Below, one piece after another: positions 1 through 64,000 of a DNA stretch of 64,000 nt. The stretch is taken from assembly GCF_030811455.1 (NCBI RefSeq), contig NZ_JAUSQU010000001.1, positions 1-64,000 on the forward strand, given 5' to 3'. Numbering within the stretch: position 1 is the stretch's first letter; each line of letters opens with the position of its first letter. The stretch comes from Streptosporangium lutulentum. Lineage in GTDB: Bacteria; Actinomycetota; Actinomycetes; Streptosporangiales; Streptosporangiaceae. The translations under genes were made by a program, and so were the position numbers. The notes under the pieces are model-generated. The model was not told the origin of the DNA. It worked only from the letters and a program-made list of their open reading frames with translations, and made no database searches.

Positions 1-874
1 TGATCTTTCGAGCCTTCCAGACCCCGTCTTCCAGATACCAGGTGAAGATGTTGGCGGACAGGTCCTCGACGTTGATCACGGTGTTGACGAAGCCGTAGGT
101 CTTGTTCGGGTCGTGGGCGGGACGGAGTTCCAGGGCCATCTGGTGCTGGTCGCCCAGGTCGATCTCCTGAAGGTGCTTGCGCTTGGACAGGTCCCAGACG
201 TGCAACCGGTGACCGTATTTCCGGCCGACCAGCTCCTCCAGCGAGGGACCGGGCTCTATCTGGTTCGGGGTGCCCCACTCGCTGGTGACCATCCTGTCGT
301 GGCCGAGATGCCACCAGAAGTCGTAGTGCAGCTCCTGAGGCCCCCTGTTCGCCTCCCAGCGCCCCTTGGGCTCGAAGGTGTCGTGGTCGAGCGTGAACAC
401 CCCGCCCGGTGCGTCGCCGTCCACGTTGCCGAGCGCGCTGACGTAGATCGCGTCGGTGCCGCAGTGGACGGTGTGCGGGCGGCTGTAACCGGTCTTCTTG
501 AAGATCGTCTCCGGTTCGATCGTCTTGACGAGCTTGGGATGCCAGGGATCGTCCTTGACGTCGAAGATGTAGATCCTGCTCGACCGCAGGCCGGGAAGGA
601 CGAGATAGCGCCGCTCCACATGAGGGTGCGGAGCGTACGGGCACAGGGCCGCGCTGCACACGTTCCACCCGAAGTGATGTAGCTCGTCCCCGGGGACGGA
701 CATGTCGTGCACGCTGGCGATCGACCCGTCCGACAGATCGATCGTGGCGAGCGCGTCCGGCCGGCCTTCGCCGTCGGTGTCGAGCAGGGCGACGTAGGCG
801 AGCTGTTCTCGCGGGGCGAGCATGGCCTCACGGGCGGACGGATAGAAGGTGGGGTCGGGCTGGATGAGTGCCAT
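1..874 (-). CDS. Selenium-binding protein 56 family (methanethiol oxidase-like), 3' end cut by window edge
   Basis: Reading the minus strand from ATG at 874 gives an open frame that runs off the left edge without a stop, so the C-terminus is outside the window. It starts MALIQPDPTFYPS and contains the SBP56 signatures HCGTDAIYVSALGNVDGD and YDFWWHLGHDRMVTSEWG, with the conserved Cys and His-rich segments. Family knowledge: SBP56 proteins are copper-dependent cytoplasmic methanethiol oxidases (methanethiol to formaldehyde, H2S and H2O2). The start is supported by AGGAG seven bases upstream (883-887). Neighbours do not reveal the sulfur source used. Family confidence is high; substrate is inferred. 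Confidence 0.88.
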   Translation of the reverse strand, partial: MALIQPDPTFYPSAREAMLAPREQLAYVALLDTDGEGRPDALATIDLSDGSIASVHDMSVPGDELHHFGWNVCSAALCPYAPHPHVERRYLVLPGLRSSRIYIFDVKDDPWHPKLVKTIEPETIFKKTGYSRPHTVHCGTDAIYVSALGNVDGDAPGGVFTLDHDTFEPKGRWEANRGPQELHYDFWWHLGHDRMVTSEWGTPNQIEPGPSLEELVGRKYGHRLHVWDLSKRKHLQEIDLGDQHQMALELRPAHDPNKTYGFVNTVINVEDLSANIFTWYLEDGVWKARKI

Positions 875-1527
875 GGCGGACTCCTAAGCCGAAAGCCGAT
901 ATCCCTACTAACATTGTGGGAAAACTCTCTGTTGTCCAGTGGCTGTGTTGCGTAGCCGACCGGTGGGGGAGCCGTGACGGCACGAGGAGGAGCGTGCGCC
1001 GCGTTCTCCGCTCTGAAAAGTTCGGCGTGGCCGTGCCGGCCCCGCCGCCGCGACGACCTGGGCACCGTGGGTCCACAGCGGGCCGACGAGCCGAGGTGCC
1101 CCGGCGAATCCGAGCACCGGTCGGTCCGTCTGTGCTCGGGCGCGCATGCTCATGTCGGGACGAGGTCGAATCCCCCGTCTGAACACGCAGGTCGGCGGCC
1201 TCGCCCACTTTCAGGTTAATCCCACCGGTGAGGGCGGCGCGGGTGCGGGGACGGCCGGTCCCGTTCGTGGACGCCGACGGATCCATGCCGGCCGGACGGA
1301 TCCGGGGAGTTCGAGGAGCGGGTGGCTTGAGCGGGTTGCCCGTGTCAGGACCGCGCCGCTCGTCGGGACCACTCGGGACCACGCTGCCGGTGCGGATCCG
1401 GCGAATGCCGTGATGCACCCCGTGCCGACGAACCGCTTGCGGGCAAACGAAGAGGTGCGGGCCGGTGACGGTCCCGCACCTCTCCGTTCTTGCCTTGCTT
1501 ACCGGTTACCTGTCTTGCTGGACAGTG
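875..1527. other. Intergenic region, no supported gene
   Basis: Between the SBP56 gene and the 3' end of the collagen-like gene. Open frames here have no ribosome-binding site or recognisable domain and overlap each other on both strands, as expected by chance at this G+C content. Apart from the possible promoter at 898-920, nothing functional was seen. Confidence 0.5.
898..920 (-). promoter_or_regulatory. Possible promoter/operator of the SBP56 gene
   Basis: An A+T-richer patch just upstream of the SBP56 ribosome-binding site holds TCCC-N12-GGGA arms (TCCCTACTAACATTGTGGGA on the plus strand). It is the only promoter-like stretch here. The regulator is unknown and the call is weak. Confidence 0.25.
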
Positions 1528-3951
1528 CTACCAGCCGCCACACACCGTGGGCCGAACGACCCAGCTGGTTGGGCACACTGGCTGAACGTTGCCCAGAACG
1601 ACGGCAACGGGGGTTCCCAAAGTCACGGGAGTTCCGGGAGGTCCGGGAGGTCCTTCCGGTCCGATCGGGCCTTGAGGTCCTTCGGGTCCTGCCGGTCCCT
1701 CAGGGCCGGTGGCGCCGTCGACACCATCGGCGCCTGCCGGTCCTGCCGGTCCTGCCGGTCCTGCCGGTCCTGCCGGTCCTTCGGGTCCGGCTGGGCCTTC
1801 GGGTCCGGGTGCGCCGTCGGCGCCTGCGGGTCCCTCAGGTCCGGCTGGGCCTTCGGGTCCGGGTGCGCCATCGGCGCCTGCGGGTCCTTCGGGTCCGGGT
1901 GCGCCATCGACACCGTCAGCGCCCGCAGGTCCTGCTGGGCCTTCGGGTCCAGGTGCGCCATCGGCGCCTGCGGGTCCCTCAGGTCCTGCTGGTCCTTCGG
2001 GTCCTGCCGGTCCGGGTGCGCCGTCGGCGCCTGCGGGTCCTTCGGGTCCGGGTGCGCCATCGACACCGTCAGCGCCCGCAGGTCCTGCTGGGCCTTCGGG
2101 TCCAGGTGCGCCATCGGCGCCTGCGGGTCCCTCAGGTCCTGCCGGTCCTTCGGGTCCGGGTGCGCCATCGACACCGTCAGCGCCCGCAGGTCCTGCTGGG
2201 CCTTCGGGTCCAGGTGCGCCATCGGCGCCTGCGGGTCCCTCAGGTCCTGCCGGTCCTTCGGGTCCAGGTGCGCCGTCAGCGCCTGCTGGTCCTTCGGGTC
2301 CGGGTGCGCCGTCGGCGCCTGCAGGTCCCTCAGGGCCGGTGGCGCCGTCAGCGCCTGCGGGTCCTGCTGGGCCTTCGGGCCCGGGCGCGCCGTCGGCTCC
2401 CGCTGGTCCTTCGGGGCCGGTGGCGCCGTCAGCGCCTGCCGGTCCTGCGGGTCCTGCTGGGCCTTCGGGCCCGGGTGCGCCGTCGGCTCCCGCTGGTCCT
2501 TCGGGGCCGGTGGCGCCGTCAGCGCCTGCCGGTCCTGCGGGTCCTGCTGGGCCTTCGGGTCCAGGTGCGCCATCGGCGCCTGCGGGTCCCTCAGGTCCTG
2601 CCGGTCCTTCGGGTCCGGGTGCGCCATCGACACCGTCAGCGCCCGCAGGTCCTGCTGGGCCTTCGGGTCCAGGTGCGCCATCGGCGCCTGCGGGTCCCTC
2701 AGGTCCTGCCGGTCCTTCGGGTCCAGGTGCGCCGTCAGCGCCTGCTGGTCCTTCGGGTCCGGGTGCGCCGTCGGCGCCTGCAGGTCCCTCAGGGCCGGTG
2801 GCGCCGTCAGCGCCTGCGGGTCCTGCTGGGCCTTCGGGCCCGGGCGCGCCGTCGGCTCCCGCTGGTCCTTCGGGGCCGGTGGCGCCGTCAGCGCCTGCCG
2901 GTCCTGCGGGTCCTGCTGGGCCTTCGGGCCCGGGTGCGCCGTCGGCTCCCGCTGGTCCTTCGGGGCCGGTGGCGCCGTCAGCGCCTGCCGGTCCTGCGGG
3001 TCCTGCTGGGCCTTCGGGTCCGGGTGCGCCGTCAGCGCCGTCAGCGCCTGCCGGGCCTTCGGGTCCTACCGGTCCTTCGGGTCCGGGTGCGCCGTCAGCG
3101 CCGTCAGCGCCTGCCGGGCCTTCGGGTCCTACCGGTCCTTCGGGTCCGGGTGCGCCGTCGGCGCCTGCGGGTCCTTCGGGTCCGGGTGCGCCATCGACAC
3201 CGTCAGCGCCCGCAGGTCCTGCTGGGCCTTCGGGCCCGGGTGCGCCGTCGGCTCCCGCTGGTCCTTCGGGGCCGGTGGCGCCGTCAGCGCCCGCAGGTCC
3301 TGCTGGGCCTTCGGGCCCGGGTGCGCCGTCGGCTCCCGCTGGGCCTTCAGGGCCGGGTGCGCCGTCGGCGCCTGCGGGTCCTTCGGGTCCGGGTGCGCCG
3401 TCGGCGCCTGCGGGTCCTTCGGGTCCGGGTGCGCCGTCGGCGCCTGCGGGTCCTTCGGGTCCGGGTGCGCCGTCGGCGCCTGCGGGTCCGGGTGCGCCGT
3501 CGGCGCCGTCAGCGCCGTCAGCGCCGTCAGCGCCCGCGGGTCCTACCGGGCCCCGAGGACCCACTGGTCCCCGAGGACCTGCGGGGCCTTGAGTACCTTC
3601 CGGAATCTTGCAAAGGAAGACCGGTAGACCCATCCACCGGCACAGCGGGATGTAGTCTGACGGCTGCGGGCAAACCTGGAATGCCGCATAGATAATCTTT
3701 TGAACCCCTGAAGTATCTTCAGTTGAATTCTTCTGGGGTGGAGGACAGAGGCCTTCCGGAATCGCAGAAGGCCCTGGTGTGAAAGCGAGGCTGACTGGTT
3801 GGCCCGCGATGTAACTAACCGCTTGGTAGCGGTTGTTTTCCTGGGCCGTCAACCAGTTGGCAGCAGTTGCTGATGCAGGGGAGTGAAGGAGAACGGCCCC
3901 AGCGAGAGCACCGCTCGCCAAGGTCCGTTTCATAAATTTAGCCACGTTCAT
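1528..3951 (-). CDS. Secreted collagen-like Gly-X-Y repeat protein
   Basis: An 807-residue protein from ATG 3951, chosen because GGGAGAG lies about five bases upstream and a signal peptide follows at once ([20 protein letters not shown], cleavage near SATA-AN). Residues about 31-117 form a non-collagen head with several Cys. Residues about 118-773 are an almost uninterrupted Gly-X-Y tract dominated by [12 protein letters not shown] and [10 protein letters not shown] units. The last about 30 residues form a cap with two Cys, ending in CGGW. Bacterial collagen-like proteins form triple helices and are usually exposed or released; a surface, adhesive or spore/hyphal-sheath role is plausible but unproven. 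There is no LPXTG motif or transmembrane anchor. Both ends of the gene and its promoter are far less G+C-rich than the genome. The tract contains a perfect 459-bp tandem duplication. Confidence 0.85.
2085..3021. repeat. 459-bp tandem duplication inside the collagen-like gene
   Basis: Bases about 2085-2562 match about 2544-3021 at a constant offset of 459 bp with no mismatch that I can see; identity ends at 2563/3022 (A versus G) and is lost upstream of about 2085. 459 bp is exactly 51 Gly-X-Y triplets, so the duplication keeps both the reading frame and the collagen register. The perfect match indicates a recent event. Confidence 0.85.
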
Positions 3952-4287
3952 TCTCTCTCCCGGCGCCTTAGGATAAAACGCTTGGTCAGCATCCTTGGGT
4001 TGGCGGAGAACGTTCAAAAGAAATGTTTCATGAAACTGGCTGATACCCTTGGTAAGGGACATGCATTTCTTTGCCGTCACCAATTGGAATAACACATAAA
4101 GACCAATTGTTCGATTAGGTGAATTAATCGGACTAAAGGACTTATATTCGCTTAACGCGGGCTGTGTCCCCCCGTTCCTTCGCGCGGCAGAGGGGCTTCG
4201 CGTCAGGGGAAGGCGCTCTGCCACTCCTCGGCGCGAGATCGGAACCACCGGACGCAGGCACCCTTTGCCGATCTGGGGCGCGAGTGT
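3952..4287. other. A+T-rich intergenic region upstream of the collagen-like gene
   Basis: No gene is supported. Hand-counting 4021-4140 gives 46 G/C of 120, far below the surrounding DNA. It must hold the promoter of the collagen-like gene, and contains a perfect 12-bp palindrome GTTTCATGAAAC at 4025-4036 and two CCAATTG-like words near 4080-4110. I could not fix the -10 and -35 elements. Confidence 0.5.
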
Positions 4288-4830
4288 TCAGGCGGACCGT
4301 GATCGGATGAAGGTCTCGATGCCGTCCAGCACGCGCTGCAGGCCGAAATCGAAGCCGTCGTCCACGCCGCTGAAGACTCCCGCCTGGGTGACACGCGCCA
4401 GTGTCGCGTAATGATCGTCGGCCAGGATCCTGTCCAGGAAAGGTGCTTGGGCCTCCCAGGACTGCTCGTCGCTGATCCCTGTGCGTTGCGCCGCCTGGGA
4501 CGCTTCCGCGACCGTTCGCGCCGTGCCGACCACGTAGCCGTCGATGGGCGTGAGCATCGCCATCATCTCGCCCTCGTTGAGGCCGATGCCGTCAACGACG
4601 CGCAGCCCTTCCTCCATGCCCTTCAACGCGTTGGGGCCCAAGACCGGGCGGGCCTGGGACACCTGGAGCAGCCGGGAGTGGCGATGGTACAGCGCCCAGG
4701 ACTGCCGGGCGATCAGCCCCGGGCCGGCCCCGCGAGCCATCCGGCCTCGTCCGATTCGGCCGTCGCCCAGGTCGTCTGCGGGCGGCTGGAGCGCTGCCTC
4801 GGTTCCGGAGGTTCGAGGGGAGCCGGCCAC
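4288..4830 (-). pseudogene. TetR-family regulator remnant (C-terminal ligand domain only)
   Basis: From about 4710 down to the stop at 4288 the minus strand encodes a typical TetR C-terminal domain: SWALYHRHSRLLQVSQARP, then GPNALKGMEEGL and MLTPIDGYVVGTARTVAEA, ending DDGFDFGLQRVLDGIETFI. This is how the tetracycline-repressor-like C-terminal domain usually reads. The N-terminal helix-turn-helix (about 70 residues) is absent; translating the minus strand between 4830 and 5060 shows no DNA-binding domain. The open frame up to 4830 adds only low-complexity residues and has no convincing ribosome-binding site. It is therefore most likely a decayed regulator gene. Confidence 0.6.
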
Positions 4831-5065
4831 GGCCGGGTGACGCCCGGTGCTGCTCGGGATCTTCCGTCATCCGTTCCGCCGGACGGTTCCGCGTCTCCGG
4901 AACGCGCTGCCGTCCCGGAGGGGTGGCCGCGCGGAAGGGCGGCCGTTGTCGCTCGGATGGGCCGCCGGACGGTCCCTCGGGCGGGCGACCCTGTCGGCGT
5001 GATGGAGGCGGCCGTCTTCCGGCGCGCCGTCGAAGGTGGCGCGGCGTACTCGCCGGACCCTTTCT

Positions 5066-5092
5066 TAAAGTCTAACTTGAAGTCTAAACTTG
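5066..5092. repeat. Short direct/inverted repeats before a LacI-type site
   Basis: AAGTCTAACTTG is followed directly by AAGTCTAAACTTG, giving repeated AAGT/ACTT half-sites in an A+T-rich patch. It could be an old operator of the adjacent TetR remnant; there is no direct evidence. Confidence 0.3.
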
Positions 5093-5097
5093 ATCAT

Positions 5098-5115
5098 GGA
5101 GAGAGCGCTCCCTCC
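5098..5115. promoter_or_regulatory. LacI/CebR-type operator 1
   Basis: Near-perfect palindrome GGAGAGAGCGCTCCCTCC around the GAGCGCTC core (5103-5110). The same core occurs at seven other places in the window, all in front of sugar-utilisation genes. It lies about 280 bp upstream of the second site before the GH16 gene and may be an auxiliary operator. Confidence 0.6.
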
Positions 5116-5344
5116 AAAAGGGTGATGGGGGTGAGTCCTCCTGTCAATTTTCCGCCCGACGGTGATCTTCGCGTTCGGGTCGAAGGGCGGGTGTGGGGAA
5201 GAAAATCCACCCTCATTTGGACTCAAGTAGCCAAAGCTCACGGCATTATGTCGCGTTACAACGTGATCTTCGAGAAACCCTCTCCCGGTCGCACCGTGGC
5301 CGTCCTCTCTCGTGATGCCTGTTTCCGGCATGTTAATTGGGCTC

Positions 5345-5396
5345 TTGACAGGGTCTGTCGGACGAGAGCAATCTCTCGTTGAGAGAGCGCTCCCCG
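5345..5396 (+). promoter_or_regulatory. GH16 promoter with LacI/CebR-type operator 2
   Basis: TTGACA at 5345-5350, an 18-base spacer, CAATCT at 5369-5374 as a plausible -10, then GAGAGAGCGCTCCCC with the core at 5385-5392 at the expected transcription start. A repressor bound there would block initiation. The same order and spacing is seen before both sugar-transport operons (39860 and 48173). Confidence 0.65.
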
Positions 5397-5438
5397 ACTC
5401 GTCATCGATACGGCACCCCCCACTCCCGAGGAGACGCG

Positions 5439-7208
5439 ATGCCCTCGTCCCGAAGTCCCGGACGCCAGCGCCTGGCGCTGTTCGTCGCCGCGGCGGTCAC
5501 CTTGATCACATCCTGCCTGGTGGTGGTGCCCGCGATGGCCGCCGCTCCCGTCCTGCTGTCTCAGGGCAAGCCCGCGACGGCGTCGTCATCGGAGGCGGCG
5601 GTCTTCCCCGCGTCCTCCGCCGTCGACGGCAATCTCGGAACGCGCTGGTCCAGCGCGTTCAGCGATCCCCAGTGGATCCAGGTCGACCTCGGCGCGACCG
5701 CGAGCATCACACAGGTGGTGCTGAACTGGGAGAGCGCACACGGCAGGGCCTTCGAGGTGCAGACCTCCCCGAACGCGAGCACCTGGACCTCGATCTACTC
5801 CACCACGACCGGCACCGGCGGCACGCAGACCCTGAACGTGACCGGCACGGGCCGGTATGTGCGGTTGTACGGCACCCAGCGCTCCAGCCAGTGGGGTTAC
5901 TCGCTGTGGGAGTTCCAGGTCCACGGCACGATCGGCACCACCCCGCCGGATCCCACCCCCACGCCGACCGTGAATCCCCCCGATCCCGGCGGTGACAAGC
6001 TGCTGTCCTACGGCAAGCCCGGTTCGGCCTCGACATCCCAGAACGACCAGAACTGCGGGAACTGCATCCCGGCCAGGGCGTTCGACCGCGACCCCGCCAC
6101 TCGCTGGGCGACGAGCTCCACCACGGGCTGGGTGGATCCGGGCTGGATCTCCGTCGACCTCGGCGCGACCGCGCAGATCAAGAAGGTCGTGCTGCAGTGG
6201 GACCCCGCCTACGCCAGGGCCTTCCAGATCCAGGTCTCACCGGACGGGAACGCCTGGACCCCGATCTACTCCACGACCACCGGCACCGGCTTCAAGCAGA
6301 CCCTGAACGTCACCGGTTCGGGCCGCTACGTGCGCATGTACGGCACGCAGCGGGCCACGCCGTACGGCTACTCGCTGTGGGAGTTCCAGGTCTGGGGCAC
6401 CGGTGGCGCCCCCATAACGCCCCCGCCGCTGCCTCCCGACCCGGCCGTCCCGCCGAGGCTCGTGTGGAGTGACGAGTTCAACGGCGCGTCGGGCACCAAG
6501 CCCGACGCGGCCAAGTGGCGGCCCGAGATCGGGCCCGGCGTCAACAACGAGCTGCAGTACTACACCAACAACGACAACGCCACCATGGACGGTGCCGGCA
6601 GCCTCGTCATGGAGGCGCGCAAGCAGGTCACCGCGGGTTCGGCCTGTCCTCGCGACCCGCTCAGCGGCAGCACCACCTGCCAGTACACCTCGTCGAGGCT
6701 CAACACCTACGGCAAGTTCAGCTTCACCTACGGCAGGGTCGAGGCCCGGATCAAGCCGTCGGGCACCAAGGGCCTCTGGCCCGCCTTCTGGATGCTCGGC
6801 GCCGACTTCTTCGACCAGAACCGGCCCTGGCCCTACGTGGGCGAGATCGACATCATGGAGCACGTCGGCAAGGAACCGCACAACGTGTACTCCACCCTCC
6901 ACGCCCCGGCCTACTTCGGAGGAGGCGGGTTCGGCAAGTCGTACACGATCCCCGGCAACTTCAACGACGCCTTCCACGTGTTCGCCGTGGACTGGAACAG
7001 CAAGGGCATGAGGTTCACCGTCGACGGCAACCTCGTCCACGAGGTCAACCGCGAGACGCTGGAGACCACCGTCGGACCGTGGGTCTTCGACCACCCGTTC
7101 TTCATCATCCTGAACAACGCCGTCGGCGGTGACTGGCCGGGGCCGCCCGACGCCACCACGGTCTTCCCGCAGCGGATGCTCGTCGACTACGTCCGCGTCT
7201 ACCAGTAA
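5439..7208 (+). CDS. Secreted GH16 endo-beta-1,3-glucanase (laminarinase-like) with two F5/8C modules
   Basis: 589 residues from ATG 5439, preceded by GAGGAG five bases upstream. A signal peptide (hydrophobic segment about 11-30, AMAAA cleavage) is followed by two F5/8-type C/CBM32-like modules (about 37-170 and 180-310), separated by Pro/Thr linkers, and a GH16 catalytic domain (about 345-589). The active-site motif GEIDIMEH is intact: Glu469 nucleophile, Asp471 and Glu474 acid/base. The WPAFWMLG and DYVRVYQ ends are typical of laminarinases. It should cut beta-1,3- or mixed-linkage glucan outside the cell. The upstream LacI-type site links it to the GH1/ABC loci at 40-51 kb. Substrate is inferred from family; beta-1,3(1,4)-glucan or another beta-glucan is possible. 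Confidence 0.9.
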   Translation: MPSSRSPGRQRLALFVAAAVTLITSCLVVVPAMAAAPVLLSQGKPATASSSEAAVFPASSAVDGNLGTRWSSAFSDPQWIQVDLGATASITQVVLNWESAHGRAFEVQTSPNASTWTSIYSTTTGTGGTQTLNVTGTGRYVRLYGTQRSSQWGYSLWEFQVHGTIGTTPPDPTPTPTVNPPDPGGDKLLSYGKPGSASTSQNDQNCGNCIPARAFDRDPATRWATSSTTGWVDPGWISVDLGATAQIKKVVLQWDPAYARAFQIQVSPDGNAWTPIYSTTTGTGFKQTLNVTGSGRYVRMYGTQRATPYGYSLWEFQVWGTGGAPITPPPLPPDPAVPPRLVWSDEFNGASGTKPDAAKWRPEIGPGVNNELQYYTNNDNATMDGAGSLVMEARKQVTAGSACPRDPLSGSTTCQYTSSRLNTYGKFSFTYGRVEARIKPSGTKGLWPAFWMLGADFFDQNRPWPYVGEIDIMEHVGKEPHNVYSTLHAPAYFGGGGFGKSYTIPGNFNDAFHVFAVDWNSKGMRFTVDGNLVHEVNRETLETTVGPWVFDHPFFIILNNAVGGDWPGPPDATTVFPQRMLVDYVRVYQ

Positions 7209-7237
7209 CCGCCCAGGAGCGGCAACCGCCCAGGAGG

Positions 7238-7270
7238 GATCCGGCACGGCCGCCGGCCGTGCCGGATCCC
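7238..7270. terminator. Hairpin terminator after GH16 gene
   Basis: Perfect 15-bp inverted repeat GGATCCGGCACGGCC / GGCCGTGCCGGATCC with loop GCC, 30 bases after the GH16 stop. No U-tract, as is common for actinomycete hairpin terminators. Confidence 0.75.
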
Positions 7271-7418
7271 CGCGCCTGCCGCCGGATCCCTTCCCCGCCC
7301 GCGACAGGCCCCGTACCCGATCCTCGTCGTGTCCGCCCGTAGATCCTTCCCCCGCCCGCTCACCCGCGAGTGAGCGGCACGCTCAGAGCCGAGATCGCCT
7401 CCACCCCCCGGAGGGAAG

Positions 7419-10304
7419 ATGCGTTTCCCGCTTTTCCGCTCTCTTGTCATACCGGCGGCCCCCGGACGAAAACGGCCGCTCGTCGTCACACCGTTCGGCG
7501 CCGCGTTCGTGGCGATGCTCCTGGCCTTGGCCGCGATTCTCCACCCGATTCCCGCGTCGGCCGCCCCGCCGGTCGATCCCACCAAGTTCCAGCAGGTCAC
7601 CCTCGCCAAGGGCGTCGCCGAGGTGGGCGAGCCCATGTCGATGGCCGTGCTGCCGGACCGCTCGGTCCTGCACACCGCCCGTGACGGCACGGTCCGGATC
7701 ACCGACGCCGCGGGGAACACCAAGGTGTCGGGCAAGCTCTCCGTCTACTTCAACGACGAGGAGGGCATGCAGGGTGTCGGCGTCGACCCCGGCTTCGCCT
7801 CCAACAGGTTCGTCTACCTCTACTACGCGCCGCCGCTGTCCACGCCGCCGAACAATGCCCCGCTCGACGGCACCGCGGCGGACTTCGCCCGCTTCGACGG
7901 CGTCAACCGGCTGTCGCGCTTCAGGCTGAACACCGACGGCACGCTCGACCTCGCGAGCGAGAAGGCCGTCCTGGACGTGAAGACCAGCCGTGGTTTCTGC
8001 TGCCACGTCGGCGGTGACATCGACTTCGACGCCGCCGGGAACCTCTACCTGACCACCGGCGACGACAGCGAGCCCGGTTTCAACGACGGCTACGCGCCTT
8101 TGGACGACCGCGCCACCCGCAACCCCGCGCTCGACGCGCAGCGAGGCGCCGCCAACACCAACGACCTGCGGGGCAAGGTGCTCCGGATCAAGGTCAACGC
8201 CGACGGCTCCTACTCCATCCCGGCCGGCAACATGTTCCCGCCGGGCACGGCGAACACCCGTCCCGAGATCTACGCGATGGGCTTTCGCAACCCCTTCCGG
8301 ATGAGCGTCGACAAGGCCACCGGAGTGGTCTACCTCGGCGACTACGGTCCCGACGCGGGCACCGCCGGTCCCCGGGGACCGGGCGGTCAGGTCGAGTTCG
8401 ACCGGATCACCGGGCCGGGCTTCTACGGCTGGCCGTACTGCACGGGTAACAACACCCCCGCCGAGACCTACGCCCGCTACAACTACGCCACCGGGGCGAT
8501 CGGCGCGAAGTACGACTGCGCGGGCGGCCCGGAGAACACCTCGCGCAACAACACCGGCCAGGTCAAACTGCCCCCGGCCAAGCCCGCCTGGATCACCTAC
8601 GACGGCTGCAACCTGCCGGAGTTCGGCTGCGGCGCCGAGTCGCCGATGGGCGGTGTCGTCTACCGCTACGACGCCGCGCTGAACTCGCCGATCAAGTTCC
8701 CGCAGGCGCTCGACGGGCACTTCCTCGCGGGCGAGCTGCAGCGCCAGTGGATCAAGGACATCGAGGTCAACGCGGACGGCGGCCGCGGCACCATCCAGCC
8801 CTTCCCCTGGTCGGGCAAGCTGGTGATGGACATGGCCTTCGGCCCGGACGGCGCCCTCTACGTGCTCGACTACGGCACCGGCTGGTTCAACGGCAACCAG
8901 GACTCCGCCCTGTACCGCATCGAGGCCGTCGGAACGGGCGGGCGGGCACCCCTGGCCAAGGCATCGGCGGACCGTGTCTCCGGGAAGGCGCCGCTGACCG
9001 TGGCGTTCTCCTCCGCGGGCAGCTCCGACCCCGACGGCGACGCGCTCACCTACTCGTGGGCGTTCGGCGACGGCGGCACCTCGACCGCGGCCAACCCGAC
9101 GCACGTCTACACCACCGACGGCAGGCGCACGGTCACGCTGACCGTCAGGGACGGCACCGGCCTGACCGCCACGGCCAACGTCGAGATCAACGTCGGCAAC
9201 ACCGCGCCCACCGTGAGCATCCAGCTCCCGCTCAACGGCCAGGTGTTCTCCTTCGGGGACACCGTGCCGTACCGGATCACCGTCACCGACCCCGAGGACA
9301 CCGTGATCGACTGCTCTCGGGTGAAGCTGACCTACATCCTCGGCCACGACACGCACGGCCACCCGCTCGCGACGGCCACCGGCTGCTCGGGCACGATCCA
9401 GACACCCGCCAACGGCGACCACGACGGGGCGGCCAACCTGTTCGGCGTCTGGGACGCCGAGTACACCGACGCAGGCGCCCTCACCACCCACGCCCAGCAC
9501 GTCACCCAGCCGAAGAACCGGCAGGCCGAGCACTACACCACCTCCCAGGGCGTCGTTCAGTACGACAAGCCGACCGCGCACGGAGCCAAGACCGTCGGCA
9601 GCATCGAGAACGGCGACTGGATCGCGTTCGACCCCTACGTTCTCGCCGGCGCCTCAAGGATCACCGCCCGCGTCTCCTCGGGAGGAGTCGGCGGGACCAT
9701 CCAGGTCAGAGCCGGGTCGCCGACCGGGACGCTGCTGGGCACCGCGACGGTGGCGCCCACGGGCGGCTGGGAGACCTTCACCGACGTCGGCGCCACACTG
9801 GCGGGAGCGCCGGCCGGCACCACGAGGCTGTACCTGGTCTTCGCCGGTGGGACGGGCCCGCTGTTCGACGTGGACGACTTCACGCTGACCGTCGGATCCG
9901 GCCCGCCGCCCACGGGCGGTCTGCTGTCGGCAGGCCGGCCGACGGCGGCTTCCTCCACGGAGAACGCGGGATTCCCGTCGTCGGCGGTGGTGGACGGCAA
10001 CGCCGGGACGCGGTGGTCGTCGGGGTTCGCCGACCCGCAGTGGATCTCGGTTGACCTGGGCTCGGTGAAGTCGGTCAACCGGGTCAGGTTGCAGTGGGAG
10101 GCCGCCTACGGCCGGGCCTACCGGATTGAGACCTCCACCGACAACACCACCTGGTCATCGGTCAGTTCCACGACCGCCGGCGACGGCGGCGTGGATGACA
10201 TCACCATCCCCGCGGTGAACGCCCGTTATGTGCGGGTGTACGGCACACAGCGTGCCACACCGTACGGCTACTCCCTATGGGAACTGGAGGTCTACGGTGC
10301 GTAA
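7419..10304 (+). CDS. Secreted glucose/sorbosone dehydrogenase-like protein with PKD, CBM6 and F5/8C modules
   Basis: 961 residues from ATG 7419, with GGAGGG just upstream. Order: signal peptide (to about 48, PASAAPP); six-bladed beta-propeller of the PQQ-dependent glucose/sorbosone dehydrogenase family (about 60-505; GNLYLTTGDDSEPGF, YAMGFRNPFRMSV, MDMAFGPDGALYVLDYG); PKD domain (about 510-595, SSDPDGDALTYSWAFGDGG); an Ig-like segment; a CBM6-like module (about 700-830); and a C-terminal F5/8C module. It probably oxidises or binds an extracellular sugar; PQQ dependence is family-based and not proven. The stop overlaps the start of the ThuA gene by eight bases, so the two are translationally linked. 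Fused GSDH-ThuA-PKD-CBM6 proteins are known in other bacteria, and this pair looks like a split version. Confidence 0.82.
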   Translation: MRFPLFRSLVIPAAPGRKRPLVVTPFGAAFVAMLLALAAILHPIPASAAPPVDPTKFQQVTLAKGVAEVGEPMSMAVLPDRSVLHTARDGTVRITDAAGNTKVSGKLSVYFNDEEGMQGVGVDPGFASNRFVYLYYAPPLSTPPNNAPLDGTAADFARFDGVNRLSRFRLNTDGTLDLASEKAVLDVKTSRGFCCHVGGDIDFDAAGNLYLTTGDDSEPGFNDGYAPLDDRATRNPALDAQRGAANTNDLRGKVLRIKVNADGSYSIPAGNMFPPGTANTRPEIYAMGFRNPFRMSVDKATGVVYLGDYGPDAGTAGPRGPGGQVEFDRITGPGFYGWPYCTGNNTPAETYARYNYATGAIGAKYDCAGGPENTSRNNTGQVKLPPAKPAWITYDGCNLPEFGCGAESPMGGVVYRYDAALNSPIKFPQALDGHFLAGELQRQWIKDIEVNADGGRGTIQPFPWSGKLVMDMAFGPDGALYVLDYGTGWFNGNQDSALYRIEAVGTGGRAPLAKASADRVSGKAPLTVAFSSAGSSDPDGDALTYSWAFGDGGTSTAANPTHVYTTDGRRTVTLTVRDGTGLTATANVEINVGNTAPTVSIQLPLNGQVFSFGDTVPYRITVTDPEDTVIDCSRVKLTYILGHDTHGHPLATATGCSGTIQTPANGDHDGAANLFGVWDAEYTDAGALTTHAQHVTQPKNRQAEHYTTSQGVVQYDKPTAHGAKTVGSIENGDWIAFDPYVLAGASRITARVSSGGVGGTIQVRAGSPTGTLLGTATVAPTGGWETFTDVGATLAGAPAGTTRLYLVFAGGTGPLFDVDDFTLTVGSGPPPTGGLLSAGRPTAASSTENAGFPSSAVVDGNAGTRWSSGFADPQWISVDLGSVKSVNRVRLQWEAAYGRAYRIETSTDNTTWSSVSSTTAGDGGVDDITIPAVNARYVRVYGTQRATPYGYSLWELEVYGA
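9933..10301 (+). repeat. F5/8C module DNA repeat, copy 1
   Basis: This 369-bp segment encoding the last module of the GSDH-like protein is nearly identical to 11515-11883 at a fixed offset of 1582 bp. I find three differences (ATT/ATC, GAA/GAG, GAG/CAG). Such identity, even at silent sites, points to recent duplication or gene conversion. Confidence 0.9.
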
Positions 10305-11886
10305 GCTCATCGTCTTCTTCGCCGCCTTGATCGCGGTCGTGATCGGGTTCGGAATGCCCGTCACGGCCATGGCCGCCGATCCGGCCTACAAGGTGCTCGT
10401 CTTCTCCAAGACCGCCGGATTCCGGCACGACGCCATTCCCGCGGGCATCACCGCGCTGCGGGAGCTGGGGACGGCGAACAACTTCACCGTCGACGCCACC
10501 GAGGACGCCGCCGCCTTCACCACGGCCAACCTGGCCGGATACAGAGCGGTGATCTTCCTGATGACCACCGGGGACGTGCTCAACCCCACCCAGCAGACGG
10601 CGCTCGAATCCTACATGGCGAGCGGCGGCGGCTACGTCGGCGTCCACGCGGCCGCCGACACCGAGTACGACTGGGCGTACTACGGCGGCCTCGTCGGCGC
10701 CTACTTCGCCTCCCACCCCGCCATCCAGCAGGCCACCATCCGGGTCGAGGACACCGCGCACCCCTCGACGGCCCACCTGCCCGCCGCCTGGGTGCGCACC
10801 GACGAGCTGTACAACTACCGCACGAACCCCCGCTCCACGGCTCACGTGCTGGCCACGCTCGACGAGTCGACCTACTCCGGCGGATCGATGGGAGCCGACC
10901 ACCCGATCGCCTGGTGCAAGCCGTACCGGGGCGGCCGGACCTGGTACACCGGGCTCGGTCACACCGCCGCGTCCTACACCGAGCCGAACTTCCGGGCGCA
11001 CCTGCTCGGCGGGGTCCGCTACGCGGCCGGGGTCGCCGCCGCCGACTGCGGGACGGGCACGCCGCCGCCGGCCACCGGCGCGGTGGAAGCGGAGAGCTTC
11101 TCCTCCCAGTCCGGCGTCCAGGTGGTCGACAAGGCCGCCGCGCACGGCGGCAGGGCGGTCGGCTACGTCGACAACGGCGACTGGCTGGGATTCTCGGCCG
11201 TGGACTCGGCCGGGGTGACGGGTTTCTCCGCGCGAGTCGCCTCGGCGGGCGCGGGCGGCACGATCGAGGTGCGGGCGGGTTCGGCGACGGGCACCCTGCT
11301 GGGCTCGGTGGCGGTGTCTCCGACCGGCGGCTGGGAGACCTTCCAGACGGTCACGACCACGCTGACGGGCACGGGCACCGGTCCGCTGCACCTGAGGTTC
11401 ACCGGGGGAGCGGGCTCGCTGTTCGACATCGACGACTTCACCCTCACCCGGGGATCCACGCCCACCCCCACCCCCACTCCCACGCCGCCGACGAGTGGCG
11501 CGTTGTTGTCGGGGGGCCGGCCGACGGCGGCTTCCTCCACGGAGAACGCGGGATTCCCGTCGTCGGCGGTGGTGGACGGCAACGCCGGGACGCGGTGGTC
11601 GTCGGGGTTCGCCGACCCGCAGTGGATCTCGGTTGACCTGGGCTCGGTGAAGTCGGTCAACCGGGTCAGGTTGCAGTGGGAGGCCGCCTACGGCCGGGCC
11701 TACCGGATCGAGACCTCCACCGACAACACCACCTGGTCATCGGTCAGTTCCACGACCGCCGGCGACGGCGGCGTGGATGACATCACCATCCCCGCGGTGA
11801 ACGCCCGTTATGTGCGGGTGTACGGCACACAGCGTGCCACACCGTACGGCTACTCCCTATGGGAGCTGCAGGTCTACGGTGCGTAG
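10297..11886 (+). CDS. Secreted ThuA-domain protein with CBM6 and F5/8C modules
   Basis: 529 residues from GTG 10297 (VRKLIVFFAALIAVV), chosen because GGAGG lies six bases upstream and a signal peptide follows; the longer upstream frame is the shadow of the preceding gene's end. Residues about 30-265 form a ThuA (trehalose-utilisation type, glutamine-amidotransferase-like) domain: KVLVFSKTAGFRHDAIPAG, GGGYVGVHAAADTEYDW and GRTWYTGLGHTAASYTEPNF. Next come a CBM6-like module (about 275-390), a PTPTPTP linker and an F5/8C module nearly identical to the one ending the previous protein. Secreted ThuA proteins have no firmly established reaction; ThuA is linked to keto-sugar metabolism. It overlaps the GSDH-like gene by eight bases, so a joint function on one glycan is likely. 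Confidence 0.82.
   Translation: MRKLIVFFAALIAVVIGFGMPVTAMAADPAYKVLVFSKTAGFRHDAIPAGITALRELGTANNFTVDATEDAAAFTTANLAGYRAVIFLMTTGDVLNPTQQTALESYMASGGGYVGVHAAADTEYDWAYYGGLVGAYFASHPAIQQATIRVEDTAHPSTAHLPAAWVRTDELYNYRTNPRSTAHVLATLDESTYSGGSMGADHPIAWCKPYRGGRTWYTGLGHTAASYTEPNFRAHLLGGVRYAAGVAAADCGTGTPPPATGAVEAESFSSQSGVQVVDKAAAHGGRAVGYVDNGDWLGFSAVDSAGVTGFSARVASAGAGGTIEVRAGSATGTLLGSVAVSPTGGWETFQTVTTTLTGTGTGPLHLRFTGGAGSLFDIDDFTLTRGSTPTPTPTPTPPTSGALLSGGRPTAASSTENAGFPSSAVVDGNAGTRWSSGFADPQWISVDLGSVKSVNRVRLQWEAAYGRAYRIETSTDNTTWSSVSSTTAGDGGVDDITIPAVNARYVRVYGTQRATPYGYSLWELQVYGA
11515..11883 (+). repeat. F5/8C module DNA repeat, copy 2
   Basis: Second copy of the 369-bp module at 9933-10301, with three base differences by eye. 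The encoded modules differ at one residue (Glu to Gln near the end). Confidence 0.9.
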
Positions 11887-11971
11887 CCGCCACGGCGGTC
11901 GCCCGGGTTCGCAGGTCACGAGACATCGCTTTTCGGCTGTATCAACCGCATGACCGGAGGAGCCAGAACCC

Positions 11972-13282
<1,311 letters not shown>

Positions 13283-13588
13283 AGGGACGGGCTTCGAGAG
13301 CCGTCCGTAGCGGGACGGCGGCGGGGTGACCCGCACCGTCCCGCCAGGGGGCGGGACCCGGAAGGCCGGGTGCCGCCCCCTGGCTTCTGCCAGAGGAGCC
13401 CGGGGAGGTCGCCCGGGTGCGCAGAACCCCCGGAGAGCGAGGCGCTCGGGGCCGGGCTCAGCGGGCGCCGTCCGGGCCGGGAAATTCGATCACATGCCGA
13501 ACACGGTTTGCGCTCGCTTGGGTGAAGCACCCGGCTCCCGGTGAAAAGGGATCGTCGTAGGAAGCGACACGCATCCTACGGAGGCGAA
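13283..13588. other. Intergenic region between DUF1996 and VWA genes
   Basis: Holds the terminator hairpin at 13344-13383 and, toward its right end, the promoter and ribosome-binding region of the VWA lipoprotein gene. No further gene is supported. Confidence 0.5.
13344..13383. terminator. Hairpin terminator after DUF1996 gene
   Basis: CCAGGGGGCGG ... CCGCCCCCTGG arms (11 bp), a single mismatch, then ACCCGG/CCGGGT with an AAGG loop. No U-tract. Confidence 0.65.
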
Positions 13589-15112
13589 ATGAAGCGCGAT
13601 ATGAAGCTACGCCCCCTGGCCGTCGCCCTTGCCGTGATCGCCCTGCTGCTCGTCGCCGCCTGCAGCGGATCGCAGGATACCGGTGCGCCCGCCAGCGAAC
13701 CGAACAGGAACTCGGGCAGAGGGATCCCGTCCCCGGCGCAGGGCGGGAACACCGAGGGGAGCACCGAAAGGAGCGGGGAACAGGACGCCACCGCCACCCG
13801 GGAACAGGACGCCACCGCCGGCCAGATCTCCACTTTCGCCCTCGACGTGGACACCGCCTCCTACGGCTACAGCAAGCGGATCCTCCAGGAGGGCCGCCTC
13901 CCCGAACCGGACCAGGTCCGGCCCGAGGAGTTCGTCAACGCCTTCAGACAGGACTATCGGGAGCCCGAGGACGACGGTTTCACCGTGAACATGGACGGCG
14001 CGCGCATGCCGGAGAACGGCACCGCGCTGCTCCGCGTGGGCCTGCAGACCCGTGGGGCGGACGCGCGGACGCGGCGTCCGGCGAACCTGACCTTCGTGGT
14101 GGACGTGTCCGGCTCCATGGGGGAGCCCGGCCGGCTCGACCTGGTCAGGGAGGCGCTGCACAAGCTCGTCGACCAGCTCGGGCCGGGTGACCAGGTCTCC
14201 GTCGTGGCCTTCAGCGGCGAGGCCGAGGTGATCGTCCCCATGACCTCGGCGACCGGAAGGGACCGGCTGCACGCGGCCGTCGAGCGCCTCGCCGTACGGG
14301 ACTCGACGAACCTGGAGGCAGGACTGACCAGCGGATACGCCGAAGCCTCGCAGAGCTTCCGCCCGGTGGCCACCAACCGGGTCATCCTGCTCTCCGACGG
14401 CCTGGCCAACATGGGCGACACGAGCTGGCAGGGCATCCTCGACAAGGTCAAGGGATTCGCCGGCAAGCAGGTCACCCTCCTGTGCGTCGGCGTCGGCCGC
14501 GACTACGGCGACCAGTTGATGGAGCAGCTCGCGGACAACGGCGACGGCGCCGCGGTCTACGTCAGCTCGGTCGACGACGCGCGCAAGGTGTTCGTCGAGC
14601 AACTCGCCACGAACCTCGATCTGCGGGCCCGCGACGCCAAGGCGCAGGTCGTGTTCAACCCCTCGGTCGTGGAGTCGTACCACCTGGTCGGCTACGAGAA
14701 CCGGCAGATCGCGACCGAGGACTTCCGCGACGACGCCAAGGACGGAGGGGAGATCGGCCCCGGCCACTCGGTGACGGCTCTCTACGAGGTACGGCTGCGC
14801 GGCGGGGCCTCGGGCCAACTGGCCACGGCCACCGTCCGCTGGCAGGATCCCGACACCCGCGACCCCGCCGAGACCAGCCACTCCCTGGAGACGACCGACC
14901 TGGCGGCCTCGCTGTGGCGGGAGTCGTCGGCGAGGTTCCAGGTGGACGTGGTGGCCGCGGCGTTCGCCGAGAATCTCCGCACCCGCGAGCGGTTCGCCGG
15001 AGCGGAGATCCGGGAGCTCGCCGAGCACGCCACCCGCCTGGCGGCGACCACGGAGGACGCCGCGGTGACCGAGCTCGCGCGGTTGATCGACCGGGCCTCG
15101 TCGCTCGGCTAG
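13589..15112 (+). CDS. YfbK-type von Willebrand factor A domain lipoprotein
   Basis: 507 residues from ATG 13589; the frame is open further upstream to 13541, but GGAGG sits just before 13589 and the lipoprotein signal (LLLVAACSGS lipobox) begins there. After a Ser/Gly/Glu-rich spacer comes the VWA-associated N-terminal domain (STFALDVDTASYGYSKRIL...PEEFVNAF). The VWA domain has an intact MIDAS motif DVSGSM and downstream Thr/Asp positions (RDSTNLEAGL, LLSDGLANMG), and a DUF3520-type C-terminal domain follows. Such proteins bind metal ions and mediate protein contacts at the cell surface; the partner is unknown. It stands alone between a terminator and the tRNA gene. Confidence 0.85.
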   Translation: MKRDMKLRPLAVALAVIALLLVAACSGSQDTGAPASEPNRNSGRGIPSPAQGGNTEGSTERSGEQDATATREQDATAGQISTFALDVDTASYGYSKRILQEGRLPEPDQVRPEEFVNAFRQDYREPEDDGFTVNMDGARMPENGTALLRVGLQTRGADARTRRPANLTFVVDVSGSMGEPGRLDLVREALHKLVDQLGPGDQVSVVAFSGEAEVIVPMTSATGRDRLHAAVERLAVRDSTNLEAGLTSGYAEASQSFRPVATNRVILLSDGLANMGDTSWQGILDKVKGFAGKQVTLLCVGVGRDYGDQLMEQLADNGDGAAVYVSSVDDARKVFVEQLATNLDLRARDAKAQVVFNPSVVESYHLVGYENRQIATEDFRDDAKDGGEIGPGHSVTALYEVRLRGGASGQLATATVRWQDPDTRDPAETSHSLETTDLAASLWRESSARFQVDVVAAAFAENLRTRERFAGAEIRELAEHATRLAATTEDAAVTELARLIDRASSLG

Positions 15113-15128
15113 GCGAGGACCGTCGAAC

Positions 15129-15163
15129 CGCGGGGCCGGGGGCTGCCCGCGCCCGGCCCCGCG
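15129..15163. terminator. Hairpin terminator after VWA gene
   Basis: 12-bp stem CGCGGGGCCGGG / CCCGGCCCCGCG with an 11-base loop, 16 bases after the stop. Confidence 0.65.
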
Positions 15164-15271
15164 CCGGGGGAGTCAAGTCCGGCCGCGAACGGCGCGGGTG
15201 AGCCACCACCGGCCCGTCCGGCCGGAGCACCGGGCGCGTCCGCCCTCCCCGGCGGCCGAGAGGTTCCACGG

Positions 15272-15300
15272 TTACAGGGTGGGCCGCGATTTCCTATACA
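15272..15300 (+). promoter_or_regulatory. Putative tRNA-Ala promoter
   Basis: TATACA at 15295-15300 with TTACAG 17 bases upstream (15272-15277), about 50 bases before the tRNA. The -10 is good and the -35 weak. Confidence 0.45.
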
Positions 15301-15351
15301 CTGGCGTGGCGCCGCTGAACGGAAGTTCGGCAGCGTCACGTTTCACCGCAA

Positions 15352-15424
15352 GGGGCTATGGCGCAGCTGGTAGCGCGCCTCCATGGCATGGAGGAGGTCT
15401 GGGGTTCGAATCCCCATAGCTCCA
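15352..15424 (+). tRNA. tRNA-Ala (anticodon GGC)
   Basis: A 73-nt cloverleaf folds completely: acceptor GGGGCTA/TAGCTCC (one G-T pair), D stem GCGC/GCGC, anticodon stem CCTCC/GGAGG around loop ATGGCAT (anticodon GGC), T stem TGGGG/CCCCA with loop TTCGAAT, discriminator A. CCA is not encoded (next bases are CTT). Confidence 0.96.
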
Positions 15425-15864
15425 CTTGTGGCTGGGGTCTGCTGTTCGCAAGCGAGAGCTTGCTCGCGGCGGGCCCCTTCGTCGTTTACACGGGGGGACG
15501 ACCCCCCGAGCCCCCCGGTGCGGGGGCTCTGCCCCCGCGCCCCCGGGGCTGGCCTCGCTTCGCTCGGGGCCCTCGGGTGGTGGGGCGGGTTCGCCCGGGG
15601 TCGGTCGAGGACGAAGGAGTGAGCGCCCTCGTCATTGGGGGATCTCGCCGCCACCCCGGATGCCGGAGCCGGGGAGGATCGTCCGGCTCAACGACGATTT
15701 TCCGCGTGGGCGGCTGTGTGATGGAGCACGAAAGTAGGTGCCCGTGCCCTCGCGCGAACGCCTCGTGCCGTCGACGGCTCGGCGCCGAGAACCACGGCGG
15801 GGAAAGTGCCCCGGAACGCCGCGAGCCGTACGGGACGCCGGTCCCGTACGGCTCGCGGTTCGCC
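15425..15864. other. Region after tRNA-Ala, no gene
   Basis: Contains a small stem GCAAGC-GAGA-GCTTGC (15448-15463), which may end the tRNA transcript, and G+C-rich sequence with overlapping chance frames. No attachment-site duplication of the tRNA 3' end was seen nearby. The right part holds the terminator of the peptide-transport operon. Confidence 0.5.
15819..15858 (-). terminator. Terminator of the peptide ABC transporter operon
   Basis: Perfect 18-bp stem CCGCGAGCCGTACGGGAC / GTCCCGTACGGCTCGCGG with loop GCCG, lying just past the stop of the last operon gene (15865). No U-tract. Confidence 0.85.
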
Positions 15865-16899
15865 TCAGCGCTCGGTGACCTCGGCGAAGTGGCAGGCCAC
15901 GGGGTGGCCGTTGCCGCGATCGACGAGCGCGGGCTCCTCGACGGAGCAGATCTCCTGGGCCTTCCAGCAGCGGGTGCGGAAGCGGCAGCCGCTCGGCGGG
16001 GCCAGCGGGCTCGGCACGTCACCGGTGAGGATGACGCGCTCCCTGGCGCGCTCCTCCTTCGGATTGGCCGTGGGGGCCGCGGACAGGAGCGCCTGGGTGT
16101 AGGGGTGGGCGGGACGGTCGTAGAGATCGTCCCTGAGCCCGGTCTCGATGACCTTGCCCAGATACATCACCGCGACCCGGTCGGAGATGTGGCGGACCAC
16201 CGACAGGTCGTGCGCGATGAAGACGTAGGCCAGTCCCAGCAGGTCCTGCAGGTCCTCCAGCAGGTTGACCACGCCCGCCTGGACCGAGACGTCCAGCGCG
16301 GACACCGGCTCGTCGAGCACCAGCAGCTTCGGCTCCAGGGCCAGGGCCCTGGCGATGCCGACACGCTGGCGCTGGCCGCCGGAGAACTCGTGCGGGTAGC
16401 GGTTGCCGTGCTCGGGGTTCAGGCCGACCAGCCGCAGGAGCTCGGCCACCCGCTCGGGCCCGCCGTCCTTCCACCGGTCGTGGACCTTCAACGGCTCGGC
16501 GATGGTGTCGTTGACGGGCATCTTCGGGTTGAGGGACGCGTAGGGGTCCTGGAAGACGATCTGCATGTCGCGCCGCACGGGCTGGAGCTGCTTGGAGGAC
16601 AACGTGGTCAGTTCCTTGCCCTGGAACCGTACCGAGCCCGAGGTGGGCTTGTGCAGCTGCAGGATCGCCCGGCCCGTCGTCGACTTGCCGCAGCCGGACT
16701 CGCCCACCACGCCGAGGGTCTCGCCCTCGTCCACGTGCAGGGACACCCCGCTGACCGCCTGGACCTGGGCCACCACCCGGCGCAGGAAACCGCCGCCCCG
16801 GACCGGGAAGTTCATCACCAGGTCGTTGACTTCGAGCAGGTGGCCGCCGCTGCCGGGCTCCTGCTGCGGAGCGGGCGTCTCCTCGGTCTTCACGCTCAT
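15865..16899 (-). CDS. Peptide ABC transporter ATPase, DppF/OppF type
   Basis: 344 residues from ATG 16899, which overlaps the stop of the upstream ATPase gene as ATGA; the longer frame to 17070 is only the shadow of that gene. Walker [10 protein letters not shown]-loop [11 protein letters not shown], signature [15 protein letters not shown], Walker [15 protein letters not shown] and switch His (IAHDLSVV) are intact. The C-terminal oligopeptide-transporter region includes [17 protein letters not shown], whose Cys residues fit the Fe-S or zinc motif known for this subfamily. It energises peptide uptake with its neighbour as a heterodimer. It is the last gene of the five-gene set. Confidence 0.93.
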
Positions 16900-18050
16900 G
16901 CCACGGTCTCGCTCTCGGTGCGGAAGAACACGGTCGGATCCTCGACCGCGGCCAGCCGGTCCCAGTGGTGGCAGGCCGCGAAGTGCCCGCCGCTGTCGGT
17001 CTCGGTCAGCTCCGGCTCGGCCGTCCTGCACTTGTCGTCCGCCAGCGGGCAGCGCGGCGAGAAGGGACAACCGGTCGGCAGGTTGATCAGGGAGGGAGGA
17101 GTGCCCTTGATCGGGCGGAGACGGCTCCCGGAGTTCTCCAGGGACGGGATCGAACCGAGCAGGCCCGCCGTGTACGGCATGCGGGGCTCCTCGAACACCG
17201 GGTCGGTGTCACCGATCTCGACCGGACGCCCGGCGTACATCACCAGCACCCGGTGGGCCATGCCCGCGATGACGCCCAGGTCGTGCGTGATGAGCACGAT
17301 CGCCGCGTTGACCGCGTCCTTGACCTCAAGGAGCTTCTCCAGGATCTGAGCCTGGACGGTCACGTCGAGGGCCGTGGTCGGCTCGTCGGCGATGATGATG
17401 TCCGGATTGTTGATGACCGCCATGGCGATCATCGCGCGCTGGCGCATGCCGCCGGAGAACTCGTGCGGGTAACTGCGCAGCCGGGCCTCCGCCTGCGGGA
17501 TGCCGACGAGGTCGAGCATCTCCCTCGCGCGGGCCAGCGCGGCCTTACGCGGGATCAGATCATGCGCGAGGATCGCCTCGGCGAGCTGGTCGCCGATCGT
17601 GTGCACCGGGTTCAGCGCGGTCATCGGGTCCTGGAAGACCATCGCGATCTTGCGTCCGCGCAGGCCCCGCTGCTTGCGGGGCGACATCTTCAGCATGTCG
17701 TCGCCGCGGAAGAGGATCTGTCCCTTGACCCGGGCGTTCTTGGGCAGCAGGCCCATGACGGCCAGCGAGGAGACCGACTTGCCGGAGCCGGACTCGCCGA
17801 CGATGCCCAGCACCTCGCGCTCGCGCAGGCTGTAGGAGACGCCTCGGACCGCGCGCACGACGCCGTCCTCGGTCGGGAACTCCACGGTCAGGTTGTCGAC
17901 CCGCAGGATCTCCTCCTCCGACGGAGGCCGTACGGCGTCCAGGGTCAGGCCGACGTGCACCTCCCCGGCGGAGTCGAGCACGCTGGGGGAGATGTCATAG
18001 GTGTGCGCGTCGCCCTTGCGGGGCTCGATCGGCACGTTGGGAGTCGTCAT
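16896..18050 (-). CDS. Peptide ABC transporter ATPase, DppD/OppD type
   Basis: 384 residues; ATG 18050 overlaps the TAA of the upstream permease by one base. The N-terminal about 48 residues are an unusual polar extension. The ATPase core follows, with Walker [21 protein letters not shown], signature [14 protein letters not shown] and Walker [14 protein letters not shown]. The C-terminal OppD/F motif [15 protein letters not shown] has three Cys residues. It pairs with the DppF-like ATPase. Peptide, nickel or oligosaccharide substrates all occur in this family; peptide is the default inference. Confidence 0.93.
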
Positions 18051-19033
18051 TAGGCACGCACCCGGGTCTGTCGGGGGTCGAAGGCGTCACGCAGGCCGTC
18101 GCCGATGAAGTTGATGGAGAGCGCGATCGCGATGATGAACATGCCCGGCCACCAGAACAGCCACGGGCGAACGACCATCGCGCTGCGGTAGCGGCTGATG
18201 AGCTGGCCCAGCGAGGTGTCCGGCGCCTGGATGCCCAGGCCGAGGAAGGACAGCGCCGACTCCAGCAGCACCGCGCTGGCGATGCCCAGCGTGGCACTGA
18301 CGATGATCACGCCGACGGTGTTCGGCAGGATGTGCCGGAAGATGATTCGCCGGGGGGAGGTGCCGATGGCGCGGGCGGCCTCCACGAACTCCTTCTCACG
18401 CAGCGAGAGGAACTCGCCGCGGACCAGGCGGCTCAGCGTCGGCCAGGTCACCAGGCCGAGGAAGAGACCGAGGACGAGCGCGCCGCTGTCGCCCATCATG
18501 CGGCCGACGACGGCGGCGATGATGAGGACCGGGATGGTGATCATCACGTCGGTGAGGCGCATCAGCAGGGCCTCGAGCCGGCCGCGGAAGTAGCCGGCGA
18601 CGGATCCGACGACGGTGCCGAAGAAGGTCGCGACGATGCCGACGACGAACGCGATGATGATCGACTGCTGGGCGCCGCGCATGGTCAGCGCGAAGTAGTC
18701 GATGCCGATGTCGTCCTGGCCGAACGGGTGCTCGCCCAGGTGCATGCCCGCGCCGCCGAGGAACTCGGGGATCAGGCTGAGGGTCGGTCTGCCTTGGTTC
18801 GTCAGGGCGCCGGTGTCGAGGTAGGTCTTGTCCCACCAGCCGGGGATGCCCGCGAAGCCGATGGAGCTGAACGCCAGGATGATGATGAGCCCGAAGAGGA
18901 TCATCCCGGCCAGCGCGGCGCGGTGCCGGAAGAAGCGGCGGCGGACCATCTGGCCCTGGGTACGGGCGACGATCGCCATGCCCTGCGAATCGGATGCGTT
19001 GTCAGGCACCGATGCCTGCGCATTGAGCGTCAT
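18050..19033 (-). CDS. Peptide ABC transporter permease, DppC/OppC type
   Basis: 327 residues from ATG 19033 (MTLNAQASVPDNASD); the frame upstream of this is the shadow of the DppB-like gene. Cytoplasmic N-terminus, then a first membrane segment (AALAGMILFGLIIILAFS), a long periplasmic-side loop and the conserved permease core with EFVEAARAIGTSPRRIIFRHILPN (the EAA contact loop, given here as 24 residues only in position: about 225-248). The C-terminus reads INFIGDGLRDAFDP, typical of DppC. It is translationally coupled to the ATPase downstream. Confidence 0.92.
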   Translation of the reverse strand: MTLNAQASVPDNASDSQGMAIVARTQGQMVRRRFFRHRAALAGMILFGLIIILAFSSIGFAGIPGWWDKTYLDTGALTNQGRPTLSLIPEFLGGAGMHLGEHPFGQDDIGIDYFALTMRGAQQSIIIAFVVGIVATFFGTVVGSVAGYFRGRLEALLMRLTDVMITIPVLIIAAVVGRMMGDSGALVLGLFLGLVTWPTLSRLVRGEFLSLREKEFVEAARAIGTSPRRIIFRHILPNTVGVIIVSATLGIASAVLLESALSFLGLGIQAPDTSLGQLISRYRSAMVVRPWLFWWPGMFIIAIALSINFIGDGLRDAFDPRQTRVRA

Positions 19034-19049
19034 GGGTGGTTCTCCGATT

Positions 19050-20558
19050 TCAGGACAGCCGGATGCGCGGGTCGAGGTACGCATAGAGGATGTCGGCGAC
19101 CATGTTGAAGACGACGATCGCGGTGCCGGTGACGATGAAGAACGCCATGACCGGGGCAGGGTCCACCTCTCTGAGACCCTTGATGAACAGGTTGCCCATC
19201 CCCTGCCAGCCGAAGACGTTCTCGGTGACCACCGCACCGCCGATGACACCGGCGAAGTCGAAGGCCATCAGGGTGGTGACCGGGATGAGGCCGTTGCGGA
19301 AGGCGTGCTTGACCACGACGCTCCGCTCCGGCAGGCCCTTGGCGCGGGCCGTGCGGACGTAGTCCTGGTTCATGACCTCCAGCATGCTCGCCCGGCTGTA
19401 GCGCGTGTAGGTCGCCAGCGAGACCAGGATGAGCGCCATGCTCGGCAGCAGCAGGTGGCCCGCCGAGTCCAGGTTCATCTGCCAGAAGTCACCCACGAAG
19501 TTGGGGGTGCGCGCGCCGATCGTCGAGATCGGACGGCCGCGGACCACCTGACTGTAGGAGTCGAAGGCCTGGAGCATCCGGTCCACGAAGATCAGGGCGC
19601 CGGTGAACAGGCCGGTCAGCACCGAGGCGGTGATCGCCTGGCGGCGCTGGATCCCGCCGAGGCCGTAGCCGAGGCCGACGCAGATCACGACCGTCACCAG
19701 GGCGAGACCGATGATCTCCAGCCAGGTCGGGTCGACCAGCAACGGGCCGAGCACCTCGGAGGCCAGCGCGCCGATCAGGGCGGCGCCGAGAGCGGCGTAG
19801 AGCGGTCCACGCTGTCGCAACCCGGCGGACAGGACGGTGAAGCCCACCCCCGCGGCGAGCGAGATGGCCAGGACGAGGGGGAGCCCGAAACCCGGGTCGG
19901 CGAACCAGCGGGTCACCGAGAGCAGCGTGAACAGCGTGCCGGTGATCGCGGCGCCGACGGCGAAGGCGATGAGCCGTCGCCGGCGGTCGCCCGCGGTGAG
20001 CGCGCCGAAGATCAGTCCGCCGATCAGCGTCAGGACGCCGATGACGGCCGGTGGGATGCTGGGATCCTTCAGCCAGTTGTTGAACTCGATGGCCATGTAC
20101 TGCTTGAGCATCACCGCGATCCAGAAGATCGGCAGGGAGAAGCAGACGAAGGCGGCGAAGGTGACCGAGTAGTCGAAGCCGCTGTACTGGCGGAGGGCGG
20201 AGACGATGCCGATCGTGATGCCGACGACGATCGCCAGCACGGTGGCGACGAGCACGAGCTGGAGGGTGGCGGACAGGGCGTGACCGAGAAGCGGGGCGAC
20301 GTCCTGGCCGTCACGGTTGACACCGAGTTCGCCCCGGAAGAGGCGGCCGAGCCAGCCGAGGTAGCGGAGGGGAATCGGAACGTCGAGCTGCATCCGTTCG
20401 GTGCGGTCGGCGATCTTAAAGGCCTTGTTCGGGCTGTTGTCCTGGCGGAGGTCTTCCAACGGATCGCCCGAGAGCGCCGTCAACACAAAGATGATGAAGG
20501 TGGCCGCCAGGAGGACGAAGAACGAGATGACCAGTCTTCGCGCGATGAAGACGATCAT
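19050..20558 (-). CDS. Peptide ABC transporter permease, DppB/OppB type, with internal membrane insertion
   Basis: 502 residues from ATG 20558 (MIVFIARRLVISFFVLL); ordinary DppB permeases are roughly 310-340. The first about 165 residues (TM1, LDVPIPLRYLGWL, two further membrane segments) and the last about 160 residues (YTRYSRASMLEVMNQDYVRT, AKGLPERSVV, the coupling EAA-type loop and DILYAYLDPRIRLS) are normal. Between about 166 and 340 lies an added stretch with about six hydrophobic segments separated by short charged loops such as GDRRRR and GGIQRRQ. The frame is continuous and base usage matches the rest, so this is not an assembly artefact by appearance. Function of the insert is unknown. 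The gene is 16 bases from the DppC-like gene. Confidence 0.9.
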   Translation of the reverse strand: MIVFIARRLVISFFVLLAATFIIFVLTALSGDPLEDLRQDNSPNKAFKIADRTERMQLDVPIPLRYLGWLGRLFRGELGVNRDGQDVAPLLGHALSATLQLVLVATVLAIVVGITIGIVSALRQYSGFDYSVTFAAFVCFSLPIFWIAVMLKQYMAIEFNNWLKDPSIPPAVIGVLTLIGGLIFGALTAGDRRRRLIAFAVGAAITGTLFTLLSVTRWFADPGFGLPLVLAISLAAGVGFTVLSAGLRQRGPLYAALGAALIGALASEVLGPLLVDPTWLEIIGLALVTVVICVGLGYGLGGIQRRQAITASVLTGLFTGALIFVDRMLQAFDSYSQVVRGRPISTIGARTPNFVGDFWQMNLDSAGHLLLPSMALILVSLATYTRYSRASMLEVMNQDYVRTARAKGLPERSVVVKHAFRNGLIPVTTLMAFDFAGVIGGAVVTENVFGWQGMGNLFIKGLREVDPAPVMAFFIVTGTAIVVFNMVADILYAYLDPRIRLS

Positions 20559-20600
20559 TCTGTCACCCCCTGCTCATTTGAAGGGACTATACGTGCGGAT

Positions 20601-20645
20601 CAGGGCCGGGGCCCGAGGACTTGTGATCCTCCGGCCCCGGCCCTG
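20601..20645 (-). terminator. Intra-operon hairpin between binding protein and permease genes
   Basis: 19-bp stem with one mismatch (CAGGGCCGGGGCC arm; loop CTTGTGA). Placed between the binding-protein gene and the rest of the operon, it probably gives partial termination or mRNA end protection, keeping binding-protein levels above permease levels. Confidence 0.65.
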
Positions 20646-20706
20646 GGAAGGTCGGTGTTACGTCAACCGCGGACGCGGTCGGTGAAGGAACCCTGGAGCA
20701 AAGGGA

Positions 20707-22455
20707 TTACGTCAGGCTCCACTTGTCCATGTTCCAGGTGATGGTCGACTGCGCGGGGTTCGGGACGACGTTCTGGACCGTCTCGTCCCACGCGGCCAGA
20801 CCGGGGTGCTGGAAGAGCGGGATGGTGGCGAGGTCTTCCCAGAGGATCTTCTCGATCTCACCGATGATCGGGTCCTGCGCGGCGATGTCGACGGTCGAGT
20901 TCAGCTTCTTGGTGAGTTCGTCGACCTTCTTGTTGGAGTAGCAGCCGTTGTTGTTGCCCTTGCTCTCGCCGTCGCACTTGGGCGGCGTGGTGTAGGTGGA
21001 GCTCCAGCCGCTGACCAGGGAGGAACCCGACCAGGCGTACAGCGCCACGTCGTAGCCGTTGGCGGGCATCACGGTGCCGAAGAAGTCCTCGGAACCCTGG
21101 TCGACGACCTTGAAACCGGCCTTGTTGCAGGAGTCCATGATGAGCTGGACGGCCGCGGTGCGGCGCGGGTTCGGAGTCTGGTAACCGATCTTGACCTCGA
21201 GGCCGGTCTTGCCCGCCTTCTCCACGAGCGCCTTGGCGCCCTCGATGTCCTGCTGGGCGTAGACGCCGGCGCCACCGCTGGCCGCGATCACCGCTGCGGC
21301 GTTGGTCTGGAACGGGGCCACGTTGCGGACCTCGAGGGGCTTGGCGTCCGGTGCGACCGGCTTGATCAGGTTGTCGACGATGAGCTGCCGGGGCACGCAC
21401 TTGGCGAAGGCCTCACGCAGCGCCTTGTCCTTGAACGGGCTGGAGTCGAAGTTGAAGTCCAGGTGCTCATAGGTGTAGGCGTCGCTGATCTGGGTCTTCA
21501 CGCCCTCAAGAGCCTTGAGCTGGTTGAGCACGTCGGGGCCGGGCTGCGGCTCGACGATCTGAACCTCGCGGTTCTGCAGCGCCTGGGCCTGCTCGTCAAG
21601 GGCGATGAAGCGCTCGACGATGGTGGGAGTCGCTGCGGGGGCGCCCCACCACTTGTCGTTGGCGACGAAGGTCAGCGACTGACCGGCGTCCAGCTTCGAC
21701 AGCTTGTACGGGCCGTTGGACGGGATCAGGTCGGCCGCGGGCAGCGAGCCCTCGACGACCCAGCCGTCGTTGAAGAACTTGATGGCCTTCTCGAGCTTCT
21801 TGGCGTCGGTGGCCTTGACCGCCGCGATGAAGTCGTCCTCGGACAGGCCCGCCTGCTTCTCGACCACGTGGGCGGGCATGATCTCGCCCGCGCCGGGGCC
21901 GCCGGCGACCCAGTCCGCGAACGGCTCGGAGTATTCGAGGGTGAACTTCTTGCCGCCCTTGTCGCACTCGGGCGTCTTGGTGAGGTCGACGCCGCTGGCG
22001 CCGGCGGAGGAGAAGCCCTTGATCTTGGTGGACTTGAAGCCCCACCAGAGCAGGATGTCGTCACAGTCGACCGGGACGCCGTCCGACCAGACCGCCTTGT
22101 CGCTGATCGTGTACTCGACGGTCAGCGGGTCGTCGGAGGTCTTCTCGTAGGTGCCGAAGTCCTTGTCCGGCGTGATGGCACCCTTGTCGCCGTAGATCCA
22201 GAAGCCCGTCAGCACACGCTGGAGGGGGCCGGCGTTACGGGTGGCGTTCTCCGCGGCGGTGTTTTGGTTGTAGGAGTGGAACTCCTGCTCATAGGCGTAC
22301 GTGATGGTCTGAGCCGCCGGAGCGGAGGCCGAGGCCGCGGCCGAACCCGAGGCGGTGGGGTTGCTCGCCGAGTCGTTGCCCGCGCAGGCGCTCAGCAGGA
22401 GGGCACCTCCCGCCACTACCGCTAAAAACTTGCCAGATGTCCGCGCATGGAACAC
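20707..22455 (-). CDS. Peptide ABC transporter substrate-binding lipoprotein (family 5)
   Basis: 582 residues from GTG 22455 (VFHARTSGKFLAV); AAGGAG lies seven bases upstream. The lipobox LLLSACAGN makes it a membrane-anchored lipoprotein, followed by a Ser/Ala-rich linker. The family-5 extracellular solute-binding fold is recognisable from LTVEYTISDKAVWSDGVPVDCDDILLWW (position about 108-135), the internal KDKALREAFAKCV and the C-terminal DLATIPLFQHPGLAAWDETVQNV. It captures oligopeptides or similar ligands outside the cell for the permeases downstream. First gene of the operon; its promoter must lie in 22456-22600. Confidence 0.93.
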   Translation of the reverse strand: MFHARTSGKFLAVVAGGALLLSACAGNDSASNPTASGSAAASASAPAAQTITYAYEQEFHSYNQNTAAENATRNAGPLQRVLTGFWIYGDKGAITPDKDFGTYEKTSDDPLTVEYTISDKAVWSDGVPVDCDDILLWWGFKSTKIKGFSSAGASGVDLTKTPECDKGGKKFTLEYSEPFADWVAGGPGAGEIMPAHVVEKQAGLSEDDFIAAVKATDAKKLEKAIKFFNDGWVVEGSLPAADLIPSNGPYKLSKLDAGQSLTFVANDKWWGAPAATPTIVERFIALDEQAQALQNREVQIVEPQPGPDVLNQLKALEGVKTQISDAYTYEHLDFNFDSSPFKDKALREAFAKCVPRQLIVDNLIKPVAPDAKPLEVRNVAPFQTNAAAVIAASGGAGVYAQQDIEGAKALVEKAGKTGLEVKIGYQTPNPRRTAAVQLIMDSCNKAGFKVVDQGSEDFFGTVMPANGYDVALYAWSGSSLVSGWSSTYTTPPKCDGESKGNNNGCYSNKKVDELTKKLNSTVDIAAQDPIIGEIEKILWEDLATIPLFQHPGLAAWDETVQNVVPNPAQSTITWNMDKWSLT

Positions 22456-23152
22456 GGCAGCACTCCTTCAATTATCCGGTTTGTGGTCAGCCAAGCATTG
22501 GTTGAACAAAGCTGAGCACCGTGACTCTCTCATGGACAAGTGGGACGACATGGGTGTTGCAGACCTGAGACCGGTAACGTCCCAAGCTGTAACAAAGTCG
22601 GGCGCGAAGCGCAAAACGCCCACATTGGGGAGAATCGGGGAGAAATGTAACGTTTGCCTGGAACGTCCCAATATGCGAGATGACGGAGAGTGTCCGACGG
22701 GGGGCGTCGAAAGTCCTCCGGATATGCGATCTCTGCACCGGATTGTTCCGAGGGCCGGAGCGTCGTTCACTGTCCGTAATCACGAAGGTGGGCGCCGCCT
22801 TTCCAGCCGAGATGCCCGCAAGGGATGCGAGCTTGACGGCTGAAGGTGCCGACGTTGGCGAGATCGTACAGGAATTCCTTTTTAGGCGGGTTCAGGGTTG
22901 ATATCGGGTTGTCGAACCATCCCATGTATGAACCTTTTTGTTTCAGGCGTGTTTCAGGGAAGTTCCCTTAGCGATCTATCCGGTCGCTCGTTCGGCCCTC
23001 GAAGAGGGGAAACGTCTGTTCACGCATAAGCGGATCTTCTTCGGTCCTTGGGCCGGGCCGCCGAGGCGCGGCCGTCGATCTGGCCTGATCCTTACGGATA
23101 TTGGCATCCGGGCCACTCGTGAGATCATGGGCCGGACTTCATGCTTGAGCCC
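22456..23152. other. Divergent intergenic region between peptide operon and MFS gene
   Basis: About 700 bases without a supported gene. The part next to the binding-protein gene is less G+C-rich and includes a twice-repeated AACGTCCCAA word (near 22577 and 22663), possibly regulatory. Frames here lack ribosome-binding sites and recognisable domains. Confidence 0.45.
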
Positions 23153-24424
23153 ATGACGATGACCCTTCGGACGCGCAAGCGCGTGCCGCACCGCGCCTGG
23201 ATCGTGGCGGGAGTCGCGTTCGTGGCCATACTCGGCGCGGCCGGGTTCCGGGCGACGCCCGGTGTGCTGATCACCCCGCTTCAGGAGGAGTTCGGCTGGT
23301 CCCGGGGGACGATCTCGCTGGCCGTCTCGATCAACCTCATGCTCTACGGGCTGACCGCCCCCTTCGCCGCGGCTCTCATGGATCGCTTCGGCATGCGCAG
23401 GGTGGTCTCGTGCGCGCTGCTGCTCGTCGCCGCGGGCAGCGGGCTGACCATCCTGATGAACGCGCCCTGGCAGCTCATCCTCTGCTGGGGTGTCCTGGTC
23501 GGCCTCGGGACCGGATCGATGGCCCTGGTCTTCGCCGCCACCCTCACCGAACGCTGGTTCGTCCGTCACCGCGGCCTCGTCACGGGCGTGCTCACCGCGG
23601 GCGGCGCCACCGGCCAGCTCGTCTTCCTCCCCGTCCTCGCTCATCTGGCGGCCGACCAGGGCTGGCGATCGGCCGCCGTCACGGTCACCGCCGCCGCCCT
23701 GGTCGTGGTCCCCCTGGTCTGGTTCCTGCTGCGAGATCGCCCGGAAGAGGTGGGCACGACCGCCCTGGGCGCCGACCCCGACGCGCCCCCGGCCGTCGCG
23801 CGACCCCGGACCGGCAGCGCCGTGCGCGCCCTCACCGTGCTGTGGAGCGCCGCGCGGACCAGACCCTTCTGGCTGCTCGTCGCCGGATTCGCGATCTGCG
23901 GGGCGAGCACCAACGGCCTGGTCGGCACCCACTTCATCCCGGCCGCCCACGACCACGGCATGGCCGAGCCCGCCGCCGCGGGACTGCTCGCACTGGTCGG
24001 GATCTTCGACGTCGTCGGGACCATCGCGTCCGGCTGGCTGAGCGACAAGGTCGACTCGCGGATTCTGCTCGGCGTCTACTACGCGCTGCGGGGCGTGTCA
24101 CTGATGATCCTGCCCAGCCTGTTCGCCGCCTCCACCGAACCCAGCATGCTCGTTTTCATCGTCTTCTACGGTCTCGACTGGGTGGCGACGGTCCCGCCCA
24201 CGGTGGCCCTGTGCCGTCAGATCTACGGGCCCGACGGCGCCGTGGTGTTCGGCTGGGTCTTCGCCTCCCACCAGGTCGGCGCCGCGATCGCCGCCGTCGG
24301 CGCCGGACTCACCCGCGACCACTTCGGCACCTACGACCTCGCCTGGTACGTCGCCGGCTCCCTCTGCCTCGTCGCGGCCCTCATGTCGGTCGCCATCGCG
24401 AAGCAGGCATCCTTGAAGGCGTGA
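23153..24424 (+). CDS. Major facilitator superfamily transporter
   Basis: 423 residues from ATG 23153, with other ATGs at 23141 and 23159; no clear ribosome-binding site, so the exact start is uncertain. Twelve membrane segments are apparent. The N-half contains VLITPLQEEFGWSRGTISLAVSI at about 30-52 and the loop MDRFGMRR (MFS motif A variant). The second half carries SDKVDSRILLGVYYALRG in the equivalent position. This is the pattern of the oxalate/formate antiporter-like and monocarboxylate-type MFS branch. Substrate unknown; it is monocistronic or read with the Pth2-like gene 76 bases later. Confidence 0.85.
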   Translation: MTMTLRTRKRVPHRAWIVAGVAFVAILGAAGFRATPGVLITPLQEEFGWSRGTISLAVSINLMLYGLTAPFAAALMDRFGMRRVVSCALLLVAAGSGLTILMNAPWQLILCWGVLVGLGTGSMALVFAATLTERWFVRHRGLVTGVLTAGGATGQLVFLPVLAHLAADQGWRSAAVTVTAAALVVVPLVWFLLRDRPEEVGTTALGADPDAPPAVARPRTGSAVRALTVLWSAARTRPFWLLVAGFAICGASTNGLVGTHFIPAAHDHGMAEPAAAGLLALVGIFDVVGTIASGWLSDKVDSRILLGVYYALRGVSLMILPSLFAASTEPSMLVFIVFYGLDWVATVPPTVALCRQIYGPDGAVVFGWVFASHQVGAAIAAVGAGLTRDHFGTYDLAWYVAGSLCLVAALMSVAIAKQASLKA

Positions 24425-24500
24425 ACGAACGAGATGGGCGAGTGGCCGGGCACGGGTCCGGGCCCGTCGCACGCGCGGCGGGAGAACCGGGGGAGATCGC

Positions 24501-25265
24501 GTGACCGACGTGACGGACGACATCGCGGGCGCGACGGACGGGGGCGCCGACATGACGGGTGGGGTGCCCGAGACGACGGACAAGAAGGTGCTCCCGCTGG
24601 TGGTGCGGATCGAACGGTCCGCGCCACCCGAGCGGTCCGACGCCCTGGAGGCGGCGGCGCTGGCCGTGCTGACGCTGCTGAACGACCCCCGGGCCCTCGA
24701 CGACGGCGAATGGGCCGAGCAGGTGAGGGCCTGGGAGACCATCGGGATCAGGAAGGTCGTCCGGCGGGCACGCGGGGCGGAGTGGCGCCGGGTGCTCGAC
24801 CTGCCGGGCCTCACCGTCGTCTCGGGCACCGCCGAGGTCCGGGTCCACCCGCCGGTCCCGCTCGACGACTGGCCCAAGGACCTGTCCAGGCTCCAGGTCT
24901 CCGGCACCGAACTGGCTGACTCCGCCGAGCCGGGAGCACCCGGGGACGTGGTCCTCTGGCTCAACCCGGAGCTGGAGATGTCGGCGGGCAAGGCCATGGC
25001 CCAGGCGGGGCACGCGGCTCAGCTCGCCTGGTGGGGAAGCGACGAGCGCGCCCGGCGGGCGTGGCGGGAGGCCGGGCTGGCGGTGGCCGTACGGACGGCC
25101 GACCCCGCCCGATGGGCCGCGCTGGTCGGCGAGGGACTGCCGGTGGTCAGGGACGCGGGGTTCACCGAGATCGAGCCCGGATCCCGCACGGTCATCGCGG
25201 ACGCCCCCTGGCTGCGCGCGGGCGGCTTCCGGCCCGCGGGCTCCGGACCGCTCAGGTCATCCTGA
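24501..25265 (+). CDS. Pth2-like peptidyl-tRNA hydrolase family protein
   Basis: 254 residues from GTG 24501 with GGGGGAG about six bases upstream. The N-terminal about 140 residues are actinobacteria-type and unassigned. The C-terminal about 110 residues resemble Pth2: MSAGKAMAQAGHAAQLAW matches the family's M-GK-AAQ-HAA helix, and FTEIEPGSRTVIADAPW matches its T-I-PGS-T strand. Pth2 enzymes recycle peptidyl-tRNA; whether this long version does so is unproven. Its 3' end overlaps the convergent DUF3616 gene by 14 bases. Confidence 0.72.
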   Translation: MTDVTDDIAGATDGGADMTGGVPETTDKKVLPLVVRIERSAPPERSDALEAAALAVLTLLNDPRALDDGEWAEQVRAWETIGIRKVVRRARGAEWRRVLDLPGLTVVSGTAEVRVHPPVPLDDWPKDLSRLQVSGTELADSAEPGAPGDVVLWLNPELEMSAGKAMAQAGHAAQLAWWGSDERARRAWREAGLAVAVRTADPARWAALVGEGLPVVRDAGFTEIEPGSRTVIADAPWLRAGGFRPAGSGPLRSS

Positions 25266-26259
25266 CGATGTCGGCGAGCACGCCTCCCTCCGGGGTGAAA
25301 CGCGCCTCGGACGGGCTGTCGTAGACCACCAGAAGACGTTCGTCGTCGAGCACGGTGATCCCCTCCGCGTGGTCGGCGCCCTCCCCGTGGGCCAGTTCCA
25401 CCACGAACTCGGGCTCGTGCTCCACGGACGGTTCGTCCTCGGGGCGCCAGCGCATCACCCGGACGGGGCCGTCGAGGCTCATGGTCGGTCCGGCGAGGAT
25501 CAGCAGGTCGTCCCGGTGCGGGCACAGGTCGCGGATGCCGAGGCCGCCGAGGTTCAGGAAATGCGTCCGATACGGCCTGCCGTCGATGGGGGCGAGCCTG
25601 AGCCGGCCCGGACGACGGGGATCGCTCTGCGGCCGGAGCTCCAGCAGTACGGCCCAGCCGCGCAGCACCGGGCCGCGCAGACCGATGAACAGGCGGCCTC
25701 CGAGCACCGCGATGCCCTCGATGTCCAGGCCGTTGTCCTTGCTGGGAATCGATACGAAGGGGGCGAGGTGCGGATCGTCCGCCATCAGGTCGGCCAGGTT
25801 CCGGCCGGCGCCCGACAGGATCTCGGCCCTGCGCCGGCCGTCCTCGCGGACGGGGGTGGCGCCGACGAGCGGCAGCCGTACGAGGATGTAGCGGTTCTCC
25901 TCGCGCGCCACGTCGGCGAGACGGCGTCGGGCCTTCTGGGGGGAATGCTCTTTTTTGACCCGCCTGCGCTTGAGGCTGTGCGACCCCACGGCCCACAGCC
26001 AGCCGTCGGAACGGCCCAGACCCTCGATGTCGGCCTCCTCCGTGCGCCCGGCGGGCAGGTCCACGAAGTCGGCCAGGAAGAACGTGCGCTGGTTGTCGTA
26101 ACGGCCGTCGTGCGAGGTCAGATGTTCGACGGTGGCGGTCTCGTCGCCGGCCAGCCAGAGACCGGGACCGTCGGCACGGACGGCGGACAGATTGGTGTGG
26201 GTCGCGGCCTCGCGGGAGGGGATGTCGAATCGGAGCTCTACCTGGCGTTCTACGCGCAT
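25252..26259 (-). CDS. DUF3616 domain protein
   Basis: 335 residues from ATG 26259 (MRVERQVELRFDIPSREA); the frame is open to 26304, but the start at MRVERQ fits the family. Recognisable DUF3616 features are LSAVRADGPGLWLAGDE, ADIEGLGRSDGWLWAVGSHS, GLDIEGIAVLGGRLFIGLRGPV, GIRDLCPHRDDLLILAGPT and AEGITVLDDERLLVVYDSP. The repeated pattern suggests a beta-propeller or esterase-like fold. No signal peptide is present, so it is cytoplasmic. Function unknown. Confidence 0.8.
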   Translation of the reverse strand: MRVERQVELRFDIPSREAATHTNLSAVRADGPGLWLAGDETATVEHLTSHDGRYDNQRTFFLADFVDLPAGRTEEADIEGLGRSDGWLWAVGSHSLKRRRVKKEHSPQKARRRLADVAREENRYILVRLPLVGATPVREDGRRRAEILSGAGRNLADLMADDPHLAPFVSIPSKDNGLDIEGIAVLGGRLFIGLRGPVLRGWAVLLELRPQSDPRRPGRLRLAPIDGRPYRTHFLNLGGLGIRDLCPHRDDLLILAGPTMSLDGPVRVMRWRPEDEPSVEHEPEFVVELAHGEGADHAEGITVLDDERLLVVYDSPSEARFTPEGGVLADIVRMT

Positions 26260-26354
26260 CCCAGGATCATCGCAGGCGGCGTTCCCCGGTAATGAGGTAG
26301 GCACTCGTTCCCGAAGTGTGATGGGGATCCCGCACGAGAAAACCGGATTTGTCG

Positions 26355-26370
26355 TACGCTCCCGATCGTG
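26355..26370 (+). promoter_or_regulatory. Possible leaderless -10 element before the 26368 gene
   Basis: TACGCT (26355-26360) ends seven bases before the GTG start; there is no ribosome-binding site, so translation probably begins at the transcript's 5' end. Confidence 0.35.
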
Positions 26371-27336
26371 CTCGATGGGTTGGGTGGGACTCAGGGGACC
26401 CGGGAGACGGGTTCGACGCCGACGTATGTGACCGCCGAGGCGGACACGTCGGAATTACCGAAAGTCTTCGGTGACGGCCCCGCGCATTCCCCGGTGAAGC
26501 GATCCCGTATCGGCGACCTGCCGATGCGAGTGATCTACCGCATCCTGGCGGTGGCCGTCGTGGTCGTCCTGGCCGCGGTCGCGGCCGTGGTCGGCTTCGT
26601 GATGTCGGGCTCCTCAGATCAACCGGGCGAGGCGCGGCCGGGGCCGATTGCCGCGCCATCTGCCACGACGCCCTCGTCCGGTGTCAGCTCGCCGCCGCCG
26701 GCGCCGTCAGCGTCGGCCTCCCCGTCCGCCTCCGCCTCGGCCTCCCCCTCGTCGACGCCGGGGATCTCCACCCCGGCGCCGGACCGGAGCGCGGTGGTGA
26801 CGGCACTGGCCGACCCCCGCGTCCCCGATCTGCCGCGTGACAAGCGGCTCGCCCTGCTGCCGGGCAAGCCGTACAAGGGCAAGAGCCGCCTGCGGGACGC
26901 CAAGGCGGGGGTGTCGCTGGTCAGGTTCGGCAAGCCGTGGAAGCCCTACGGCGCGTCGCCGTTCTCCACCAAGCAGGTGCTGCCGGTGGCGAAGGGGGCC
27001 GCTCACCGGGCGATGGTCGTGACCTGCCCGGTGCCGATCCAGGTGCAGAAGGACCCGAAGGACACCGCGGTGCTGGCCGCCCGCTGGACGCTCAACCACC
27101 ACCCCAAGGGCAGCAGGATCACCTGGACCGCCTCGCAGCCGATCAAGGACGGCTGGCTGCTCGCCTACCGGGTGAGGTACGAGGTCAAGGGCAAGCCCCG
27201 GTTCTCCCAGGCGGCCGTCGCCGTGACGGAGGTCGCCGGCGCCAAGCCCGCCATGCTCTTCGTGACGATCCCCGACGTCCAGCGCACGCACTGGCGTGAC
27301 ATCAACACGGCGGTTTCGTCCCTCAGATTGAAGTAG
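26368..27336 (+). CDS. Membrane-anchored hypothetical protein with Ser/Pro linker
   Basis: 322 residues if translated from GTG 26368. One transmembrane segment (ILAVAVVVVLAAVAAVVGFVM at about 59-80) follows a polar N-terminus, then a Pro/Ser/Ala-rich linker with SASASPSASASASPS repeats. An outside domain of about 180 residues follows (VTALADPRVPDLPRDKRLALLPG ... SLRLK). The topology suggests a cytoplasmic N-terminus and an extracytoplasmic sensor or binding domain. I do not recognise the family. It may lie upstream of ftsH in one transcription unit, but 226 bases separate them. Confidence 0.7.
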   Translation: MLDGLGGTQGTRETGSTPTYVTAEADTSELPKVFGDGPAHSPVKRSRIGDLPMRVIYRILAVAVVVVLAAVAAVVGFVMSGSSDQPGEARPGPIAAPSATTPSSGVSSPPPAPSASASPSASASASPSSTPGISTPAPDRSAVVTALADPRVPDLPRDKRLALLPGKPYKGKSRLRDAKAGVSLVRFGKPWKPYGASPFSTKQVLPVAKGAAHRAMVVTCPVPIQVQKDPKDTAVLAARWTLNHHPKGSRITWTASQPIKDGWLLAYRVRYEVKGKPRFSQAAVAVTEVAGAKPAMLFVTIPDVQRTHWRDINTAVSSLRLK

Positions 27337-27562
27337 GCCCCCTCTGGGCAGGAATGGCGTTGTTCGCGGACGTGATGAAACTCGGGGGAATTTCATGGCC
27401 GTCCTCTCCGCGGTCGCGGGCGACGATCCCGCCACCGCTGAGCGGGTGGGGCTCCGGAACGAGCGGCAGAGCCTGAGGAACGCGACGGAGCCGACCGTCC
27501 CGACGCCCTCCTAGAGGACATGCGTTCCAGGAGGCTCCCCCAGAGTCGTGGAGGGGGATGTC

Positions 27563-29580
<2,018 letters not shown>

Positions 29581-29584
<4 letters not shown>

Positions 29585-29802
29585 GGCCGATCTCCGTCGT
29601 GGTGGCCTCGATCCTGGCCCTGGTCCTCGTCGTGGCTCTGGCCGCGGCTCTGGTTCTGGCATCGGTCCTGGCCCTGGTCCTGCTCCTGGCTCTGGTCCTG
29701 ACCGTGCTCCTGGTTCTGGTCCTGGTCCTGGCCGTGGTCGTGACCCTGGTCCTCGTCCTGGTGCTGATCTTCGCCTGGTCCCGGCGCCGATCCCGGTCCT
29801 GA
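29581..29802 (+). CDS. Small Val/Leu-rich membrane protein coupled to ftsH
   Basis: 73 residues from ATG 29581, which overlaps the ftsH stop as ATGA. Residues 5-65 are almost entirely Val, Leu and Ala (for example [20 protein letters not shown]), ending in [10 protein letters not shown]. This would span the membrane two or three times with a positive cytoplasmic tail. The DNA is a degenerate repeat of CTGGTCCTG-like words, so it might be slippage-derived low-complexity sequence. Coupling to ftsH argues for translation; the role, perhaps as an FtsH partner, is speculation. Confidence 0.45.
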
Positions 29803-29841
29803 TCCGCCCCCGGTCCCTGAGCGGCCGGAGTGACTCACCGC

Positions 29842-30026
29842 GCTTCCGCCGGTGAATCGCCGGACGGTCGGCCACCGGGCTTCCGCCGGTGAATCGCCGG
29901 ACGGCCGGCCACCGGGCTTCCGCCGGTGAGCCGCCGGACGGTCGGCCACCGGGCTTCCGCCGGTGAATCGCCGGACGGTCGGCCACCGGGCTTCCGCCGG
30001 TGAATCGCCGGACGGCCGACCACCGG
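29842..30026. repeat. Five tandem 37-bp repeats
   Basis: Five contiguous near-identical copies (starts 29842, 29879, 29916, 29953, 29990) of a unit beginning GCTTCCGCCGGTGAATCGCC. Only a few bases vary. Each junction forms a hairpin CACCGG-GCTTCCG-CCGGTG. Copies touch with no spacers, so it is not a CRISPR array. It ends 11 bases before the -10 of maf. Confidence 0.9.
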
Positions 30027-30037
30027 GACAGAGCCGC

Positions 30038-30054
30038 TAGGCTCGATCGACATG
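30038..30054 (+). promoter_or_regulatory. Leaderless promoter -10 of maf
   Basis: TAGGCT at 30038-30043, eight bases before the ATG at 30052, with no ribosome-binding site: a typical actinobacterial leaderless arrangement. Confidence 0.5.
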
Positions 30055-30648
30055 ACCCAGATCGTTCTCGCCTCCGCCTCGCCTGCCCGCCTCTCCCTGC
30101 TCCGCAGCGCCGGCCTCGATCCAAAGGTGATCGTCAGCGGCGTGGACGAGGACGCCGTCACCGCAGACAGCCCGGCTGAGCTCTGCCTCACCCTGGCCCG
30201 CGCGAAGGCCGCCGTGGTGGCGCGAGAGCTGAACGACGGCCTGGTCATCGGGTGCGACTCGATGCTGGAGCTCGACGGCCAGGCCTACGGCAAGCCGGAT
30301 TCACCCGAGGAGGCCGTCGCCCGCTGGCAGAGCATGCGTGGCCGCGAGGGCCGCCTGCTCACCGGCCACTGCGTGATAGACGCCGCCAGTGGCAGGGAGG
30401 TCTTCGAGGTGGGCGCCACGGTCATCCGTTTCGGCACCCCCACCGACGCCGAGATCGCCGCCTACGTCGCCACCGGCGAGCCTCTCCGCGTCGCCGGCGC
30501 CTTCACCCTGGACGGCTTCGGCGGCTGGTTCGTCGACGGCATCGACGGCGACCACGGCAACGTCCTGGGCATCTCACTGCCCCTTCTCCGCCGCCTCTTC
30601 GCCGCCCTCGGCGTCGCCTCCGTCCCGTCCTTCTGGCGACGCGCCTGA
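30052..30648 (+). CDS. maf: Maf-family nucleoside triphosphate pyrophosphatase
   Basis: 198 residues from ATG 30052. Family signatures are intact: [12 protein letters not shown] at the N-terminus, [16 protein letters not shown] with the catalytic acidic residue, and [19 protein letters not shown] followed by [18 protein letters not shown]. Maf proteins hydrolyse non-canonical or modified nucleoside triphosphates (dTTP/UTP or m7GTP classes) and affect division. This one has the standard length. In actinomycetes maf often sits near acyl-CoA carboxylase genes; here it stands alone behind a repeat array. Confidence 0.92.
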
Positions 30649-30935
30649 TCCGCCTCCCCACCCCGCTTCGCGCTTCTCCGCGCCCGGCTCGCCGGGTCGG
30701 GCAGTCCGCAAGCCGCCACGCCTCTTCGCGCCTCTTCGCGTCTCTTCACGCTTCTCCGCGCGTTTTCGCGTGTTGTCGCTTGAGTGGCGCCTCGTCTCGT
30801 CGCCGCGGCGCGTCGTCCGGCGATGCCCACCGGACGATCACTTGCCACTCGCCACTCGCCACTCGCGGGGAGAAGCGGGGGCCGGTGGTTTCCGAGTGGT
30901 CACTCGGGCTGCCTTGATCCCGATAATGTTCCGCC
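30649..30935. other. Spacer with short repeats
   Basis: Contains runs of CTTCGCG/CTTCTCCGCG-type words (about 30665-30775) and a triplicated CACTCGC word (about 30844-30868). No gene supported. A -10 (GATAAT, 30922-30927) ends nine bases before the EI24 gene start. Confidence 0.5.
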
Positions 30936-31685
30936 ATGGGTCATTTCCGCTCCTTTCTGGACGGCATCGGGTTTTTCTTCCAAGGGCTGCGCTGGGTCAC
31001 GCGACACCCCCGCTGGTGGCTGTTCGGGTTGATCCCGGCTCTGATCGTGTTCGTCCTCTACGCGACGGTCCTCTACCTCCTCGGCACGAACGCGCTCGCC
31101 ATCGCCGACTGGGCGACGCCGTTCGCCGACGGGTGGGGTGAGGGGGCGCAGACGGCCCTTCATGCCCTGTTCGGGTTGGTGATCTTCGGTGCCGGAGTGG
31201 TCCTGTTCGTGGTGACCTTCACCGCGACGACCCTGATCCTGGGCGAGCCCTTCTACGAGAAGCTCTCCGAGAAGGTCGAGGAGACCCACGGCGATGTGCC
31301 GACCGGGCACGAGCTTCCGCTCTGGAAGTCGATCCCCAGGTCCATCAAGGACAGCCTGGTCACCCTCGGCTACGTGCTGCTGTTCACGATTCCGCTGTTC
31401 TTCCTGGGATTCGTGCCGGTGATCGGGCAGACGGTGGTGCCGGTTCTGGGCGCACTGATCTCGGGTTTCTTCCTCACGGTCGAGCTCACCACGCTTGCCA
31501 TGGAGCGCAGGGGCATAGCCCGCAAGGGTCGTTTCGTTCTGCTCCGGGGCAACAAGGCTCCGGCACTCGGCTTCGGGGTCCTCCTCTTCCTGCTCTTTCT
31601 CATTCCGCTGGTCGCGGTGGTCGCGATGCCCGCCGCCGTAGCGGGCGCGGCCATCATGGTCCGGACGCGGCTGTCGCCTGCCTGA
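30936..31685 (+). CDS. EI24/CysZ-like membrane protein
   Basis: 249 residues from ATG 30936; GATAAT eight bases upstream and no ribosome-binding site suggest a leaderless message. FLDGIGFFFQGLRWVTRHP at the N-terminus, a Tyr-rich TM1 and the LILGEPFYEKLSEKVEE segment between membrane spans are hallmarks of the EI24 (PF07264) family. About four to five membrane segments are visible. CysZ members import sulfate in proteobacteria; actinobacterial EI24 proteins are uncharacterised, so no substrate is assigned. Confidence 0.85.
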   Translation: MGHFRSFLDGIGFFFQGLRWVTRHPRWWLFGLIPALIVFVLYATVLYLLGTNALAIADWATPFADGWGEGAQTALHALFGLVIFGAGVVLFVVTFTATTLILGEPFYEKLSEKVEETHGDVPTGHELPLWKSIPRSIKDSLVTLGYVLLFTIPLFFLGFVPVIGQTVVPVLGALISGFFLTVELTTLAMERRGIARKGRFVLLRGNKAPALGFGVLLFLLFLIPLVAVVAMPAAVAGAAIMVRTRLSPA

Positions 31686-31911
31686 GGCTTCCGCGGGAGG
31701 TCGCACGCGCCGCCGCGGCCACCGGTCAGCCCAGACGATCATTCAGGGCGAGGGACTTCGGTGGGGGCCGAGGTGCTCCGGGCGGTCACCGTCCGTTCTC
31801 GATGGGGCGTCTTCGGTCGCGGACGATTCGGGCTGTGGACAGTCCGGTGTCTCTCCACAGAACGCGGCTCGGCAGGCAGATGGGCCGGGGGATCCCGCGA
31901 AGCTCTCGGAC

Positions 31912-33030
31912 ATGACAACCGACAACCAGACCTCTCCCGGCCGGCCCGCCTCACAGCCGCGCCTGCTGCTCGGCTCCACGGAGGAGATCCTCGGTGCCGT
32001 GCCCTACCTCCTGGGATTCCACCCCGCCGACAGTCTGATCGTGATCGGGCTGGAGGGGGAGCCTCCCCGGGGCCGGCTGCACATCACCGTCCGGTGGGAC
32101 CTGCCGCTGGCGGCCCCGGGCCTCGGCCAGATCATCCCGTTGTTCCGCAACGAGGGGATCACCCAGGTCGTTGTCATCGGCTACGGCTCCGGCCCGCTGG
32201 TGACCCCGGCCGCCGACATGGCCGTCGCGCTGTTCCGCCAGAGCGACCTCACACTCGTCGACGCCCTTCGCGTGGAAGACGGTCGCTACTGGTCCTACAT
32301 CTGCTCACGGGCCGGCTGCTGTTCCGGCGACGGCACTCCGTACGAGCGAGGAGCCAACGCGATCGCCGCCCAGGCCGTCGTGCACGGGCTGGTCGCCCTG
32401 CCGGACCGGGAGACCCTGGAGCACTCGATCGACCCCGTCGGCGGGCCCGAACGGGCGGCCGTGCGCGAGGTCACCCTCCGCGTCACGGAAGAGCTGCACG
32501 GCAGACTCACCAGACGTGAGGACGACGAGGGATTCGCGGCGGAGTTCGTCGCGGACGGGATGGCCAGGGTTCGCGAGGCGATCGGCATATACGCCTCGGG
32601 CGGGCGGCTGGAGGACGAGCAGGTGGCCAGGCTGGGGCTGGACCTGGCGGTGATCCGAATCCGTGACGAGGCATGGGCGCTGATCACGGACGATACCCAC
32701 GACGTCCACCTCAGGCTGTGGCAGGATCTCACCCGGCGGCTGGAGCCCAGGTTCGTTCCCCCCGCTGCCTCCCTGCTCGGGATGGCCGCCTGGCGCCAGG
32801 GCGACGCCGCGCTGGCGGGTATCGCCCTCACCCGGGCATGCGAGATAGACCCTGGTTACTCGATGGCGAACCTGCTCATCCACGCGCTGCGTCACCTGCT
32901 CCCGCCGCACGTTCTCCGGGAGAGGATGCCCAGCCCGGAGGAGCTGGACCAGGAGATGGGCAGTCCCACGATGGCCTGGCTCCTCCCGATGATCGCCTTA
33001 CTGGAGGAACCGACGATCATGGCCGGGTGA
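31912..33030 (+). CDS. DUF4192 domain protein
   Basis: 372 residues from ATG 31912. The DUF4192 opening is clear: LLGSTEEILGAVPYLLGFHPADSLIVIGL (about 19-47), then RLHITVRWDLP and VVVIGYGSG. RVEDGRYWSYIC and CCSGDGTPY follow (a Cys pair), and the C-terminus has AAWRQGDAALAGIALTRAC, a TPR-like helix pair. No signal peptide, so it is cytoplasmic. Function unknown; the family is widespread in actinobacteria. It ends four bases from the convergent gene at 33035. Confidence 0.85.
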   Translation: MTTDNQTSPGRPASQPRLLLGSTEEILGAVPYLLGFHPADSLIVIGLEGEPPRGRLHITVRWDLPLAAPGLGQIIPLFRNEGITQVVVIGYGSGPLVTPAADMAVALFRQSDLTLVDALRVEDGRYWSYICSRAGCCSGDGTPYERGANAIAAQAVVHGLVALPDRETLEHSIDPVGGPERAAVREVTLRVTEELHGRLTRREDDEGFAAEFVADGMARVREAIGIYASGGRLEDEQVARLGLDLAVIRIRDEAWALITDDTHDVHLRLWQDLTRRLEPRFVPPAASLLGMAAWRQGDAALAGIALTRACEIDPGYSMANLLIHALRHLLPPHVLRERMPSPEELDQEMGSPTMAWLLPMIALLEEPTIMAG

Positions 33031-33034
33031 CCGC

Positions 33035-33373
33035 TCAGCCTTCGGTGCGCTTCTGACGCTCGTTGTACGCGCGCATCCGAGGCGGGTAGCCGGTAAGTTG
33101 CACGTCATAGACAGGGAGGGCCAGATCGCGGGCCACTTTGCGGATCACCGCCGGTGAGCCGACCCGGCGCCGGGTCCACTCGCCGTCATCCGCGACCGCC
33201 ACCGCGGTGGTGTCCGTGGCGAAGGTCTCGGGCTCGACATAGAACTCAACGCCGCGACGTGACTTCGCGAAGGCGATGAGCGCCTCGATGTCAGCGTCGG
33301 TTGCAGGCCGGTCGAACTTGGCGATCTTCGGTCCGCGTAGACGCCTCAACCCATAACGGTCGCGCCATCTCAT
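33035..33373 (-). CDS. Conserved hypothetical protein, 112 aa
   Basis: ATG 33373 overlaps the stop of the gene upstream as ATGA. The protein opens MRWRDRYGLRRLRGPKIAKF and contains TDADIEALIAFAKSRRGVEF and DDGEWTRRRVG. I recall similar short actinomycete proteins, sometimes annotated without basis as oxidoreductases; no catalytic motif is visible. Small, basic, probably cytoplasmic. Function unknown. Confidence 0.6.
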   Translation of the reverse strand: MRWRDRYGLRRLRGPKIAKFDRPATDADIEALIAFAKSRRGVEFYVEPETFATDTTAVAVADDGEWTRRRVGSPAVIRKVARDLALPVYDVQLTGYPPRMRAYNERQKRTEG

Positions 33374-33651
33374 TCAATTACCTCCAGCGTGAAAACTCGG
33401 TCCTTCGGGGCCGGGAGGAGACGCCGAACGATCCCGGGCTTCTGAGTGGGTGGTGTGGCCGTAGCCGTCGGCTCGTTGGAGCAGTCGAACGTGACGGTGA
33501 TGAATACCGTGGACGGTGCCGTGCCGGGTGGTGACGGTGAAGCTGCCGGTGGGTCTTGCCACTCACCTGAAACGTCGTCAATCGAATGCACCTCCTTCAC
33601 GATGATCGACTCGAGCTGGTCAACGCGGGACATCAGTGCACGATGCGACAC
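33370..33651 (-). CDS. Hypothetical protein, 93 aa, coupled to the 33035 gene
   Basis: Translated from GTG 33651 (or ATG 33633). Short coiled-coil-like N-terminus (SRVDQLESIIVKEV), a Pro/Ser/Thr-rich middle and a C-terminal IVRRLLPAPKDRVFTLEVIE. The ATGA overlap with the next gene supports real translation. Family not recognised. Confidence 0.5.
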   Translation of the reverse strand: MSHRALMSRVDQLESIIVKEVHSIDDVSGEWQDPPAASPSPPGTAPSTVFITVTFDCSNEPTATATPPTQKPGIVRRLLPAPKDRVFTLEVIE

Positions 33652-33829
33652 CTCAAGTTCTTACCTTCGGGCCGGGATCGTTGATGTCTCCTTGTATACC
33701 TCTCGTACTCGCTCCGTGGCGGGAGCCAGGGATGACTCTCAGGGGCTTGTAGGGGTTTATCCGGATAGACCCGAACGACGCTGTCGACGAGCATTGAGAT
33801 CAAAGCGGCGACGAAAGGTTATCGGTCCC

Positions 33830-34459
33830 ATGGCAGGCACAGCGACACCAGCGGCGAGCTCGTGGCACGAGGGCGTGCCGACACCGGGCCGGCGCCCCGA
33901 ATACGCCGGGCTCCGAGTGAGCAACCAGGATCGGGAGCAGGTGGTCGGTCACGTCAAGACCGCCTACGCGGAGGGACGACTCGACAAGTTCGAGTTCGAC
34001 GACCGCCTGGAGCGGGCGATGACGGCCCGCGTCCACGGCGACCTCATGCCGATCATGCACGAGCTGTACGGCTCGCACCCGGCGCCCTCATACCCTCCGG
34101 CCATGAGCCGGACGGTAACCGGCCGTCACCTCGACGGGCGGGCGGGTGTGGGAGGGGAGCGTCTGGGCGCGGCGGCGGCGCACCTCCTACCGCTGACCGG
34201 TCTGCTCGCGATCGGCCCACTGATCATGATGCTCACCATGGGCAAGACCTCGCCCTACGTCCGCGCACAGGCGGTGGAGGCCCTGAACTTCCAGTTGACG
34301 ATGCTCGGAGCCACCATCCTGCTGGCGATCACGTTCGTGGGCGTGGTGCTGACGCCCGTGCTCTGGATCGGAGGCCTGGTGCTGTCCGTCGTCGGCGGTC
34401 TGGCAGCGCTGGGCGAGGGTGACTTCCGCTACCCGTTCACGGTGCGTCTGGTGAAGTAG
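33830..34459 (+). CDS. DUF1707/DUF4870 membrane protein
   Basis: 209 residues from ATG 33830. The N-terminal DUF1707 segment (LRVSNQDREQVVGHVKTAY, LDKFEFDDRLERAMTAR) is followed by a DUF4870 domain with membrane segments (LLPLTGLLAIGPLIMMLTMG; YVRAQAVEALNFQLTMLGA; ILLAITFVGVVLTPVLWIGG). The frame is open far upstream, but nothing there resembles the family. It is an uncharacterised membrane protein, probably involved in envelope or tip-growth functions as family members are; this is inference. The stop region is duplicated (see repeat at 34451). Confidence 0.75.
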   Translation: MAGTATPAASSWHEGVPTPGRRPEYAGLRVSNQDREQVVGHVKTAYAEGRLDKFEFDDRLERAMTARVHGDLMPIMHELYGSHPAPSYPPAMSRTVTGRHLDGRAGVGGERLGAAAAHLLPLTGLLAIGPLIMMLTMGKTSPYVRAQAVEALNFQLTMLGATILLAITFVGVVLTPVLWIGGLVLSVVGGLAALGEGDFRYPFTVRLVK

Positions 34460-34486
34460 ACAAGGCGCGTGAAGTAGACAAGGCAC
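34451..34486 (+). repeat. 18-bp tandem duplication at a stop codon
   Basis: GTGAAGTAGACAAGGCGC is repeated immediately with one base changed (…GGCAC); the first copy contains the TAG that ends the DUF1707 gene. Confidence 0.7.
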
Positions 34487-34551
34487 GGCCGGGGTTCGCG
34501 GGGGCCGGATCACGTGCGCGCGTACCTCCGCGTCCGGTGTGGCAGGTTGGG

Positions 34552-35982
34552 TCAGGCGCCAAGGACCTCGTACTTGACCTGCATCGTTCCGGCGCCGACG
34601 TCGCCGATGGCGGCGAAGGCGGCCTCGGACAGGTCAAGGCAGCGTCCGCCGACATACGGGCCGCGGTCGTTGATGCGGACCGTAACCGACTTGTCGTTGT
34701 GGAGGTTGGTCACCCGGACCTCGCTGCCCATCGGCAGGCTTTTGTGCGCCGCGGTCATCGCACTGGGGTCGAAGGGTTCGCCACTCGCCGTCATCTGCCC
34801 CTCCGCGTAGAAGGAGGCGCCGCAGGTTCCGGTCGAGAGCACGTGGGTCTTCGCCCTGGGAGAGGTCTTGGCCGTGTCCTTGCGGGAGGTTCCGGGAGAG
34901 TCGGATCTGTTGCCCTTGGGCGTTTTCTTCGATCCGAAGGAGTCGGACTTCGAGCCTTGGGATGTGCCCTTCGTCTTCGGTCCGAAGGAGTCGGACCTTG
35001 AGCCTTGGGATGTGCCCTTCCCCTTCGGTCCGAAGGAGTCGGACTTCGAAGCTTGGGATGTGCCCTTCCCCTTGGGCGTGGTGGGGTCGTCCGACGACGG
35101 AGTGGTGGTTTCCGGGCTGGTGGGGCCTTCCGACGGTGCAGTGGTTTCCGGGGCGGTGGGGTCGCCTGACGGTGAGGTGGTGGGGTCGTCTGACGGCGGG
35201 GCGGTGGGGTCGTCTGACGGTGAGGTGGTGGGGTCGTCTGACGGCGGGGCGGTGGGGTCGCCTGATGGCGAGGTGGTGGGGTCGTCTGACGGTGAGGTGG
35301 TGGGGTCGCCTGATGGCGGTGTTGTGGGGTCGTCTGATGGTGAGGTGGTGGGGTCGTCTGATGGCGGTGTTGTGGGGTCGTCTGACGGTGAGGTGGTGGG
35401 GTCGTCTGACGGCGGAGTGGCGGGGTCGTCCGACGGTGTTGTGGGGTCGTCCGACGGTGTTGTGGTGGAGTCGTCAGGCGGAGCGGTGGTGTCCGAGGTG
35501 GTTGGATCGTCCGACGGTGTGGTGGTCTCTGACGCGGTGGCGCTCGCCTCGGTCGTGGGCTGAGGCTGGGGTGTGACCTCAAGAACGGGCTCGGTTGCCT
35601 CGGCGTCGGCCGTCTCGTTCTCGGAGGGAACGGAGTCACCGGCGGCCTGGTCGTCGAGCGGCTGAGCGCCGGCGTAAGCGGCTGCCGCGGCCGTCCGCGA
35701 GAGGCCGTCTCCGCTTGAGAATATTCCGACGATGACCGAGGCCACGGTCAGCGCGGTGAAAACGGCGATCAACGCGATCAGGTATCGCTTGCTCAGCGTC
35801 GGTTTCTTCGAGGCGGACGCGTCGGGAGAGGGGGAGCGGAGGTGTCGGCCCAAGGTAAACCACGATCCAAAATCCGAGGGAAGGCGTGGGAGGGTCGCGC
35901 GTGGCGGGGGAGAAAGGGGAGCCACGCCGACCGGTCCCACTGACGGAGCGTGGGGACTGTCCGTCAGAATGTGGTTGACCAT
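34552..35982 (-). CDS. RlpA-like double-psi beta-barrel protein with long repeat linker
   Basis: 476 residues from ATG 35982 (a TTG at 35991 is possible). The cytoplasmic N-terminus (about 65 residues) is followed by a signal anchor (YLIALIAVFTALTVASVIVG). A linker of more than 200 residues carries PSDDPTTP/PSGDPTTS repeats, then three KGTSQGSKSDSFGPK-type units of 16 residues. The C-terminal about 95 residues form an RlpA-like barrel (GTCGASFYAEGQMTASGEPF; RVTNLHNDKSVTVRINDRGP; CLDLSEAAFAAIG), with the conserved Asp of the RINDRGP motif. Such domains act on or bind peptidoglycan. The linker could span the wall and place the domain at its outer face. Confidence 0.85.
   Translation of the reverse strand: MVNHILTDSPHAPSVGPVGVAPLSPPPRATLPRLPSDFGSWFTLGRHLRSPSPDASASKKPTLSKRYLIALIAVFTALTVASVIVGIFSSGDGLSRTAAAAAYAGAQPLDDQAAGDSVPSENETADAEATEPVLEVTPQPQPTTEASATASETTTPSDDPTTSDTTAPPDDSTTTPSDDPTTPSDDPATPPSDDPTTSPSDDPTTPPSDDPTTSPSDDPTTPPSGDPTTSPSDDPTTSPSGDPTAPPSDDPTTSPSDDPTAPPSDDPTTSPSGDPTAPETTAPSEGPTSPETTTPSSDDPTTPKGKGTSQASKSDSFGPKGKGTSQGSRSDSFGPKTKGTSQGSKSDSFGSKKTPKGNRSDSPGTSRKDTAKTSPRAKTHVLSTGTCGASFYAEGQMTASGEPFDPSAMTAAHKSLPMGSEVRVTNLHNDKSVTVRINDRGPYVGGRCLDLSEAAFAAIGDVGAGTMQVKYEVLGA
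34924..35480. repeat. Coding tandem repeats in the RlpA-like gene
   Basis: Two blocks: 48-bp units (16 codons) at about 34924-35070, and 27-30-bp units encoding PSDDPTT at about 35090-35470. Lengths are multiples of three, so copy-number change would keep the frame. Confidence 0.8.
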
Positions 35983-36309
35983 ATGCGACAAACAGGTGGT
36001 AAAGGTACGTTAATGTCGTAAAGAGAAGCCATGTTTTGGCAAAGAAATCGTTGGTCAACGAGCGACGAAGCGTGCTGTCCCCAAAACGCCGGTCACGTGA
36101 AGGACCGCGCAAGGTGTCCAAAACGCCGGTCAAGAAGGGACCCACGCGTGGAGTCCCGAAGCGCTGGCCAAAGAGGGATCCACGCGTGGAGTTCGTGGTG
36201 CCGGTCAAAAAGAGAACCGCGCATGGAGTCCGTGGCGCCGGCCAAGAAGGGACCCGCGCATGGAGTCCGCGGCGCCGGTCAAGGGGTGTGCGCCTCTTCG
36301 AAACGCCGG
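35983..36309. other. Spacer between rlpA-like gene and ligB
   Basis: Filled mainly by the degenerate 37-bp repeats; the left 100 bases should hold the promoter of the RlpA-like gene. Open frames on the plus strand follow the repeat periodicity and show no recognisable protein. Confidence 0.5.
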
Positions 36310-36312
36310 TCA
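36088..36312. repeat. Degenerate 37-bp repeats between rlpA-like gene and ligB
   Basis: About seven imperfect copies containing GCCGGTCAAGAAGGGACCC, starting near 36088, 36125, 36163, 36200, 36237, 36274 and 36305 (period 37-38, last interval 31). The sequence is unrelated to the 37-bp array at 29842. It fills almost all of the spacer and touches the ligB stop. Confidence 0.75.
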
Positions 36313-37836
36313 GAGCAGAAGTGCGCGCACCATCTCGACGGTGTCGGCCTGATCCGCGTTCTTGTCCGGGCGGTAACGGATGACCCTGGCGAAACGCAGT
36401 GCCATGCCGCCGGGATAGCGGCTGGACTGCTGGACCCCGTCGAAGGCGATCTCAACGACGAGCTCGGGGCGGACGGCGACCGTCCAGCCGTCGGTGGGGC
36501 CCTCGGCGAGCCCGAGGAAGCGTTCGGTCTGCCAGGCCAGCAGTTCGTCGGTCAAACCCTTGAAGGTCTTGCCAAGCATGACGAAGCCGCCGGTGGCCGG
36601 ATCCCGGGCGCCCAGGTGCAGGTTGGAGAGTTTTCCCTCCCGGCGGCCGTGGCCCCATTCCGCGGCCAGGACGACCAGGTCGAGCGTGTGCCGGGGCTTC
36701 ACCTTGATCCAGCCCGCTCCACGGCGGCCGGCGGCGTAGGGGGTCTGCAGGGACTTGACCACCACACCCTCGTGGCCGCTCCTGATCGCGTCCTTGAAGA
36801 ACGCCTCGCCCGCCGTGACGTCGTCGGTGACCATCCGGGGGATCACCAGCTCCGCGGGCACGGCCCCGGTCAGGGCCACGTGACGAACCTCGCCCGGCAG
36901 GTCGAGCAGATCCGCGCCGTCCACCCGCAACGCGTCGAAGAAGAACACGCTCAGCGGGACCTTGCCCCGTACGGTTGACACGTCGATGCGGCTGGACACG
37001 CGGCCGGAGGTGACCTGGAAGGGCTCGGGGCGCCCGTCCGGACGCAGCGCGATGACCTCGCCGTCAAGGACGAGATCCCGGGAGGGCAGGGCGCCGACCG
37101 CCTCGACCAGCTCGGGCACCTGTGCGGTGATGTCGTCGAGGGTCCGGGTGAAGACGGACACCTCGTCGCCGGAGCGGTGGGCCTGGACGCGGACGCCGTC
37201 GAGCTTCCACTCGATCGCGACCGGCCCGCCGAGCTTGCTCAGCGCGGCGGGGATGGAGGTGGTGCTCTGCGCCAGCATCGGCGACACCGGACGGCCGACC
37301 TCCAGGTGGAAGGCATGCAGCGCCGCGATCCCGTCGCTCAGGGCGGCGGCGCCGACAGCGGGCAGCCAGCCGCGGAGGGTCAGCGCTCGCCGGACCTCGG
37401 CGGAGGGAAGTCCGGCGGCCTTCGCGATGGCTTCGATCATCACGCCGTCCAGCGCTCCCTGTCGCAGCTCGCCGCGGAGCAGCCGGGACAGGAACATCTG
37501 CTCCTGGCGGGTCAGGGCGCCGAACAGCTCGACGATCAGGGCCCTTCGCGCGGTCTGGGAGCCCGGACCGGCCTGGGCCTTGATACGGCTCAGGAGGTCG
37601 TTGACCTGACGCAGGGTGGCGGTAGCCGCCAGCCGGGGCTCAGGCGGATCCTGCAGGCCGGCCAAACCCACGCCGATGTTGCGCTGCGGCAGCTCGCCGG
37701 AGAGGTAGGCGATGGCGATCTCCGCCTCGTCCGGCTCGATCCGGCCGAGCAGCTCCGCGAGGTGGGTGATCTTCGCCAGCCGGGCGGAGCTGGCGGCCAC
37801 GGCCGCCGAGGTGCGCGCAAGGTCGATCAACAACAC
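36310..37836 (-). CDS. ligB: ATP-dependent DNA ligase LigB
   Basis: 508 residues from GTG 37836 ([20 protein letters not shown]), close in length and start to mycobacterial LigB; the open frame to 37887 has no support. The N-terminal DNA-binding domain (to about 180) precedes the nucleotidyltransferase motif I EWKLDGVR with catalytic Lys near residue 211. Later motifs include [17 protein letters not shown] and GWIKVKP; the OB-fold C-terminus reads [20 protein letters not shown]. It seals nicks using ATP and is accessory to LigA in actinobacteria, probably in repair. TAAGCT seven bases before GTG suggests a leaderless transcript. Confidence 0.92.
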
Positions 37837-37849
37837 AAGGGCCAGCTTA
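37834..37849 (-). promoter_or_regulatory. Leaderless -10 element of ligB
   Basis: TAAGCT on the minus strand (37849-37844), seven bases before the GTG start; no ribosome-binding site. Confidence 0.45.
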
Positions 37850-38311
37850 GGCGCTACCGAGCTGAGGGCCGATGCTCCGGTATTCATCCCGTAGAGGGAT
37901 CAAGGATGGCGTTTTGAAAAAACCAGCATCCTTCGGGGCAATCCAGGCTTCGTGCGGCAGGCGGCCACCGTGGGGGTCCGTATTCGGTTCGAGCGGGTGA
38001 GCCACGGCGGAAGCCGTGCGGCGAGCGGGCCGCGGTGGAATCGGGGTTCGGCTTGAACGGGGGCCACGGTGGAGGCGGTGGTCCGTATGACAGGCGGGCC
38101 GCGGTGGACGTGGGTGTTCGGTTCGAGCGGGGGCCCTGGTCGAAGCGGTGGTCCGTACGACATGGCGGGTCACCGCGGACGTGGATGTCCGGCTTGACCA
38201 AGCGGGTCACGGTGGCGGCCCGTGGGGCGCACGCTGAACGGGTCACCGCGTACGTCGAGTGGGCCGCCCCGTGAAGGAGAGGCGGCCCACTCGCTGAAAT
38301 CCGTCGGACCG
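37837..38311. other. Spacer between ligB and FKBP gene
   Basis: Contains the ligB promoter and the degenerate ~70-bp repeats. Frames on both strands mirror the repeats and show no known domain, so no gene is called. Confidence 0.5.
38027..38230. repeat. Degenerate ~70-bp repeats between ligB and FKBP gene
   Basis: Units beginning GGGCCGCGGTGG / GGGTCACCGCGG start near 38027, 38096 and 38167 (intervals 69 and 71) and share TTCGGCTTGAACGGGGGCC- and GGCGGTGGTCCGTA-like words. Partial copies flank them. Confidence 0.65.
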
Positions 38312-38686
38312 TCAGCTCACGTTGAGCAGGTCAACGACGAAGATGAGGGTCTCGCCCGGCTTGATGGCGGCACCCGCGCCGCGGTTGCCGTAACCGAGGT
38401 GGGCCGGGATGGTGAGGCGGCGGCGTCCGCCGACCTTCATGCCCGCGACGCCCTGGTCCCAGCCCGCGATGACCCGGCCGCCGCCCAGCGGGAACTGGAA
38501 GGCGTCGCCGCGGTTCCATGACGAGTCGAACTCCTCGCCGGTGGAGAAGGCCACGCCGACGTAGTGCACGCTGACCTGGTGACCCGGCTTGGCCTCCGGC
38601 CCGTCTCCTTCGACGATGTCGACGATCTGCAGATCCTTGGGAGGGTTGCCCTCCGGGAAGTCGATCTCCGGCTTCTCCAGTTCCAC
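38312..38686 (-). CDS. FKBP-type peptidyl-prolyl cis-trans isomerase
   Basis: 124 residues from GTG 38686 with AAGGAG six bases upstream. A single FKBP domain: GDGPEAKPGHQVSVHYVGV, FDSSWNRGDAFQFPLGGGRVI, GWDQGVAGMKVGGRRRLTIP and LIFVVDLLNVS. Active-site residues of the FK506-binding pocket (Tyr, Phe, Asp, Trp positions) look conserved. No signal peptide, so it is a cytoplasmic folding catalyst. It stands alone, with its own promoter, divergent from the SDR gene. Confidence 0.93.
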   Translation of the reverse strand: MELEKPEIDFPEGNPPKDLQIVDIVEGDGPEAKPGHQVSVHYVGVAFSTGEEFDSSWNRGDAFQFPLGGGRVIAGWDQGVAGMKVGGRRRLTIPAHLGYGNRGAGAAIKPGETLIFVVDLLNVS

Positions 38687-38837
38687 GTGGTTCTCCTTGG
38701 TTGGATGCGCGCCGGCCGCTTTCCGACCGGCCGAATGACTCTACGTGGTCCCGAGGCAGTGTGAGAGACAACGGGACGAGGCGGCCCTCACGTCGTACGC
38801 TCGGAAAGACCACTCGGGGAGACCGACTGGAGGCGCG

Positions 38838-39608
38838 ATGCGCAAGCCGTACACCCCGGAGGAGATCCTCCTCACGGGGAAGGTCGCCGTCGTCACGGGG
38901 GCCGCGCGAGGGCTGGGACGGGCGATCGCGGAGACCCTGCGGGAGTTCGGCGCCGAGCTGGCGTTGTGTGACAGGGAGACGATCGAGGGGTTCGACACCC
39001 TCACCCTGACCGTCGACGTGCGGGATCCGGCGGCGCTGGAGGTGTTCGCCCAGGCGGTGCGCGAGCGGTTCGGGCGGGTCGACCTGCTGGTCAACAATGC
39101 CGGCGGGACCTTTCACGCGGCATTCGCCGAAACCTCGCCCCGAGGCGAGGAAACGCTGATAGCGGAGAATTTCACTCAGGTCACCGCCATGATCCGGCGA
39201 TTTCTGCCGCTGATGTCCCCGGGCGCGTCGATCGTCAACCTGACCTCCAGCGAGGCGTGCCAGGCGGCACCCGGATTCGCGGTCTACGCGGCGATGAAGG
39301 CGGCCGTGGAAAGTCTGACCCGTTCACTCGCGCTGGAGCTGGCCCCGCGCGGGATCCGGGTGAACGCCATCGCGCCCGACGCGCTGCCCACGGGCGGCGA
39401 GGAGGGCGTGCGGGTGCGCATGCTGGAGGATCCGCTGCCCTTCGAGCCGGTACGGCTCCCGCCGCTCGGCTACCTCGGAGATCCCGCCGAGGCCGGGGCC
39501 GCGACGGTGTTCCTGGCGAGTGAGATGGCTGGATTCATCACCGGGACCACCTTGCACGTGGACGGTGGCATCCACGCCGCAGGTGGCTGGCGACGCGTGG
39601 AGCCCTGA
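38838..39608 (+). CDS. Short-chain dehydrogenase/reductase
   Basis: 256 residues from ATG 38838; GGAGG lies four bases upstream. NAD(P)-binding motif TGAARGLG (20-27), NNAGG, the catalytic Ser (NLTSSEA) and Tyr-x3-Lys (YAAMK) are all present. The C-terminus ITGTTLHVDGGIHAAGGW is classical. The substrate is unknown; such enzymes reduce or oxidise sugars, steroids or acyl groups. Although it precedes the sugar operon, four LacI-type sites and a promoter separate them, so it is probably a different unit. Confidence 0.9.
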   Translation: MRKPYTPEEILLTGKVAVVTGAARGLGRAIAETLREFGAELALCDRETIEGFDTLTLTVDVRDPAALEVFAQAVRERFGRVDLLVNNAGGTFHAAFAETSPRGEETLIAENFTQVTAMIRRFLPLMSPGASIVNLTSSEACQAAPGFAVYAAMKAAVESLTRSLALELAPRGIRVNAIAPDALPTGGEEGVRVRMLEDPLPFEPVRLPPLGYLGDPAEAGAATVFLASEMAGFITGTTLHVDGGIHAAGGWRRVEP

Positions 39609-39620
39609 GGAGAGACGTAG

Positions 39621-39634
39621 GGGAGCGCTCTCTG
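39621..39634. promoter_or_regulatory. LacI/CebR-type operator 3
   Basis: GGGAGCGCTCTCT, core at 39623-39630, directly after the SDR stop. One of four sites in 300 bases upstream of the first sugar operon. Confidence 0.5.
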
Positions 39635-39729
39635 AAAGAGAGATTGGCCGCGTGCGGGGGAGCTGTCAAGGCTCCGTGTCCGGCCTGCGGAACCTGACCG
39701 AAACGCGACCTTAATATGTCTTTTTATCG

Positions 39730-39743
39730 TGGGAGCGCTCCAT
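39730..39743. promoter_or_regulatory. LacI/CebR-type operator 4
   Basis: TGGGAGCGCTCCAT, very close to the published CebR box of Streptomyces (TGGGAGCGCTCCCA). Confidence 0.6.
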
Positions 39744-39800
39744 TGATTCCGCCCTGGAGCTATTAATACCCCTTTGAACTGCGGAAACATTATCTCCCAT

Positions 39801-39816
39801 GGGAGAGCGCTCTCCC
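39801..39816. promoter_or_regulatory. LacI/CebR-type operator 5
   Basis: Perfect 16-bp palindrome GGGAGAGCGCTCTCCC. Confidence 0.7.
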
Positions 39817-39859
39817 GATATGCGGCGCGGGGTAACGGCGATCGTTATCTGGAAGGTCG

Positions 39860-39906
39860 TTGACACGTAACCCGGATGCCATCAATCTGCTCAGGGAGCG
39901 CTCTCT
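39860..39906 (+). promoter_or_regulatory. Promoter and operator 6 of sugar operon A
   Basis: TTGACA (39860-39865), 17-base spacer, CAATCT (39883-39888), then GGGAGCGCTCTC (core 39896-39903) at the expected start site. Same architecture as the GH16 promoter. Confidence 0.7.
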
Positions 39907-39940
39907 TCATGATCACTTATGAGGACCCTAGGAGGGTTCC

Positions 39941-41239
39941 ATGCGTAAGTTACGCCACCGGTTCCTCGTCCCGATGGTCGCCGTTTCCGCCTTGGCCCTG
40001 GGTCTCACCGCCTGTGGCAGCGGCGGTGACGCCCCCGCGAGCGGCGGGGCGGCCTCCCAGCCGGCAGAGAAGATCAAGCTGACCGTCGGGCTCTTCAGCG
40101 ACTTCCACTACGCGCCGCTGTACGAGGAGTTCAAGAAGACCCATCCCAACGTGGAGATCGTGGAGCGCCGTGCGCAGTTCAACGACCACCACACCAACCT
40201 CATCACGCAGCTGACCACCGGCGCGGGGGCCGCGGACGTGGTCGCCATCGAGGGCGGCTACATCGCCGCGTTCACGCCCGTGCCCGACAAGTTCTACAAC
40301 CTCAAGGACTACGGACTGGACAAGCGCGAGAGCGAATACCTCGACTGGAAGTGGAAGCTGGGCGTCTCCAACGACGGCTCCTCGCTCATCGGTCTCGGCA
40401 CCGACGTCGGCGGCCTGGCCATGTGCTACCGCCCCGACCTGTTCGGGAAGGCCGGCCTGCCCACCAACCGTGACGAGGTCTCGGCGCTCTGGCCGACGTG
40501 GGACGCCTACATCGAGACGGGCAAGAAGTTCGTCGCGGCCAAGGTCGAGGGCGCCAAGTTCACCGACGGCCCCGGTGAGCACTTCCGCGCCATGGTCGAG
40601 CAGGCCCCGGTCGGGTTCTACGACGCCCAGTACAACATCGTCGCCGCCACCAACCCCGAGGTGCGCAAGGCGTTCGACATGGGCGTGAAGATGATCAGCG
40701 ACGGTCTCTCGGCCAACCTCGCCGCCTTCTCGCCGCCGTGGAACACCGGAATCGCCAAGGGTACCTTCGCCACCATGGTCTGCCCGGCCTGGAAGACCGG
40801 CACGATCAAGGACCAGAAGCCCGGTGAGGGCACCTGGGACATCGCCGCGGTGCCCGGCGGCGGCGGCAACCAGGGCGGCACCCACCTGGCGCTGCCCAAG
40901 CAGGGCAAGCACCCCAAGGAGGCCGCCGAGCTGATCAACCTGCTGACCAGCAAGGAGAGCCAGGTCACGCTCTTCACGGAGGCCAGCGCGCTGCCCTCGC
41001 TGCCCGCCCTGTACGACGACCCCGCGGTGAAGGACTACGTCAACCCGTACTTCGGCAACGCGCCGATCGGCAAGATCTTCACCGACGCCGCCAAGGCGCT
41101 CAAGCCGCAGCCCGTCGGTCCCAAGGCCGGCGACGTCCTGCAGGCGATCGGCAACGGTCTCCAGCGGGTCGACCAGGGCAAGCAGAACGCGGAGGAAGCC
41201 TGGGCGCAGGCGCTCAAGGACGTCAGCAGGATCAAGTAG
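39941..41239 (+). CDS. Sugar ABC transporter substrate-binding lipoprotein (operon A)
   Basis: 432 residues from ATG 39941, with AGGAGGG just upstream. Lipobox LGLTACGSG. The family-1 solute-binding fold is visible from IKLTVGLFSDFHYAPLYEEF, GAGAADVVAIEGGYIAAF, the GLGTDVGGLAMCYRPDLF region, CPAWKTGTIKDQ and EAAELINLLTSKESQ. CebE-like and related cellobiose/oligosaccharide binders have this layout. It should deliver a beta-linked oligosaccharide to the two permeases that follow; the beta-glucosidase in the same operon supports this. The exact sugar is inferred. Confidence 0.9.
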   Translation: MRKLRHRFLVPMVAVSALALGLTACGSGGDAPASGGAASQPAEKIKLTVGLFSDFHYAPLYEEFKKTHPNVEIVERRAQFNDHHTNLITQLTTGAGAADVVAIEGGYIAAFTPVPDKFYNLKDYGLDKRESEYLDWKWKLGVSNDGSSLIGLGTDVGGLAMCYRPDLFGKAGLPTNRDEVSALWPTWDAYIETGKKFVAAKVEGAKFTDGPGEHFRAMVEQAPVGFYDAQYNIVAATNPEVRKAFDMGVKMISDGLSANLAAFSPPWNTGIAKGTFATMVCPAWKTGTIKDQKPGEGTWDIAAVPGGGGNQGGTHLALPKQGKHPKEAAELINLLTSKESQVTLFTEASALPSLPALYDDPAVKDYVNPYFGNAPIGKIFTDAAKALKPQPVGPKAGDVLQAIGNGLQRVDQGKQNAEEAWAQALKDVSRIK

Positions 41240-41315
41240 TCGCCCCTCGGCCGGCTGGTCTCGCACCGGTCGGCCACCGGCTTGCCGTCCCGGCGAGCCG
41301 CGCGCCCGTCCGCCT

Positions 41316-41412
41316 CGACGAATCAGCGAATCGACGAATCGGCGAGTCAGTGAATCGACGAGTCAGCGCATCGGCGAGTCAGTGCATCAACGAACCAGCG
41401 AGTCAACGAGTA
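41316..41412. repeat. Octameric repeat array between binding protein and permease genes
   Basis: About twelve contiguous 8-base units of the type CGACGAAT / CAGCGAGT / CGGCGAGT with scattered changes. It fills the transcribed spacer before the permease ribosome-binding site (AAAGGAG near 41417). Weak inverted arms at 41249-41275 precede it. Confidence 0.75.
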
Positions 41413-41428
41413 ACCGAAAGGAGCTGCC

Positions 41429-42397
41429 ATGGCGACTCGGGCACCCGAACGCCTGGCGGCGGTTCCGCCGAACAGGCCGGTGCGACATCGCCGCCTCCGC
41501 CGCCACCTGGTCCACCAGCTCGACGTCAAGGGCTCGCCGTACGCCTACGTGGCCCCGTTCTTCCTGCTCTTCTCCGCCTTCGGGCTGTTCCCCCTGGCCT
41601 ACACCGCCTGGGTGAGCCTGCACGAGTGGACGCTGCTCCGGGACGAGCAGACCTTCATCGGCCTGGAGAACTTCAGGACCCTGCTCGCCGACGACTACTT
41701 CTGGAACGCCACCTTCAACACCCTGTCCATCGGGGTGCTGTCCACCGCCCCGCAGTTGCTGCTGGCCATCTGGCTGGCCCACCTGCTCAACCGGCCGCTG
41801 CGGGCGCAGACCTTCTTCCGCGTCACGCTGCTGCTGCCCAACGTGACCAGTGTGGTCGCGGTGGTGGTCATCTTCAGTCAGCTGTTCGGCCGGGACTTCG
41901 GCATGATCAACTGGGTGATGTCGCTGTTCGGGGTCGAGGGCGTCGCCTGGAACGAGGGGGTGCTGAGCTCCCACGCCGCCATCTCCACCATGATCATGTG
42001 GCGGTGGACGGGATACAACGCCCTGATCTTCCTGGCGGCCATGCAGGCCGTGCCGCGCGAGCTGTACGAGGCGGCCACCATCGACGGCGCGAGCGGGTTC
42101 ACCCAGCTCCGTAAGATCACCATTCCGATGATCAGGCCCACGATCGTCTTCGTCGTCATCACCTCGACGATCGGCGCCATGCAGATCCTCGCGGAGCCGC
42201 TGCTGTTCGGCTCCTACCTCATCACCGGCGGGGTGGACCGGCAGTACCAGACGCTCTCGCTGTTCATCTACGAGAACTTCACCAAGCTCGACTTCGGCTA
42301 CGCCTCGGCCATCTCCTGGATGATGTTCGTCTTCATCGTCCTGGTCGCCGGCGTCAACTACCTGATCACCCGTCGTGGGAAGGGAGGGCTGACGTGA
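41429..42397 (+). CDS. Sugar ABC transporter permease, MalF/CebF type (operon A)
   Basis: 322 residues from ATG 41429, AAAGGAG upstream. Six membrane segments (first YAYVAPFFLLFSAFGLFPLA) and the EAA loop ELYEAATIDGASGFTQLRKI, which contacts the ATPase. The C-terminus ends with a positive tail, RRGKGGLT. Pairs with the following permease, whose GTG overlaps this stop (GTGA). Imports the ligand of the preceding lipoprotein. Confidence 0.93.
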   Translation: MATRAPERLAAVPPNRPVRHRRLRRHLVHQLDVKGSPYAYVAPFFLLFSAFGLFPLAYTAWVSLHEWTLLRDEQTFIGLENFRTLLADDYFWNATFNTLSIGVLSTAPQLLLAIWLAHLLNRPLRAQTFFRVTLLLPNVTSVVAVVVIFSQLFGRDFGMINWVMSLFGVEGVAWNEGVLSSHAAISTMIMWRWTGYNALIFLAAMQAVPRELYEAATIDGASGFTQLRKITIPMIRPTIVFVVITSTIGAMQILAEPLLFGSYLITGGVDRQYQTLSLFIYENFTKLDFGYASAISWMMFVFIVLVAGVNYLITRRGKGGLT

Positions 42398-43281
42398 GCG
42401 CCCCCGCCGCCCCGAGGTCCTCCAAACGCCCGCGTCCCGCCCTCAACGGCTCCACGGCCCGGCGCTCCGAGCTCGCCCGCAGGCTCACCTACCTCACGCT
42501 GACCGCGGTGGCGTTCTTCTCGATGCTGCCGCTCTACTACAGCATCGTGGTGGCCTCCCGCGACAACGCGGCACTGGCGGACGTCCCGCCGCCGCTGGTG
42601 CCCGGCGGCAACTTCTTCGCCAACGTCGCCCGCGTCTTCGACACGGTCCCGTTCGCCATGGCGATGGTCAACTCCGTCCTGGTCTCCGGCTCCGTCGCGA
42701 TCGCGGTGATGTTCTTCTCGACGCTGGCCGGGTTCGCCTTCGCCAAGCTGCGCTTCCGCGGTCGCAACGCCCTGCTCCTGCTCACCGTCGCGACCATGAT
42801 GGTGCCGACCCAGCTCGGCATCATCCCGCTCTACATGCTGATGGTGAAGCTGGAGTGGACCGGCAGCATGTACGCGCTGATCGTGCCCGCGCTCGTCAAC
42901 GCGTTCGGCGTGTTCTTCATGACCCAGTACCTCTCCCGGGCGCTGCCGACCGAGTTGCTGGAGGCCGGCCGGGTCGACGGCTGCACCACCTGGGGTCTGT
43001 TCTGGCACGTCGTGCTCCCGGCCGCCCGCCCGGCGGCGGCCGTGCTCGGCATGCTCACCTTCATGTCGGTCTGGAACGACTACTTCTGGCCACTGGTCGT
43101 CCTGACCCCGGAGGACCCGACGGTGCAGGTCGCCCTGTCCACCCTGGCCAGCGGATACGTCAACGACTACGTACTGGGCCTGGCGGGCACCACCCTCGGC
43201 ACCCTGCCGCTGGTCCTGGTGTTCGCTCTTCTCGGCAAACAGATCATCGGAGGAATCATGCAAGGAGCTGTAAAGGGATGA
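42394..43281 (+). CDS. Sugar ABC transporter permease, MalG/CebG type (operon A)
   Basis: 295 residues from GTG 42394, overlapping the upstream stop by four bases. Membrane segments begin with LTYLTLTAVAFFSMLPLYY; the EAA loop reads ELLEAGRVDGCTTWGLFWHV and the C-terminus KQIIGGIMQGAVKG is standard for MalG-like proteins. Forms the heterodimeric channel with the CebF-like partner. No ATPase gene follows, so a shared MsiK-type ATPase encoded elsewhere is probably used. Confidence 0.93.
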   Translation: MSAPAAPRSSKRPRPALNGSTARRSELARRLTYLTLTAVAFFSMLPLYYSIVVASRDNAALADVPPPLVPGGNFFANVARVFDTVPFAMAMVNSVLVSGSVAIAVMFFSTLAGFAFAKLRFRGRNALLLLTVATMMVPTQLGIIPLYMLMVKLEWTGSMYALIVPALVNAFGVFFMTQYLSRALPTELLEAGRVDGCTTWGLFWHVVLPAARPAAAVLGMLTFMSVWNDYFWPLVVLTPEDPTVQVALSTLASGYVNDYVLGLAGTTLGTLPLVLVFALLGKQIIGGIMQGAVKG

Positions 43282-44705
43282 CCGTCGTCAGCACACGGGG
43301 GGCCACCCTTACGCAGGGGCGTGCGGACTTCCCCGTCGGTTTCGTCTGGGGCGCCGCCACCGCCTCCTACCAGATCGAGGGCGCGGCCCATGAGGACGGC
43401 CGCGGGCCCTCGATCTGGGACACCTTCTCCGGCACGCCGGGCAAGGTCATCGGGGGAGACACCGGTGACGTGGCCTGTGACCACTACTTCCGCTATGCCG
43501 ACGACGTCCGGCTGATGAGCGACCTGGACCTGGCGGCCTACCGGTTCTCCGTCGCCTGGCCCAGGATCCAGCCGGACGGCACCGGTCCGGCCAACACCCG
43601 CGGCCTGGACTTCTACAGCCGCCTGGTCGACAGGCTGCTGGAAGCGGGGATAACGCCCTACGTCACCCTCTACCACTGGGACCTGCCCCAGGCACTGGAG
43701 GACGCGGGCGGCTGGCCCGAGCGCGACACCGCCTACCGGTTCGCCGACTACGCGCGAATCGTGCACGCGCGCCTGGGAGACCGCGTCCAGCACTGGACCA
43801 CGCTCAACGAACCGTGGGTGGCGGCCTTTCTCGGCTACGGCAACGGGGTGCACGCGCCGGGCAGGAGGGAGCCCGCGGCGGCCTTCCGCGCGGCCCACCA
43901 TCTGCTGCTGGGGCACGGGCTGGCGGCGCGGGCGATACGCGAGGCGGGGGCCGAGGAGATCGGACTGGCCCTCAACCTCTCACCGGTGATCACTCCCGCG
44001 CAGGTGGGCGACCCCGCGGCCGTCCCGTCGCTCCAGGACGCCGAGGCGGTCGGCCGGATCGACACGCTGCTCACCCGGCACTTCCTCGACCCCGCGCTGC
44101 GCGGGGAGTATCCCGTGGAACTGCTCGCGATGATCGAGCGCAACGGAGGTCTGGCCCACATCCGGGACGGTGATCTGGAGATCATCAATCAGCCGATCGA
44201 CGTGATCGGCATCAACTACTACAACCCGTGCGTGGTCGAGTCGGGGCCGGGCCAGGCCGCCGACGCGGCGTGGCCCGGCAGCGAGGACATCCGGTTCTGC
44301 CCGGTCGACGACGTGCCGGCCACCGCGATGGGCTGGCCGATCGTGCCGAACGGGCTCTCCCGCCTGCTGGTACGGCTGGCCGACGACTACCCGGAGGTCG
44401 GCCTGGTCATCACCGAGAACGGCGCGGCCTTCGAGGACGTCGTGGAGGGCGACCGCGTCCACGACACCGGCAGGACCGGCTACCTGGACGGCCATCTGCG
44501 CGCCGTGCACGCCGCGATCGCCGACGGGGCGGACGTCCGGGGATATCTGGTCTGGTCCTTGCTGGATAATTTCGAGTGGGCCTACGGCTACGGGCGTAGA
44601 TTCGGGATCGTGCACGTCGACTTCGACACCCAGCGGCGTCTCTTCAAGGACAGCGCGCTGTGGTACCGCGAGGTCATCAAGCAGAACGGACTGCGGGGGA
44701 ACTGA
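43278..44705 (+). CDS. GH1 beta-glucosidase (operon A)
   Basis: 475 residues from ATG 43278, which overlaps the permease stop (ATGA); the longer frame from 42855 is a shadow. GH1 signature [15 protein letters not shown] near the N-terminus, acid/base Glu178 in TLNEP and nucleophile Glu380 in [24 protein letters not shown] near the C-terminus holds the aglycone/glucose contacts. No signal peptide: it hydrolyses imported beta-glucosides inside the cell. Its position directly after the permeases and before a LacI gene mirrors cebEFG-bglC of Streptomyces, but the operator set also covers a laminarinase, so laminari-oligosaccharides are a plausible substrate. Confidence 0.94.
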   Translation: MTVVSTRGATLTQGRADFPVGFVWGAATASYQIEGAAHEDGRGPSIWDTFSGTPGKVIGGDTGDVACDHYFRYADDVRLMSDLDLAAYRFSVAWPRIQPDGTGPANTRGLDFYSRLVDRLLEAGITPYVTLYHWDLPQALEDAGGWPERDTAYRFADYARIVHARLGDRVQHWTTLNEPWVAAFLGYGNGVHAPGRREPAAAFRAAHHLLLGHGLAARAIREAGAEEIGLALNLSPVITPAQVGDPAAVPSLQDAEAVGRIDTLLTRHFLDPALRGEYPVELLAMIERNGGLAHIRDGDLEIINQPIDVIGINYYNPCVVESGPGQAADAAWPGSEDIRFCPVDDVPATAMGWPIVPNGLSRLLVRLADDYPEVGLVITENGAAFEDVVEGDRVHDTGRTGYLDGHLRAVHAAIADGADVRGYLVWSLLDNFEWAYGYGRRFGIVHVDFDTQRRLFKDSALWYREVIKQNGLRGN

Positions 44706-45701
44706 ATGAGACGCCCTACCTTGGAGGCGGTCGCGGCCCGGGCCGGGGTCTCCCGCTCGACCGTCTCCAGGGTCGTGAACGGCCAGACCACGGTCACCTC
44801 GGACATCCGTGACCTGGTCATGCGCGCCGTGAACGAACTGGGCTACGTCCCCAACGGCGCCGCCAGGAATCTCGCCACCCAGCGCACCAACTCCGTCGCG
44901 CTGGTCGTCTCCGAGTCCCCGCACCGGGTGTTCTCCGACGATCCGATGTTCTCCACGGTCATCCGCTCGGCCAGCATCGAGCTGGAGGCCGTCAACAAGC
45001 AGGTCGTGCTGCTGCTGGCCGGATCGCCGGAGAGCCACGCCCGCGTGGAGAACTACGTCGCGGGCGGCCACGTGGACGGTGTCATGCTCGTGTCGAGCCA
45101 CGGCGCCGACCCCCTGCCCGTCGCGCTGACCCGGCTGCGCGTCCCGGTCATCTCCTACGGCAGGCCCGCGGTGCCGGTGACCATGCCGTACGTCGACACC
45201 GACCACGTCAACGGCGCCGCCACGGCCGTGCGCCATCTGCTGGAGCGGGGGAGGCGGCGGATCGCCACGATCTCCGGGCCGCTGGACATGATCGGCGGCC
45301 AGGACCGCCTGGCCGGATACCGCGAGGTGCTCCACGACTCCGACCGCCGCTCGATCATCGCGGTCGGCGACTTCACCCGCGAGTCCGGCGCGGTCGCGAT
45401 GCGGCAGCTGCTCGCCGACGACCCCGAGATCGACGCGGTGTTCGCCGCCAACGACCTGATGGCGATCGGCGCCATGCACGCGCTCCGCCAGGCGGGCCGC
45501 CGGATCCCGGACGACATCGCCGTCGTCGGCTACGACGACATAGAGGCCGCCCGCTACACCGACCCGCCGCTGACCACCATTCACAACCCGCACCAGGAGC
45601 AGGCCGCGGCCATGGTCCGGCTGCTGCTCGGCCTCCTGGACGGCGAGCAGGTCGAACCGGTGATCATGCCCACGGAGCTTGTCGTCAGGACGTCCTCGTA
45701 G
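44706..45701 (+). CDS. LacI-family transcriptional regulator A
   Basis: 331 residues, ATG 44706 directly after the GH1 stop. N-terminal helix-turn-helix [20 protein letters not shown] with hinge LGYVPNGAARNLATQR; periplasmic-binding-protein-like effector domain to the end (AVFAANDLMAIGAMHAL; DIAVVGYDDIEAARYTDPPL). It should repress its own operon by binding the GAGCGCTC palindromes until a sugar releases it. Most residues match regulator B by eye, including the DNA-reading helix region, so both may recognise the same sites. Its last 17 bases overlap regulator B's gene tail to tail. Confidence 0.94.
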   Translation: MRRPTLEAVAARAGVSRSTVSRVVNGQTTVTSDIRDLVMRAVNELGYVPNGAARNLATQRTNSVALVVSESPHRVFSDDPMFSTVIRSASIELEAVNKQVVLLLAGSPESHARVENYVAGGHVDGVMLVSSHGADPLPVALTRLRVPVISYGRPAVPVTMPYVDTDHVNGAATAVRHLLERGRRRIATISGPLDMIGGQDRLAGYREVLHDSDRRSIIAVGDFTRESGAVAMRQLLADDPEIDAVFAANDLMAIGAMHALRQAGRRIPDDIAVVGYDDIEAARYTDPPLTTIHNPHQEQAAAMVRLLLGLLDGEQVEPVIMPTELVVRTSS

Positions 45702-46683
45702 ACTCCCGCACCACCAGCTCGGTGGGGAGGACGAGCTGTGCCTGCTCCTCCAGGCCCAGCACCATGCGCGCGAGCCGCCGGCCCATCTCGACGGTCGACT
45801 GCCTGACCGTGGTCAGGGGCGGTTCGGCGTAGGCCGCGGCCGGGATGTCGTCGAAGCCGACGACGGCCACGTCGTCCGGAACCCGGCGCCCCGTACCCCG
45901 CAGGGTCCGCAGCGCTCCCAGCGCCATCAGGTCGTTGGCCACGAACACCGCGTCGATCTCGGGGTCGTCGGCGAGCAACTGCCGCATCGCGATCACCCCG
46001 GACTCGCGGGTGAAGTCGCCGACCGCGATGATCGAGCGGCGGTCGGAGTCGCGCAGGGTGTCGCGGTAGCCGTTGAGCCGGTCGATCCCGGCGATCATGT
46101 CCTGCGGTCCGGCGATGGTCGCGATCCGGCGGCGTCCCTGCTCCATCAGATGCGCGACGGCGCGCTCGGCGCCCCCCGAGTTGTCCATGTCCACGTACGG
46201 GAGGTTGCTGGGCGTGCCCGGGCGGCCGCTGCAGACCACCGGGACGCCGCGCCGGGTCAGGATCGCCGGCAGCGGATCGGCGCCGTGCATCGACGCGATG
46301 ATCACGCCGTCCACGTGCCCGTTGGTGGCGTAGCGCTCGACCCGCTGGTAGCCGCCCTCCGCTCCGGTGAGCATCAGCACGAGCTGCTTGTCGGCCTGTT
46401 CGATCTCCATGCTGACCCCTCGGATGATCCCGGCGAAGGTCGGGTCGTCGGAGAAGACGCGGGTCGCGGGCTCGGGGAAGACCAGGGCGATCGAGTCGGC
46501 CCGCTGGGTGACCAGGCTGCGCGCCGCCTGGTTGGGGACGTAGCCCAGTTCTTCCACGGCGCGATTCACCGCCTCGCGGATCTGCGGGGCCACGCGGGTC
46601 GAGCCGTTGATCACGCGGGAGGCGGTCGCCCGGGACACTCCTGCCCGGGCGGCCACTTTCTCCAGGGTCGGACGGGCCCTCAC
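45685..46683 (-). CDS. LacI-family transcriptional regulator B
   Basis: 332 residues from GTG 46683, overlapping the stop of the GH1 gene as GTGA; the frame up to 46800 is a shadow. Helix-turn-helix [20 protein letters not shown], hinge [16 protein letters not shown] and effector domain ([36 protein letters not shown]). Clear paralogue of regulator A. It is cotranscribed with the GH1 gene at 46680, under the operator at 48092, so it likely autoregulates. Confidence 0.94.
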
Positions 46684-48059
46684 AGCCCGTTCCGGCGGAC
46701 GACCTCGCGGAACCACAGGGCGCTGTCCTTGGGAGTGCGGCGCTGGGTGCTGTAGTCGACATGTACGACACCGAACCGTTTGCGATACCCTTCCGCCCAC
46801 TCGAAGTTGTCCAGCAGCGACCAGACCAGATAACCGCGCAGATCGACGCCCGCCTCGATGGCGGCGTGCGCGGCGCGCAGGTGCCCGTCCAGGTAGGACA
46901 GGCGGCCGACGTCGTGCACCTGGCCGTCCTCAACGACGTCGTCGAAGGCCGCGCCGTTCTCGGTGATGATCAGTGGGGTGTCCGGATAGTCGTGCGACAG
47001 CCGCAGAAGCAGCTCGGTCAGCCCGAACGGCTGCACCGGCCAGCCCATCGCGGTCTTCGGCGCGTCGGCGCCGGGAAAGGCGATTCCCTCGCTGCCCGGG
47101 TAGACCGGGTTGGCGGGCTCGCCGACGCGGCCGGTCACGGTCTGCGGGTTGTAGTAGTTCACGCCCAGCAGGTCGATCGGCCGGCTGATGATCTTCAGGT
47201 CGCCGTCCTCGACGAAGGACCAGTCGGTGAAGCGGCGGGCCCGCTCCACCACGTCGGCGGGATACTCGCCGCGGAGCACCGGGTCCAGGAAGATCCGGTT
47301 CTGCAGGCCGTCCACGACGGACGCCGCCTCGGCGTCGTCGCCGAGCACGGGGGCGAGATTGAGCGTGATGCCGATCCGGCTCGCGCCCGCGGCGCGCAGC
47401 GCCTGGACGGCCAGGCCGTGGCCGAGCAGCAGGTGGTGGGCGGCGGCGAAGCTCAGCCCGGGTTCGGTACGGCCCGGCGCGTGGATGCCCGAGGCGTAGC
47501 CGAGGAAGGCCGAGCACCAGGGCTCGTTCAGCGTGGTCCACGTCTCGACCCGGTCGCCCAGGCGGGAGTACATGATCGCGGCGTACTCGGCGAACCGCTC
47601 GGCGGTCTCCCGGTTGGTCCAGCCGCCCCGGTCCTCCAGGGTCTGCGGCAGGTCCCAGTGGTAGAGCGTCACGATCGGGGTGATGCCCCCGCCGTGCAGC
47701 TCGTCCACCAGGCGGTCGTAGAAGTCCAGACCGCGAGGGTTGGCCGGGCCCGAGCCGTCCGGCTGGATGCGGGGCCAGGAGACGGAGAACCGGTAGGCGT
47801 GCAGACCCAGGTCGCCCATGAGGCGGACATCGTCGGGGTAGCGGTGGTAGTGGTCGCAGGCGACGTCACCGGTGTGACCGGCATGCACCTTGCCGGGGGT
47901 CCGGGAGAAGGTGTCCCAGATCGAGGGTCCCCTGCCGTCCTCCCGGGCCGCGCCCTCGATCTGGTAGGCCGCGGTGGCGGCGCCCCAGACGAAGCCCTCG
48001 GGAAACCTCAGCACGCCGGAGTCCTGAAGGTCGTAGGACTTTTCGGCGGACATGGTCAT
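46680..48059 (-). CDS. GH1 beta-glucosidase (locus B)
   Basis: 459 residues from ATG 48059 (GAGG just upstream; ATG 48053 is an alternative; the longer frame to 48116 covers the operator and is rejected). [15 protein letters not shown], acid/base Glu179 in TLNEP, nucleophile Glu367 in IITENG and [18 protein letters not shown] are conserved. Cytoplasmic. It is a paralogue of the operon A enzyme and forms with regulator B an inverted copy of the GH1-LacI pair. It is divergent from the binding-protein gene at 48251, with operators before both. Confidence 0.94.
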
Positions 48060-48091
48060 GTCCTCACCGCCCCATTCTGTTTCGCAGTCGT

Positions 48092-48138
48092 GTGAGAGCG
48101 CTCTCACGAGCATCACGTTAGCTTAGGGAGTGTGTCAA
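48092..48138 (-). promoter_or_regulatory. Promoter and operator 7 of GH1-LacI unit B
   Basis: On the minus strand TTGACA (48138-48133) is followed about 25 bases on by the perfect 16-bp palindrome GTGAGAGCGCTCTCAC (48107-48092), which would cover the -10/+1 region. Confidence 0.7.
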
Positions 48139-48172
48139 GAAAAATGGGCCTGTAACCGTAATATCACAGTTA

Positions 48173-48218
48173 TTGACATCGTGTTGTGTGCGGACAATTC
48201 TTCCAGAGAGCGCTCTCA
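48173..48218 (+). promoter_or_regulatory. Promoter and operator 8 of sugar operon B
   Basis: TTGACA (48173-48178), 16-base spacer, CAATTC (48195-48200), then AGAGAGCGCTCTCA with core GAGCGCTC (48208-48215). Same layout as at 5345 and 39860. The divergent unit's operator is about 100 bases away, so looping between them is possible. Confidence 0.7.
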
Positions 48219-48250
48219 CACTCCCCGGCAACGTATATGGAGGAAGGTTC

Positions 48251-49609
48251 ATGTCACTCCTCTCACGGCCTCATCGCGTCGCCCTGGCGGCGGGCACCAT
48301 CGGGCTGGCGTTGGTCGCCAGTGCCTGCGCATCCACGGAGACCACGCCATCGGCGGGTGGCGGCAGCGCCAGCGCGGCCCCCGAATGCGCCGCCTTCACC
48401 CAGTACGGCAACCACGCGGGCAAGACCGTCAGTATTTACTCCTCCATCCGCGACGCCGAGGCCGACCTCTTCCAGGAAGCCTGGAAGCCGTTCGCCACGT
48501 GTACCGGGATGAAGATCGCCTATGAGGGCAGCGGCGAGTTCGAGGCTCAGATCCAGGTGCGTGCCGACGGCGGCAACCCGCCGGACATCGCGTTCTTCCC
48601 GCAGCCCGGCCTGCTGGAGCGCTTCGCCAAGGCCGGGAAGCTCAAGCCGGCCTCGGCCGAGGTGAAGAAGCTGGCCGACGAGGGCTGGTCGGCCGACTGG
48701 GCCAAGTACTCCACCGTCGACGGCGTCTTCTACGGCGCCCCGCTGGGCGCCAGCGTGAAGTCCTTCGTCTGGTACTCGCCGGGAATGTTCAAGGAGAAGG
48801 GCTGGGCCGTCCCCAAGACCTGGGACGAGCTCATGACGCTCACCAACACGATCGCGGGCACCGGCATCAAGCCGTGGTGCGCGGGCCTGGAGTCCGGTGA
48901 CGCGACCGGCTGGCCGGCCACCGACTGGATCGAGGACATCCTGCTCCGGGAGATCGGTCCCGAGGGCTACGACGACTGGGTGAGCCACAAGATCCCGTTC
49001 AACGACCCCAAGATCGTCTCGGCCGTGGACAAGGTCGGCGCGATCCTCAAGGACGAGAAGTTCGTCAACGGCGGCTACGGCCCGGTGAAGTCGATCGTCA
49101 GCACCGCCTTCCAGGAGGGCGGCGTCCCGATCACCGAGGGCAAGTGCGCCCTGCACCGCCAGGCGTCCTTCTACGCCAACTTCTGGCCCGAGGGCACCAA
49201 GGTCGCCGAGGACGGCGACGTGTTCGCGTTCTACCTGCCGGGCAACGACCCCGCCAACAAGCCGGTCCTCGGCGCCGGCGAGTTCGTGGCGGCCTTCGCC
49301 GACCGTCCCGAGGTCCAGGCCGTTCAGGCCTACCTCGCCGGAGCGGAGTTCCCCGCCACCCGCATGAAGCTGGCGACCTACGTCACCGCGCGCAAGGGCG
49401 TGGACCCGGCCAACGCCCAGAACCCGATCGACAAGCTCTCCATGGAGATGCTCCAGGACCCGAGCACGGTCTTCCGGTTCGACGGCTCCGACCTGATGCC
49501 GGCCGCGGTCGGGGCGGGCACCTTCTGGAAGGGCATGACCGACTGGATCAACGGCAAGGACACCAAGACGGTCCTCGACTACATCGAGGCTTCCTGGCCT
49601 AAGTCCTGA
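48251..49609 (+). CDS. Sugar ABC transporter substrate-binding lipoprotein (operon B)
   Basis: 452 residues from ATG 48251 with GGAGGAAGG upstream; the frame upstream of this covers the operator. Lipobox [11 protein letters not shown]. Family-1 fold with [55 protein letters not shown] and [20 protein letters not shown] (in part). This is the AglE-like branch of alpha-glucoside/oligosaccharide binders rather than the CebE-like one, so the ligand may differ from operon A. The adjacent beta-glucosidase suggests a beta-linked sugar nonetheless. Confidence 0.9.
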
Positions 49610-49616
49610 TATATAG

Positions 49617-49659
49617 CGATGTGTCCGGTGCCGAGTGATCAATGGCGCCGGGCACATCG
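49617..49659 (+). terminator. Hairpin between binding protein and permease genes of operon B
   Basis: 16-base arms CGATGTGTCCGGTGCC / GGCGCCGGGCACATCG (two G-U pairs) with an 11-base loop, seven bases after the binding-protein stop. Probably lowers permease expression or protects the upstream message. Confidence 0.6.
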
Positions 49660-49695
49660 TCCGTCTTGGCCCGTTCCCTCCGGGAGATCTCTCCG

Positions 49696-50667
49696 ATGGA
49701 CTTCGACTTCGCCGCCGAACAATCCAAACTCGTTCAACTGCTGATCGGCATCGCCGCCTTCCTCGTGGTGGTCGCGGTGATCCTGCTGCTGGTCGACCGC
49801 GCTCCGATGCGGCGGCGGGCCTGGGTTCACGCGACGATCCTGCTCCTGCCGGCGACCCTGCTGCTCGGCGTCGGCCTGGTGGTGCCCGCCATCCGGACGA
49901 CCCTGCTGTCGTTCATGAGCGGTGACAGCAGGCAGTGGGTCGGCCTGGACAACTACGGCTGGATGTTCACCCAGCCCGAGGCCGTCACCGTCCTGCGCAA
50001 CACCCTCGTCTGGGTACTGCTCGTCCCGCTGCTGGTGACCTCGGTCGGACTGGTCTACGCCGTCCTGGTGGACCGCACCCGCTTCGAGGCGGTCGCCAAG
50101 TCGCTGGTCTTCCTGCCGATGGCGATCTCCTTCGTCGGCGCGGGCATCATCTGGCGTTTCGTCTACGCCTACCGTTCCGTGGAGCAGGAGCAGATCGGCC
50201 TGCTCAACCAGATCGTGGTCGCCATGGGAGGGGAGCCCCAGCAGTGGCTTCAGGAACCTCCGCTCAACACGCTGTTCCTGATCGTGGTGATGGTCTGGAT
50301 CCAGGCCGGTTTCGCCACCGTCGTGCTCTCCGCGGCCATCAAGGGAATCCCCGCGGAGATCATCGAGGCGGCCAAGCTGGACGGCGCGAGCCCCCTGCAG
50401 ATGTTCTTCCAGGTGACGCTGCCCTCCATCCGAGGCGCGGTGATCGTGGTGCTGGTCACCCAGTCGATCGGCACGCTGAAGCTGTTCGACATCGTCCGCA
50501 CCATGACCGGCGGTCAGTTCGACACCAGCGTCATCGCCAACGAGATGTACAACCAGGCGTTCCGGTACGGAGAGACCGGAAAGGGCGCGGCGCTGGCGGT
50601 CTTCCTGTTCGTCCTGGTGCTGCCCATCGTCGTCTACCAGATCCGCCAGCGCCGGGAGGTCCGATGA
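49696..50667 (+). CDS. Sugar ABC transporter permease, MalF/AglF type (operon B)
   Basis: 323 residues from ATG 49696 with GGGAG nine bases upstream; the frame from 49642 lies in the hairpin and is rejected. Membrane segments (LVQLLIGIAAFLVVVAVILL, ATILLLPATLLLGVGLVVP and others), EAA loop EIIEAAKLDGASPLQMFFQV. The additional N-terminal hydrophobic helix before the usual TM1 is typical of AglF-like proteins. Imports the ligand of the preceding lipoprotein together with the next gene product. Confidence 0.92.
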   Translation: MDFDFAAEQSKLVQLLIGIAAFLVVVAVILLLVDRAPMRRRAWVHATILLLPATLLLGVGLVVPAIRTTLLSFMSGDSRQWVGLDNYGWMFTQPEAVTVLRNTLVWVLLVPLLVTSVGLVYAVLVDRTRFEAVAKSLVFLPMAISFVGAGIIWRFVYAYRSVEQEQIGLLNQIVVAMGGEPQQWLQEPPLNTLFLIVVMVWIQAGFATVVLSAAIKGIPAEIIEAAKLDGASPLQMFFQVTLPSIRGAVIVVLVTQSIGTLKLFDIVRTMTGGQFDTSVIANEMYNQAFRYGETGKGAALAVFLFVLVLPIVVYQIRQRREVR

Positions 50668-50722
50668 GTGAGCGAGCCGGCAGGCACAGCGCCACGGGAA
50701 CGTGTCCGACGAAGGAGGCGGC

Positions 50723-51673
50723 GTGACCACGTTGGCCAGTACCGTGGTGCGGGCGAAGGACACGACGGCCCCGCAGCGTGTCCGGCGGCGGCTGAGCGGC
50801 AGGGTCGCCAGTGTCGTCGCGATCGTCATCGCGGTGCTGTGGACCACCCCGACCTTCGGCCTGCTGCTGTCCTCGCTGCGCCCCGAGGACCAGATCAAGA
50901 CCACCGGCTGGTGGACGTTCTTCGCCGACCCGCAGCTCACGCTGGAGAACTACCGGGAGGTGCTGTTCGGCACCTCCTCGTCCTCCGGCCAGATGATGAG
51001 CTTTCTGATCAACTCGGTCGTCATCACGATTCCCTCGGTGCTCTTCCCGCTGGCCCTGGCCACCTTCGCCGCCTACGCGCTGGCCTGGCTGCCGTTCCGC
51101 GGACGCGAGTGGATCTACATCGGCATCTTCGCGCTCCAGATCGTGCCGCTGCAGATGTCGCTCGTCCCGCTGCTGTCGTTCTTCTCGCAGGGCGTGGAGA
51201 TCTTCGGCCTCCAGTTGTCGCCCGCCTGGAACCTGGAGGGCCCGGCCCGCTTCATCCAGGTCTGGTTCGCGCACACCTGTTTCGCCCTGCCGCTGGGCAT
51301 CTTCCTGCTGCACAACTTCATGTCCGAGCTTCCCGGTGAGCTCATGGAGGCGGCCAGGGTGGACGGAGCCAGTCACGGAGTGATCCTGCGCAAGCTCGTC
51401 CTCCCCCTGGTCCTTCCCGCGCTCGCCACCTTCGCGATCTTCCAGTTCCTCTGGGTCTGGAACGACCTGCTGGTAGGCCTGATCTTCGCCGGCGGCACCC
51501 CGGACAGCGCTCCCATGACCGTACGGCTGGCACAGATGGCCGGCACCCGCGGCAACGAATGGCAACGCCTGACCGCGGGCGCGTTCGTCTCAGTGATCAT
51601 TCCACTGGTCGTCTTCCTGTCGATGCAGCGCTACTTCGTCCGGGGCCTGCTCGCGGGCAGCGTCAAGGGCTGA
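50723..51673 (+). CDS. Sugar ABC transporter permease, MalG/AglG type (operon B)
   Basis: 316 residues from GTG 50723, because GGAGG lies four bases before it; GTG 50702 is possible. TM1 VASVVAIVIAVLWTTPTFGL, EAA loop ELMEAARVDGASHGVILRKL, C-terminus MQRYFVRGLLAGSVKG typical of MalG. Last gene of operon B; again no ATPase gene is present. Confidence 0.92.
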   Translation: MTTLASTVVRAKDTTAPQRVRRRLSGRVASVVAIVIAVLWTTPTFGLLLSSLRPEDQIKTTGWWTFFADPQLTLENYREVLFGTSSSSGQMMSFLINSVVITIPSVLFPLALATFAAYALAWLPFRGREWIYIGIFALQIVPLQMSLVPLLSFFSQGVEIFGLQLSPAWNLEGPARFIQVWFAHTCFALPLGIFLLHNFMSELPGELMEAARVDGASHGVILRKLVLPLVLPALATFAIFQFLWVWNDLLVGLIFAGGTPDSAPMTVRLAQMAGTRGNEWQRLTAGAFVSVIIPLVVFLSMQRYFVRGLLAGSVKG

Positions 51674-51755
51674 GCTCGCCGGGTTCCGTGAGGAGCGACC
51701 CGAAGCCCCGTCTTCGGTCGCCTCCCTCCCCCGGTCGAAGCCCGGCGCCCGGCTC

Positions 51756-52478
51756 TCAGGGGCGAAGGCCGTCCGGAGTGGCCGACCGCGCGGGGGCGGT
51801 CCGCTCCGGTGCGGCCTGGTCCGGCGTGGCGGGCTGTGCCGGGACGGGGTGGTCCGGCGCGGGCGGCTGCGCCGGGACGGAATGGTCCGCCGCGGCGGAC
51901 CGCTCCGGGAGGGGGTGGTCCGGCGCGGTCGGCCGTACGGCCGCGGGGTCGTACGTCCCGGCGGTCGGCGGGACCTCGACGACCACGGTGTCGGCGGGCC
52001 CCGGGGTGCCCTCCTGGATGGCGCGGGCATGGTCGAGGTGCGAGGCGGCGACCAGCACGTCGTAGCGGCCGGCGACGATCGCGCTGCGCGAGGCGAAATC
52101 GCGCTTGCCACCGGTGAACAGGTGGTTGATGAGCCCGAAAGCGGCGCCCATCACGGCGCCCCAGAGCGCCGCCCACAGCACGAGGACGATGAACGACAGC
52201 GTGGTGGCGGTGAACAGCCCGAGGAACATTCCCACCACGGCACCGAAGATCGCGCCGCTTCCCGCTCCGGTGAGCGCGGCCCGTCCGTTGGTCATCCTGC
52301 CGGTGACGGTCTCCTCGAGCTTCAGGTCGCTGCCGACGATCGCCACGTTCTCGACGGGGAACCCCGCGTCCGAGAGGGTGTCCACGGTCCGCTGCGCGGC
52401 CAGGTAGTTGTCGTAGCCGGCCAGGACCCTGCGGTCGACGACTACTTGCGCGTCCAGGTGGGTGGGCATGTCTGCCAT
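51756..52478 (-). CDS. General stress protein 17M-like membrane protein with Pro/Ala-rich tail
   Basis: 240 residues from ATG 52478 (MADMPTHLDAQ). The N-terminal GSP17M-like domain (RVLAGYDNYLAAQRTVDTL, FPVENVAIVGSDLKLEETVTG) is followed by two membrane segments (AIFGAVVGMFLGLFTATTLS; VLVLWAALWGAVMGAAFGLI) and a second alpha/beta part (GRYDVLVAASHLDHARAIQ). The last about 70 residues are a repetitive tail of APDHPVPAQP-type units, probably disordered. Family members are stress-induced; mechanism unknown. The frame beyond 52478 is not supported. Confidence 0.78.
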   Translation of the reverse strand: MADMPTHLDAQVVVDRRVLAGYDNYLAAQRTVDTLSDAGFPVENVAIVGSDLKLEETVTGRMTNGRAALTGAGSGAIFGAVVGMFLGLFTATTLSFIVLVLWAALWGAVMGAAFGLINHLFTGGKRDFASRSAIVAGRYDVLVAASHLDHARAIQEGTPGPADTVVVEVPPTAGTYDPAAVRPTAPDHPLPERSAAADHSVPAQPPAPDHPVPAQPATPDQAAPERTAPARSATPDGLRP

Positions 52479-52710
52479 GTCCGCTCGCCTTTCCAGTGGG
52501 GGAATGGTCCGGCTTGCGACTACCCTCCGGCGGGGTAACGATGCGCGGTCCCGGCGTGGATCTGGCGGCGACAGAAAATCATGGAAAGCGGGGAAGACAA
52601 AACGGACATTACGCGACAAATAGGGACGTCCACTGTTAAGGTTCTTGCGAAATGGTGCCTGCGATGGACGTGTAGGGGACATCCGGGCGGGGCCCGCGAA
52701 GGAAGCTTGA

Positions 52711-52848
52711 ATGATCGCATTCATCGTGGTGATCGAGGCAGTGCTCGCGCTGACGGGGCTGATCGCCCTGTGCCGTCTCACCCGTTACCGACGCTCCGGC
52801 GTCCACGTCGCGATGAAGTCCGGCACGTGTGAGAGTCACCGGAAGTGA
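52711..52848 (+). CDS. Small membrane protein, 45 aa
   Basis: ATG 52711 follows GGAAG with normal spacing. The product has one hydrophobic helix (MIAFIVVIEAVLALTGLIAL) and a basic tail (CRLTRYRRSG ... HRK), i.e. a single-pass small membrane peptide. It is too short for domain assignment, but a terminator hairpin follows directly, which supports a transcript. Confidence 0.45.
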   Translation: MIAFIVVIEAVLALTGLIALCRLTRYRRSGVHVAMKSGTCESHRK

Positions 52849-52891
52849 ACGCGTGAGCCCGCGCGACGTCCCCCGGCCGGCCCGCCCGGGC

Positions 52892-52922
52892 AGGGACGGC
52901 GGCGCCCGGCGCCGCCGTCCCT
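52892..52922. terminator. Bidirectional terminator
   Basis: Perfect 13-bp stem AGGGACGGCGGCG / CGCCGCCGTCCCT with loop CCCGG, between the small plus-strand gene and the end of guaB1 on the minus strand. Confidence 0.75.
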
Positions 52923-52927
52923 GAGGG

Positions 52928-54972
<2,045 letters not shown>

Positions 54973-55039
54973 CCGCGAGGACGTGCTCCGAGGGGCCGAT
55001 CGCGACGGCGCGCCGGTTCGGACGGCGTGCCGATCGGGA

Positions 55040-55567
55040 TCAGTCCTCGTCGTCGGGCAGGGGATCGGGCATCCGCCAGGCCGCCACCAGCGACGGCATG
55101 ATCAGGTGGGTCAGGATCAAGGCGACCAGGAACACGGCGATCGCCGCGGTCGGGATCAGGACGGTGTTGGAGTCCCTTCCCACGGAGGACATGACCAGTA
55201 CGAAGACCGCGACGAGAACCCACAGGGTTCCCCGATGGGCGTCGGCCTGGATCTTCTGGCGCTCGCGCGCCTGGCGCTCGTCGGGACTTCTCTCCAGGAA
55301 GCCGACCATGCCGCGATCGGCCCCGACCAGCGCCGAGAAGAACACGACGTAGAGCACCACGAAGGCCCCCACCAGGGCGAAGGTGATCCACATGGCGGTG
55401 AGGCTCGGCGCGAGATAGAAGCACACGATCGCGCCGATCCAGAGCATCCCGGTGGATCCGGCGCCCGCGCAGGCGAGGATCCTGCGGCGCCTGCGGGTGG
55501 CGTACCAGGAGGGGGGAGGCCAGGCGCGACGGCCGGCCTTCGGCGGTGCGGGGGTCGGATCACTCAT
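55040..55567 (-). CDS. Hypothetical four-helix membrane protein
   Basis: 175 residues from ATG 55567, which overlaps the stop of the XRE gene (TGATG). Two pairs of hydrophobic segments (GMLWIGAIVCFYLAPSLTAM; FALVGAFVVLYVVFFSALVG; GTLWVLVAVFVLVMSS; AAIAVFLVALILTHLIM) separated by a charged loop ERSPDERQARERQK. Small XRE regulators followed by such proteins are a common pair; function unknown. Family not recognised. Confidence 0.7.
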   Translation of the reverse strand: MSDPTPAPPKAGRRAWPPPSWYATRRRRRILACAGAGSTGMLWIGAIVCFYLAPSLTAMWITFALVGAFVVLYVVFFSALVGADRGMVGFLERSPDERQARERQKIQADAHRGTLWVLVAVFVLVMSSVGRDSNTVLIPTAAIAVFLVALILTHLIMPSLVAAWRMPDPLPDDED

Positions 55568-55803
55568 CACTTCGCCTCACTGCCCAGTCGGGGGAACGAT
55601 TTCAACGAGAAAATGACTTCCACCGGCACCTCGAAGTACTCGGCGATGCGCAGGGCGAGATACAGGCTGGGGCTGTACTCGCCGCGCTCCAGGTAACCGA
55701 TGGTCTGGTAGTGGACGCCCAGTGCGGCCGCCAGATCCTTGCGCGAGACGCCGCGTTCGGCTCTCAGCATCGGGATCCGGTTGTGCACCTCTTCCGCGGA
55801 CAT
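55567..55803 (-). CDS. XRE-family transcriptional regulator (small)
   Basis: 78 residues from ATG 55803. A single helix-turn-helix: RAERGVSRKDLAAALGVHYQ (scaffold and recognition helices), then TIGYLERGEYSPSLYLALRIA and FEVPVEVIFSL. Belongs to the YozG/DUF2178-associated type that pairs with a membrane protein. Probably autoregulates; it may also bind the operator at 57569, which is untested. It is 19 bases from the ABC permease gene's end. Confidence 0.87.
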   Translation of the reverse strand: MSAEEVHNRIPMLRAERGVSRKDLAAALGVHYQTIGYLERGEYSPSLYLALRIAEYFEVPVEVIFSLKSFPRLGSEAK

Positions 55804-55822
55804 CGCAGTAGTCTCTCAGGAT

Positions 55823-56719
55823 TCAGGAGCTCTGCGCGGCGAGCTGGCGCTCGGCGAGTCTCGACCCGGACTCGCGCCGGGTGACCCGGCGGATCAGCGA
55901 CGGCGCCAGCAGCATTCCGGCCACGGCCCATGCCGCCAGTACGGCGCCGACGAGCGGCAGGCGCCAGCTCCCGCCGATCTCGGCGGCGAGCATGGAGTCG
56001 GGCAGGAACGCCGCGCGCATGCCGAGTCCCTGCCAGTAGAGCGGGAACGCCTGGGAGATCCACTGGACGACCTCGGGCATGTACGTGACGGGGAGCATGA
56101 CCCCGGAGGTGATCATCAGGATCATCATCGGCAGCCCCAGGAGCGCCCCCGCGGTCTTCGGGCCGGGGAGCACGCAGCCGATCGCCGCCCCCAGCGGGAC
56201 CACGGCGGCCGTACCCAGCAGCGTCACCCAGATCAGGGTCACCCAGTCGCGGGGCATCGTGACCCCGCCGAGGGTCATGCCGACGGCCAGGATCAGCGTG
56301 TTCTGCACCACGATCTGGCACAGGACCGTCACCGCCCGTCCCGTGATGTAGGCGGTGACCCCGCCGGGGATGGTCCGCAGCCGCAGGAGCGTTCCCTCCT
56401 CGCGGTCGGTGACGAGGGCCATCGGGAGCGTCACCAGGCCGTTGGAGAACACGGTGAAGGCCAGGAAGCCCACCGTCATGAACGTGCCGCTGGAGATGGA
56501 GGTCCCCTCCACGGGGCTGTCGCCGATCCAGAGGATCAGCAGAGCGAAGACCCCGACCGTGCCGACGATGGTGGTGGTCAGCTCCTTACGGTTCCTGATG
56601 AGGTGCATGTGCTCTGTCCAGCCCCGCCGCAGGCCGATGCGCAGTGCCTTGACGTTCAATGCTCCGCCTTTCGTGACCGTGGTGTCCACGACCTTGGTGT
56701 CCTCGACCTTGACGTTCAT
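55823..56719 (-). CDS. ABC-2 type exporter permease
   Basis: 298 residues from ATG 56719, overlapping the ATPase stop (ATGA). Long cytoplasmic N-terminus, then six membrane segments (TTIVGTVGVFALLILW; GFLAFTVFSNGLVTLPMAL; and others), with the ABC-2 signature VTDREEGTLLRLRTIPGG. C-terminal arginine-rich tail. Exports drug or lipid-like molecules with the ATPase at 56716; substrate unknown. Confidence 0.9.
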   Translation of the reverse strand: MNVKVEDTKVVDTTVTKGGALNVKALRIGLRRGWTEHMHLIRNRKELTTTIVGTVGVFALLILWIGDSPVEGTSISSGTFMTVGFLAFTVFSNGLVTLPMALVTDREEGTLLRLRTIPGGVTAYITGRAVTVLCQIVVQNTLILAVGMTLGGVTMPRDWVTLIWVTLLGTAAVVPLGAAIGCVLPGPKTAGALLGLPMMILMITSGVMLPVTYMPEVVQWISQAFPLYWQGLGMRAAFLPDSMLAAEIGGSWRLPLVGAVLAAWAVAGMLLAPSLIRRVTRRESGSRLAERQLAAQSS

Positions 56720-57561
56720 GCGGCCCTCCCGATCAGGCTCAGGTAGCTCTCCTCCAGCGACGGGCGCCGGATCTCCAGGCCGGGCACCGGCCCGTCGAAC
56801 CTGCGATGCAGCTCCCACGCGACCTGCGACGGATCCGACGTGGCCTGGACCCGCTCCTGGCCGTCCTCCAGCCATCGGACGCGCGACTGCGTCTGTACGG
56901 CGTCGGCCAGCTCGGCCGGGGTCCCGCAGACGGCGATCTCCCCGTTCACCAGGATCGCGGTGCGGTGGGCCAGTTTCTCGGCCTCGGCGAGGTCGTGCGT
57001 GGTGAGCAGCACGGTCATGCCGTCGTCGGCCGCCAGCTTCTCGACCAGCAGGTGGAACTCCCTGCGGGCCTCCGGGTCGAACCCGGTCGTCGGCTCGTCC
57101 AGGAACAGCAGCTCCGGGCGGCCCACGATGCCCAGTGCCACGTCCAGCCTTCGGCGCTGCCCGCCCGACAGGCGGCTCACCTGCTGTGCGGCCTGCGCGG
57201 TCAGGCCGAGCGCGGCCAGCAGTTCGTCCGGGTCGCGGGGGTCGTCGTAGAACTCGCCCAGATGGGCCAGGAGGTCGCGGGCGCTCCAGCGCGGGTGGTC
57301 CCGCCAGCTCTGGAGCACGATCCCCAGCTTCGCCTGCCAGGCCTTGGTGCCCCGCTCGGGGTCCGCCCCGAGCACGTTCACCTCGCCCGCCGACCGCTTC
57401 CTGAAGCCCTCCAGGATCTCGATCGTCGTGGTCTTCCCCGCCCCGTTGGGCCCGAGCAACGTGAAGATCTCACCGCGCCCGATGTCGAGGTCGACCCCTC
57501 GCAACACCTCGGTCGCGCCGTACTTCATCCGTAGCCCGCGAACATTCACCACAGTACTCAT
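56716..57561 (-). CDS. ABC-2 type exporter ATPase (drug-resistance type)
   Basis: 281 residues from ATG 57561. Walker A GPNGAGKTT, Q-loop GIVLQSWRD, signature RLSGGQRRRLDVAL, Walker B LLFLDEPTTGFDP, H-loop LTTHDLAEAEKL. C-terminal domain of the DrrA/CcmA type. Cotranscribed with the permease. A perfect inverted repeat lies about eight bases upstream of its start. Confidence 0.93.
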   Translation of the reverse strand: MSTVVNVRGLRMKYGATEVLRGVDLDIGRGEIFTLLGPNGAGKTTTIEILEGFRKRSAGEVNVLGADPERGTKAWQAKLGIVLQSWRDHPRWSARDLLAHLGEFYDDPRDPDELLAALGLTAQAAQQVSRLSGGQRRRLDVALGIVGRPELLFLDEPTTGFDPEARREFHLLVEKLAADDGMTVLLTTHDLAEAEKLAHRTAILVNGEIAVCGTPAELADAVQTQSRVRWLEDGQERVQATSDPSQVAWELHRRFDGPVPGLEIRRPSLEESYLSLIGRAA

Positions 57562-57568
57562 GCTTATG

Positions 57569-57590
57569 AATGTAGTACATCTACTACATT
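57569..57590. promoter_or_regulatory. Operator-like inverted repeat before exporter operon
   Basis: Perfect 9-bp arms AATGTAGTA / TACTACATT with a CATC spacer, in an A+T-rich promoter eight bases before the ATPase start. The pattern recalls GntR (YtrA)-type operators; no GntR gene is in the window, so the XRE regulator downstream is also a candidate. Confidence 0.6.
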
Positions 57591-57609
57591 TTAAACAACC
57601 CGCAGGACA

Positions 57610-57644
57610 AAGGGCGGTACACCTATGTCAGGTGTACCGCCCTT
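57610..57644 (-). terminator. Terminator after the CoA-transferase gene
   Basis: Perfect 15-bp stem AAGGGCGGTACACCT / AGGTGTACCGCCCTT with loop ATGTC, followed on the minus strand by a short U-containing stretch. Confidence 0.8.
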
Positions 57645-57693
57645 GAGCTGCGACGATCAGGTCAGGAGCACTCCTCGGACCGCGAGGATCGGC

Positions 57694-58827
57694 TCATGCG
57701 AGCACCCCCGCGGCGCGGAGCTTGGCGGCGGCCTCGTCGGACAGGCCCCAGGAGGAGAGGTCCGCCAGCCGGGTGGCGGGTGAGAGGTCCTGCTCGGGCG
57801 TGCCGAGCAGGCGCGGGGAGGGGGCGGGCTGCCGGACGCCGCCGACCTCGACGAACGTGCCGCGGGCCTTGTTGTGCGGATGGCCGGCGGCCTCACCCAT
57901 CTCCAGCACGGGGGAGACGCACGCGTCCGTGCCGTCGAACACGGCCTCCCACTCGGCCCGGGTCCTGGATCTGAACGCCTCGGCCAGTCGCTCGCGCAGT
58001 GCGGGCCACTGCGACCTGTCGTCGCGGTCGGGCAGGTCCGTCAGGCCCATCAGCGAGACCATCTCCGCCCAGAACTGCGGCTCCAGCGAGCCGACCGCCA
58101 GGAACCCGCCGTCGGCGGTCTCGTAGGTGTCGTACATCGGCGCGCCGGTGTCGAGCAGGTTCGTGCCGCGGGGGCCCCAGAAACCGCTCTGGACGCCGTG
58201 GTAGAACATCGCGAACAGCGTCGCGGCCCCGTCCACCATGGCCGCGTCGATCACCCGGCCCTCGTCGGTCCGCTCCCGCTCCAGCAGCGCCAGCAGCACG
58301 CCGTACGCCAGCATGAGACCGCCGCCGGCGAAGTCGCCGAGGATGTTGATCGGCGGGGTCGGCTTCTCGCCCTCGCGGCCCAGCATCGACAGGATGCCGG
58401 AGATCGCGATGTAGTCGATGTCGTGCCCGGCGGTGGACGCCAGCGGGCCTTCCTGGCCCCAGCCGGTCATCCGCCCGTAGACCAGGCGCGGGTTGACCGC
58501 GTGCAGGTCGGCGGGGCCGATGCCGAGCCGCTCCGCGACCCCGGGCCGGAAGACCTCGATGACCACGTCGGCGCCCCTGGCCAGTTCCTTGAGCGCGGCC
58601 ACGCCCTCGGGGGACTTCAGGTCCAGCCCGATCGTCCGTTTGCCCCGGTCCATCACGTCGGCGCGGGGCTTGTCCCCGGCCGCGGCGACGGCTCCGACGC
58701 GATCCACCCGCAACACCTCCGCGCCGTGGTCGGCGAGCATCATCCCGGCGAACGGCCCGGGGGCCAGTCCGGCGAGTTCGAGCACGCGAACTCCGGCCAG
58801 CGGGCCCTTCCTGGTCACGCGCTCCAT
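57694..58827 (-). CDS. CoA transferase family III, alpha-methylacyl-CoA racemase-like
   Basis: 377 residues from ATG 58827, six bases after GAGGAG; the frame to 58947 is unsupported. Family features: [20 protein letters not shown] at the N-terminus, [39 protein letters not shown] (catalytic His/Asp region of AMACR) and [16 protein letters not shown]. Racemises 2-methyl-branched acyl-CoA for beta-oxidation of branched or sterol side-chain acids, or transfers CoA. Standard length. Divergent from the kinase gene. Confidence 0.85.
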
Positions 58828-59029
58828 CGACATCTCCTCAGGTGCGATTTCGGCTCCGGTCCGGTACGACGTAGGCAAGCAATCACTTGGCTGCCCGCGA
58901 CCGTGCCTCCACGGCCAAGTAGAACAACATTCGGCTTTCTGTGGCAAGACATCCCCCTTGAGGCCCCGTGGCCCTCAGGCTGTATGGGAAACTTGCGCCC
59001 TCTCTGAACGAGGTCTAGGGGTAATTGAG

Positions 59030-60685
59030 ATGACATATCCGCACAGTGAACGGGTGGTCGCTGGGCGTTATCGATTGCTGCGAGAGCTTGGCCGAGGCGG
59101 CATGGGGGTGGTGTGGGAGGGATACGACACCCTCCTCAACCGCTCGGTCGCGGTCAAGGAGGTACTGCTTCCGCCGAACCTCTCCCCGGCCGAGTACCAG
59201 CTCCAGCTGACCCGCACCTCGCGCGAGGCCAGGACCGCCGCCCGGCTCAATCACCACGGCATCGTGGCGATCTACGACGTGGCGGAGCAGGACGACCGCC
59301 CGTGGATCATCATGGAGCTGGTCAGGGCCCGCGGGCTGGACGAGGTCGGGCCGTTGTCCGTGCAGCAGGTCGCCGGCATCGGCCGCCAGGTGCTGTCGGC
59401 CCTGCGGGCGGCACACGAGGCGGGCATCCTGCACCGCGACGTCAAACCCAGCAACATCCTCCTCGACGCCGAGGGTCGCGCCGTGCTCTCCGACTTCGGC
59501 ATCGCCACCATCGAGGGCGACAGCTCCCTGACGCAGACCGGCATGGTGACGGGCTCGCCGAGTTTCCTGCCTCCGGAACGCGCCATGGGCGTCGAGGCGG
59601 GTCCCTGGTCCGACCTGTGGGCACTCGGCGCGACCCTCTACGCGGCCCTGGTGGGCCACGGTCCCTTCGAGCGCCGCGACGCCATCTCCACCCTCGGCGC
59701 CCTGCTCACCGAGGAGCCCGACTTCAGCCGGGTGCCCCCGGCGATGCGGGAGGTGCTCTCGGGCATGCTCCAGCGCGAGCCCGCCCACCGCCTGACCGCC
59801 GAGCAGGCCGACATGCTGCTGGCACTGGTGAGCAGCGACCCGTCGGCGGCGGCTCGCCGTACCGGTGACTGGGAGGCGCGGAACGCCGGGCACGCCACGA
59901 ACACCGGGCGCGTCACGAACGCCGGGCGTGCCACGCACGCCGGGACCGCGCCGAACGCCGCCGCGGCGCCGCACGGCCGCCGGCGGCCCCGGAGCCGGAG
60001 CCGGATCCCGCTGATCGTGGCGGCCGTGGTGATCCTGGCGGCGGGAGGCGGCGCCGTGGCGATGGCGATGACGGGGTCGGAGGAGCCCGTCGCGCAGGCG
60101 GAACCGGCCCCGGTCCCGTCCGCCGCCGAGTCCGAGAAGGCGGAGAAGCCGTCGGAGAAGCCGAGCCCCTCGCCCACCCCCAAGCCCTCGAAGACCGTGG
60201 TCGCCGAGTCCGGGCCGCAGCTGAAGGTGTGGCAGGCGAAGGCGCCGCAGAACTGGTCCATCCGGTATCCGGCCGGCTGGACCGGGGACTGGGCGCCCAC
60301 GGGCTACACCCAGTGGTTACGCCGGGACGGAGCCGCGCACATGTCGGTCGAGGTGCTCGACGGCTCGCTGGACAGCCTGGAATCGCTTCAGGCGAGCGTC
60401 AAGGACAACGTGACGCGGTGGAGCGACGTCCTGGCGGAGGACACGAGGAAGATCCCCCTGGCCTACGGCTCCGGGCTTGAGTGGGAGTTCACCTGGACGA
60501 TGAAGGACAGCGGCGGGGCGGCGTGGGCCACCGCTGGGGTGGAATATCACGAAGTGCAAAGGTTTGTCGCAGTTGGCGATACGGTGATGGTGCTCAGCTG
60601 GACCACTGACAGCACTCAGTGGAGCAGCCAGCAGGGCCTGATGAACCGCGTGTTCGACAGTTTCCACCCCCGCGGAGGCGAGTGA
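59030..60685 (+). CDS. Membrane-anchored Ser/Thr protein kinase
   Basis: 551 residues from ATG 59030 (AGGGG nine bases upstream); the upstream frame is a shadow. Kinase domain about 10-275: glycine loop GRGGMGVV, Lys43, catalytic loop HRDVKPSN (Asp137), DFG at 155-157 and an activation segment with Thr residues (SSLTQTGMVTGSPSF). A basic juxtamembrane linker with TNTGRVTNAGRATHAG repeats is followed by one membrane segment (about 322-343), a Pro/Ser/Lys linker and an outside domain of about 150 residues (WSIRYPAGWTGDW; FVAVGDTVMVLSWTT) of PsbP-like appearance. It is a receptor-type kinase without PASTA repeats; ligand and targets unknown. Confidence 0.92.
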   Translation: MTYPHSERVVAGRYRLLRELGRGGMGVVWEGYDTLLNRSVAVKEVLLPPNLSPAEYQLQLTRTSREARTAARLNHHGIVAIYDVAEQDDRPWIIMELVRARGLDEVGPLSVQQVAGIGRQVLSALRAAHEAGILHRDVKPSNILLDAEGRAVLSDFGIATIEGDSSLTQTGMVTGSPSFLPPERAMGVEAGPWSDLWALGATLYAALVGHGPFERRDAISTLGALLTEEPDFSRVPPAMREVLSGMLQREPAHRLTAEQADMLLALVSSDPSAAARRTGDWEARNAGHATNTGRVTNAGRATHAGTAPNAAAAPHGRRRPRSRSRIPLIVAAVVILAAGGGAVAMAMTGSEEPVAQAEPAPVPSAAESEKAEKPSEKPSPSPTPKPSKTVVAESGPQLKVWQAKAPQNWSIRYPAGWTGDWAPTGYTQWLRRDGAAHMSVEVLDGSLDSLESLQASVKDNVTRWSDVLAEDTRKIPLAYGSGLEWEFTWTMKDSGGAAWATAGVEYHEVQRFVAVGDTVMVLSWTTDSTQWSSQQGLMNRVFDSFHPRGGE

Positions 60686-61007
60686 CGTGTTCCTGGAAGC
60701 CGACACGGCCCGGAAGGCGATCGACCCGCCCCCCGGCTGCGGCGCCCGCCGCGCACGGCGAGGCGGCACCGCGGGCCACTCGCAGCCCGATCGACCGCGT
60801 GCTGGATAATTCGAAGGACGCGGTGGGTGGCCGCCCCGTGACCGTGACGAGCACGATCGGCGGGGTGGATCCGACCGTCCGGCGTCGTTCCCCAGGGACA
60901 CGTCCATAGAGTTTTCTCGTGTTTAACGCGCCCTGCCTGGTTCCGGAGACATCCGAGATATACCGTGCTAGGGCGATCTTTTGATGAAGGTCATGGGGGT
61001 GATTACT
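60686..61007. other. Spacer between kinase gene and tmsA
   Basis: No gene is supported. A TATACC hexamer at 60959-60964 could be the -10 of the tmsAB operon. The short frame 60619-60909 has no recognisable domain. Confidence 0.5.
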
Positions 61008-62375
61008 GTGCAACAGATGACACAGATGTCGGCGCACCGGCGGGCAGTGGAACAGATCAGAGAGTCCTACGCCGCCATCCCCGCCGACGCGGTGCCTCGG
61101 CTGGCCAAGGCCACCACGAACCTGTTCCGGTTCCGGGAGGGCGTGAAGGCGGCGAAGCTGTCGGCCCGGGACCTGGATCAGGTCATCGAGGTCGACCCGA
61201 TTACCATGACCGCCGAGGTCCAGGGCATGACGACCTACGAGCATCTGGTGGACGCCACGTTGGCGCACGGGCTCATGCCGTACGTCGTGCCGCAACTGAA
61301 GACCATCACGCTCGGCGGCGCGGTGACGGGGCTGGGCATCGAGTCCAGCAGCTTCAGGGACGGCTTACCGCACGAGTCGGTGGAGGAGCTGGAGATCCTC
61401 ACCGGCGACGGCCGGATCGTCGTGGCCCGCGACGACAACGAGCACCGCGACCTGTTCCGGGCCTTCCCCAACTCCTACGGCACGCTGGGCTACGCGCTGC
61501 GGATCCGGATCAAGCTCAGGGCCGTGCAGCCGTACGTCCGGCTGAGCCACATCCCCTTCGCCGACGCCGACAAGTGCATGCTCGCCATGAAGGAGATCTG
61601 CGAGAGCGGCGAGCACGAGGGGGAGCCGGTCGACTTCGTGGACGGCACGTTCTTCGGCCCGGGTGAGCTCTACATCACCGTCGGGCGCTTCGCCGAGCGT
61701 GCCCCGTACCTGTCGGACTACACCGGTATGCGCATCTACTACCGGTCGATCCAGACCAGGTCCCGCGACTGGCTGACCGTTCGCGACTACCTGTGGCGCT
61801 GGGACACCGACTGGTTCTGGTGCTCGCGCGCCTTCGGCGTGCAGGGGGCGCTCGTACGCTCGCTGATGCCGCGCAAGTGGATGCGCTCCGACGTCTACCG
61901 CAAGCTCGTCGGACTCGACCAGAAATACGGCGTGATCGCCCGGGTGGACCGCTGGCGCGGCCTGCCCATGCAGGAGTCGGTCATCCAGGACATCGAGGTG
62001 CCCGTTGAGCGCGGCGCCGAGTTCCTGGAGTTCTTCCATGGCAAGGTCGGCATGGCTCCGGTCTGGATGTGTCCGCTGAAGTCCAACGGTGAGTGGCCGC
62101 TCTACCCGCTGGAGCAGGGGCGGTTGTATGTGAACTTTGGCTTCTGGGGTATGGTCCCTCTGCCCCGAGGCCAGTTCGACGGCTACTACAACCGTCTCAT
62201 CGAGCACCAGGTGCACGAGCTGGAGGGGCACAAGTCGCTGTACTCCACATCGTTCTATCCCCCGGACGAATTCTGGAAGTTTTATAACGGAAACGCCTAT
62301 TGGCCGGTCAAGCGGGCATACGACGGTGGTGGCCGGTTGCTCGACCTCTACGACAAATGTGTACGGGGGCGTTAG
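61008..62375 (+). CDS. tmsA: FAD-dependent oxidoreductase of 10-methyl fatty acid synthesis
   Basis: 455 residues if GTG 61008 is the start (GGGGGTG six bases upstream); TTG 60981 and ATG 60984/60993 are in frame. PCMH-type FAD domain: DLDQVIEVDPITMTAEVQGM, PQLKTITLGGAVTGLGIESS, RDGLPHESVEELEILTGDG, then YGTLGYALRIRIKL. The C-terminal part carries the DWARF1-like sterol-reductase-related region. It lies 13 bases before the methyltransferase gene. The pair matches TmsA/TmsB (BfaB/UfaA1), which add a methyl group at C10 of oleoyl chains and reduce the resulting methylene, giving 10-methylstearate (tuberculostearate). The oxidoreductase performs the reduction step. Confidence 0.82.
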   Translation: MQQMTQMSAHRRAVEQIRESYAAIPADAVPRLAKATTNLFRFREGVKAAKLSARDLDQVIEVDPITMTAEVQGMTTYEHLVDATLAHGLMPYVVPQLKTITLGGAVTGLGIESSSFRDGLPHESVEELEILTGDGRIVVARDDNEHRDLFRAFPNSYGTLGYALRIRIKLRAVQPYVRLSHIPFADADKCMLAMKEICESGEHEGEPVDFVDGTFFGPGELYITVGRFAERAPYLSDYTGMRIYYRSIQTRSRDWLTVRDYLWRWDTDWFWCSRAFGVQGALVRSLMPRKWMRSDVYRKLVGLDQKYGVIARVDRWRGLPMQESVIQDIEVPVERGAEFLEFFHGKVGMAPVWMCPLKSNGEWPLYPLEQGRLYVNFGFWGMVPLPRGQFDGYYNRLIEHQVHELEGHKSLYSTSFYPPDEFWKFYNGNAYWPVKRAYDGGGRLLDLYDKCVRGR

Positions 62376-62388
62376 GGAGGTTGATTCT

Positions 62389-63648
62389 GTGTTGCTTGCA
62401 GAAATCTTCGAGAAGGTCATGGGGCCTGAGGCGGACGTCCGCTTCATCGCCTACGACGGAAGCAAGGCCGGGCCGGTCAGCGCGGACATCAGCATCGAGG
62501 TGAAGAGCCCCGTCGCCGTAGCCTACCTGGCGCAGGCCCCCGGCGAGTTGGGGCTCGCCAGGGCCTACGTGTCAGGGCACATCGACGTCCACGGCGACGT
62601 CTACTCGCTGCTGTCCCGGATGTGGTCGCTCACCATGAATGACCTTCCGATGAGCCAGAAGGCGGCGGCGGTGCGCGCTCTCGGCGTACGGCCGCTGCTG
62701 AAGCGGGTGCCGCCGCCTCCCCAGGAGATGCGGCGCAGCATGCTGGCCAAGATGGGCAGCCGGCACGCCAAACAGCGTGACGCCGAGGCCATCCACCATC
62801 ACTACGACGTGTCCAACAAGTTCTACTCGTGGGTGCTCGGCCCGTCCATGGCCTACACCTGTGCCGTCTTCCCCAGCGAGGAGTCCACGCTGGAGGAGGC
62901 GCAGTACGCCAAGTTCGACCTGGTCGCCCGCAAGCTGGACCTGAAGCCCGGCATGCGTCTGCTGGACGTCGGCTGCGGCTGGGGCGGCATGGTCATCCAC
63001 GCCGCCCGTGAGTACGGGGTGAAGGCCCTGGGCGTCACCCTCTCGCGCCAGCAGGCCGAGTGGGGGCAGAAGGCCATCGCCGAGGCGGGGCTCGGCGAGC
63101 TGGCCGAGGTCCGCTACATGGACTACCGGGACGTCAAGGAGACCGACTTCGACGCCGTCAGCTCGATCGGCCTGACCGAGCACATCGGCAAGGAGCAACT
63201 GCCGTTCTACTTCCGGTTCCTCTACGACAAGCTCGTCCCGGGCGGCCGGCTGCTCAACCACTGCATCACCCGGCCGACGGGCACCGAGAAGACCATCAAC
63301 ACCAAGGGTTTTATCAACCGTTACGTCTTCCCCGACGGGGAGCTGGAGTCGGTGGGTTACCTCGTCCGTCAGATGGAGGATCTCGGCTTTGAGATCCGTC
63401 ACGAGGAGAACCTGCGCGAGCACTACGCCGAGACCCTCCGTTACTGGTGCGCCAACCTCGACGAGCACTGGGACGAGGCGGTCGAGGAGGTCGGCGAGGG
63501 CAGGGCCAGGGTCTGGCGGCTCTACATGGCCGGCTGCGTGGTCGGCTTCGAACGCAACAAGATCCAGCTCCACCAGCTTCTCGGGGTGAAACTCGACTCC
63601 GAAGGCAAAGCTCACATGCCCCTCCGCCCCTCGCTCGACTGGCCCTGA
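62389..63648 (+). CDS. tmsB: SAM-dependent methyltransferase (cyclopropane synthase family) of 10-methyl fatty acid synthesis
   Basis: 419 residues from GTG 62389 with GGGAGG eight bases upstream; the longer frame from 62137 is a shadow of tmsA. N-terminal lipid-binding domain about 1-120 (includes LARAYVSGHIDVHGDVY), then the methyltransferase: HHYDVSNKFYSWVLGPSMAY, SAM site LDVGCGWGG (192-200), SSIGLTEHIG in place of the usual VEHVG and FINRYVFPDGELES. Coupled to tmsA, it probably methylates the oleic double bond in phospholipids. The C-terminal HLPLR-like tail is typical. Confidence 0.85.
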   Translation: MLLAEIFEKVMGPEADVRFIAYDGSKAGPVSADISIEVKSPVAVAYLAQAPGELGLARAYVSGHIDVHGDVYSLLSRMWSLTMNDLPMSQKAAAVRALGVRPLLKRVPPPPQEMRRSMLAKMGSRHAKQRDAEAIHHHYDVSNKFYSWVLGPSMAYTCAVFPSEESTLEEAQYAKFDLVARKLDLKPGMRLLDVGCGWGGMVIHAAREYGVKALGVTLSRQQAEWGQKAIAEAGLGELAEVRYMDYRDVKETDFDAVSSIGLTEHIGKEQLPFYFRFLYDKLVPGGRLLNHCITRPTGTEKTINTKGFINRYVFPDGELESVGYLVRQMEDLGFEIRHEENLREHYAETLRYWCANLDEHWDEAVEEVGEGRARVWRLYMAGCVVGFERNKIQLHQLLGVKLDSEGKAHMPLRPSLDWP

Positions 63649-63900
63649 AGCCCAGTGCCCTGAAACATGGCGTTTTAACGTATTTCGTTTTGACGTGCAG
63701 GGCGCTGACTCACAGGACAGCGAGCAAGGCGGTATCCGGGCGTAGTTCGTCCTGAACCGTGTGCGCCCCTTTCCACGAGGTCCTCGTGGAAAGGGGCGCA
63801 CACGTCTGTTACCCGATGATCCGCTCGCCCGGGGAACGATTCCTCCTTCATCACCCGCGCCGGGTGATAAGGATGCTTCCGGCGGGGTAGTGCCCAGCCT
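63649..63900. other. Spacer after tmsB
   Basis: Holds the strong terminator at 63758-63804 and no recognisable coding sequence; a minus-strand frame (63965-63675) has no domain and spans the hairpin, so it is rejected. Confidence 0.5.
63758..63804 (+). terminator. Strong hairpin terminator of tmsAB
   Basis: 47-base near-perfect inverted repeat with 23-bp arms (CGTGTGCGCCCCTTTCCACG ... CGTGGAAAGGGGCGCACACG) joined by a single T, so the loop uses the innermost bases; a short T-containing stretch follows. Confidence 0.85.
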
Positions 63901-64000
63901 ATGAACGGGGAGTGGCAGGGGAGTCCTGCCTGGTGCGGTGAGGTCTGCGGGGAGTTCGTCGCCACGGTGGAGTCAGGACGGCTGGACCTCCCGTTGCCCG
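63901..64000 (+). CDS. Possible start of an acyl-CoA dehydrogenase-like gene (cut by window edge)
   Basis: ATG 63901 opens a frame that reaches the edge without a stop: MNGEWQGSPAWCGEVCGEFV then SGRLDLPLP. The end recalls the N-terminus of actinomycete acyl-CoA dehydrogenase-like proteins (…LPLPGSG). No clear ribosome-binding site; only 33 codons are visible. Confidence 0.3.
   Translation, partial: MNGEWQGSPAWCGEVCGEFVATVESGRLDLPLP

What the first reader, a model, noticed from the sequence alone, without database searches (positions are those of the whole stretch)
5098..48218. One LacI regulon ties a secreted GH16 glucanase to two distant sugar-uptake loci
The GAGCGCTC-centred palindrome occurs at 5103, 5385, 39623, 39734, 39805, 39896, 48096 and 48208, always before sugar genes. 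Three promoters (5345, 39860, 48173) share TTGACA, a 16-18 base spacer, CAATCT/CAATTC and the palindrome 5-6 bases later. Established: CebR of Streptomyces binds TGGGAGCGCTCCCA. Inference: a beta-1,3-glucan regulon rather than plain cellobiose, because the only visible extracellular target is a laminarinase-like enzyme.
Basis: partly seen in the sequence, partly recalled or inferred. Interest (0 to 1): 0.72.

Follow-up and report, generated by a model that had tools for sequence, protein, structure and literature searches.

The report
Beta-1,3-glucan regulon split from cellulose regulon
A soil actinobacterium appears to switch on enzymes and transporters for beta-1,3-glucan (as in fungal cell walls) through sugar-sensing repressors whose DNA sites differ by only a base or two per half from those of its separate cellulose system, a likely case of one genetic switch becoming two.

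Summary
The eight GAGCGCTC palindromes are real and precede sugar genes. The 8-mer alone is common (3.8 expected per window); GRGAGCGCTCYC is enriched genome-wide (35 against 10 reversed). Two classes appear. TGGGAGCGCTCCCA (CelR/CebR) sits before GH6, GH9, GH48 and a separate SBP-permease-GH1-LacI operon. GAGAGCGCTCTC-type sites, including the window's, sit before GH16, GH16-GH158, GH55, GH81, GH3 and sugar-uptake operons. In relatives, GH81 (12 of 12) and GH16 (8 of 8) carry GAGAGCGCTCTC-type or mixed sites, GH48 none of 17; GH55 is split, 9 of 22. In Planotetraspora and Sphaerisporangium operon A lies divergently beside a CBM32-GH16 gene. A 2012 paper printed two of these operators and called the transporter cellobiose-type; I found no report of this regulon in the searches made. 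The inducer is untested; operon A's binding protein resembles CebE, a cello-oligosaccharide binder, though several contacts differ.

The parts
5100..5113 (.). operator 1 of GH16 (AGAGAGCGCTCCCT, mixed half-sites)
   Evidence: same place in the orthologous locus L181, near it in others
5345..5374 (+). GH16 promoter, TTGACA-18-CAATCT
   Evidence: TTGACA in 8 of 8 orthologous promoters
5382..5395 (.). operator 2 of GH16 (AGAGAGCGCTCCCC), 7 bases after the -10
5439..7208 (+). secreted CBM32-CBM32-GH16 endo-beta-1,3-glucanase (activity inferred)
   Evidence: Pfam F5_F8_type_C x2 and Glyco_hydro_16; best PDB match 2hyk beta-1,3-glucanase E 1.6e-66
39620..39633 (.). operon A operator 1 (GGGGAGCGCTCTCT)
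   Evidence: counterparts in relatives
39730..39743 (.). operon A operator 2 (TGGGAGCGCTCCAT), printed for Sros_7173 in PMC3377646
39802..39815 (.). operon A operator 3 (GGAGAGCGCTCTCC), matches the sites at LacI-C loci; printed for Sros_7173
39860..39888 (+). operon A promoter, TTGACA-17-CAATCT
39893..39906 (.). operon A operator 4 (AGGGAGCGCTCTCT), 4 bases after the -10
39941..41239 (+). SBP-A, CebE-like substrate-binding lipoprotein
   Evidence: PDB 5ixp 320 bits, 8bfy (CebE) 305 bits
41429..42397 (+). permease 1 of operon A (MalF/UgpA-like)
42394..43281 (+). permease 2 of operon A (MalG/UgpE-like)
43281..44705 (+). GH1-A beta-glucosidase (start approximate)
   Evidence: Pfam Glyco_hydro_1 E 1.3e-160
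44706..45701 (+). LacI-A repressor, recognition helix VSRSTVSR
45685..46683 (-). LacI-B repressor, recognition helix VSRATASR
46680..48059 (-). GH1-B beta-glucosidase, TIGR03356 (start approximate)
   Evidence: 622 bits, cut-off 478.5
48093..48106 (.). operator of GH1-B/LacI-B (TGAGAGCGCTCTCA)
48173..48200 (+). operon B promoter, TTGACA-16-CAATTC
48205..48218 (.). operon B operator (AGAGAGCGCTCTCA), 4 bases after the -10
48251..49609 (+). SBP-B, substrate-binding protein, distant NgcE/xylo-oligosaccharide-binder similarity
49642..50667 (+). permease 1 of operon B
50702..51673 (+). permease 2 of operon B

Best explanation
The window holds the core of a beta-1,3-glucan utilisation regulon. LacI-A and LacI-B (and, at operator 39802, probably the LacI-C group encoded near 3.30 and 3.89 Mb) bind GAGAGCGCTCTC-type palindromes placed just after the -10 of TTGACA promoters and so block RNA polymerase. 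Secreted enzymes (the GH16 here; GH55, GH81, GH16-CBM6 and GH16-GH158 elsewhere in the genome) cut beta-1,3-glucan; operons A and B import the oligosaccharides; GH1-A and GH1-B cleave them inside; and a laminari-oligosaccharide (inferred) releases the repressors. The genome keeps a separate CelR-type regulon for cellulose with the operator TGGGAGCGCTCCCA. The two operator sets differ at +/-5 (A against G) and +/-7, and the repressors differ in the recognition helix (SRST/SRAT against GRGT). Shown: the operators, their conservation, target families, neighbouring of these genes in relatives, and the helix-operator correspondence by position. Inferred: binding, repression, the inducer, and which LacI acts where.
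For: Own genome: class II sites before GH55 (4pew, E 1e-193), GH81 and GH16-CBM6, GH3, CBM32-GH16-GH158; class I sites before GH6 x2, GH48, GH9 and a second SBP-permease-GH1-LacI operon. Relatives: GH81 12 of 12 in the genus and GH16 8 of 8 carry class II or mixed sites, GH48 0 of 17 class II and 16 of 17 class I; Fisher 6e-11, relatedness ignored; GH55 9 of 22 class II upstream, 0 class I. By recognition helix: 23 GRGT genes have 39 class I sites, 73 SRST/SRAT genes 0 class I and 108 class II; GRGT is one clade (98) on a tree built without the HTH columns. Named loci: operon A divergent from CBM32-GH16 (with DUF1996 beyond) in four Planotetraspora, and from CBM32-GH16 in Sphaerisporangium perillae; beside GH81 in Thermocatellispora and an Actinomadura; similar operons beside GH16-CBM6-type genes in A. 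kijaniata and A. latina, whose SBPs are only 43-44 % identical to the queries. Four genomes (G010, G012, G013, G015) have LacI-A, operon B's SBP and GH81 with class II sites but no SBP-A in the region. SBP-A keeps CebE contacts for the non-reducing glucose (F70, E125, T172, D173, W303, G333) but changes W331, Q281, Y307, Q235, Q417, Q420, D425, with T424 in a gap.
Against: SBP-A scores higher against CebE (305 bits) than the binding protein of the CelR-type operon does (252 bits), so it may still take cello-oligosaccharides. Not all beta-1,3-glucanase genes carry sites: the second GH55 and two weak GH16 genes of the genome have none near, and 13 of 22 GH55 loci have no upstream site. Of 22 sites before GH16 orthologues 13 are mixed and 5 are GGGAGCGCTCCC with other flanks, only 4 are pure class II. 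Within range no site was found for 12 of 55 SRAT, 6 of 18 SRST and 3 of 7 SKST genes. The SPAT-helix LacI group also sits beside class I sites, so helix and operator do not map one to one. Six of the 35 genome-wide 12-mers lie at no recognised glycan gene. Operon B's ligand is unknown. No binding or expression data exist here.
Confidence: 0.77

Rival explanations
1. These are CelR/CebR-type operators of one cellobiose/cello-oligosaccharide regulon; the GH16 is an accessory enzyme and operon A is a cellobiose transporter, as PMC3377646 labels the S. roseum counterpart.
For: SBP-A's nearest ligand-defined homologue is CebE; 39730 is two mismatches from the CelR site; the 2012 paper counts Sros_7169-7173 among putative cellobiose transporter operons.
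Against: A CelR-type operon with two exact TGGGAGCGCTCCCA sites exists elsewhere in the genome; cellulase genes carry that site and none of 17 GH48 loci carries class II; LacI-A lies outside the GRGT clade.
Confidence: 0.12
2. A broad beta-glucan regulon (mixed-linkage beta-1,3-1,4-glucan, gentiobiose or aryl-beta-glucosides as inducers) rather than beta-1,3-glucan as such.
For: GH1 and GH3 enzymes can be promiscuous: S. scabiei BglC efficiently degrades laminaribiose as well as cellobiose (PMC9426481, passages); SBP-B's ligand is unknown.
Against: GH55 and GH81 are beta-1,3-glucan families (recalled), and the best GH16 matches are beta-1,3-glucanases and laminarinases, with lichenase-type entries far lower.
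Confidence: 0.2
3. Two or three separate sub-regulons with look-alike operators: LacI-A for GH16 and operon A, LacI-B for operon B, LacI-C for GH3, the L015 operon and the 39802 site. This could hold within the best explanation.
For: Outer flanks differ: at LacI-C loci 64 of 68 half-sites read G..A, at A/B loci A..A (42) and T..A (34) lead among 126. Among the eight Streptosporangium genomes whose fetched region holds operon A, GGAGAGCGCTCTCC stands before it in 6 of 6 with a LacI-C gene and 0 of 2 without; in two other genera with operon A, G018 (no LacI-C) lacks it and G023 (with LacI-C) has only one matching half. Few and related genomes.
Against: LacI-A and LacI-B are adjacent, convergent and 63 % identical, and their sites overlap in type; GH81 sites match the A/B type but the gene is linked to neither.
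Confidence: 0.4

Closest known systems
CelR of Thermobifida fusca / CebR of Streptomyces (LacI family, TGGGAGCGCTCCCA; PMC3377646 and PMC4898821, passages)
   Same: LacI repressor in an SBP-permease-permease-GH1 operon, palindrome with central GAGCGCTC, secreted glycoside hydrolases as distant targets
   Different: operator has A at +/-5 (GAGAGCGCTCTC) or mixed halves; recognition helix SRST/SRAT instead of GRGT; targets are beta-1,3-glucanases, not cellulases; a CelR-type regulon coexists in the same genome
Sros_7169-7173 and Sros_3721-3725 of Streptosporangium roseum, Tbis_0842, Caci_5330 (PMC3377646; abstract and passages read)
   Same: the two printed Sros_7173 operators are identical to window 39730 and 39802; the Caci palindrome was noted before two GH16 genes that 'may be endo-1,3-beta-glucanases'
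   Different: the passages treat the transporter as putative cellobiose and say the palindromes lie near few further genes; GH55, GH81 and GH16 targets in Streptosporangium, the LacI groups and the helix-operator link are not in those passages (supplements not readable here)
GlyR3 of Clostridium thermocellum (LacI family; listing and abstract start seen, PMC5483248; laminaribiose as inducer is recalled)
   Same: a LacI repressor tied to laminaribiose and secreted beta-glucanases (recalled)
   Different: different phylum; I made no sequence comparison with it

Membership tests
LacI-family transcriptional repressor | N-terminal LacI HTH plus periplasmic-binding-protein-like sensor domain | tested here: met
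   PF00356 and PF13377/PF00532 in LacI-A and LacI-B
CelR/CebR regulon | operator TGGGAGCGCTCCCA | tested here: not met
   best window sites have 2 mismatches; 0 class I sites (T at +/-7, G at +/-5) beside 73 SRST/SRAT LacI genes
CelR/CebR regulon | repressor falls in the CelR clade | tested here: not met
   GRGT clade (98) excludes LacI-A and LacI-B; no T. fusca or S. griseus reference protein was in the tree, so 'CelR-type' rests on operon, operator and match to the description of Sros_3304-3308
CelR/CebR regulon | cellulases among targets | tested here: not met
   no GH5/6/9/48 gene among the class II targets examined; 0 of 17 GH48 loci
CelR/CebR regulon | SBP-permease-permease-GH1 operon with the LacI gene | tested here: met
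CelR/CebR regulon | cellobiose as effector | not testable with these tools
   no binding data
beta-1,3-glucan utilisation regulon | secreted beta-1,3-glucanases share the operator | tested here: met
   GH16, GH55, GH81, GH16-GH158; a second GH55 and two weak GH16 genes do not
beta-1,3-glucan utilisation regulon | operator conserved at these genes in other species | tested here: met
   GH81 12 of 12 in the genus, GH16 8 of 8, GH55 9 of 22
beta-1,3-glucan utilisation regulon | importer specific for laminari-oligosaccharides | tested here: inconclusive
   SBP-A is CebE-like; non-reducing-end contacts kept, others changed
beta-1,3-glucan utilisation regulon | induction by laminari-oligosaccharides | not testable with these tools
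   needs growth, RNA and binding assays

The most novel reading that the evidence does not exclude
One ancestral CelR-like beta-glucan regulon has split in Streptosporangiaceae and kin into a cellulose and a beta-1,3-glucan regulon, through paralogous LacI proteins whose recognition-helix residues and operator bases at +/-5 and +/-7 changed together. The two remain wired together: a class II operator embedded in the last codons of the cellulose-operon GH1 gene, about 105 bp before celR, lets the beta-1,3-glucan repressor also control celR. It is present in 13 of 14 Streptosporangium loci (one mixed) and 0 of 9 from other genera, and is built on codons that are rare elsewhere in those genes (GCT 4 of 519 Ala, AGA 1 of 307 Arg, GTT 4 of 308 Val, 10 genes).
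Probability: 0.45. Interest if true: 0.68.

Novelty: new variant of a known kind. Interest (0 to 1): 0.55.

Why it matters
Regulon splitting after repressor duplication is usually inferred from distant relatives. Here several LacI groups coexist in one cell, their operators differ by one or two positions per half-site, and dozens of genomes give natural replicates, so specificity residues can be tested directly. It would also re-annotate CebE-like transporters called putative cellobiose importers in Streptosporangium as probable laminari-oligosaccharide importers, and it names a candidate route by which these soil actinobacteria sense beta-1,3-glucan such as fungal wall, callose or laminarin.

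Tried and rejected
Plain CebR regulon: set aside because the genome has a CelR-type operon with exact sites and a different helix. Chance palindromes: the 8-mer alone would not exclude chance, so I relied on the 12-mer, position and conservation. A LacI pseudogene beside the window GH16: tblastn found only LacI-A and LacI-B over E 0.1; against L102 (from G011, the closest of 40 relatives by LacI-A identity) the collinear DNA stops at 4359 and resumes at 4977, just where L102 carries a LacI gene, so I read it as replaced in this lineage. The 64 % LacI paralogue near 3.908 Mb: no site of this pattern; neighbours looked like a sugar-PTS permease and transposases by eye, set aside. Four 12-mer hits inside called coding sequence (L007, L012, L014, L018) were not annotated further and not counted as targets. 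L009 (337113) and L022 (9703067) carry class I sites with no glycan gene by Pfam of the nearest called gene. Two broad GH81 searches over the class failed by machine error, so breadth beyond 41 genomes and the named loci was not tested. In the helix tally two named loci that duplicate unnamed ones were dropped; 13 LacI-B rows have no site count of their own. One search counted GH55 sites anywhere in the locus (10 of 22); one search corrected this to 9 of 22 upstream.
Full report
OBSERVATION. The 8-mer alone is common in this 69 % GC window (3.82 expected; GC). The longer form GRGAGCGCTCYC is enriched over the 10.64-Mb genome, 35 places against 10 for the reversed control, and all eight window sites fall before sugar genes once plausible starts are used. 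The three TTGACA promoters read as stated, with spacers of 18, 17 and 16 and a gap of 7, 4 and 4 bases to the 14-bp operator. The genus is Streptosporangium: contigs of two same-genus genomes (G006:C14, G001:C2) have the lengths and matches of S. carneum and S. pseudovulgare records.

GENES. The GH16 gene encodes two CBM32-like F5/8 C domains and a GH16 domain whose best solved relatives are beta-1,3-glucanases and laminarinases. Operon A is SBP, two permeases, GH1, LacI-A. LacI-B and GH1-B run towards it on the other strand, and GH1-B is divergent from operon B, SBP and two permeases. SBP-A resembles CebE of Streptomyces scabiei (8bfy) and 5ixp; SBP-B is only distantly similar to NgcE-type and xylo-oligosaccharide binders.

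TWO OPERATOR CLASSES IN ONE GENOME. I fetched 20 stretches, 16 of which hold the 28 twelve-mers outside the window, and called genes crudely. By my reading 29 of the 35 twelve-mers lie at glycan or LacI genes; six do not (L007, L009, L012, L014, L018, L022 at 13569). Class I, TGGGAGCGCTCCCA or close to it, precedes GH6 (L008, L011), GH48 (L020), GH9 (L021) and a second SBP-permease-GH1-LacI operon (L013); it also precedes a LacI gene (L020, 5196). Class II, GAGAGCGCTCTC, precedes GH55 (L010), GH16-CBM6 (L019) and GH81 (L022), a cluster of GH3, LacI, CBM32-DUF1996 and CBM32-GH16-GH158 (L017), an SBP-permease-permease-GH1 operon (L015; one of its four sites lies in the first SBP codons), and a lone LacI gene (L016). 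Some sites lie inside called ORFs whose starts are over-extended (L011, L015, L016, L020).

CONSERVATION. In 41 genomes (the window's and 40 relatives), GH81 orthologues of the genus carry class II sites in 12 of 12; the one GH81 from another genus, in a genome whose only LacI match at this cut-off is CelR-type, carries TGGGAGCGCTCCCA. The eight full-length GH16 orthologues carry class II or mixed sites in 8 of 8; five of those also hold GGGAGCGCTCCC with non-CelR flanks. GH55: 9 of 22 loci have a class II site upstream (one 1.1 kb away, one before an apparently truncated gene), 13 have none, none has class I. GH48: 16 of 17 class I, 0 class II. Fisher for GH81+GH16 against GH48 is 6e-11, ignoring relatedness. 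Promoter alignments show TTGACA and the operator held in 8 of 8 (GH16), 12 of 12 (operon A) and 12 of 14 (operon B, TTGACA) rows while the spacer drifts.

REGULATORS. The genome has eight LacI genes at E 1e-60 to LacI-A, itself included. I fetched 81 LacI regions. In 131 LacI genes with flanking DNA, GRGT-helix genes (23) had 39 class I (T at +/-7, G at +/-5), 12 class II, 1 mixed and 1 other-flank site; SRST (18) and SRAT (55) genes together had 0 class I, 108 class II, 22 mixed and 20 other-flank sites; SKST/SKSS genes (16) had 0 class I, 1 class II, 11 mixed and 12 other-flank; SPAT genes (11) had 11 class I; five SRGT and SSAT genes had none; three single-helix genes had 4 class II and 3 mixed. 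Without any site: 12 of 55 SRAT, 6 of 18 SRST, 3 of 7 SKST. The 12 class II sites of the GRGT group are those just before celR. On a tree without the HTH columns GRGT is one clade (98), and LacI-A lies in another starred set of 66 rows (quick method, long branches flagged). Half-site flanks separate further: LacI-C loci G..A 64 of 68; A/B loci A..A 42 and T..A 34 of 126; CelR loci T..G 78 of 106.

LOCUS NEIGHBOURS. A LacI-A paralogue of SKSS, SKST, SRSS or SRAS type stands divergent from CBM32-GH16 in five Streptomyces loci, Nonomuraea soli, Actinomadura alba and Thermocatellispora, and likewise in three unnamed Streptosporangium relatives. In others, for example six Nonomuraea and Microtetraspora loci, operon A has no such enzyme within the 8 kb seen. 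The window genome lacks the local LacI: its collinearity with G011 breaks just there. So the 35-kb gap between GH16 and operon A looks like a rearranged unit that kept its operators. Within the genus operon B is the more constant part: G010, G012, G013 and G015 have LacI-A, operon B's SBP and class II-controlled GH81 but no SBP-A in the region, so operon B may be the main importer.

LIGAND. Against the CebE-cellotriose contacts of PMC10714786 (section 11 read), SBP-A keeps F70, E125, T172, D173, F282, W303 and G333, but has Q for W331, A for Q281, T for Y307, R for Q235, T for S334, A for S370, G for Q417, L for Q420, G for D425, and gaps at T424 and T72-A73 (read by hand). The CelR-operon SBP keeps W331, S334 and F282. 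CebE of S. reticuli also differs at several of these places by the same table. This fits a kept non-reducing-end glucose and a changed linkage environment, but SBP-A is overall nearer CebE than the CelR-operon SBP is, which counts against the reading.

CROSS-WIRING. In 13 of 14 Streptosporangium CelR loci (one mixed) a class II site lies about 105 bp before celR, in the last codons of GH1; 0 of 9 loci from other genera have it. The codons there (AGA GTT ... GCT) are very rare elsewhere in these genes (GCT 4 of 519, AGA 1 of 307, GTT 4 of 308; 10 genes), although one genome keeps the amino acids without the site. This points to selection on DNA; what binds there is inferred.

PRIOR ART. PMC3377646 (abstract and passages read) printed TGGGAGCGCTCCAT and GGAGAGCGCTCTCC before Sros_7173, identical to window 39730 and 39802, noted Sros_3721-3725 and the Caci GH16 genes, and spoke of putative cellobiose transporters. 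A full-text search for GAGAGCGCTCTC found only that paper and one on sugarcane leaf scald, seen in the listing only. Searches joining laminarin, laminaribiose, GH55, GH81, LacI, CebR and Streptomyces found 25, 157, 6 and 5 papers, of which 20, 15, 6 and 5 were listed; none of those listed reports such a regulon by title and abstract start. A comparative study of LacI regulons (PMC4052901, passages) has no 'CebR' or 'laminari' in its main text. Subscription papers and supplements were not searchable.

VERDICT. A well-supported beta-1,3-glucan regulon using a variant of the CelR/CebR operator: a new variant of a known kind, with inducer and binding still to be shown.

Noticed in passing
L013 about 6223 (G000 C1 1339721) and L110-L129 orthologues: class II operator inside the last codons of the cellulose-operon GH1 gene, about 105 bp before celR, kept on rare codons in 13 of 14 Streptosporangium loci
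   Followed up: partly
window 1528-4248 (-): 906-aa collagen-like protein with long Gly-X-Y repeats (Pfam Collagen E 1.7e-98)
   Followed up: no
window 4288-4976: TetR-type C-terminal ORF sits where relative G011 (L102) has a LacI gene divergent from GH16
   Followed up: partly
window 7419-13282 (+): three proteins downstream of GH16 with GSDH, ThuA and DUF1996 domains plus CBM6/CBM32 modules; DUF1996 also neighbours GH16 in other genera
   Followed up: partly
L153-L163: SPAT-helix LacI group has a TGGGAGCGCTCCCA-type site 54 bp before its own gene in 11 of 11 regions; in the window genome the next gene looks like a Ser/Thr kinase by eye, as PMC3377646 noted for S. roseum
   Followed up: no
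L179 site 1325; L188 site 1103: in two genomes whose only LacI match is CelR-type, a GH81 and a GH16 gene carry class I or near-class I sites, hinting at the ancestral state
   Followed up: partly
L257-L261, L263, L265: Streptomyces loci with SKSS-helix LacI beside CBM32-GH16 or DUF1996 carry AGGGAGCGCTCCCT-type sites, a third operator type; L260 in this range is Thermocatellispora with mixed sites
   Followed up: no
L022 13569 (G000 C1 9703067): class I site before a small HATPase_c_2 protein; PMC3377646 reports similar histidine-kinase-ATPase-like genes under CelR sites
   Followed up: no
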